From a virus: 31,103 nucleotides of DNA. Numbering within the stretch: the stretch's first letter is position 1; the number at the start of each line of letters is the position of its first letter. The notes under the pieces are model-generated. The model was not told the origin of the DNA. It was given only the letters and a program-made list of their open reading frames with translations, and did no database searches. Below are positions 1 to 31,103 of the stretch, piece after piece. The position numbers and the translations under genes are program-made. The DNA lies in the IMG/VR virus record IMGVR_UViG_3300040801_000888, positions 1-31,103 of that record; one strand, given 5' to 3'.

Positions 1-117
1 TCCATCTGGACGGTGTCGGCGCTTTGCGTACGCGCGCGCTTTTCTTAAGTTGTGGGGGGGCGCATTCGGAGCGGGTTTTTGGGGAACGGAGGGGGGTGAA
101 AAGAATTTTAGGGGTTA
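1..117. repeat. left terminal inverted repeat (117 bp, perfect)
   Basis: Bases 1-117 are the exact reverse complement of 30987-31103; identity stops at base 118. By my count about 67 of 117 bases are G or C, far richer than the AT-rich interior. The plus strand has G runs at 54-60, 73-75, 81-84, 91-96 and 111-114, a perfectly alternating purine-pyrimidine stretch at 25-39, and a small inverted repeat at the tip (TCCA/TGGA, 1-10). The last three bases, 115-117, are the TAA stop of the neighbouring spanin-like gene. It could be a true linear end, one copy of an inverted repeat inside a larger genome, or an assembly product. Confidence 0.97.
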
Positions 118-624
118 GAGACGTGATTTCAACTTCTTTAAAAAGTTAGACAATCCATTACCTACACTACCAGTCCGTAATTTAAACCCAAGCCATAATA
201 AAGTCAACGCATTAATCCCAAGAGACCACCAGGCCCATCTAGGTATAACCGTCACTGTTTCTACAACAAGCTTATCTTTATGGTCTAAATCAAAGGTAGA
301 CCGGAATTCTCGAATAGCAACCTGCTTAATAGAATCAATATTAATCGAGGCTTCTAACTTATTGTCTTTTATCTCTATTTTTAACGCGGCTAAATCGGAG
401 TCAGATGATATGTTGACGTCTGAGGGTAATCCGGTAACGGAGTCACAGAGCTCTTCTATAACAACCTTAGTTTGTAATGGCAAAGTTACAGTCTTAGAAG
501 TATCAATATATATAGTGTCGCGTTTAACTACCGTAGAAGATTCGCTGCTCTTAATAGACTTACAACCCACCACCCAACTTCCGATAAAAAGAAGTGCCGC
601 AAAAAACCAGTATGACCTATTCAT
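115..624 (-). CDS. u-spanin-like lipoprotein (lysis)
   Basis: A 169-aa protein with the architecture of a unimolecular spanin, which fuses inner and outer membranes in the last step of lysis of Gram-negative hosts. Residues 1-21 form a lipoprotein signal (basic N-terminus, hydrophobic core, lipobox VVGC with the lipidated Cys21). A long periplasmic stretch follows, and residues about 129-148 form a Trp-rich transmembrane helix with a basic cytoplasmic tail. An upstream ATG at 648 would add eight residues, but the ATG at 624 overlaps the endolysin stop (ATGA) and gives a proper lipoprotein signal, so I prefer it. It directly follows the endolysin, the usual spanin position. The stop codon lies inside the left terminal repeat. 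Spanin is inferred from architecture, not from sequence similarity. Confidence 0.72.
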   Translation of the reverse strand: MNRSYWFFAALLFIGSWVVGCKSIKSSESSTVVKRDTIYIDTSKTVTLPLQTKVVIEELCDSVTGLPSDVNISSDSDLAALKIEIKDNKLEASINIDSIKQVAIREFRSTFDLDHKDKLVVETVTVIPRWAWWSLGINALTLLWLGFKLRTGSVGNGLSNFLKKLKSRL

Positions 625-1049
625 GTTAATTCGTACATTACCTCCCAATTCTCATCAAACAATATTCTTTTAGTTCCCTTGTAATCAAGGTGAATAAAGT
701 TCTTAGAATCGTAAAGAGCTATTCTTTTGTATTGTGTTTCTGTGTTTAAGTGAGCAATTAAATCCCACTTATGTTCTTGAAAATTTTCACATGTAATATC
801 AACAGCTCCGAAACCTTCAAAAGTGTGTTGAGAATCACCTGACCGTTTTTTCTTTATTTCATACCACTTAGGTCTGTACCCAGAACGTTTAGAAATAACC
901 AGTTTCAAACCGGAGACTTGGCATACCCTAGCTAACGGGATAAGATGATGCATCAAAATTTTATCCGCTACATCCTGAGGTATTGGGCCTCCGGTTATAT
1001 TGAAATCGCTTATGTTGAAATGCTCAACTATTTTATTTGTTGCTATCAT
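621..1049 (-). CDS. endolysin, M15-family peptidase
   Basis: A 142-aa single-domain zinc peptidase of the M15 (D-Ala-D-Ala carboxypeptidase/VanY-like) type, expected to cut peptidoglycan peptide cross-links at lysis. The family pattern is clear: SGYRP at 56-60, then SQHTFEGFGAVDI with zinc ligands His75 and Asp84, and the third ligand His120 in FIHLDYKG. The length fits a bare catalytic domain without a cell-wall-binding module. There is no signal peptide or membrane segment, so export should depend on a holin; candidates lie just upstream. The stop codon overlaps the start of the spanin-like gene. Confidence 0.88.
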   Translation of the reverse strand: MIATNKIVEHFNISDFNITGGPIPQDVADKILMHHLIPLARVCQVSGLKLVISKRSGYRPKWYEIKKKRSGDSQHTFEGFGAVDITCENFQEHKWDLIAHLNTETQYKRIALYDSKNFIHLDYKGTKRILFDENWEVMYELT

Positions 1050-1058
1050 AGTTTTTGT

Positions 1059-1766
1059 TTAATTAGGTTTATCAATATGTCTTAAAAGCTCGTCATCTTT
1101 TAAGTTCGGTACTTTTAGTATTTGCTCTATTTCCCCTAACATACGACCAGTAAAAACAAGTTCTACTCTTCTTTTCTCCATTTTAGTTAAAGGTTTTTCA
1201 TCGCTAGTTGAGAAAGATGAAAAAACTAATAAGTCGTTAAATTCATCAATCGGCAATCTTTTTATAAATCCCCATCCAATTTGCTTAATGCCCTCGAGTT
1301 TTATGTATTCACCCATTTGACCAACATTAAAATCTGGATGTGATCTCCAAATAAAAATATGGTCCTCCATTTTATGTAACATGTTTACATAACTTTCATC
1401 TATTGGAAAACGAGCATAGGGACTAATGTTACCAATACTTAAGTCTGTTTTTGATTGATCAAATATAGCAGTCATATAATTAAAATCTATTTTACCATTC
1501 ATAACAAACATGATTGTAAATCTGTCTATTCTTGAATCTTTAAAGATTGTTCTTATATATTTTTCTAAAGCGCTAAACCTTTGAAAATCGAACATTTCTT
1601 TTATAGTCTTTATTTTAGACTGATATATATTGTCTTTTAATTTGTAGTTTTCTTCGCTTTTCTTGTTTAATTTTGTTTTTAATCCTTTGTTAACATAAGT
1701 AACTAATCCAGTTGCTAAAGCCAATACGGCAGCAATAAACGTTGAGTAGTCATCCAGCATTTTCAT
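1059..1766 (-). CDS. membrane-anchored protein with GAF-like domain, in the lysis cassette
   Basis: A 235-aa protein with one N-terminal transmembrane helix (about residues 8-26), a charged Lys/Glu-rich helix that may form a coiled coil (28-60), and a globular alpha/beta domain (about 65-220) whose strand pattern and long C-terminal helix resemble a GAF/PAS-type sensor fold. The fold call rests on overall look only; I see no diagnostic ligand residues. The start overlaps the upstream membrane-protein stop (ATGA), and the endolysin starts 9 bases after its stop, so it is co-translated with lysis genes. It may regulate or time lysis. It could also be an unrelated host-interaction protein. Confidence 0.6.
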   Translation of the reverse strand: MKMLDDYSTFIAAVLALATGLVTYVNKGLKTKLNKKSEENYKLKDNIYQSKIKTIKEMFDFQRFSALEKYIRTIFKDSRIDRFTIMFVMNGKIDFNYMTAIFDQSKTDLSIGNISPYARFPIDESYVNMLHKMEDHIFIWRSHPDFNVGQMGEYIKLEGIKQIGWGFIKRLPIDEFNDLLVFSSFSTSDEKPLTKMEKRRVELVFTGRMLGEIEQILKVPNLKDDELLRHIDKPN

Positions 1767-2131
1767 TTCGAGTCTTGCACTCTCTTTTTAACTAATTTAT
1801 TATTTGCTCCGCTAGCTAAGAATATGCCAAGCCAATAGTAGCCCTTTGGTGTTTCAGTCACCTCGATACCCATTTCGCTTATTAAAGCAGCCGCCTCTGG
1901 TACTATATGCAATGTCAGAACTAGGGCTAAATTCAACATTATACATATAATCCAAAACTTGTGGTTATCTATAAAAAATTTCCTGCTATTAAATTGGAAA
2001 CCAGGAAAGTTTTTCCATACTTTTACAATCGTGTAGGTAAATCCGGCTAATAAGCCAATTCCCCAGGCTTGTAACACTTCTATAATTAAATCCATAAACT
2101 TTAATTTAACCGAGGCCAAGATCAACACCAT
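1763..2131 (-). CDS. small multi-pass membrane protein, holin candidate
   Basis: A 122-aa hydrophobic protein with probable membrane helices around residues 15-38, 58-76 and a weaker one near 97-110, and a basic C-terminal tail. Its size, number of helices and place between a two-helix holin-like protein and the endolysin fit a holin or antiholin, but I recognise no family signature. An alternative start at Met13 (base 2095) has a more A-rich upstream context and may be the real one; the 51-base gap in front would then grow to 87. The stop overlaps the next start (ATGA). Confidence 0.6.
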   Translation of the reverse strand: MVLILASVKLKFMDLIIEVLQAWGIGLLAGFTYTIVKVWKNFPGFQFNSRKFFIDNHKFWIICIMLNLALVLTLHIVPEAAALISEMGIEVTETPKGYYWLGIFLASGANNKLVKKRVQDSK

Positions 2132-2182
2132 AATTAATCCAAAACCATAAAGACAAACACTCGACCCCGGTGTTAATAACTA

Positions 2183-2395
2183 TTACTCAGCAACAGGTGG
2201 ATCATCACTTCCTTTAGTGAAAATCCCCCAAAGCGCGCCAACGGCTAGTATAGCACCTCCTATATTTTCGAGAAGGTTTGTAACCGCTTCGTTTGCTGTA
2301 ATCGAATCTTCAGGCGTCAACCATCCAAGTGTTACGGCAATAGCTGCAATTGCTGATACTACTCCTAATACTGTGCGTTTTAAATTTTCGCTCAT
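2183..2395 (-). CDS. small holin-like protein, two membrane helices
   Basis: A 70-aa protein with two hydrophobic helices (about residues 8-25 and 43-61) joined by an acidic loop, with a short charged tail. This matches the general build of small phage holins with two membrane segments, especially those found between tail-fibre genes and endolysins. It is the first gene of the lysis cassette, 29 bases after the giant adhesin gene. Holin function is inferred from architecture and position. Confidence 0.65.
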   Translation of the reverse strand: MSENLKRTVLGVVSAIAAIAVTLGWLTPEDSITANEAVTNLLENIGGAILAVGALWGIFTKGSDDPPVAE

Positions 2396-2424
2396 AATAA
2401 GGGTTTTAAAGGTTAATAATTATT

Positions 2425-5400
2425 TTAAGACGTTATCCATTGTGTGCCATCCCAATACTTAAATGTAGCTGAAGCCCATTGTGTACCTGTCCACTTAAAT
2501 ATAGACACATACACCCACTGGCTGCCATTCCAAGCTTGAACCAGTGTCTGTTCTCCAGCTATCCGTAAAGAACCGGCAGCAGTAATTGCCATGGCAACAT
2601 CCCCAACCAATGGCACTTTTGAACTTAACGCTCCTTGAATAGTGAGGTCCATATTAACGTCACCACCCAACTTTCGAATTATCTTGGTTTCAGCTGAACC
2701 GGCTTGTAAATCTAAAATAGCGTTACCAGTTAGATAAACAGTGTTTCCAGTTCCTAAATCACCATTAGTAGATAATTCTAATATAGCATTACCTATTAAA
2801 CTTAACTTTTGATTTAAACTTCCAGATGCATCCAGTATTAAAGCTGTATCTCCATCAAGAGAATACTTAGTCTTTAATTCAGGCTGATTAGAAATTAAAC
2901 TTAAGTCAACATTTCCTTGCAGTTGTACATTAGCAGATTGTAATGTTAAATCTCCGCTTGTATCTATTGTCAAGAACGTGTCACCAGTAATAGATACTAA
3001 TCTAAGTAAATCACCTGCGGATATTAATGATAAATCAACATCTCCAGATAAGCTTCTTCTTAATGATGCTTGAGCCCCAGCTGTTATGTTTATATCGGTA
3101 TCTCCAGTTAAAGAAACCTTAGCTACAATGTCTCCAGCTGAGTCTACACTTAATGCTGTTGCTCCTTGTAATTGCTTTTTTAAACTCGCGTTAGCGTCTA
3201 CAGCCATTAATAAATTAACATTACCAGATAATGCTAAAACTTGATAAGCCGTTAAATCTCCTGTTGATATTATACTTAATGGTGTGTCACCTGTTAATTG
3301 TAAAACTTGAGCTCCTGGTTCTGTAGCTATATAAAGATCGACTGCATTGTAGAAATCGGTATGGCTTATTAATCCTCCAATCGCTACAAAACCTATTGTA
3401 GCATCGCTATAACCTGAGCCTCGTCTTAGTATTTGAAATGTACCACTTGTCCTTGTAAATCCTGTGGCTATTGTCGTATCTTCTGCTACAAAAACCCCAT
3501 CTTTCCATACTTCTGCATTTGAGGAATCGGTATCAGCAGATATAACACCGCTTGTTGTTACGCTGTAAGGTAATGTATTACTTTCAATAAGCTGATTGTT
3601 TCCTGAGCCTGTAGTTAATAAAAGAATAGGAACGCCAGCACTACAACCGAAAGCATTTCCACCGCTTGCACCAACGTTAACCGCTTCCATAGAAGCAAAG
3701 GCGTTTTGCGTTCCATAATTAATAGTATTTAATTGGTTAATATTTGTATCGATGTAAGCACTGGTTCCATTCCCTTGCACACCGTTTGTGTTAAAGGTGG
3801 GAAAGTTAAATTCTGTGGCTTTGGTTCCGCTTGGGTCTTTCCAATTAATCAGTTTAAAATCTGAGCTTCCCGAGTGCTTAAACCAATAGAAACAATCCAA
3901 ATCGTACCATACCCCTGTGGATTTCATATCCGCAAGGATGGCGTTTTGGTTCTCCTGCTCCTCAAATGTTGGCAGGGTATATCCCAAAGAACGAGCCTCA
4001 TCCAATATCGCTTGGTACTCTACCTCAAAATAAGGGTAACGCAGGGAATCTATAATGTCCTGCTCGCTCCCTACTAAGGAAGAAGAAATAATGCTGAATC
4101 TGATTTTACCATCGCCCCTAAATGGCCCAGCACCTAAAAAATAAATTGTTTCGTTTTGTAATGCTCCTGAGTTGTGGCTTACAGTCGAATTGTTACCTTC
4201 TATGCCATGTATTTGCTGTGTAGCGTTCTCCCTTGATGCTCCGTACAACCCAGCGGTATCAATCGTAAATAATGGGCCTAAAGAACCATCCGAATTAATT
4301 TTCGGACGCATTAAAATTGTATCTACAGAAATATTATAATCGCCTCCAGATGAACCACCGTAAATCTCATGCCTGTTTGCTGTTTGCGAAAGGTTGATAA
4401 TATCAACGTAAATCCCTGCATCGTTTTGCAGGTAATTGGTTCCGTCTGTGCTTAGGTTAAAGTTGCTATTAATACCAGCCCCGTTTGTGTCTACCGCCGA
4501 ACCAGTTACCCCTTCTTCATCCCAAGTCAAAGGGTCTGTTCCTAGACCTGCAATAGCTCCTTTTGCTCCTGCCGGGTTAATCCAGTTTATGAATTTAAAA
4601 TCTTGCCCTGGGCTATCACCCTGATAAACAAAAAGGTGGTCGATTGAACTCCACAATCCTTTTTCTTTTAGGTTGCGAACCATCTCGTTGTGTCGGGCTT
4701 GCCATGTTGCTGATGGCAAAGTGTAGCCCTGCGTAGTGGCTTCTGTTAGTATGGCTTGGTACTCTGGCTCGAATCCATTTTCGGCTGACATAACAGCCGT
4801 GTACATATCGGCTTGGGAGTAATTCCCTCCAATAGCAAAGAATCCTATTATACCATTGAAATCATAAATTGACCCGTTACCTATATGCCATTCGCTATAA
4901 TCGTCTACGTTGTTTGTTGTGCTTAATCCTGTGCTGGATGGCGAGCCTAAAGTTGCCCCGTCTTTATAGGCTTGTACTTGAGAACCGTCAAAACCACCTC
5001 CTAATATTTTACTTGTGTTTTCAGAAAAATCTACAAAAGTATCTACATCCCAATATCTTAAAGAGGTTATTCCCGATGATGCTGTACAGAGAAAAGTTGT
5101 TATGCTGGTTGAAACTCCAAATAAAACATCGCCTCCAGCTGCTCCAACTACAGGGTTATCTGTTCCCCTGTTTCCTGTCAAATCCCAAACGGTAAACCCA
5201 GAGCCTGTGCTTAGGTGGTTTACAAGTGCTGTTTGGTGTGGAATTACATGGGTGTTGTTTGTATTACCGTAGCCCTCCCAGCCCTCTGCTGTGGTTATTG
5301 GTCTACTTAAATAAGTACCGTTATAGGTCGCTTTGGTCGCTGTAGGTGTTGTCCAATCAATACTTTTGAAATCGTCATCGCCAGAATCCCTAAACCAGTA

Positions 5401-6756
5401 AAACCTATCAAGCGTTGTCCATATCCCTGCTTCCTTTAGGTACTTAACAATATTGTTTTGCTTAATCTGGTCGGCAAGTGTCGGTAAGGTGTAGCCCTGT
5501 TGGATGGCTTCGGAAATAACAGCGCTATACTCGCTTTCAAATCCATTATTGGTTACTCCCCTTCCTAAGCTATCTTGGTAGGTTTCAATTACGGTGTAAT
5601 CATCGGCAACCTCTTGGTCAGTCAGCCCATCTCCAATAGTAGCCATTCCAAGCGTTCTATCTGAATATCCAGATGGCGTTCCTGCGAAATTGTTTGATAA
5701 AACAGTTATATTGGAAGATGATATTTCATTTGTACTGCTTGTGTCTGTTGTGTCTACAGTGCCAATTTCTGCTCCGTTATGGTAAAGCCTTGTGTCTGTG
5801 TGGCTAATTCTGCTTGAAATCAGATACCCTGTTTGGTTTCCGCCATGAGCAACAGTAGTGCCTGCTCCTTGCAGTAGGTTTTCGTGTGAAAAATTCCAAG
5901 ATAATTGAAATGCTAAATTAAGCCTAAGTTGTGAAGCATTAAACTCTCCAGCACCTATTTCATATCTGCCATTAGTTGTTGTGCTTGCTATACAATATGC
6001 CGAGATATGATTTGTGCCATGCGTTAAATCGGTTGATGGCAATAAATTAGTATCTCCGTACCCTGTAGTTCCATCGCTTGTAGCCCCATTTGAATTGTGG
6101 GTTATTGTTCCACTCCAAGTAATAGTAAACTGCGTTGGGTCTTTTAAATTGTATTTGTGAGCATCAGCCGTACCGCCAATAAAAGGATAAATAGCTTTAT
6201 ACTTGCCCCAGGTTCCGTTGGCTTTTAATCCTTTTACAAGGTTATCAATAGCATCCCTTTGTATAATGCTTAACCTATCTCCACCATTTTGGACGGCATC
6301 AATAAACGCTATTGCTTCCGCATCGTAGTTTTTTATTTCTTCCTTTAGGCTGACATTATCTATCTCAAATTCATCCCCAGAAGTGCTACCGCCAAAAATT
6401 AAATCATTTCCAGAAGCATTATCGCCTGGATAATAACCACCAAACCTTACCGTATATGTTTCAAATGTTCCTGTAACTGCTTGGTCAAATTCCAGATAAA
6501 AGCGTTGAGCAACTTGTAGGTTTCCCGTACCCACTGTTTGCCTGGCATCAAATGTTAATACAAATTCCTTTGTATTCCATTCAGCCTGTGGTAAAATATT
6601 AGATTGCTCTAATACCCAGTTTGGAAAATCTGAACCAACAGACCCGTTCGCAACAATAGTAGCAATTCCTCCAGATATGGTGCTGCCATTTAATAGCGAC
6701 CATCCAGCTCCACTATCAAACGCGCCGTTAGTAATTAATTCTGGGCCTAGTGCCAT
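2425..6756 (-). CDS. 1443-aa modular tail adhesin / fibre protein
   Basis: The largest gene of the window, probably a receptor-binding fibre. Residues about 5-138 look like a carbohydrate-binding beta-sandwich (N-terminal LITNGAFDSG, C-terminal EFEIDNVSL, as in CBM4/9-like modules). Four tandem modules of about 250 residues follow, starting near 143, 404, 661 and 907. Each begins with a helical header (YxAIxxEAxxxGYTLP in modules 2-4, then LKxxGxW) followed by a concanavalin/LamG-like beta-sandwich. Residues about 1151-1398 hold twelve imperfect repeats of about 20 residues with the core GDxxLxI. The last 45 residues hold three W(N/T/D)G(S/T)QW motifs. Flavobacterial phage fibres of this kind are known; the sugar target is not predictable. 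It lies directly before the lysis cassette. Confidence 0.8.
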   Translation of the reverse strand: MALGPELITNGAFDSGAGWSLLNGSTISGGIATIVANGSVGSDFPNWVLEQSNILPQAEWNTKEFVLTFDARQTVGTGNLQVAQRFYLEFDQAVTGTFETYTVRFGGYYPGDNASGNDLIFGGSTSGDEFEIDNVSLKEEIKNYDAEAIAFIDAVQNGGDRLSIIQRDAIDNLVKGLKANGTWGKYKAIYPFIGGTADAHKYNLKDPTQFTITWSGTITHNSNGATSDGTTGYGDTNLLPSTDLTHGTNHISAYCIASTTTNGRYEIGAGEFNASQLRLNLAFQLSWNFSHENLLQGAGTTVAHGGNQTGYLISSRISHTDTRLYHNGAEIGTVDTTDTSSTNEISSSNITVLSNNFAGTPSGYSDRTLGMATIGDGLTDQEVADDYTVIETYQDSLGRGVTNNGFESEYSAVISEAIQQGYTLPTLADQIKQNNIVKYLKEAGIWTTLDRFYWFRDSGDDDFKSIDWTTPTATKATYNGTYLSRPITTAEGWEGYGNTNNTHVIPHQTALVNHLSTGSGFTVWDLTGNRGTDNPVVGAAGGDVLFGVSTSITTFLCTASSGITSLRYWDVDTFVDFSENTSKILGGGFDGSQVQAYKDGATLGSPSSTGLSTTNNVDDYSEWHIGNGSIYDFNGIIGFFAIGGNYSQADMYTAVMSAENGFEPEYQAILTEATTQGYTLPSATWQARHNEMVRNLKEKGLWSSIDHLFVYQGDSPGQDFKFINWINPAGAKGAIAGLGTDPLTWDEEGVTGSAVDTNGAGINSNFNLSTDGTNYLQNDAGIYVDIINLSQTANRHEIYGGSSGGDYNISVDTILMRPKINSDGSLGPLFTIDTAGLYGASRENATQQIHGIEGNNSTVSHNSGALQNETIYFLGAGPFRGDGKIRFSIISSSLVGSEQDIIDSLRYPYFEVEYQAILDEARSLGYTLPTFEEQENQNAILADMKSTGVWYDLDCFYWFKHSGSSDFKLINWKDPSGTKATEFNFPTFNTNGVQGNGTSAYIDTNINQLNTINYGTQNAFASMEAVNVGASGGNAFGCSAGVPILLLTTGSGNNQLIESNTLPYSVTTSGVISADTDSSNAEVWKDGVFVAEDTTIATGFTRTSGTFQILRRGSGYSDATIGFVAIGGLISHTDFYNAVDLYIATEPGAQVLQLTGDTPLSIISTGDLTAYQVLALSGNVNLLMAVDANASLKKQLQGATALSVDSAGDIVAKVSLTGDTDINITAGAQASLRRSLSGDVDLSLISAGDLLRLVSITGDTFLTIDTSGDLTLQSANVQLQGNVDLSLISNQPELKTKYSLDGDTALILDASGSLNQKLSLIGNAILELSTNGDLGTGNTVYLTGNAILDLQAGSAETKIIRKLGGDVNMDLTIQGALSSKVPLVGDVAMAITAAGSLRIAGEQTLVQAWNGSQWVYVSIFKWTGTQWASATFKYWDGTQWITS

Positions 6757-6767
6757 TTAAAAGTGTT

Positions 6768-7175
6768 TTAAGGTATTGAATTGTAATCAGCTACTTCTTG
6801 CGCGTCGCAATTAGCAACTGCTTCAAAAGCCTTTCTTATATTATTTTCGAAGAAGGTCAACACTTGTGCTTGTGTTGCGCCGTCAACCTGAGCCTTTGTA
6901 AAAGAAGTGTCTAAATTAATCACAGCAAACATAACTCTGACTAAACTTACCACTACATTACTATTGCCTGTTATTGCTTTAGAGCACAAATTTATCATTT
7001 TGTTCTTATAAGCCTCTGCGTCAGGATTAGTAGCTGGGTCTACAAGTTTGGTAGCCCTTAAAAAACTGGTCGCCTCTTGCACAGCGAGCTGCCTAATGAC
7101 AGCCCGTACATCTAAAACGCCACCCGCTATATTAGTGTTGGCGTAGTCTATTTGTTCAATTATTGTTAATGCCAT
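6768..7175 (-). CDS. putative small tail/fibre-region protein
   Basis: A 135-aa, mostly helical, Ala-rich protein with no signal peptide or membrane segment. I do not recognise a family. It lies 11 bases upstream of the giant adhesin and 1 base after the preceding fibre-like gene, so it is part of the same transcription unit. A role in fibre assembly or as a short attachment protein is only a guess from position. Confidence 0.6.
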   Translation of the reverse strand: MALTIIEQIDYANTNIAGGVLDVRAVIRQLAVQEATSFLRATKLVDPATNPDAEAYKNKMINLCSKAITGNSNVVVSLVRVMFAVINLDTSFTKAQVDGATQAQVLTFFENNIRKAFEAVANCDAQEVADYNSIP

Positions 7176-7176
7176 C

Positions 7177-7605
7177 TTAATTAGCTGTTGCTGTTAATGC
7201 GCCCGCAGCGAATTCAAGTGTTGTGCCAGCGTTTACTAGCCTACTTGTTCCAAGAGCACTGGTTAATAACACGTTACCGCTTGTACTTGCGTCCATAACT
7301 GCAAAATGAGTTATAGTTTCACTTCCAGCAGTAGCCTCCGCAAATGCAACTGTTGCTGCATTGCTAATAACATTGCCTGCTCTTGAGAATCCAACCCCTG
7401 AACGCGGCACCGCGACTCTTGCATATCCGGTAAAAGTAGCTTCATTAACTTGTGAGCCAGTTTCTCCTGGGTCAGCCGTAAATAATGCAATGTAAAAATT
7501 TCCTGGCGTAGCTGCTGCTGGCAACCCGCTAGCATCTCCAATGTTGGCAATCGCTTGATTCAAAAATAAATGGTCAAGGATTTCGCCTTCTAAATAATCA
7601 GTCAT
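7177..7605 (-). CDS. phage tail fibre protein (beta-rich, Gp80-like type)
   Basis: A 142-aa protein matching a widespread phage tail fibre/baseplate type: an N-terminal helix (YLEGEILDHLF, residues 4-14), then a strand with YIALFTADPGETG, then ITHFAVMDASTSGNVLLTSAL, and a C-terminal turn with aGttLEFaaGALT. These landmarks (LFT..P..tG, THFAVMDA, GNVLLT) recur in this family. It probably sits at the tail tip or on fibres. It belongs to the fibre operon. Confidence 0.72.
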   Translation of the reverse strand: MTDYLEGEILDHLFLNQAIANIGDASGLPAAATPGNFYIALFTADPGETGSQVNEATFTGYARVAVPRSGVGFSRAGNVISNAATVAFAEATAGSETITHFAVMDASTSGNVLLTSALGTSRLVNAGTTLEFAAGALTATAN

Positions 7606-7629
7606 AACCTTTAATTTTAATTTTTATTT

Positions 7630-7926
7630 TTAATTAGTATCTATCCAAATATCATTTTCCTCTGGACTATCCGGAGGATTAGGACCTACCGTAATATTGT
7701 CATTACCCTTAGGACCTATCAAAAGAACACCACCCCCCCAACTTCCGCTTGCCTTAGGGCCAAATAAAGTTGTAGTAGCTGTGTTAATCCAAAAATCACC
7801 ATCGTTGCCATCTCCTTCAACAGGGTCTCTTGCTCCTGATCTTATTGAAGTACCGTCGGCTCCTTTGCCTACAGGTATGACATTAACAGTGTATTGATTA
7901 TCTTCTGTAGTTATTGTTACATTCAT
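7630..7926 (-). CDS. small collagen-like/fibre tip protein
   Basis: A 98-aa protein built from motifs common in phage tail fibres: a GADGTS turn (22-27), G-rich linker, GDFWINTATTTLFGPKASG (about 43-61), GSWGGG, LIGPKGNDN, and a C-terminal PEENDIWIDT that partly repeats the GDFWINT unit. Such D(F/I)W(I)(N/D)T and FGPK motifs are frequent in collagen-like fibre or baseplate proteins. It overlaps the upstream gene by 4 bases (ATGA), which suggests coupled translation. Confidence 0.68.
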   Translation of the reverse strand: MNVTITTEDNQYTVNVIPVGKGADGTSIRSGARDPVEGDGNDGDFWINTATTTLFGPKASGSWGGGVLLIGPKGNDNITVGPNPPDSPEENDIWIDTN

Positions 7927-8249
7927 AATTCAAAACTTTTTAATCCTTCAATTATAGTCTCAATATTATTGTTATCATAAGTAGCAATAACCTTATATCT
8001 ATAAACCCCTGGTTGTAATCCAACTGTGGGTTTATTAGCCATCGTGTAAACATTAACCACTTTAGTTATACCATCTCCAACGGTATAAACTAATTCCGGA
8101 ACAACTCCGAAGTTGGGGTGGGAGAACTCTATTCTAAGGTCGGTTATTACGGCTTCGCCTATTTCAAAGGTAAAGTCATATTTACTTCCTACGAAAGTAT
8201 CTCCTATCTTTGTTACGCATTCGTAATTTACAAGTGTTTTGCAGCTCAT
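7923..8249 (-). CDS. small beta-rich tail/baseplate protein
   Basis: A 108-aa protein predicted to be almost all beta strand, with the run GVYRYKVIATY near its C-terminus, as in immunoglobulin-like or BppU-type baseplate domains. It has no export signal. It overlaps neighbours on both sides by 4 bases and sits between a membrane-anchored small protein and a collagen-like fibre protein. The precise family is not recognised; a virion baseplate or fibre role is inferred from composition and position. Confidence 0.6.
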   Translation of the reverse strand: MSCKTLVNYECVTKIGDTFVGSKYDFTFEIGEAVITDLRIEFSHPNFGVVPELVYTVGDGITKVVNVYTMANKPTVGLQPGVYRYKVIATYDNNNIETIIEGLKSFEL

Positions 8250-8536
8250 CTTATTGTGTCTGTTTTTGTTCTAAGAGCCCACTTTTTTCCCGATAACAAT
8301 AAGATACTGTCTCGTTGTAAAATAAGAGTGGAGTCGTTGTTGATGTCCATCCTATTAACGATACTGTAAATCGAGTCTGTGTGAGCATTCGCGAGTTTAA
8401 CGACATTTTTAGCTATTTTTGTATTTTGAGAATATCTTGGTTCCCAGTGCGTGTACACATTTATAATCCAACATATAGCTACAGCCATAGCTCCGACTGC
8501 GCCAAATAAAATTTCTCTAGTCAATTGATTTTTCAT
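8246..8536 (-). CDS. small single-pass membrane protein
   Basis: A 96-aa protein with one transmembrane helix near the N-terminus (about residues 8-26) and a soluble tail rich in Asp-Ser/Asp-Thr steps (DSIYS, NDSTL, RDSIL, KTDTIR). It overlaps the preceding metallopeptidase-like gene by 20 bases and the following gene by 4. Its build resembles that of the 112-aa membrane protein at 11720-12058. No family recognised. It could be a virion-unrelated accessory gene acting at the host envelope. Confidence 0.55.
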   Translation of the reverse strand: MKNQLTREILFGAVGAMAVAICWIINVYTHWEPRYSQNTKIAKNVVKLANAHTDSIYSIVNRMDINNDSTLILQRDSILLLSGKKWALRTKTDTIR

Positions 8537-8897
8537 CTACATTAAAGTATTTGGTCCAACTCCAGAATTTTCTTCTATCAAGATAAGCTAAATCTCTTTC
8601 TTTACTGTTAGCTTCTTTTTCAAACACAATATTTTTATAAGCGTTTGTTGTCCTGGAATTATATCTACCTTTTCCTTTTGTAAATAAGTTCCAAACATAA
8701 TGCAGTAAATAAACCAAATAGAAAGGTATAACTAACATTTCTAATTGTTGCCTAATATGTATTTGTTCGTGATTGATAAGTGTTTTATGATTCTTATCTC
8801 TCTCGTATTCTGTAAGAATAATATATGGAAACAAAGCTATAGCTCTAACTCCAATTAAAATCATCCAGCCCGGCTTTTTAATTACTTTTCCTTTCAT
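8517..8897 (-). CDS. membrane-associated HExxH metallopeptidase-like protein of flavobacterial type
   Basis: A 126-aa protein with a zinc-peptidase-like motif HEQIH (His43, Glu44, His47), preceded by INHEQ and followed by a hydrophobic segment (about 54-71) with aromatic residues. A second conserved patch, FEKEANSKERDLAYL (92-106), could give the third ligand (Glu93 or Glu95). The pattern HExIHxRQQ ... FExEA ... D..YL..R.FWS resembles a small conserved flavobacterial protein of unknown role, as I remember it. It is not a structural protein by any visible feature and looks like an accessory gene in the fibre region. Peptidase activity is not shown by the sequence alone. Confidence 0.6.
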   Translation of the reverse strand: MKGKVIKKPGWMILIGVRAIALFPYIILTEYERDKNHKTLINHEQIHIRQQLEMLVIPFYLVYLLHYVWNLFTKGKGRYNSRTTNAYKNIVFEKEANSKERDLAYLDRRKFWSWTKYFNVDEKSID

Positions 8898-8900
8898 AGC

Positions 8901-9371
8901 TTAAAACGGACATAAATCTTTGTTAGAAATAGTTTCTGTTCCAGCATCCCAATACAATCTGCTTGTACCGTTTGAATACCATCCAGTAGGTCTTGGTGTA
9001 CAATTGCCATTGTTATCCGTATATAATCCGGTAGTGTTATTTAAAGCTGTGCTTGACCCATATGTTGATGTTAATATAGTTGTATGATTGGCGCAGTTTG
9101 AATCTGTTGCGTGATATCTTAAATTAAACTGTTCAACAATAAAAGTCGTGTTACATGAACCCCCTCCGCCACCAATTGATTCGCCGTAAAAATCAGACAT
9201 AGCTATTCCAATTGTAGGTAAGCTAAAGTCTGTAGCTGCATCAAATAAAGAGTATGCACCTGTTTCTCCAGCTTCGCTTCGAATGTCGCCTATTGATATA
9301 GGCCCTGAACTTTGAAGCTGACTAAAAACAAAACATGGAAATAATAACAACAAAAAACCGATTCTTCTCAT
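8901..9371 (-). CDS. exported tail-tip-like protein with signal peptide
   Basis: A 156-aa protein with a flavobacterial signal peptide (basic MRR, hydrophobic core, ending CFVFSQ at 13-18). Next comes a motif frequent in phage tail proteins: GPISIGDIRSEAG (23-35), then a FSLP turn, then IAMSDFYGES (56-65). A Gly run leads into a Cys-containing beta-rich domain with four cysteines, which could form disulfides outside the cytoplasm. It overlaps the S74 fibre gene by 4 bases. A signal peptide on a protein with a virion-type motif is unusual. It may be an exported protein that borrows the motif. Confidence 0.6.
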   Translation of the reverse strand: MRRIGFLLLLFPCFVFSQLQSSGPISIGDIRSEAGETGAYSLFDAATDFSLPTIGIAMSDFYGESIGGGGGSCNTTFIVEQFNLRYHATDSNCANHTTILTSTYGSSTALNNTTGLYTDNNGNCTPRPTGWYSNGTSRLYWDAGTETISNKDLCPF

Positions 9372-11245
9372 CTCAGGGCCTTTTTCATTTTATTTAATTT
9401 ATTTTCTAACTCTTCGATTCTTTCATCTTGAGCCTTAATTGCTTCAATTAATAATGGAACAATTTTATCGTAGTTCACTTGCTTATAACCAGCTGTTGAA
9501 GTTCTTACTGCCTCTGGTATTACAGCTTCAACTTCTTGAGCAATTACGCCGATGTCTTTTCCGGACTTACCGCTTATGCTTTCGGCTATTCCTTTCCACT
9601 TGTAGCTATACCCGCCTAATTGTTTAACTTTTTCAACAGGATTACGTATTGGCTTAACATTTCGTTTTAATCTTTCATCAGAAGTGGCATAAGCAGTAAC
9701 ATCCCCTCCTGCGTTTATATTTCCTTCAACACCTAATCCTCCGCTAGCTACAACTAAAGCTCCTGTATCTTTTGTGGTTGATGTAGCTATATTAGAAAAT
9801 GTTATTATATTAGAAAAAGTAATTGCTCCGCTTGCAGAGTCTGTTGCGTCACTTCTTAAAAACTGAGAAGAGGTTACACCGTCAACATCATCTGCTGACA
9901 AACCAGAGCCAGAGCCATCATTATAGTTTGTCCATATTTTGTGCCAAGCTGTCCAAGCATTAGTGCCATACTTTGTTCTAAACCAGGCCCCAGCATTACT
10001 CTGGGTTGTTGAGTTAGCATAATATGTTTGTAATTGAGTATTATTTGTTCCTGTTTGACTAGATGCTAAAACACCGTACCCATATGCTCCGCTAGGCATA
10101 TTAGAGCCTGTAGCGTTCGTCGCTAGTCTAACTGCGTTATCGGTAAATGTATCCCAATTTTCTGTACTTACATTTGAATTTTTAATTGACCTATTAAAAT
10201 CAACGCTATCAAATCCGTCAAATAAATCAGTATCAACCCCAGAACCAGAACCATCGTTTCCTAAAGTTATAACTCTGTTACCGCCTTCATACAAACGAGT
10301 CGCGTAAAGATACCCATCGTAATTTAAACGAAATGCAGCTAATGGTGTTGTCGTGCCGCCATAAAACATTCCGTTGCTACGTGTGGTTCCATTGTATCTT
10401 AGAGCTCCAACAGTAGTCGAACCAGAAGCAATTGACGTCATGCCAAAAGAAAAATTTCCGGTGAGACTACCGCCGCCTGTAAGGCCCGTGGACGCTGAAA
10501 TTGTGGTGGAAGATAATGCAAAACTGGCTGAACTTAAATTGTCTAATAAATCAGCATTTAAACCTGAACCAGCCCCATCAACAACATTTATTTGTCCTGA
10601 CAGGTCATCATAGCTCAATTGGTTATTTGCCATCGTACCGACAATATCTTCAATTTGCTCTTGAGTATAACCTGCTGGCAAAGCATCTACTTCATCTTTT
10701 AATTCGTTAATAACGCTTTGTAAGTTTGTGGTGCCTAAAGTTAAATAAGGAACAAAAGATATTTCACTGGCTTCATCTTGCCCTGCTAAACCAGTAGTTA
10801 ATTCCGTGCTTGTTGCTAAAGCGCTTAAGTCTATAACTGGATTAGTTTGATTAGGTATAGTTAATGTTAAGTTACCAGCTGCATATGAACCTCCAGTTAC
10901 AAAATCATTACCATCTGAACCACCCGCAACTAAATTACCTATTGCAACGTCTATACCTGCTAAATGTGCTTCAAGGTCACTTGTTAAAGGTGTATAATCA
11001 GTAGGTGATAAAGCTATATCAATATCAATACCGTCTGCCGCGCCCGCAAACACCTCCACCCAACTTCCGGAAGCGCGTAAGCGCAAAATGTCGTCAGTGC
11101 CAAAGTACAATGTTCCATCACCCCAAAACGCATTCGTAGGAGCTGAGGCTTGTTCTTCAAGTTTTAAAACCGCTGTTGCAGTACCTGATTGTGAATAAGC
11201 TAATGCGCCTATTATTAAAGCGCATAATGTTAATAGTTTTTTCAT
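9368..11245 (-). CDS. tail fibre with C-terminal S74 self-cleaving chaperone and N-terminal signal peptide
   Basis: A 625-aa fibre. The N-terminus (MKKLLTLCALIIGALAYSQ) is a typical flavobacterial signal peptide. The middle has repeated fibre motifs (SGLNADLLDN, GSGVDTDLFDGFDS, GSGLSADDVDG) and beta-strand-rich Ser/Thr stretches. The C-terminal 105 residues are the intramolecular chaperone of the S74 peptidase family: SDERLKRNV with the Ser522/Lys527 catalytic pair (same spacing as in MYRF), IGVIAQEVE, VNYDKIVPLLIEAI, and a terminal trimeric coiled coil (about 600-625). The chaperone drives trimer folding and then cuts itself off. The signal peptide is odd for a cytoplasmically assembled virion part, although flavobacterial chromosomes also encode exported S74 proteins. 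Confidence 0.82.
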   Translation of the reverse strand: MKKLLTLCALIIGALAYSQSGTATAVLKLEEQASAPTNAFWGDGTLYFGTDDILRLRASGSWVEVFAGAADGIDIDIALSPTDYTPLTSDLEAHLAGIDVAIGNLVAGGSDGNDFVTGGSYAAGNLTLTIPNQTNPVIDLSALATSTELTTGLAGQDEASEISFVPYLTLGTTNLQSVINELKDEVDALPAGYTQEQIEDIVGTMANNQLSYDDLSGQINVVDGAGSGLNADLLDNLSSASFALSSTTISASTGLTGGGSLTGNFSFGMTSIASGSTTVGALRYNGTTRSNGMFYGGTTTPLAAFRLNYDGYLYATRLYEGGNRVITLGNDGSGSGVDTDLFDGFDSVDFNRSIKNSNVSTENWDTFTDNAVRLATNATGSNMPSGAYGYGVLASSQTGTNNTQLQTYYANSTTQSNAGAWFRTKYGTNAWTAWHKIWTNYNDGSGSGLSADDVDGVTSSQFLRSDATDSASGAITFSNIITFSNIATSTTKDTGALVVASGGLGVEGNINAGGDVTAYATSDERLKRNVKPIRNPVEKVKQLGGYSYKWKGIAESISGKSGKDIGVIAQEVEAVIPEAVRTSTAGYKQVNYDKIVPLLIEAIKAQDERIEELENKLNKMKKALR

Positions 11246-11733
11246 TAAGTGAGTTTTACTTGTTCATTAGTTTTGAAGAATTTAGCTGTATTTGTGTGAT
11301 CACCTGGAAGCACAATTGTATTATCTAAAACAATGCCTTCTACCCAATGTGACTTATTTGTTGTATCATCTATGAAACCTGAAACATGATCTCCTACTAT
11401 TAAATTTCCAAAATTAACATTTAACTGTGTTCTTTGAACCCTCCACACGTTTCCACTTGGGTCGGTATAATACGGCGCTAATGCAGCCTCAAGATTTTCA
11501 ACATCCGCAATAACGTGATTATGAGCTCCAACCGTTTGAGCCGCCATGGACGCTAATAGCGCCTGTAAACTTATTTTTTCAGTATCAATACCAATTGAAT
11601 TATATAATCCTATATAGGCTGAATCATCATTTTCGCCTATAGTATAATCAGGTAGTTCTCCAATAGTTTGAGCCTTATTAACTATATCGTTAAAAATTCT
11701 AATTATATAATTTAATTTTTCATTGGTTGTCAT
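11245..11733 (-). CDS. putative tail/fibre protein
   Basis: A 162-aa protein with a helical N-terminal half (NYIIRIFNDIV; ALLASMAAQ) and a beta-rich C-terminal half. The bridge AHNHVIADVENLEAALAPYY resembles collar motifs of phage fibres (HNH followed by a helix). Its stop overlaps the start of the S74 fibre, and its start overlaps the upstream membrane-protein gene by 14 bases. Probably a fibre connector or adaptor. No family recognised with certainty. Confidence 0.6.
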   Translation of the reverse strand: MTTNEKLNYIIRIFNDIVNKAQTIGELPDYTIGENDDSAYIGLYNSIGIDTEKISLQALLASMAAQTVGAHNHVIADVENLEAALAPYYTDPSGNVWRVQRTQLNVNFGNLIVGDHVSGFIDDTTNKSHWVEGIVLDNTIVLPGDHTNTAKFFKTNEQVKLT

Positions 11734-12058
11734 GCTCTAATATTTTTTTTACGTCGTCAGTCAGCTTAACATTTAATCGAATAAACTGTTCCATTTGTTT
11801 TAAAACAGAATCTTGAACAGAATCTTTGTGCATTTGTTTTTTTCTCCAGTCTTGAGTATGAACTTCTTCTATCGAATCAGCTATATATTCTCCGTAAAGT
11901 TTAACCGGGTCGACTGATTTAACATGCTTTTCAGTTTCATATTTAACTTCAGGCTCTGTAAACAGTCTTTGCTCGTACTTAGCAGCCATATAGGCTAGCC
12001 CTAGTAATGTAACAAGAGATAAGCTACTAACTATATTATTTTTTAACCAGTTGTTCAT
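11720..12058 (-). CDS. small membrane-anchored coiled-coil protein
   Basis: A 112-aa protein with one N-terminal transmembrane helix (about 8-26) and a long, highly charged helical tail (about 60-110) likely to form a coiled coil. It sits inside the tail operon, between a large tail protein (ATGA overlap) and a fibre-region gene (14-base overlap), so it is made together with virion parts, yet it appears built for the membrane. No family recognised. A superinfection-exclusion or envelope role is possible but unproven. Confidence 0.58.
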   Translation of the reverse strand: MNNWLKNNIVSSLSLVTLLGLAYMAAKYEQRLFTEPEVKYETEKHVKSVDPVKLYGEYIADSIEEVHTQDWRKKQMHKDSVQDSVLKQMEQFIRLNVKLTDDVKKILEHDNQ

Positions 12059-14163
12059 GGCGTTGGCGTGCTTCCTTTTATAAAGTTATTAGGCGTTCTT
12101 ATAATTACTACATTATCAGTGTCAACTATTGGTACATCAAATGTTATGTCCTCTATTGCTCCTCCATTAACATATTCATCTATATTGCTATAGCTATTTT
12201 CGTTAATTAATAAATTAGCCGCAAGTTTTAATAAATTAGTATTTGGAACTTGCTCTAATTCTAACGGCTCAAATTTAGAATACCCTATTCCGTTTATAAA
12301 TACGTATTCAGAAGATAAAGCCACGGATAATTTTATAGCGATACTTCTTGCCATTGGTTCAAATATAAACCTTTGAACTTCGTTGAGTTTTGATTTAACA
12401 ACTACAGCTGAAGTATCAGTTATATTTGTTTCAATGTCATCTCTTATTAAATCTTCAATAGCTTCAGCCGGTACTCTAATAAAATGCTGAATATCGTATT
12501 TATGAAATATGTCTCTGTTATTAGTGTTAAAATATTTTATAGCTAAAGTGTTTTCATGTTCATCTGCTATATTGATATTTTCACTTTGATAACTAATGGT
12601 TCCAAATTCACTGTCAACAAAATTTAATACAACGTCGTACAATCCATTACCATGAGTAATCCAGTCAATATTGAAATCATAAATTTCATAGCTTAAAACA
12701 TCGTAATAAGAACGTATTGTTCTGGTCAGTGGTCTTATCCCAGAAAAAGGTATATCTGTTAATATAACTTTTCTTTTGATAGAATCAAGATAAAATATAT
12801 CTAATATCTCTCCAACGCCAGAACCTGCAATTTCTATTTTCGCTCCTATTTTAGCGAATTCAGGAAGATTTCCATTTAGATCAAATGGGTCTAATTGGTT
12901 GTCGTTAATATCGTAATAAAATCCAGAGGTGAAATAAATAATTGATTTGTTGTAGGTGTAAGATTGTACAACACCATCCATTGCGGTAAACTTATTAATG
13001 TTATCTGTCCGCTTATTTATCGTTATAGCCTCTTCTGTCCCGTCACTTTTTCTAACGACTCCTGATACACTATCCCAGGAAGATTTGAATTGAATCTTTA
13101 TTGAGTCATTATTTTGAAATAAAATCTCATTGCAATAAAGATAAGCAAAATTTCGTTCATGTGAAAGCAAATTTGCAACATTTTTAAATGTATTTATGTT
13201 GTCAATTGTTTCTCTCTTAACAAATGAAATTGAATTAGCATTTGAAATTTGAATTACATTTTTTTTATCGGTTACCGAAGTTGGGGTTTCGGTTATTGTG
13301 AATTGTTTCGTGACTACGCATCCAAGTTCGTTACTTCCATAAAGGTCTTTTATGTAAAGAGTATATGTCTGCGCAGTTAATCCATCAAACGTGGCGCTTG
13401 TTTGCCAATCAACGTTATTTATAGAATATTGCTTAACTAAGTCAGATGGCTCGTTATCTTTTATTATAGCTGAACTACCGGAGAAATCAGATATTTCTTT
13501 TATGCTGAAATTATCAGCGTTCAATGTTTCAACTTGTAGGAAACCAGATGATGGGAATTTAACCTGTTCTCCGTTAGAGTCTTCAAGTATAATCGTGTAA
13601 GCTGTGCCTCTACTTAATGTTTCCGAATAAGTTGAAGTTGGAGTTATAACATTTGAAACTCCATTTGTAATTATTTTTACAAAGTCTCTGTTTGTAGTTA
13701 TGTCTAAATTAAAATGCGTGCACTCTTGCGTGGGCGCAGTAGTTATAGAGGAGCTATTTATTCTAAGTACTGGTGACTCAACAGTGTTGTTGATTACTAT
13801 TGATTCTTGCCCAGCAACAACGTCTGTAAATATAGCGTCTTCAGTTGTCGAGTTTACCGTTAACACTGTTCCAACAAGGCTAATTAAAAATTGACCCTGT
13901 CTTGAATAATCATCGGCAAGTGTTTGTCTAAATTGATTTGCCGCATGAGTTCCGCCGCTTAAAACACCATCTCTATAATTGCTGTCTGGATATATTAAAC
14001 CTAATGCTCCAAGATCTTCTTCCGCGTCTCTGAACCTGTTTGTATATTTAAACCAGTATGTTGCAATTACATTACCAGTTCCTGATTTTAAAGTAAACTG
14101 TACAACATCATCTATTCTCGACGCTACATCAGGAAATGTTATTTGAATATTTGAGAATCCCAT
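12055..14163 (-). CDS. large tail-tip protein with Ig-like and SprB-like domains
   Basis: A 702-aa protein in the second position after the tape measure, where tail-tip or baseplate proteins lie. The N-terminal part (about 1-135) is a small beta/alpha domain; residues about 145-225 look like an immunoglobulin-like domain. Residues about 240-300 carry a SprB-type repeat: YSINNVDWQTS, then FDGLTAQTYTLYIKDLYGSN, then a Cys and KQFTIT. SprB repeats occur in large flavobacterial surface adhesins used in gliding. The C-terminal 400 residues are mixed alpha/beta and unrecognised. Start 1 base after the preceding gene's stop. A role in host recognition is plausible. Confidence 0.68.
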   Translation of the reverse strand: MGFSNIQITFPDVASRIDDVVQFTLKSGTGNVIATYWFKYTNRFRDAEEDLGALGLIYPDSNYRDGVLSGGTHAANQFRQTLADDYSRQGQFLISLVGTVLTVNSTTEDAIFTDVVAGQESIVINNTVESPVLRINSSSITTAPTQECTHFNLDITTNRDFVKIITNGVSNVITPTSTYSETLSRGTAYTIILEDSNGEQVKFPSSGFLQVETLNADNFSIKEISDFSGSSAIIKDNEPSDLVKQYSINNVDWQTSATFDGLTAQTYTLYIKDLYGSNELGCVVTKQFTITETPTSVTDKKNVIQISNANSISFVKRETIDNINTFKNVANLLSHERNFAYLYCNEILFQNNDSIKIQFKSSWDSVSGVVRKSDGTEEAITINKRTDNINKFTAMDGVVQSYTYNKSIIYFTSGFYYDINDNQLDPFDLNGNLPEFAKIGAKIEIAGSGVGEILDIFYLDSIKRKVILTDIPFSGIRPLTRTIRSYYDVLSYEIYDFNIDWITHGNGLYDVVLNFVDSEFGTISYQSENINIADEHENTLAIKYFNTNNRDIFHKYDIQHFIRVPAEAIEDLIRDDIETNITDTSAVVVKSKLNEVQRFIFEPMARSIAIKLSVALSSEYVFINGIGYSKFEPLELEQVPNTNLLKLAANLLINENSYSNIDEYVNGGAIEDITFDVPIVDTDNVVIIRTPNNFIKGSTPTP

Positions 14164-14164
14164 C

Positions 14165-16432
14165 TTATAAATCGTTATCGTTTGCTAATATAAATTCAAA
14201 CTCGTTAGTACTTAATTTTAAACTAGTTAAATAGCCTCTTTTTGTTTTTCCGTAAATATCTGTCCACTGAAATTTAAAGTAATAATTTGGAACCATTATC
14301 TTTTGACCTTCCCAATCTATTTCGCTTTTGTCTTTAATAGTCTCGATTAATTCAGGGGTGACAGCGTATTTAAAAGATACTCTAATTGGTAAAGTTCTTG
14401 GCCTTGGCAAATCTTTTATTAAAACAGGGTCGCCTTCAAATCTTAATTTATCACCAATAAAATTCATTCCAAGAGTTTTGTTAGCTTCGGAACTATTAAC
14501 ATCAAGATATTTGTTTCTGTTAACGTCTTCATCCATGCCAGCTCTTATAATCCATCCATGCCTTAAAAGCATTCTTAACGGTGTAAACAAAAAGCTTTTA
14601 AAATCTTCGTTGTAGCTTAATCCCCTTGGAGCAGATAATAAACGGTCTTCCCAACTTAACTGCAAAAAAGTACCATCGCCTTTTCTTTTTAAATCTAAAA
14701 GCCAGATATGCTCGTCTTGACTTGTATCTTCATCAGGATATAAGCTAGCTGGTTTACGTCTTATTATTTCAGAACCAATATCGTCAGCTCTAACTGAAGA
14801 AATTTTTCTGTATTTCTTTTTGTTTTTGTTTATAGGAGTTGTCCAATTTGTTTTAACATTTGGTTCATCTAATCCAAGAGTATCATTATAGTCGCCTCCT
14901 TTTTCATATCCTATTTCAAGTGAGCTAAAATAATCATCTTTAATTACTGATTCAGAATACTCAGATACTTCGCCGTCAAATAATACTTTTACTTTATTTT
15001 GATAGAAGTACTTTAAGTCTTCTATTACTATTGTTTTCTTACCGTCAATTCTTTCTATACCAAGACCAGTATTAAAAACAGCATTTAATGATTTAATAAC
15101 GTCCTCCATTGAAAGCTTCATAGACTTATATAGGTTATATTGATCTGAAAATTGCCTTATCCAAAATCCAGATATTAAACCTACTAAACCATACTTGCCG
15201 TCTTTAGTATATCCATCCTCTACTCTTCCAAAAGTGTGTGATTTAAATAGTCCACTTTCTCCTGTTGCTATAAGCGAAAGTCTATCCATTACATCGTGAA
15301 CAAAAAGAAAATCACAATTTTCACTTGGCGCTTTTTCAGACTCAGAACTAACATTTAAAGTAAATTCATTTACATTTGCAATAGCTCTTGGTTCAGCGAA
15401 AGCGTTCCCGTCTAACATAGTAAATCCTAAAACATAACCTTCATTATACGCTACTTCAGGAAAATAAAATTCTCCTTCAGCAAATAAATTCACTTTGTTA
15501 ACAGAATCAATACCTGCTAATATTTCTTTTATATCTACAGTATATTCAACCTCATATTCCGGTATCGCTAACTCACTATTATACACGTATTTCATTAAAA
15601 CCAGTTTTACAGGTCTTACGCCATATCTGGCTTCATTCATAAAAAAATCAGCGTTAACTCTATATGAAACTTTTACTTTTAAAACAGTATCAACATCAAC
15701 GTTTGGGTCTGTTGAATCAACAAAAAACATTTTAGAAGCTGGGTCAGCGTTTGGGTCAGCAGTGTCTGGTGTAGATATTCTGTCGTTAGTATCTGTCAAC
15801 ATTTCTAAAACTGGCGCCTGAACATTGTTTTCAGCTATAACCATTTGTTGATATTCACCATTACTTCTGGACCAATAATTAGGTGGCCCTTCATCATGCT
15901 GATCGTCTATTTTAACGTTCATTCTTGTTGCAGTAGCAAGCAGAACACCTTTTATTTGTGTCTTATCAGTTACAAGCGTAGGAATTACGTTTCCTTCAAT
16001 GTCCGTCCTTCTTTCAAGTTCAAAGTCATCATCTTTTCTAGTCTTAATTAATTCTTCCAGCTGATTAGAATTAAACCTTACAGTTAATATACCTTCAGCA
16101 TCTTTGTAAGTAGAATAATCAACTATTCCCGTAAATTCTAAGCTCCATTGAACTGTTCCGTTTATGTCTCTAAGTTCGTAGCGTCTTAATTGAAGATTAG
16201 AGTTTAATCCTAAGGCTTTAAAGTCGTTTATTATGTATTCTCTAGCTGCCTTAAAAAATCCAAGCTCACCACTAAATGAAGTAAGTATACCGTGATAATC
16301 CCTATGCCTCGTATATTCTATCTGATCTTCAGCCCAACCAAGTGGCTCATAAGGCAATAGCAAGTCAGATGCAATACTTGAAGATAAAGCATATCTCACA
16401 TAATTTGTTGGCTGTAAATTAGTATCTATCAT
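14165..16432 (-). CDS. large tail-tip / baseplate hub candidate
   Basis: A 755-aa protein starting directly after the tape measure stop, the usual position of the distal tail or baseplate hub protein. The N-terminal 130 residues (EYTRHRDYHGI, FFKAAREYIINDF, LEFTGIVDYSTY) look like a compact beta domain. The central region is beta-rich with several acidic loops, and the C-terminus (IMVPNYYFKFQWTDIYGKTK, then STNEFEFILAN) again forms strands. I do not recognise a named family; similar large proteins follow the tape measure in other Bacteroidetes siphophages. No signal peptide or enzyme motif is visible. Confidence 0.65.
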   Translation of the reverse strand: MIDTNLQPTNYVRYALSSSIASDLLLPYEPLGWAEDQIEYTRHRDYHGILTSFSGELGFFKAAREYIINDFKALGLNSNLQLRRYELRDINGTVQWSLEFTGIVDYSTYKDAEGILTVRFNSNQLEELIKTRKDDDFELERRTDIEGNVIPTLVTDKTQIKGVLLATATRMNVKIDDQHDEGPPNYWSRSNGEYQQMVIAENNVQAPVLEMLTDTNDRISTPDTADPNADPASKMFFVDSTDPNVDVDTVLKVKVSYRVNADFFMNEARYGVRPVKLVLMKYVYNSELAIPEYEVEYTVDIKEILAGIDSVNKVNLFAEGEFYFPEVAYNEGYVLGFTMLDGNAFAEPRAIANVNEFTLNVSSESEKAPSENCDFLFVHDVMDRLSLIATGESGLFKSHTFGRVEDGYTKDGKYGLVGLISGFWIRQFSDQYNLYKSMKLSMEDVIKSLNAVFNTGLGIERIDGKKTIVIEDLKYFYQNKVKVLFDGEVSEYSESVIKDDYFSSLEIGYEKGGDYNDTLGLDEPNVKTNWTTPINKNKKKYRKISSVRADDIGSEIIRRKPASLYPDEDTSQDEHIWLLDLKRKGDGTFLQLSWEDRLLSAPRGLSYNEDFKSFLFTPLRMLLRHGWIIRAGMDEDVNRNKYLDVNSSEANKTLGMNFIGDKLRFEGDPVLIKDLPRPRTLPIRVSFKYAVTPELIETIKDKSEIDWEGQKIMVPNYYFKFQWTDIYGKTKRGYLTSLKLSTNEFEFILANDNDL

Positions 16433-19400
16433 TTATGTCCATCTTGATTGAGAGTCTCTGTATCGATCATCTCTTATTACGTTGCGAACAGTTATATTGT
16501 TTTTTAGCTTAGTTTTATTTAAAGCTCTTGAAAACGATTCTGTTAAGTCTTGCATTTCACCATGCTTTCTTTGAGCATTAATATTTTTTATTTTAAATAT
16601 GCTCGAGCGACTAACCATGTCTTCGTAATCCTTGTATACCGTATCACCTTTTTTCAAGGCTACAACAGCGTTTTTTCTGTCAGTAGATAATATTCTTCCA
16701 TTACGCTCAACGTACTCTTTAAATCCACCGTCATTAATCATTGCAACTTGATCTTTACTAAGGTTATCAACACCTTTGCGATACTGTGGTATAGGAGCTG
16801 AAAGAACCGCTGCTATTTGAGCCGCTCCTAAAGCCGACATAACTCCAGTCATAATTGCTGCTGTTGCACCAAAATCTACTTTCGGAAAGTCAGCCCATAT
16901 ACCTACAATTGCTCTTGCGGTATTAATCATGATATCCGCCACTGCAAATTTCTTTTTCGCTTTAGCCGCTTTCTGCTCTTCTTTTAATCTATCTCTTTCA
17001 AGCTTTTTAAGTCTATCTTCTTTATTCCTTTCAAGAGTTTTTTGCTGTTCCTCATTATCTTCAGCTAAAGCTATAAGTCTATCATACTTATCTTCTTCAG
17101 CGCGTATTTCTGCATTTATATTTTCTATACGCCTATCAAATTGAGCGTCGATTATATCTCCTATAGCTCTTGAAAATTGCCTTGTTATTTGAAGAACTTC
17201 ATCCCAAACGTCTTCCCAATTATCAACATCAACCGGTGTAGTTATTTTACCAGCTTCAAGTTTATCTATTTGTTGTAGTAAAGAATTTATGTACTCTTCA
17301 TTGGCTTGGCCAGACGCTCTTAAAGTTTCTATTTGAGCATTTAGCTGTTCAATCTGAAGGTCTATAATAGCATTTACCTTTTCTCTTTCAGCATCTACTA
17401 ATTCAATATTCAGTCGCTTTTCATCTTCAGCTCCTTTTGCTGATGCTTCAAAAGTCTTTTTAGCTAAGGCTATCCTTTTGTCAAATACATTTTCAACAGC
17501 AGCTAGTTGCCTGCTTTGACCAACGCTTTCAGTTGTATCAGAAGCTTTTTCAATAAAGTCGTCATTTATCTTTATTAAGTCATTACTTAATTTTACAGCT
17601 TCAAGCCTAATAAAATCATTCTTCTCTTTTTCAAGACCTTCTATTTGAGCAATACCCTTAGCCCTGGCTACAGTGCCTTTTTCTATTGACGCTTCAATAG
17701 ACGCTATCTCGCTTGCTAATTTATCTTCAGCATCATTTACTTGAATTTTAAATTCATTACGCCTTGCCTCTGTTTCAAGTTTAGCTGATTTTTTAAGAGC
17801 TGCTAACCTAACGTCTAAATCTAAAGTTTCATCTCCAAAAACAGACAGGTTTTTATCTGCAACAAATTTTTGTATTTCAATAACAGTTTGTAGCCAATAA
17901 TCTTTCAATCGACGTAACCTTCGTTGCGTGACCTTAACTTCAGTCTCGGGAAGAACAGAAACATTACTATTCTCCACCAACTTTCGCCATACGTTGTATT
18001 CTGCTGCCGCTTGAGAATAAATAGCTCGAGCTTTATCTAAATCATCTTGATTAATTCCAAGAGCGCTTGAAATTCTTTCGCCGGTTTTTACAGCTTCAAA
18101 ATCAGCATAGTAATCATCATAAATTCGTTTTGCTTCAAGATATTCAGTATATACTATATCAATTCTTTGTTCTGCATTTACTTTCATTCTCGCAACAACT
18201 TTCTTCTCTTTTTCTGCTCGTATGCGCGCTATTTCATCTATTCCGTTTGAGATTATTATCCTTTCTTCTCCTACAGCGGTTTTAAGCCTTTCAAAATAAT
18301 CGTCTTCAAGTTTTTTAAGTTGTCTCTCTTGTTGATCAACCGGACTTAATTTATCTATGTATTCACGAGTACTTGTCTCTAAAGCTTTTTTAAAGGATTC
18401 TTCATCAACACTTATTCTAACCCGCATTTCTTGCTCTTCCGTTTGGAGCATTCTGTCCCAGTCTTCAAGTATTTGATTTGTATAATCTAAGAAACCTCCA
18501 AAGACTCTTTTAATTACACTATCACCTTCAGATATATTTTTAATAAAAGTTTGCCAACTAGCGGTTAGTCTATTTTGTTTGGCTATTAAAGTTTCAATAC
18601 GTCCTTCATTTTCAATTCCGTATGCTCTTTCAACAGCTTGAGCAAAATCAGGTAATACTTCAGCAGAAAGTACTTCACCTTTTTTAAGCATTTTATCTAA
18701 CTCAGGGATTGTTACTCCAATAGATGCCGCCATGATACCCATTGCGCCTGGCAATCTTTCACCTAACTGACGACGTAATTCCTCTGTTGTTATCTTTCCT
18801 TTAGATAACATTTGTTCAAGAGCTAAATAAACACTGGTAAGCTCATCTGTATTTAAACCGAGTACAGCCGAAGCCTTTGTCATCGATTCAAATATGTTTT
18901 CAGTTTCGCGTAATGCTAAACCTGATTCTTGAGCAGCAGCTAAAAACCTTGACCAACGTGTTGTAGTGGTGACTAATTCAACACCGTAAGCTTTTGTTAT
19001 TCTTAAAAGAAATCTTTGTGAATTCTCAAAGTTAAGCTGGCTTTTCGTTACTTTTTCTAACGTAAAAGCAAGAGAGTCAAATGTCTTAACTGTGGTAAAT
19101 ATGTTTTTACCTAGGGCTAACATTTGTTGCCCAATAGCTAATATTCCACCTGCTTTAAGAAGATTAAGTATACTAGCTGAAAACCCAGAAAAGGCCTTAC
19201 CTCCTCTTTTAGTTGCTTTTGCGGCTCTATCCTGGGCTTTGATCGCATCATCCAAAGCTTTTCTAAGCTCTTTTAATTTTTTCTTATTTGATTCAATTGC
19301 GGCGTTTTGATCTCTTACAATCGCTTTCAAATAATTCATTTTATTACCAAGCTCTCCAACTTTTACTCTTACTCTTTTTATGCTGTTCTCCATCTTTTTA

Positions 19401-19519
19401 AAGTTGGCAGCAGTAGTTGAGCCCATTGTAGAAGATGCTTTTTTAAGGGCATTTAACTCAGCGGCTAAATTCCTGATTTCAGCAAGAGCCTCTTTCGCAT
19501 TTATGTTTAACTTAGCCAT
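16433..19519 (-). CDS. tail tape measure protein
   Basis: A 1028-aa protein that sets tail length. The N-terminal 100 residues are a charged coiled coil. Residues about 105-150 include a hydrophobic stretch (GFSASILNLLKAGGILAIG). Residues about 190-295 hold the hallmark of tape measure domains of the TMP_2 type: AAQESGL, ASAVLGLNTDEL, MLSKGKITTEELRRQLGERL, PELDKMLKKGEVLSAEVLP. A long heptad-rich coiled coil follows (about 400-880), then a hydrophobic segment (FAVADIMINTARAIVGIWADF) and an Ala-rich region. By the usual 1.5 angstrom per residue rule the tail would be roughly 150 nm long. Its start overlaps the chaperone candidate by 8 bases. Confidence 0.93.
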   Translation of the reverse strand: MAKLNINAKEALAEIRNLAAELNALKKASSTMGSTTAANFKKMENSIKRVRVKVGELGNKMNYLKAIVRDQNAAIESNKKKLKELRKALDDAIKAQDRAAKATKRGGKAFSGFSASILNLLKAGGILAIGQQMLALGKNIFTTVKTFDSLAFTLEKVTKSQLNFENSQRFLLRITKAYGVELVTTTTRWSRFLAAAQESGLALRETENIFESMTKASAVLGLNTDELTSVYLALEQMLSKGKITTEELRRQLGERLPGAMGIMAASIGVTIPELDKMLKKGEVLSAEVLPDFAQAVERAYGIENEGRIETLIAKQNRLTASWQTFIKNISEGDSVIKRVFGGFLDYTNQILEDWDRMLQTEEQEMRVRISVDEESFKKALETSTREYIDKLSPVDQQERQLKKLEDDYFERLKTAVGEERIIISNGIDEIARIRAEKEKKVVARMKVNAEQRIDIVYTEYLEAKRIYDDYYADFEAVKTGERISSALGINQDDLDKARAIYSQAAAEYNVWRKLVENSNVSVLPETEVKVTQRRLRRLKDYWLQTVIEIQKFVADKNLSVFGDETLDLDVRLAALKKSAKLETEARRNEFKIQVNDAEDKLASEIASIEASIEKGTVARAKGIAQIEGLEKEKNDFIRLEAVKLSNDLIKINDDFIEKASDTTESVGQSRQLAAVENVFDKRIALAKKTFEASAKGAEDEKRLNIELVDAEREKVNAIIDLQIEQLNAQIETLRASGQANEEYINSLLQQIDKLEAGKITTPVDVDNWEDVWDEVLQITRQFSRAIGDIIDAQFDRRIENINAEIRAEEDKYDRLIALAEDNEEQQKTLERNKEDRLKKLERDRLKEEQKAAKAKKKFAVADIMINTARAIVGIWADFPKVDFGATAAIMTGVMSALGAAQIAAVLSAPIPQYRKGVDNLSKDQVAMINDGGFKEYVERNGRILSTDRKNAVVALKKGDTVYKDYEDMVSRSSIFKIKNINAQRKHGEMQDLTESFSRALNKTKLKNNITVRNVIRDDRYRDSQSRWT

Positions 19520-20111
19520 TCCTTTTTATTGTTTTATTTTTTTGATCTAAAGCTTTAGTCCAAAAAACATATCTTTTAATACTGTCTTTATAAATATTTA
19601 TTTTATAACTTAACGGTATTCCAATTTCTAAATTGATTATTGATTCTTCGAGATCGAAAGTTGGGGGTGCGTCGTCTTTCTTTTTTCCAAACCTATTTTT
19701 GAAGTTAGCTTTCTTTATGTTGATCTGGTTTTTTATCCCGACCAGGTTTTTTATAATTCTATCAAGTTGAGGGTTAATTTTATCTTCAGGATTTACTTTC
19801 CAATTCCAATCTGCTAAAGCCATAAATATCTCTATAGCTTCAAATTCATTGTACATTGATATTAATTCCTTGGTCATGTGATACCTGGCTTCTAAATAAT
19901 CAATATCTAATCTGCTCCTGTACTCTTGCATTAACTTTCTATTGTCAGTTAATCCATTGTACTCATTCATTATATCTATTAATGTTTGAGCTAGATGTTC
20001 TTCCTCAAAGTCAGCTGGGTCATCACCGTCTTCAAGAAGCAGTTTAAAATCCCGCGTCTTTATGACTTCAAAAAAATTGTATATAGGTATTTCAGAACAA
20101 TTTTTATACAT
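19512..20111 (-). CDS. tail assembly chaperone candidate
   Basis: A 199-aa acidic, helical protein located between tail tube and tape measure, the classic place of tail assembly chaperones. It overlaps the tape measure start by 8 bases. In many siphophages this position encodes two products through a ribosomal frameshift; here an A-rich run (AAAAAAA) lies near the 3' end, but the shifted frame stops within a few codons, so I see no extended product. No family signature recognised; call based on position and size. Confidence 0.55.
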   Translation of the reverse strand: MYKNCSEIPIYNFFEVIKTRDFKLLLEDGDDPADFEEEHLAQTLIDIMNEYNGLTDNRKLMQEYRSRLDIDYLEARYHMTKELISMYNEFEAIEIFMALADWNWKVNPEDKINPQLDRIIKNLVGIKNQINIKKANFKNRFGKKKDDAPPTFDLEESIINLEIGIPLSYKINIYKDSIKRYVFWTKALDQKNKTIKRNG

Positions 20112-20120
20112 TATTTTAAA

Positions 20121-20600
20121 TTAACCGTAAATATCAATGTCAGTCAGAGAACCTGCTGAACCTGTTCCTGCTCCTAGATTATCGATATAAGCATCTAGTT
20201 CAGGGTCTATAATCTCGTTGATTATAAAGTCTTTTTCTTGTTTAGTGAAGAAAAAAATTGCTTCACCATATTTGTCAAGCAAGGCTGTTGCCTTTTCATC
20301 GCTAGAATTTAATAACAAGTTATATCCTTCTAACTCGAGAAACAAACTGCTGTAGAATAAGCCTGTGTCTCTAAGGGTTACGTGCGAAGCTATCTGCCCT
20401 TTTTCCCTTTTAGTTTCTATAGTTGATCTTGAATATGTTGGCACTATTTCATTGCCATCACCGTCAACACCGTATCTATAAAGCCGAGTCCGAACTAACC
20501 CAACTATTTTTTTCTCATTCTTTTTAACTATCTTAGTCAAAACATCTGGTAGCCTTTGTCCGAATTGCTGTAGGTCCAGTATGTATTTTGTAAGACTCAT
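20121..20600 (-). CDS. tail completion / virion morphogenesis-like protein
   Basis: A 159-aa protein with a basic N-terminal half (KKNEKKIVGLVRTRLYRYG), a turn with TLRDTGLFYSSL, and an acidic C-terminus. The RDTG(L)FYSSL element followed by KYGEAIFFF resembles phage head-tail/tail completion proteins of the gp10/virion-morphogenesis sort. A longer frame opens at 20621, but that ATG lies in the loop of the terminator hairpin at 20608-20635. The ATG at 20600 just after the T run is a better start, and I use it. It follows the tail tube gene. Confidence 0.6.
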   Translation of the reverse strand: MSLTKYILDLQQFGQRLPDVLTKIVKKNEKKIVGLVRTRLYRYGVDGDGNEIVPTYSRSTIETKREKGQIASHVTLRDTGLFYSSLFLELEGYNLLLNSSDEKATALLDKYGEAIFFFTKQEKDFIINEIIDPELDAYIDNLGAGTGSAGSLTDIDIYG

Positions 20601-20604
20601 TTTT

Positions 20605-20635
20605 AAAAAAGGCCTAGCCATAAAACCAGGCCTTT
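20605..20635 (-). terminator. intrinsic terminator behind the tail tube gene
   Basis: On the minus strand AAAGGCCT (20635-20628) pairs perfectly with AGGCCTTT (20615-20608) around a 12-base loop, followed by further T residues to 20605. It lies 23 bases after the tail tube stop codon. Such a terminator would lower read-through into the tape measure genes, so the highly used tube protein is made in excess. The T tract is short (six including the stem), so it may be leaky. Confidence 0.7.
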
Positions 20636-20658
20636 CAACTAACTAACTAATTCAAAAA

Positions 20659-21594
20659 TTACGCCGCCGTAACGGTGTTATCGTTGCTCGCTCTGTAAAG
20701 TACGTCTGCAGAAACAGCTACTAAAGAGTTTGCTGTACCATCAAAGTGCTCAACTTTAACTACGTCATTCGTAGATATTGCAGCAGAAATAGTTATCTGG
20801 TAATTACCAGGCGTTCCTTCTACTACGCCAGATATGGTTGCAGATGAACCATTGACTGTTACTACAAAATCAGTTTGGTCAAGACCTTCAACGATGGTGT
20901 TCCTATCAGATGCCAGCTTAACAGCGACATCAATAACTGTATCTGTATTTGCAGGCGCTGCGTTGTAAGTTATTTCGGTTCCGTTTACAACTGGAACTTC
21001 ACTTGGAGAGAAATCTAAATCTTCAACGTGAAGGATTTCGTAACCTGTGTCCCATTGTATTCTATCGATAAATTGAACCATTATTGATTTAGATTCAGCA
21101 TCCCCTCCTTCAACTTTACGTTGAGTTAGTTCAGGCGTGGTGTGACCCGCAGTGAACCCTTGGAAATTTCCGTCTGAATCTTTTACCAACATCCAGTTAC
21201 CGTCTGTATCACCTAAGATATAATCGTAACTCTTGAAAGACTCGAGTTTGGCCATCTCTCGATAAAACTCATGCCCTTCTTCAAAAGTCAATTTATACTC
21301 AGGAAGACCCTTTACATTCAAACGCTTAATTCCCCTTGCGTTTGTAGAGTATGAATCTTCACTCGACAAATCTTCAAAACCTGTTGCATCAATAAGAGGC
21401 ACCGCAATACCTCTTTGCACTAAGTCAAGAAGATAAGCCTTGTTGAATGTATCGCTAGCCTGGATTTTGGTTCCCCGTTGTAATCCAAGCAAATGCGCTG
21501 GACTTCCAAAAAGAGACAAACAACCCAGTTTCCCGGTATTTGCTCCTCCTGAAGTACCACTACATGCTTTCTTACTTGCTATTTGTGAAATCAT
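20659..21594 (-). CDS. major tail tube protein with C-terminal Ig-like domain
   Basis: A 311-aa protein, the best candidate for the tail tube subunit because it precedes the tape measure cluster, is followed by its own terminator, and shows a two-part build. Residues about 1-205 form the tube-like domain (AVPLIDATGFEDLSSEDSYS, EYKLTFEEGHEFYREMAKL, MVQFIDRIQWDTGYEI). Residues about 210-308 form a small beta-sandwich (DFVVTVNGSSATISGV, GNYQITISAAI, VVKVEHFDG) of the decorating Ig-like kind found on many siphophage tails. No sheath gene is visible, which fits a non-contractile tail. Confidence 0.75.
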   Translation of the reverse strand: MISQIASKKACSGTSGGANTGKLGCLSLFGSPAHLLGLQRGTKIQASDTFNKAYLLDLVQRGIAVPLIDATGFEDLSSEDSYSTNARGIKRLNVKGLPEYKLTFEEGHEFYREMAKLESFKSYDYILGDTDGNWMLVKDSDGNFQGFTAGHTTPELTQRKVEGGDAESKSIMVQFIDRIQWDTGYEILHVEDLDFSPSEVPVVNGTEITYNAAPANTDTVIDVAVKLASDRNTIVEGLDQTDFVVTVNGSSATISGVVEGTPGNYQITISAAISTNDVVKVEHFDGTANSLVAVSADVLYRASNDNTVTAA

Positions 21595-21596
21595 TT

Positions 21597-21752
21597 TTAT
21601 TTAATTTTATTGTGTTTGATTAAACTATTGTACACCGCTTCGCTGTAAGTAATAAATTTACTCCCAAGCTTATATGCTTTTGGCTTTTTAGTTCCAATCA
21701 CAAGCTCTGGCACTATTACTTCACCAACGAACCTTTTTTTCTTTTTACTCAT
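21597..21752 (-). CDS. small basic protein between tail terminator and tail tube
   Basis: A 51-aa protein starting MSKKKKRFVG and ending HNKIK; about one quarter of residues are Lys or Arg. It fills the gap between the tail terminator candidate and the tail tube gene almost exactly (stop of the previous gene at 21754, start of the next at 21594). The start follows a TTAAG A-rich context. No domain recognised. Strict packing and full use of the gap are the main evidence that it is a gene. Confidence 0.65.
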   Translation of the reverse strand: MSKKKKRFVGEVIVPELVIGTKKPKAYKLGSKFITYSEAVYNSLIKHNKIK

Positions 21753-21753
21753 C

Positions 21754-22278
21754 TTAATTAGTTTTTATGCTCCTTAAACATGAATCATTTACGTCTAAGT
21801 TCCAAACTGTTTTTAAAGCATCCCATCTGTCTGGTAATTTGTCCGCATCTGCGTCATATAAATCACCTGAGTAGTTGGCAAACTTTATTATTTCAACTGA
21901 CTCTTGAACTGAAATTGTGTTAGCCTTTCTAAAGTAATTAAATACATTGTCATAAAGAGGAAATAAAACCTTTTTAAAAGTTGTATCTATTCTGGCTTTA
22001 TTAGCCATTGCTTTAGAAGTATTTACTGCTAATATTAAAGTCAAATCAGTAATCAATACACGTTTAGACCTAGTCATATGCTTTTCAACATATGGATATA
22101 AAAGCCAAATCAATGGGTAAGGATTGAACCCGTGAGCTTCTGCTTTACTTAAAAAGGTTTTTAAATCCTTTTTTGTACCATATCTAAATATCGGCTTATA
22201 AGTTGTAGACCCAACAGTATATGACATCTCTGGTAAAAGTTCAAGAACTTCTTTTAATCTGTCTTCTACTACTATCAT
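21754..22278 (-). CDS. tail terminator / head-tail joining candidate
   Basis: A 174-aa protein with an N-terminal helix (VVEDRLKEVLELLPEM), strands with YKPIFRYGTKKDLKTFL and PYPLIWLLYPYVEK, then helices. The position two genes before the tail tube and the size suit a tail terminator or head-tail stopper. The IFRYG...K..L and PLIWLLYP elements look familiar from Bacteroidetes phages, but I cannot name the family. The first in-frame start is a TTG at 22281; the ATG at 22278 overlaps the previous stop (TGATG) and is chosen. Confidence 0.6.
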   Translation of the reverse strand: MIVVEDRLKEVLELLPEMSYTVGSTTYKPIFRYGTKKDLKTFLSKAEAHGFNPYPLIWLLYPYVEKHMTRSKRVLITDLTLILAVNTSKAMANKARIDTTFKKVLFPLYDNVFNYFRKANTISVQESVEIIKFANYSGDLYDADADKLPDRWDALKTVWNLDVNDSCLRSIKTN

Positions 22279-22952
22279 CAAATTCCAAATTTATTCATAA
22301 GCTCCCATTTTTGTCCGTTAAATCCAGGGTAATAATCTTCGCTTATGTCATTCATATCTTTGATGAACTTATAAAGAGTAACTCTATCGTTACCTTGATA
22401 ATAGTCATAACCTACATAGCCGGTTTTATCATGATAAACAAGCTCTCGGGTTGTTCCTTTACCTTGTACTAAAGTCACAAAGTTATTCCAAGCCTCTACA
22501 GCTCTATTCGAAATACTAGCATACATGTCGTCATTAACGGGCTTTTCAGAGGCCGATGCGACATTTGCCATATCTAAGTACCTTTTCCTTTCATGGAAAA
22601 AATAAACATAGTATGCCAAAAAACTTTGATTATATATATTCGCAGTTTTGTACCTAATACCTCTCCAGGTTATATTGCTGTCGCCGCCGCTCGGTGTATA
22701 CTTGTGACCATTTAATAAACGGTCCCATTTTGTATCGGATGCTTCTTTTAGCCCATTAGCCCTTGTAATGTCTAATTCAGCTATCAGCAATTCATAGAGC
22801 CGTTCTCCTAAACATTTGAATAAGCATTCATCAACAAGCTTGTCTCTTAAAACAGGGAAATGATTTCCCGAGTCTACCACTTCATCTGTAATAGAGGGCT
22901 TTGCTTGAGGTATATAAATATCTCCTACAAAATAAGCGTTGTTAATTATCAT
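22278..22952 (-). CDS. head-tail connector (adaptor) candidate
   Basis: A 224-aa, mostly helical protein two genes after the major capsid protein, where adaptor/connector proteins that bind the portal normally lie. Landmarks are LVDECLFKCLGERLYELLIAEL and a region rich in Tyr/Trp (TANIYNQSFLAYYVYFF). Bacteroidetes phages encode helical proteins of this size here. The frame opens at a TTG at 22961, but the ATG at 22952 gives a normal start and is preferred. The stop overlaps the next gene's ATG (TGATG). Confidence 0.62.
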   Translation of the reverse strand: MIINNAYFVGDIYIPQAKPSITDEVVDSGNHFPVLRDKLVDECLFKCLGERLYELLIAELDITRANGLKEASDTKWDRLLNGHKYTPSGGDSNITWRGIRYKTANIYNQSFLAYYVYFFHERKRYLDMANVASASEKPVNDDMYASISNRAVEAWNNFVTLVQGKGTTRELVYHDKTGYVGYDYYQGNDRVTLYKFIKDMNDISEDYYPGFNGQKWELMNKFGI

Positions 22953-22970
22953 GCTAATCAATTAATGTTT

Positions 22971-23156
22971 TTAGAGACTGGCTTTTTTTGGAACATACTT
23001 TTCGTGCTTCTTCACAACTTTGGCGACCTTAAGCCTTTCCACGACTGCATGAACAGTTGATTCGTGATAAACAGCTTTTTCGCCTTTTTTGTGTGCACCG
23101 TGATTTTTAATAAATTCTACTTCAACCCAAGGGGTTGGCTTTTCCGCTTTCGCCAT
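22971..23156 (-). CDS. small basic head-region protein
   Basis: A 61-aa, Lys-rich protein with the pattern VEVEFIKNHGAHKKGEKAVY followed by a helix (ESTVHAVVERLKV). Short proteins of this pattern (a small SH3-like beta unit: strand, HKKGE turn, strand, helix) are common directly after capsid genes in Bacteroidetes phages. It lies 30 bases behind the major capsid gene. Function unknown; decoration or head completion is a guess from position. Confidence 0.62.
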   Translation of the reverse strand: MAKAEKPTPWVEVEFIKNHGAHKKGEKAVYHESTVHAVVERLKVAKVVKKHEKYVPKKASL

Positions 23157-23186
23157 GATTATATAAATTTAAGGATTAATTACTAA

Positions 23187-24398
23187 TTAAGGAGCTTCGA
23201 TTGCAGCGACTACAGTTGCAATAGTATCATACACAAATGCCGCTTGATCTAAGTTCTTAACGTACTGGAAGTACCTTGACTCACCAACCATTGTGAATTG
23301 GTTAGTAGTAAACTGATCGTTAATCCATCCAATTCTCACGGAGAAAGGAACGTAATTAACAATGTTGTACTTGCTCATGTCAGCAACAAAAATCTGCCCT
23401 GCAGGAATTTTTGCCCAGGGACGAATTGTTACCCCTCCAATGTTAACAGAGTTGAACAGGCTTGCTTGAGGGTACAGAGGCAATCCATTCGCGTCTTTAG
23501 CAGACTGGAATTGTAAGAAAAAGTCAATTGGGCTAATCATTACTACGTTTGGCATGTAATGTGCCTCGTCAGTAAAGTTTGCAGTTGTGTAAATGTCAGT
23601 GATGATAGCGTTAACTACATCCATGAAATTACTTGCTCCAGATGCAAAAGCATTGGCCATTGAACCCGCTACAAAAGTACGTCCGTAAACGGTTGCTCCT
23701 GTTGGGTTGTTTCCAGTACCATCTCCAAAGAAAACTCCGTTAACTTTGAAAAGATCGTGCTTCTTGCGAAGGAATTCACGTGCAACAGACTCCATCCTTG
23801 CGTAGTCAGTCACGGCTTCTTCTGTCAAGATTTCATGCGCAGCAGCTTTCCTTGGCGTCAGGTAGCGAGTTTCCCATCTGAAATCAATCAGAGGTTTCGC
23901 GCCTGCTTCTGCTACGAATGCGTAATCACCTTCTTTCGGAAGCATTTCCGTATAGGCAATTGCGGCCTGGCTTGTGTTTGTTACAGTACAAAGGCTCAAT
24001 AAAGAATTATCATCCCGTAGGTTGAAACTTCCTAGTTGAGCATTCATAACTTGAGGCGCAGCAGTACCAGGCTCAGTTCCGCTTGCAGTGGTTACAGCCG
24101 CAGGGGCTTTTTCTGCAAATGGATTGAATTCGATTTCACCTGCTCCAGCTTTGTAAATCTTCGAAATTTCATCTTTGTTCTCCCAAAGGAAAGACGCGAA
24201 CTCTTGTTCGTAGGTCTTCATAACCTTTGCTTCCTGGGCGTCAATGAAATTCTGAAGTGCTAGTCCCTGGTCTTCAACAGCCTTGATAGCTTTCTGAAGC
24301 TCATCTTTCGAGGCTCCTGAATCTTGAAGACTTTTCAATTCTGCTTGAACGTCCTTGAATTTTTGATCAAGCATGTTTTTGATTTGCTCTTCGTTCAT
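23187..24398 (-). CDS. major capsid protein, HK97 fold
   Basis: A 403-aa protein typical of HK97-like capsids. Residues about 1-75 form a charged coiled coil (scaffolding delta domain), likely removed by the neighbouring protease. From about 105 the mature capsid begins: an N-arm, then EMLPKEGDYAFVAEAGAKP, an E-loop-like segment, TEEAVTDYARMESVAREFL (spine helix), and FFGDGTGNNPTG near residues 222-233, a signature of this family. The C-terminal part (MISPIDFFLQF, NIGGVTIRPW, ADMSKYNI) forms the A and P domains. It lies behind the prohead protease with an 85-base leader, the second largest true gap among structural genes. Confidence 0.93.
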   Translation of the reverse strand: MNEEQIKNMLDQKFKDVQAELKSLQDSGASKDELQKAIKAVEDQGLALQNFIDAQEAKVMKTYEQEFASFLWENKDEISKIYKAGAGEIEFNPFAEKAPAAVTTASGTEPGTAAPQVMNAQLGSFNLRDDNSLLSLCTVTNTSQAAIAYTEMLPKEGDYAFVAEAGAKPLIDFRWETRYLTPRKAAAHEILTEEAVTDYARMESVAREFLRKKHDLFKVNGVFFGDGTGNNPTGATVYGRTFVAGSMANAFASGASNFMDVVNAIITDIYTTANFTDEAHYMPNVVMISPIDFFLQFQSAKDANGLPLYPQASLFNSVNIGGVTIRPWAKIPAGQIFVADMSKYNIVNYVPFSVRIGWINDQFTTNQFTMVGESRYFQYVKNLDQAAFVYDTIATVVAAIEAP

Positions 24399-24483
24399 TT
24401 TCGTTTTTGTTAAATTAATAATTTACCTATTAAACTGTGATAGTGCTATCGCGGCTATCTAATGAGTGTAGTGTTTAAAACGG
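24399..24483 (-). promoter_or_regulatory. leader region of the major capsid gene
   Basis: An 85-base non-coding stretch in an otherwise gapless operon. It contains GATAG (24439-24443) facing CTATC (24446-24450) and a further CTATC copy at 24455-24459, so a small hairpin or operator is possible. The start context is an A-rich AAAACGAAAATG, as usual for Bacteroidetes. The gap suggests a separate promoter or a translation-enhancing leader for the most abundant virion protein. I see no exact TAnnTTTG box. Confidence 0.3.
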
Positions 24484-25284
24484 CTACTCGCCTAACAACC
24501 AGTTCTTAATTGCTTCAGCCTCAATATCTTTTGTAACTTCATTGGCAACAACTTCAATACTTTTTACGGATTGAGTAGGTGTAATAAAATTGGAACCCAT
24601 TGGGACAGCTGAACCTTCAATGGCTTTAGCTTCTGTTACTGCCCAAAAATATTTTGTTCGCTCTAAATCAGCTTTGTTAACAACCAACGGAGCGTATTTA
24701 TCCCATTGTTCTTTTTCTTCCGGGTAATCTTCATCGTTTACGCATGTTACTATTTTAACGTAACGCATGCCAACACTGTGATTATCAACATTGCCTTTAG
24801 CATACTGCTTAAACATAAATTGATTACGTTCTTTTCTTACCTTAGATTCAAATACCAATGCTTGGGTTTTACCTTCAGCATCGTATCCAAGTTCTTTCCA
24901 GCTGTATTCTTTTGTATAAGCTTTTAAATCTTCTTTGTCTGAGATTATTGAATCAAAACTCATTTGGTGCTCCTTAAGATGCTTGAGTCTTTTGTTCTCA
25001 GATAATGATTTATCCCAAAGACCATTTATATGTACATCTTTATGAGAGTCAAGAACATTGGTCGTGTTTATAACTGCAACAACATCAATAGAATCTTTTG
25101 ACAACAAATCTTCTTCTTGATTTTTATTCGCCCCAACTTTCATAGTTACAGGCGATACAAAAGCAGCAAAGCCATCAGCTTTTTTAAAACACTGCTTTTT
25201 GGCGTATACTATATCTTCTTTATTACTTACTATATAGTCAAGTAATTCTTTTTCGCTGTCAAATTTTGGTAAACTAAACTCCAT
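24484..25284 (-). CDS. prohead protease, HK97 (U35-like) type
   Basis: A 266-aa serine protease expected to cleave the scaffold from the capsid protein during head maturation. Key positions are His106 in LKEHQMSFDS and Ser170 in NVDNHSVGMRYVKI, matching the His/Ser pair of the HK97 protease family. SIDVVAVINTTNVLDSHKDV (65-84) matches the N-terminal core strand and the loop where these enzymes carry a D-x-x-x-D/E motif. EGSAVPMGSN (after residue 220) matches the conserved strand that ends the core. It lies between portal and capsid, the standard order. Confidence 0.88.
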   Translation of the reverse strand: MEFSLPKFDSEKELLDYIVSNKEDIVYAKKQCFKKADGFAAFVSPVTMKVGANKNQEEDLLSKDSIDVVAVINTTNVLDSHKDVHINGLWDKSLSENKRLKHLKEHQMSFDSIISDKEDLKAYTKEYSWKELGYDAEGKTQALVFESKVRKERNQFMFKQYAKGNVDNHSVGMRYVKIVTCVNDEDYPEEKEQWDKYAPLVVNKADLERTKYFWAVTEAKAIEGSAVPMGSNFITPTQSVKSIEVVANEVTKDIEAEAIKNWLLGE

Positions 25285-25423
25285 AATGCTTTCTTATTAC
25301 TTCATTGTTCCGTAACTGATTCTCACGTTTCTCCCTACCCAACTTCAGATTTTCTTTATCCGACTTTGTTAAGGAAGGAGCTCCAATCTTTTTCTTCTTC
25401 TTCTGTTCCATTTGAGTTGTCAT
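25274..25423 (-). CDS. small basic protein overlapping portal and protease genes
   Basis: A 49-aa frame that starts inside the 3' end of the portal gene in another frame (ATG at 25423, overlap 68 bases) and ends inside the first codons of the protease gene (overlap 11 bases). It exactly spans the 71-base gap between them, the kind of packing seen across the whole operon. The product starts MTTQMEQKKKKK, is highly charged (Lys, Arg, Glu, Asn), lacks hydrophobic segments and is probably helical in its second half. No family recognised. It could be a true small head gene or a coupling frame. Confidence 0.5.
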   Translation of the reverse strand: MTTQMEQKKKKKIGAPSLTKSDKENLKLGREKRENQLRNNEVIRKHYGV

Positions 25424-26651
25424 TATTTTCACTGTTTTGAGCTTGCAACATTTCCCCTAATTCAATAGTAGGGTCAAAGCCACTCATTTCAAGCGCTATT
25501 TCTTTTGGAACTCCAACACTTAGAAGGGCTCTTAAAGAATCCGCTTGTTTTTTAACTACATCATAACGCTCAAGTCTGATAAACTGCATAATTGGCAAAT
25601 GCTCATACGAACCTTTCAATATAATTCCTGAATCTTGAAAGTGTTTATTAAAAACAGCGGTCATGTTATTCAAGAATGATTGCATTTCGTTTTGAACATA
25701 AGACACCATAGACTCCTTAAAGTTGTTATAAGTAGTCTTTTTAGCTTCTAAGGACAAAATGTCTTTTGGAATGTGTAATGCAGTGTAGATAATGTTACCG
25801 TCTACTTTTGTACTTTCGTCAAGACCTAAATCTCGAAGAGCAATGTGCAAGGATTTCCACTCTAAATTTGCTTTAGTAACTATACCTCTTTTACGAGAAT
25901 GAGAAAGCCCTACTTGTCTATTGAAAATTCTTTCGACTTGTTTCTTCTCTTCTGGGTTCAAAGGGTATCCATCTTTCTTTGCGGAAATCATCTCTTTGCC
26001 ATTACTTTTTAGAATAATGTTTTTTGCTATAAGACTATCAACTGTGTTGACGAGTGTTTGCCTTAAGCCATCTATTCTACTGGCACACGTAAATGGATTT
26101 TGTTTTGTTCCGTTAGCTAAATCATAAAAAAACATTAAGTCTTTTATCTTATAACGGATATTTTCGCCTTTTTCATCATAGACAATACTTAAATTCATTA
26201 CTGTCTTTGAATTCTTTTTGAAAGGACTTTTTATGAATTCCTCTGGCCACTTGATTAAATCTTTGTTTAATACATAAAGCGCTTTTGGCTCGCTGAAGCC
26301 TATAATTTTTTGCTTGGCTACAATTGCTACGCCCTGAGCTATCTGCATAAACATCAAGGTCTCCAGGAAATCTTCTTTGGTCTGGTAAGGATTGGGATTG
26401 TTAAGTAACTTTGTCAAAAAGTCACCTCTTTTGCGTTGTTCGCCTCTAAGATTTTCAGTAAAAAACTCAGCTTGCGAAAATAATTTGGATACGAATAATA
26501 TCGCAGGAGTGAGTATTGGATGATTTTCTGCTAACTCTAAATTGGTTAGTGAACCTACCCAATTTTCAGCGGAAGTGATGTCATACATGTTATCCCCTGC
26601 TTCATTCCTGGTCCATACTGGCCACGTGAATCTTGGTATGGTTAATCTCAT
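25356..26651 (-). CDS. portal protein, HK97 type
   Basis: A 431-aa portal subunit; twelve copies form the ring through which DNA enters and leaves the head. Recognisable elements: ENHPILTPAILFVSKLFSQA (N-terminal helix region), LLNNPNPYQTKEDFLETLMF followed by QIAQGVAIV (about 80-112, the common portal wing signature LLxxPNxxxT...F), and a long stem helix region with LEAKKTTYNNFKESMVSYVQ. The acidic C-terminus (NGTEEEEKDW) is typical. Order terminase-portal-protease-capsid supports the call. Confidence 0.9.
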   Translation of the reverse strand: MRLTIPRFTWPVWTRNEAGDNMYDITSAENWVGSLTNLELAENHPILTPAILFVSKLFSQAEFFTENLRGEQRKRGDFLTKLLNNPNPYQTKEDFLETLMFMQIAQGVAIVAKQKIIGFSEPKALYVLNKDLIKWPEEFIKSPFKKNSKTVMNLSIVYDEKGENIRYKIKDLMFFYDLANGTKQNPFTCASRIDGLRQTLVNTVDSLIAKNIILKSNGKEMISAKKDGYPLNPEEKKQVERIFNRQVGLSHSRKRGIVTKANLEWKSLHIALRDLGLDESTKVDGNIIYTALHIPKDILSLEAKKTTYNNFKESMVSYVQNEMQSFLNNMTAVFNKHFQDSGIILKGSYEHLPIMQFIRLERYDVVKKQADSLRALLSVGVPKEIALEMSGFDPTIELGEMLQAQNSENNDNSNGTEEEEKDWSSFLNKVG

Positions 26652-26711
26652 AATAACAAATGTAGCAAAAAAAAATTATATATAAAAAGAAATTATGATA
26701 TTTTTTATCAT
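26652..26711 (-). promoter_or_regulatory. AT-rich region between terminase and portal genes
   Basis: This 60-base gap holds an inverted repeat ATGATA/TATCAT (26695-26700 and 26706-26711, 5-base loop) directly after the terminase stop, then a run of nine A residues on the plus strand (T on the coding strand). On the minus strand TACATTTG (26664-26657) matches the Bacteroidetes -7 box TAnnTTTG, close in front of the portal ATG. I do not see a clear -33 element at the right distance. Either a weak terminator/processing hairpin or a promoter for the portal-capsid genes. Confidence 0.3.
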
Positions 26712-28010
26712 TTAAACTTGTATACCTAAATACTTAACAAGATAAGTAATTACATAGCGTAGAACATCCATGTAATGATCGTCTTTTTTTACAGGCTTAT
26801 CTGTTGATTTACCATATCGATCTACTTCCCACGAATAATTTACATATTCTTTATTAAAACTTGACGACAACTCGTGATCTTCGACAAAATAAATAGTAAA
26901 CCCTTGAACTAAAGTAATCCCTGGTTGAATTGAATCGTTGCCTTTAGGAGCTCCTTCAGCTAAATAACCAATATCTCGCAATATATCTATATATGTTCTT
27001 TTAGCCGAGTCGCATACAACTAAGTCATAACCTAATTTCATCATAGGGACTTCATTAGCAAACACAGACGACATCGAGATGTCTACCGAAGTTAGGGGGC
27101 GATAGAAGCGCGGACAAACGTAAAAAGCCCCGTCTCCATCGTATTTTATTTCGAGTATAGCAGTTGGGTTAAACGTGCCGAAATCTATTCCGAAATAACT
27201 TGTTTCAGCTATAGAATCAAAATGCTCAAGAGATATTTTCTTCCAACCTCTATATATACGGTTTGGTTTTTCAGCGCCTATTCCAAGACCATATACCAAC
27301 CACATGTATTCGTCAGCTGTTCCTCTTTTTACATTTAGTTCATTTGGAGGAGGTTGATTTTCCCTGGTTATAGGAGCGCCTTTATAAATGGGTGTAGAGT
27401 CTATAATTTTATAGCTTCTACGTTCCCATGGTTCGTATGACATTAATTGCTCTACAATATTCTTAGGGCAATAAGCGTTGTGCTCAAATGTGGAATGTAT
27501 AAATGTGGTGTTAGGGTCGTGCCTATAATCTTCTAACCAAAAATCTTTACTTGGGTTGTAGTCGCAGAAGATGGTTTCAGCTGTTCTTTGTGTAATTTGC
27601 AGGTAAACTGGTTTTGCAAATTCGGTAACCTCGTTGAAGTATGATATGTCCTGGGCGCCACCCAATACTTTACCAACACTGTCTGCTCCTTCAAATATAA
27701 TCTCTGAGTTAGTAGGCTTGTAAACGAATTTTCCAAGTTGTTTATTCTCTTTAAATTTTTTGTAGGTATTGTAGTCAAATAGAATTATTTTTTTGAAGTC
27801 CTCCATTACAGTTGCACGACAAACCACTTTTGTATCACGCCAAACAGTTATTTTAATCCTGTGCCTACTTAGCATAACCAGCATTAAAATTTGAAGTATG
27901 GAATAGGTCTTTGAACTTCTTGACCCACCCATACTTACTATTTGCCTGTACTTCCCAGGGTAATAAACTTCAGCTGTTCTTTTGAACGTTTCAGTTACGT
28001 TTATATCCAT
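26712..28010 (-). CDS. terL: large terminase subunit (TerL)
   Basis: A 432-aa DNA-packaging motor of the PBSX/Terminase_3-like group. The ATPase part has a Walker A loop MGGSRSSKTYS (residues 27-37, Lys34 and Thr35), a Walker B segment ISYFNE (122-127) with catalytic Glu127. The RNase H-like nuclease part has three acidic motifs: FGIDFGTFNPTA (near 273), LVVCDSAKR (near 332) and DDHYMDVLRY (near 408). The length is usual for this group. Its start overlaps the preceding gene by 10 bases. Confidence 0.95.
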   Translation of the reverse strand: MDINVTETFKRTAEVYYPGKYRQIVSMGGSRSSKTYSILQILMLVMLSRHRIKITVWRDTKVVCRATVMEDFKKIILFDYNTYKKFKENKQLGKFVYKPTNSEIIFEGADSVGKVLGGAQDISYFNEVTEFAKPVYLQITQRTAETIFCDYNPSKDFWLEDYRHDPNTTFIHSTFEHNAYCPKNIVEQLMSYEPWERRSYKIIDSTPIYKGAPITRENQPPPNELNVKRGTADEYMWLVYGLGIGAEKPNRIYRGWKKISLEHFDSIAETSYFGIDFGTFNPTAILEIKYDGDGAFYVCPRFYRPLTSVDISMSSVFANEVPMMKLGYDLVVCDSAKRTYIDILRDIGYLAEGAPKGNDSIQPGITLVQGFTIYFVEDHELSSSFNKEYVNYSWEVDRYGKSTDKPVKKDDHYMDVLRYVITYLVKYLGIQV

Positions 28011-28363
28011 TTATAAATCCACTCTACTAAAGTTATTACTCCAAACACGGCTCCAATAGAAGCTAATACCATAATAATTAAAACCATTCTAAACCCTGGC
28101 TTTTTAACATCAAATCTTGCCCAATCATAATTATATAGCTTATCCCACTGAAATCCTTCCAGCTTATTTATTAAACTTTCTGTTACAGCTTCTGCTTCTT
28201 CCAGGTCCATTTTTTGTACCCTCATTAGTGCCCATATTATCTGAGGTCTACTATAGGTAGGCTCGTTCCTGGTTAATATTGGAGGGTCTTCGTCATCTCC
28301 ACAAATTAAATTTACTAATTGTTTTTTATGCAAAGTCTCTATATAATCGCGATAGCTACCCAT
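28001..28363 (-). CDS. unknown protein with C-terminal membrane helix, upstream of TerL
   Basis: A 120-aa protein with a soluble helical N-terminal region (residues 1-85, with DLEEAEAVTESLINKLEG) and a C-terminal transmembrane helix (about 93-115) ending EWIYKWI. It overlaps both neighbours (8 and 10 bases). I do not recognise a family. The position next to terminase suggests a packaging-related role, but a tail-anchored membrane protein is unexpected there. Confidence 0.6.
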   Translation of the reverse strand: MGSYRDYIETLHKKQLVNLICGDDEDPPILTRNEPTYSRPQIIWALMRVQKMDLEEAEAVTESLINKLEGFQWDKLYNYDWARFDVKKPGFRMVLIIMVLASIGAVFGVITLVEWIYKWI

Positions 28364-28718
28364 TGTTTTTAATTATTGAATTTATTATATCTTTAAATGT
28401 ATTTAAGTCTCTTATCAAATAATAAGGCACGTTTTGCTTCTCAACTTTTTTCTGCCAAGCTATTTGCTTTTCAGATTGCTCGCCAAACTTGTTTTTTAAT
28501 TCAAAACAATAAACTTTACCCTTGTATATAAATAACATATCCGAGACTCCCGGCACAACTCCAGTCATTTTAAATATTTTTCCCTGCAACGCAGTTCGCG
28601 CGCCTCCATTGGGAACGGCAAACAATAATCCTCTTAATTCTATATGTGTATTGTTAAACCACACATAGCATTCAGATTGTATTGCGTCTTCACTCTTCCA
28701 GGTTTTTCTCCTTGTCAT
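28356..28718 (-). CDS. VRR-NUC domain nuclease
   Basis: A 120-aa single-domain nuclease of the VRR-NUC group (PD-(D/E)xK superfamily). Core features are Glu10 and Gln14 in KSEDAIQ, VPNGGAR (35-41), the GVVPGVSD turn ending in Asp60, the FELK motif with Glu73 and Lys75, and Gln85 in SEKQIAW. This set matches stand-alone phage VRR-NUC proteins, thought to cut branched or flap DNA. The frame opens at a GTG (28721) but the ATG at 28718 is the likely start, overlapping the previous stop in GAGTGATG. Next to terminase it could trim DNA during packaging. Confidence 0.85.
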   Translation of the reverse strand: MTRRKTWKSEDAIQSECYVWFNNTHIELRGLLFAVPNGGARTALQGKIFKMTGVVPGVSDMLFIYKGKVYCFELKNKFGEQSEKQIAWQKKVEKQNVPYYLIRDLNTFKDIINSIIKNNG

Positions 28719-28849
28719 CACTCTATTTTTTTGCTAATTGTTAATTTGTATTCACAGAATTTATTGTTGCAAACCTTATTAGTAGTGCTGTCTGTAAAAA
28801 CTTCATGCTCTAATCTATGTCCACAATATTGACAATATTTTGCTTCCAT
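28718..28849 (-). CDS. 43-aa zinc-ribbon mini-protein
   Basis: A short gene between two junction motifs. The product has CQYC (Cys6, Cys9) near the start and a second pair, Cys27 and Cys32, giving a four-cysteine zinc ribbon, with His11 and His15 nearby. The stop TGA overlaps the next gene's ATG (TGATG), and the start follows the same A-rich motif as its neighbours. Function unknown; zinc ribbons of this size often bind nucleic acids or proteins. Confidence 0.7.
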   Translation of the reverse strand: MEAKYCQYCGHRLEHEVFTDSTTNKVCNNKFCEYKLTISKKIE

Positions 28850-28853
28850 CACT

Positions 28854-29174
28854 CTATTTCTTTAAGGATTTTAAATATTCTATTGTAAATATTATTCGCT
28901 GACCATCATGTACGGCTTTCCTGAAATCATCAACATCATCTTTATCAATAGTGGTTTCATATTTTTTAATATAATTATCCCAAGCCCACCCGAGTAAATT
29001 CTCGGGGTTCATTTTTTTTAGTTTATCAATGTGGTGTTTTTCCGCAAAGGCTTGCATACAATCCATCATCTCATCAAAAGTAAATTGTTGTATTTTCCTG
29101 TTAGCTTCGTCAAATAATGGACTATACTTTGACCTGTAATTACTGTAATAAAATTCTTCTGCTTCTTTACTCAT
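28854..29174 (-). CDS. small phage protein of unknown function
   Basis: A 106-aa helical, charged protein with FTFDEMMDCMQAFAEKH (about 31-47) and LLGWAWDNYIKKYE. A GTG at 29177 precedes the ATG at 29174; the ATG follows the conserved GAGTG junction. Its N-terminus (MSKEAEEFYY) and MQAF element faintly resemble the 78-aa protein at 29894-30130, but this is too weak to call a paralogue. Product ends LKK at the junction motif. Confidence 0.6.
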   Translation of the reverse strand: MSKEAEEFYYSNYRSKYSPLFDEANRKIQQFTFDEMMDCMQAFAEKHHIDKLKKMNPENLLGWAWDNYIKKYETTIDKDDVDDFRKAVHDGQRIIFTIEYLKSLKK

Positions 29175-29178
29175 CACT

Positions 29179-29448
29179 CTATTTCTTTAAGGGTTCAAAA
29201 TTATCCTCAAAATATTGCTTTGCTACTAACCATTGGTCAAGGTGGTTTTTAGGATTCCTAGCAATCATGTCTCCAATTTTAGGAGAACCATTTTGCAAAT
29301 CTGCATCCGAGATTGAGACTGTTAAGGGGTTATCCTTATTGTGAGACACTATAATTGCCTTTTTTCTTACAAACTGTAAAAGATCATTGTCATTAACAGG
29401 TCTCAATTCTGCAATTTGTTTTCTTCGGTATTGTTTAAACTCACTCAT
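29179..29448 (-). CDS. conserved phage protein of unknown function (GSPKxGDMIARNP type)
   Basis: An 89-aa protein with a strong, recurring phage pattern: EFKQYRRKQIAELRPV at the N-terminus, then VSISDADLQNGSPKIGDMIA, RNPKNHLDQWLVA and KQYFEDNFEPL. Small proteins of this type occur in many phage accessory regions, as far as I recall, without known function. Product ends LKK at the shared junction motif; the stop is followed by the next gene within 4 bases. Confidence 0.68.
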   Translation of the reverse strand: MSEFKQYRRKQIAELRPVNDNDLLQFVRKKAIIVSHNKDNPLTVSISDADLQNGSPKIGDMIARNPKNHLDQWLVAKQYFEDNFEPLKK

Positions 29449-29459
29449 TATCTATTTCT

Positions 29460-29684
29460 TTAAGGGTTTCTCTCATTAGGGTAATCGGGTAATTTCATAA
29501 AAGCAATAACAACTTGGTTTGCTTTTACGTGCCAATTCATCATGTGGAAATACAAAACCCTTTGTCGTCTATGTATAGCCCCGCATTCTTCTGTTTCCAT
29601 TACCACACATAAATATTCTCCATCAAATCTGGGAGTGTTATTGTTCGCATATTTCCAGTCACTATAATTAACGTGTTCTGCCAT
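29460..29684 (-). CDS. DUF551-like small phage protein
   Basis: A 74-aa protein with YSDWKYANNNTPRFDGEYLC at the front and a tail VVIAFMKLPDYPNE. This matches the general DUF551 pattern (W...A...P..dgeYL ... V..WmpLPepP) seen in many phage accessory genes. Function unknown. The stop TAA lies inside the first bases of the repeated junction motif, so the motif is here read in a third frame. Confidence 0.6.
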   Translation of the reverse strand: MAEHVNYSDWKYANNNTPRFDGEYLCVVMETEECGAIHRRQRVLYFHMMNWHVKANQVVIAFMKLPDYPNERNP

Positions 29685-29689
29685 ATCTC

Positions 29690-29722
29690 CTATATTTTAA
29701 TAACTTCATCCTGTATATTCAT
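29690..29722 (-). other. possible 10-codon mini-frame between two genes
   Basis: An ATG at 29722 directly follows a copy of the junction motif (GAGCGATG) and opens MNIQDEVIKI before a TAG, 5 bases ahead of the next gene. All other ATGs at this motif begin real genes. It may be a remnant of a deleted gene or a coupling leader. Too short to claim as a protein gene. Confidence 0.2.
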
Positions 29723-29726
29723 CGCT

Positions 29727-29876
29727 CTATTTCTTTAAATCCTCTCGAATGTCGTTAATGAGTTTTCCTGTTTCTGATTCCTCGTCTGTTATTGCCCCTC
29801 CCAAGGTCATAATATCTTTTCCTACTGCTAAGGGGGTTTGAATTACTACTCTGGCGATTGCTTTTAATATACTCAT
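29727..29876 (-). CDS. 49-aa phage protein of unknown function
   Basis: A small protein opening MSILKAIARVVIQTPLAVGK and ending REDLKK. The N-terminal half could form an amphipathic helix; the second half is acidic. It fills the space between two clear genes and its 3' end is a copy of the junction motif, read in the LKK frame. No domain recognised. Confidence 0.55.
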   Translation of the reverse strand: MSILKAIARVVIQTPLAVGKDIMTLGGAITDEESETGKLINDIREDLKK

Positions 29877-29893
29877 GGTTTATATTTAATGGT

Positions 29894-30130
29894 TTAATTT
29901 TCTATTTCTTTAAGGTATTCTTTCGCATCTTCCCTAAGTTGCAAATAATCTCCCATTGAAGGGGGGTCTGCTGTGGAAAATTGATCGTCTTGGTAAACCC
30001 ATCTTTTTATGAGGCTTATGGCTTTATTGTTTTGCTCATGCGAAAAGGCTTGCATTACTTCATACCTGTTTCTTAAATCTTTTTCATCACGTATCCATTT
30101 ATCATGATATGCTCTTGCTTCTTCACTCAT
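29894..30130 (-). CDS. 78-aa charged phage protein of unknown function
   Basis: A 78-aa protein, helical, with DKWIRDEKDLRNRYEVMQAF and a second helix LIKRWVYQDDQF, ending LKEIEN. The start overlaps the previous stop (ATGA). The 3' end contains the CTTAAAGAAATAGA motif in the KEIE frame, but here without an ATG directly behind it. No family recognised. Confidence 0.58.
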   Translation of the reverse strand: MSEEARAYHDKWIRDEKDLRNRYEVMQAFSHEQNNKAISLIKRWVYQDDQFSTADPPSMGDYLQLREDAKEYLKEIEN

Positions 30131-30318
30131 GGTTTAATTAATTTTTTTCGATTTTTAATTCCATAAACATTACAATCTTTATGCGTATCCATATCATATC
30201 CTTCAAAGGTATCTCCAATTAACATTAATTGAGTCGGTAAATGAGATTGATCTCGGTATTTAGCCTTAATCTCCTTACCACAATCTTCACAAATCCAAGG
30301 TTTTCTATATCTTGCCAT
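30127..30318 (-). CDS. zinc-binding mini-protein
   Basis: A 63-aa basic protein with CEDC (Cys10, Cys13) near the N-terminus and HKDC (His46, Cys49) near the C-terminus, a CxxC...HxxC set expected to bind one zinc ion. The frame opens at a GTG (30321), but the ATG at 30318 overlapping the previous TGA is more likely. Possibly a nucleic-acid-binding or regulatory protein; no named family. Confidence 0.65.
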   Translation of the reverse strand: MARYRKPWICEDCGKEIKAKYRDQSHLPTQLMLIGDTFEGYDMDTHKDCNVYGIKNRKKLIKP

Positions 30319-30746
30319 CACTCTATTTCTTTTTTATTGTCTTTAATTTCTTTGTGTTCAATATCTTCAGCGCTTATTATTTCCCTTTCGCCTTTATTAT
30401 TTATAACCGCTAAGTTTATATTTATAGTGTTATCTGGCTGTTGAATCTCAGCACCTTCAGCTCTGATTAATTTAGGTTTAGAGTACTCGATTAATTTCAG
30501 GTAATTCCTGGCAAAATCCCGGTCTGGCATGTTCATTAGAATACCGATAAATTTTTCGGTTAAACTGCCATCTATCATTTTTTTAAGCAAATCCCATTGT
30601 GTCTCGCCGTCTTCTAATCTCTCTTTAATTTCAACTAACGTTCCCGGGGGTAATTCTTTTTTATCATCATCTACTTTATTTTCAATTTGCTTTTTAATGG
30701 AGTCTGCCATTGCCTCCTTAAAAATATCTTTCTTATCTTCCTTCAT
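30318..30746 (-). CDS. small terminase subunit candidate
   Basis: A 142-aa charged protein. The N-terminal 45 residues are Lys/Asp-rich helix; the central helices (QWDLLKKMIDGSLTEKFI, DFARNYLKLIEYSKPKLIRA) end in a KPKL..AEG element, followed by a beta stretch (NTININLAVINN) and an acidic tail. Helical proteins with an EY.xPKL...E element before a short strand resemble small terminase-like proteins of Bacteroidetes phages. No clear helix-turn-helix is seen, and it is separated from terL by eight small genes, so the call is tentative. Confidence 0.4.
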   Translation of the reverse strand: MKEDKKDIFKEAMADSIKKQIENKVDDDKKELPPGTLVEIKERLEDGETQWDLLKKMIDGSLTEKFIGILMNMPDRDFARNYLKLIEYSKPKLIRAEGAEIQQPDNTININLAVINNKGEREIISAEDIEHKEIKDNKKEIE

Positions 30747-30915
30747 TTTTATTGTCGTTTCTTATAGCGTGTAGTTCTTGACTTGCAGATATGTAGTCGC
30801 GCATCATCTGCTCAACAGTCTCGCTCATTTCAACGCTGTTTTTTATACATTCAATTTTAAAAGCCTGTTTCACTTCTTTATTGATTGTAACGGTTGTAGC
30901 TATTTTATCACTCAT
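30733..30915 (-). CDS. ribbon-helix-helix DNA-binding protein
   Basis: A 60-aa protein with the CopG/Arc-type layout: a strand KIATTVTI (4-11), helix one EVKQAFKIECIKNS (13-26) and helix two SETVEQMMRDYISAS (31-45). Such dimers bind operator DNA through the paired strands. It is the first gene of the whole leftward unit and has the only substantial upstream region apart from the repeats, so it may autoregulate. It overlaps the following gene by 14 bases. Confidence 0.7.
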   Translation of the reverse strand: MSDKIATTVTINKEVKQAFKIECIKNSVEMSETVEQMMRDYISASQELHAIRNDNKNEGR

Positions 30916-30986
30916 TTGCTTATGGATTTATATACATGTGCAATTATACAAATTTCTAACGAGATATGAAAATGTGGTACGCTAAA
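30916..30986 (-). promoter_or_regulatory. leader and putative operator/promoter of the leftward operon
   Basis: The 71 AT-rich bases between the right terminal repeat and the first gene must hold the promoter for the operon if transcription begins inside the window. Two direct TATACA copies lie at 30931-30936 and 30945-30950 (14-base spacing), with ACATGT overlapping the first; such spaced repeats could be an operator for the ribbon-helix-helix protein encoded next. On the minus strand TATAATTG is one base off the Bacteroidetes -7 box. No element is certain. Confidence 0.35.
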
Positions 30987-31103
30987 TAACCCCTAAAATT
31001 CTTTTCACCCCCCTCCGTTCCCCAAAAACCCGCTCCGAATGCGCCCCCCCACAACTTAAGAAAAGCGCGCGCGTACGCAAAGCGCCGACACCGTCCAGAT
31101 GGA
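30987..31103. repeat. right terminal inverted repeat (117 bp, perfect)
   Basis: Exact reverse complement of bases 1-117, so the C-rich strand is on the plus strand here (runs of C where the left end has G). It ends the window and lies 71 bases upstream of the first gene. No gene is visible inside it. The two copies show no difference, even in the seven-base homopolymer, which suggests recent copying, replication-linked identity or assembly duplication. Confidence 0.97.

Follow-up and report, generated by a model that had tools for sequence, protein, structure and literature searches.

Inverted repeats around the late genes of a tailed-phage family point to a genome in four parts

Background

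A phage contig that ends as it begins, in the same sequence read in the opposite direction, raises the question of what it represents: a whole linear molecule, a segment of a larger genome, or a product of assembly. Viral metagenomics takes inverted terminal repeats as a sign of complete genomes. The window, i.e., the whole stretch of 31,103 nucleotides analyzed here, is an IMG/VR-type virus record at its full length and carries such a repeat. Comparison with its relatives makes it likely that the window represents one part, the late single-copy segment (A), of the larger genome of a marine-type tailed phage, whose circular map would be composed of A, an inverted repeat (IR), an early segment (B), and a second IR.

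The window and its terminal repeat

Bases 1-117 are the reverse complement of bases 30987-31103 with zero mismatches, and the match ends at base 118; the perfect 117-bp repeat described in the first-pass annotation is thus borne out. No further inverted repeat of at least 16 bp occurs within the window, which excludes chance as the source. The G+C content of the repeat is 57%, compared with 36% in the window body. The left copy (1..117, plus strand) lies at the end of the late unit, and its inner edge is the stop codon of the last late gene (115-117). The right copy (30987..31103, minus strand), its exact complement, sits ~72 bp upstream of the first late gene, where relatives break or carry IRs. 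An exact search of IMG/VR, phages, and plasmids, from which near copies of the window may be missing, found no copy of the repeat outside this contig.

All sizeable genes of the window read leftward as one late unit, in agreement with the single leftward series noted at first. The unit encodes a VRR-NUC-like nuclease, the large terminase (TerL), portal, HK97-type capsid, tape measure, fibres, and an endolysin-like protein; its terminase, portal, HK97 capsid, and tape measure are those of an HK97-type tailed phage (Caudoviricetes). The first late gene (30733..30915, minus strand, as are all that follow) encodes a small conserved protein, 60% identical in the related contigs G001/G002. The second (30318..30746) is conserved as well, and from its position it may encode a small terminase. 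Further along lie the genes for the VRR-NUC-like nuclease (28356..28721; PHROG 824/93), which is 43% identical to the VRR-NUC protein of Muminvirus snusmum, the large terminase (Terminase_3, 26712..28010), the portal (25356..26651), the HK97-type major capsid protein (23187..24398), the tape measure protein (16433..19519), and a tail fibre with an S74 endosialidase chaperone (9368..11245). The last two genes (115..1049) encode an endolysin-like protein (weak Peptidase M15 match) and a 177-aa protein with its stop codon on the IR edge; the latter, previously called a spanin, matches a PHROG of unknown function. Among the window ORFs no replication or recombination gene was recognized except small nuclease-like genes. 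The beginning of the late unit also carries a 21-bp direct repeat, at 28847 and 29172, with a distance of 325 bp between the copies.

Late units in relatives

The inverted repeat is not unique to the window, since relatives carry their own repeats at the same place. A tape-measure scan yielded two contigs, G001 and G002, many proteins of which are 40-71% identical to those of the window. G001 (26.4 kb) has a 123-bp inverted repeat at both ends, in the same position relative to the genes and with a different sequence. G002 is identical to G001 (100%) over 22.6 kb and then continues for 5.5 kb past the repeat into phage genes, including those for thymidylate synthase and a DnaQ-type exonuclease; therefore, the repeat is internal in the G001/G002 phage.

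A terminase-alignment scan of IMG/VR matched 127 places, 80 of which were kept; ~65 of these constitute one family (~65 contigs) with TerL identities of roughly 40-71%. Eight contigs, the window included, show the late unit from edge to edge, and an inverted repeat brackets the unit in all eight: G000, G001 (123 bp), G008 (341 bp, 88% alike), G015 (25 bp), G023 (234 bp, 99.6%), G026 (127 bp), G027 (1571 bp), and G033 (110 bp). The repeat sequences are unrelated between species, and the bracketed late contigs occur in both main branches of the TerL tree. Late contigs with the terminase near a contig end, 44 of which were examined (a few species are represented more than once), terminate 6-266 bp upstream of the first late gene in 36 cases, so assemblies break there as a rule. 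Five contigs (G002, G033, G007, G013, and G023) run past the repeat into early genes for kilobases. A scan of GTDB genomes for prophage relatives gave one distant match.

Early segments and their joining to the late ones

Early-region contigs of the family were recovered by scanning first with the DUF5906 primase-like protein and next with the helicase; they encode a helicase, the DUF5906 primase-like protein, Erf, an exonuclease, and methylases. Eleven of them are also bracketed by inverted repeats: G033, G036 (=L140; 123 bp), B141 (=L141; 192 bp, 97%), B143 (=L143; 23 bp), G037 (=L144; 141 bp), B147 (=L147; 357 bp, 95%), B148 (=L148; 127 bp), G039 (=L151; 127 bp), G038 (=L152; 2893 bp), L161 (87 bp), and L162 (123 bp). 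In G033, a tRNA gene lies just inside the early segment (32854-32927; L155:854-927). No early half belonging to the phage of the window itself was recovered, and the window is placed by way of its relatives; from these we infer that the window's own genome has an early half and a long IR.

Assembler k values must be odd. So is the length of the window's repeat (117 bp), and stub lengths are odd in 14 of 15 short exact stubs; 117, 123, and 127 bp were dropped as biological lengths in favor of assembler k. One species reveals what lies beyond such stubs. Both ends of the early contig L162 (sample 3300008255) are exactly G030:1-123, and G030, which comes from a different sample, starts at the very base where the two ends of L162 part; it contains an element of 4648 bp, followed by late genes. 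The late contig G021/L059, from the sample of L162, starts at G030:4526, and L058, from a third sample, at 4522. Because these starts lie 123 and 127 bp before the common edge at G030:4648, the contigs show one k-mer of a shared element of ~4.65 kb; JGI runs MEGAHIT and SPAdes with k rising to 123 and 127 (PMC6646334). The 117 bp of the window are probably the assembler-visible stub of a longer repeat, the true length of which would be measured in kilobases.

A single contig of 45.9 kb, G033, comprises an IR stub, the late segment, a complete 2153-bp element, the early segment, and another IR stub. The late segment is bracketed in the window and seven relatives, and the early segment is bracketed by the element's other edge both in the species of L162, G030, and G021/L058 and in G033. 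Since the pieces L162, G030, L058, and L059 fit together and G033 spans late segment, repeat, early segment, and repeat, the genome is quadripartite. Long copies are found at both ends of G027 (1571 bp) and G038 (2893 bp). Two complete IR copies and both segments do not occur together in any one contig; full-length duplication of the IR is read from the forks at assembly breaks and from the long copies of G027 and G038. In relatives, contig sequences show two IR copies of 2.2-4.7 kb, their position at both joints, homogenized copies, and genes moved across the borders. Another relative, G022 (46.4 kb), closes as a circle, its ends overlapping by 25 bp and an open frame continuing across the overlap; it has no such IR.

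According to this model, segment A would span ~24-31 kb and segment B ~10-14 kb, separated by an IR that would be mostly non-coding control region. Its A edge would lie at the late promoter and its B edge would carry TAAAAAAC iteron-like arrays and early promoters or terminators, with one or two small genes inside. Short-read assembly breaks at the IR, which leaves no more than k bases of the repeat on either side of a contig. The earlier suggestion that the contig had simply stopped at an inverted repeat is literally true.

The exactness of the terminal repeat and the existence of several late contigs with IR ends also agree with a true linear replicon with protein-primed or hairpin ends, of which the window would be the complete molecule; such a linear element with inverted ends had been proposed at first. 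It is very improbable, as the five relatives mentioned above continue past the repeat into early genes, the early contigs' own IR ends meet the same element, and no replication gene is recognized among the window ORFs. The protein-primed phages phi29 and PRD1 have terminal inverted repeats, and the contig ends resemble theirs; in those phages the repeat is the end of the molecule, whereas here it is internal in relatives. No protein-primed polymerase was found: PolB with a terminal protein was not recognized among the window ORFs, the early regions being partly annotated.

A different linear form, resembling herpesvirus virion DNA, would have one complete IR joining A and B and two partial copies as physical ends. 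G033, which begins and ends in partial IR copies and has one full A-B joint, could be read in this way, and the agreement of crossing contigs on orientation is compatible with it. The long copies at both ends of G027 and G038 and the stop of G030 at the exact B fork fit two complete copies better, which leaves this form unlikely.

The coincidence of stub lengths with k values (PMC6646334) might also suggest an assembly or library artefact, namely a second copy added by the assembler or by fold-back chimeras. This is hardly credible: three samples, assembled with two k values, give identical borders, the copies in G008, B147, B141, and G023 are imperfect (88-99.6% identical), and the genomic position is conserved across divergent species.

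Concerted evolution and border shifts

Plastid genomes follow the plan LSC-IR-SSC-IR, with concerted evolution of the IR copies and movement of genes across the IR borders. Both features have counterparts in the phage family. The early segments of G036 and B141 share 88% identity. Within each genome, the repeat copies are 100% (G036) and ~97% (B141) alike; between the two genomes, the repeats are 69-71% alike by alignment (~80% in the best part by local BLAST). As the likeness within genomes exceeds that between genomes, the IR copies change together, in accord with their being kept alike by recombination.

In G023, G026, and G027, the terminase has changed both its strand and the end of the late segment at which it lies. 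In G027, the VRR-NUC gene, an RHH-like gene, and two other small genes are duplicated in both repeat copies (1-1571 and 25410-26980), and the repeat border falls inside the first codons of two different genes, which share their first six codons and both start with MSDSKV. The terminase shift and the G027 border are marks of copying across the repeat, like those at plastid IR borders. Concerted evolution of the copies and the genes that crossed the repeat borders together support recombination between copies. The Erf-like protein and the exonuclease of the early segment could perform this copying: homologous recombination, probably by this pair, would homogenize the copies and might sometimes invert A relative to B. 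The IR copies may be paired control or origin regions. The phage family resembles plastid genomes in its quadripartite plan, its concerted IR copies, and its border-crossing genes, and differs in being a tailed phage of ~45-50 kb with a mostly non-coding IR.

Orientation of the segments

All five contigs that cross the IR fit one orientation: in G002, G007, G013, and G033 the TerL-side edge of A is joined to the DUF5906 end of B, and in G023 the opposite edges are joined. A second join across the IR within one species was searched for and none was found; a candidate pair, L044/L047, was rejected as two joins, because the contigs diverge only in an AT-rich spacer. Since all crossing contigs share one orientation, active inversion is without direct support. 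Of the flippable late segment proposed in the first-pass annotation, the bracketed segment within a larger genome stands, as seen in relatives, while its flipping is plausible. The early genes of G022 are inverted relative to the late ones in comparison with G007, G013, and G033; this shows inversion on the evolutionary time scale and no more. A DUF805b cis-regulatory RNA also lies among the early genes of G022 (27008-27039; L120:7008-7039).

A stronger form of the four-part model holds that recombination between IRs keeps flipping the late against the early segment, so that both orientations coexist, as in herpes simplex virus. Concerted copies, gene traffic across IR borders, the Erf and exonuclease genes in B, the inverted B of the IR-less circular G022, and contigs that stop at exact forks all favor it. 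Five crossing contigs in one orientation and the lack of a species with both joins weigh against it, and gene conversion without inversion would produce the same homogenization; the case is nearly balanced, tilting slightly to the negative. Somewhat more tentatively, a whole clade of tailed phages of Bacteroidota (the host is inferred from relatives) might have herpesvirus-like isomerizing genomes, in which Erf-driven recombination between inverted control regions of kilobase length would turn the late half against the early one and the twin repeats would be paired origins and promoters.

Comparison with known systems

Herpesviruses and tailed phages belong to one virion lineage, that of HK97. 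In herpes simplex virus, recombination between inverted-repeat copies generates isomers (PMC8539067), and two unique segments (UL and US) are each bracketed by joint inverted repeats holding control regions, as in the phage family. Sequence and genes are unrelated, however, and any flipping or physical ends of the phage genome would be putative, its circular map being suggested by the IR-less relative G022. The invertible segments Mu G and P1 C are also phage segments between inverted repeats, but they measure a few kb, whereas the segment considered here is ~30 kb long, contains the whole virion operon, and is flanked by a repeat of non-conserved sequence. No site-specific recombinase of the Gin/Cin type was found in the window or among the early ORFs scanned.

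By virion proteins (~22-48% identity), the closest cultured relatives are the Polaribacter phages Danklef (Forsetiviridae) and P12002S, Tenacibaculum phage JQ, and Flavobacterium Muminvirus. Their late gene order is similar, and no comparable inverted repeat occurs in the genomes of Danklef, P12002S, JQ, and Muminvirus. A tailed phage with this genome plan was not found in the open-licence literature, which did yield herpesvirus isomers (PMC8539067); a two-segment genome split by large inverted repeats was previously known from herpesviruses and plastids, with no tailed-phage example found. The family offers a testable phage model for repeat-driven isomerization. According to a gut survey, inverted terminal repeats occur in phage genomes more widely than the well-described phages would lead one to expect; the survey listed such repeats among the signs of artefacts (PMC9610469); split genomes of the quadripartite type are a possible further cause of these genomes. 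Here, contigs with inverted terminal repeats are late or early halves, each of which is entered as a virus of its own.

Contents of the repeat

Two small genes (153 and 128 aa) lie in the element of G030, most of which otherwise lacks recognizable genes; the G002 counterparts of the two genes are paralogous to each other. Neither Pfam nor PHROG gave a convincing match for the small IR proteins, and none of them matches a known fold: one of the gene families gave a model of moderate confidence, with a pLDDT of 76, without a fold match, and the second did not fold.

At the late edge, a near-palindrome, TCCATCTGGA, is common to the IRs of G001/G002 and G030 and occurs in the window at 1..10 (plus strand) and, as a second copy, at 31094..31103 (minus strand). 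G008 has TCCACCTGGA in its place. The share of shuffles with a site of the TCCATCTGGA/TCCACCTGGA type in the IR stretch is 0-0.007. As a universal recombination site TCCATCTGGA was rejected, because G023, G026, G027, and G033 lack it.

In several species the early edge carries arrays of TAAAAAAC, with ten occurrences in 357 bp of B147 (0.24 in shuffles), 11 in G038 (0.52), and seven in G029 (0.28). The arrays are located at B147:99-308, G038:2637-2776, G029:291-508, and G023:26-154 and 2959-3078, with further ones at G013:5391-5747 and G007:27197-27443. They may be the iterons of an origin or sites to which an early regulator binds.

Other features of the early edge differ between species. In G033, the repeat includes a start codon that serves inward genes at both ends, and in G036 a terminator-like hairpin within it follows genes that read outward; what is conserved is therefore the place of the repeat and not its content. 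The idea of the IR as a pure duplicated promoter was dropped, given the window's left copy behind the last gene and the terminator-like hairpins of the G036 copies.

The repeat region of G002 also contains a type I hammerhead ribozyme (L008:4428-4477, minus strand), which scores 35.3 bits, above the Rfam threshold. A second, sub-threshold hammerhead-like match lies ~240 nt downstream on the same strand (L008 4177-4244).
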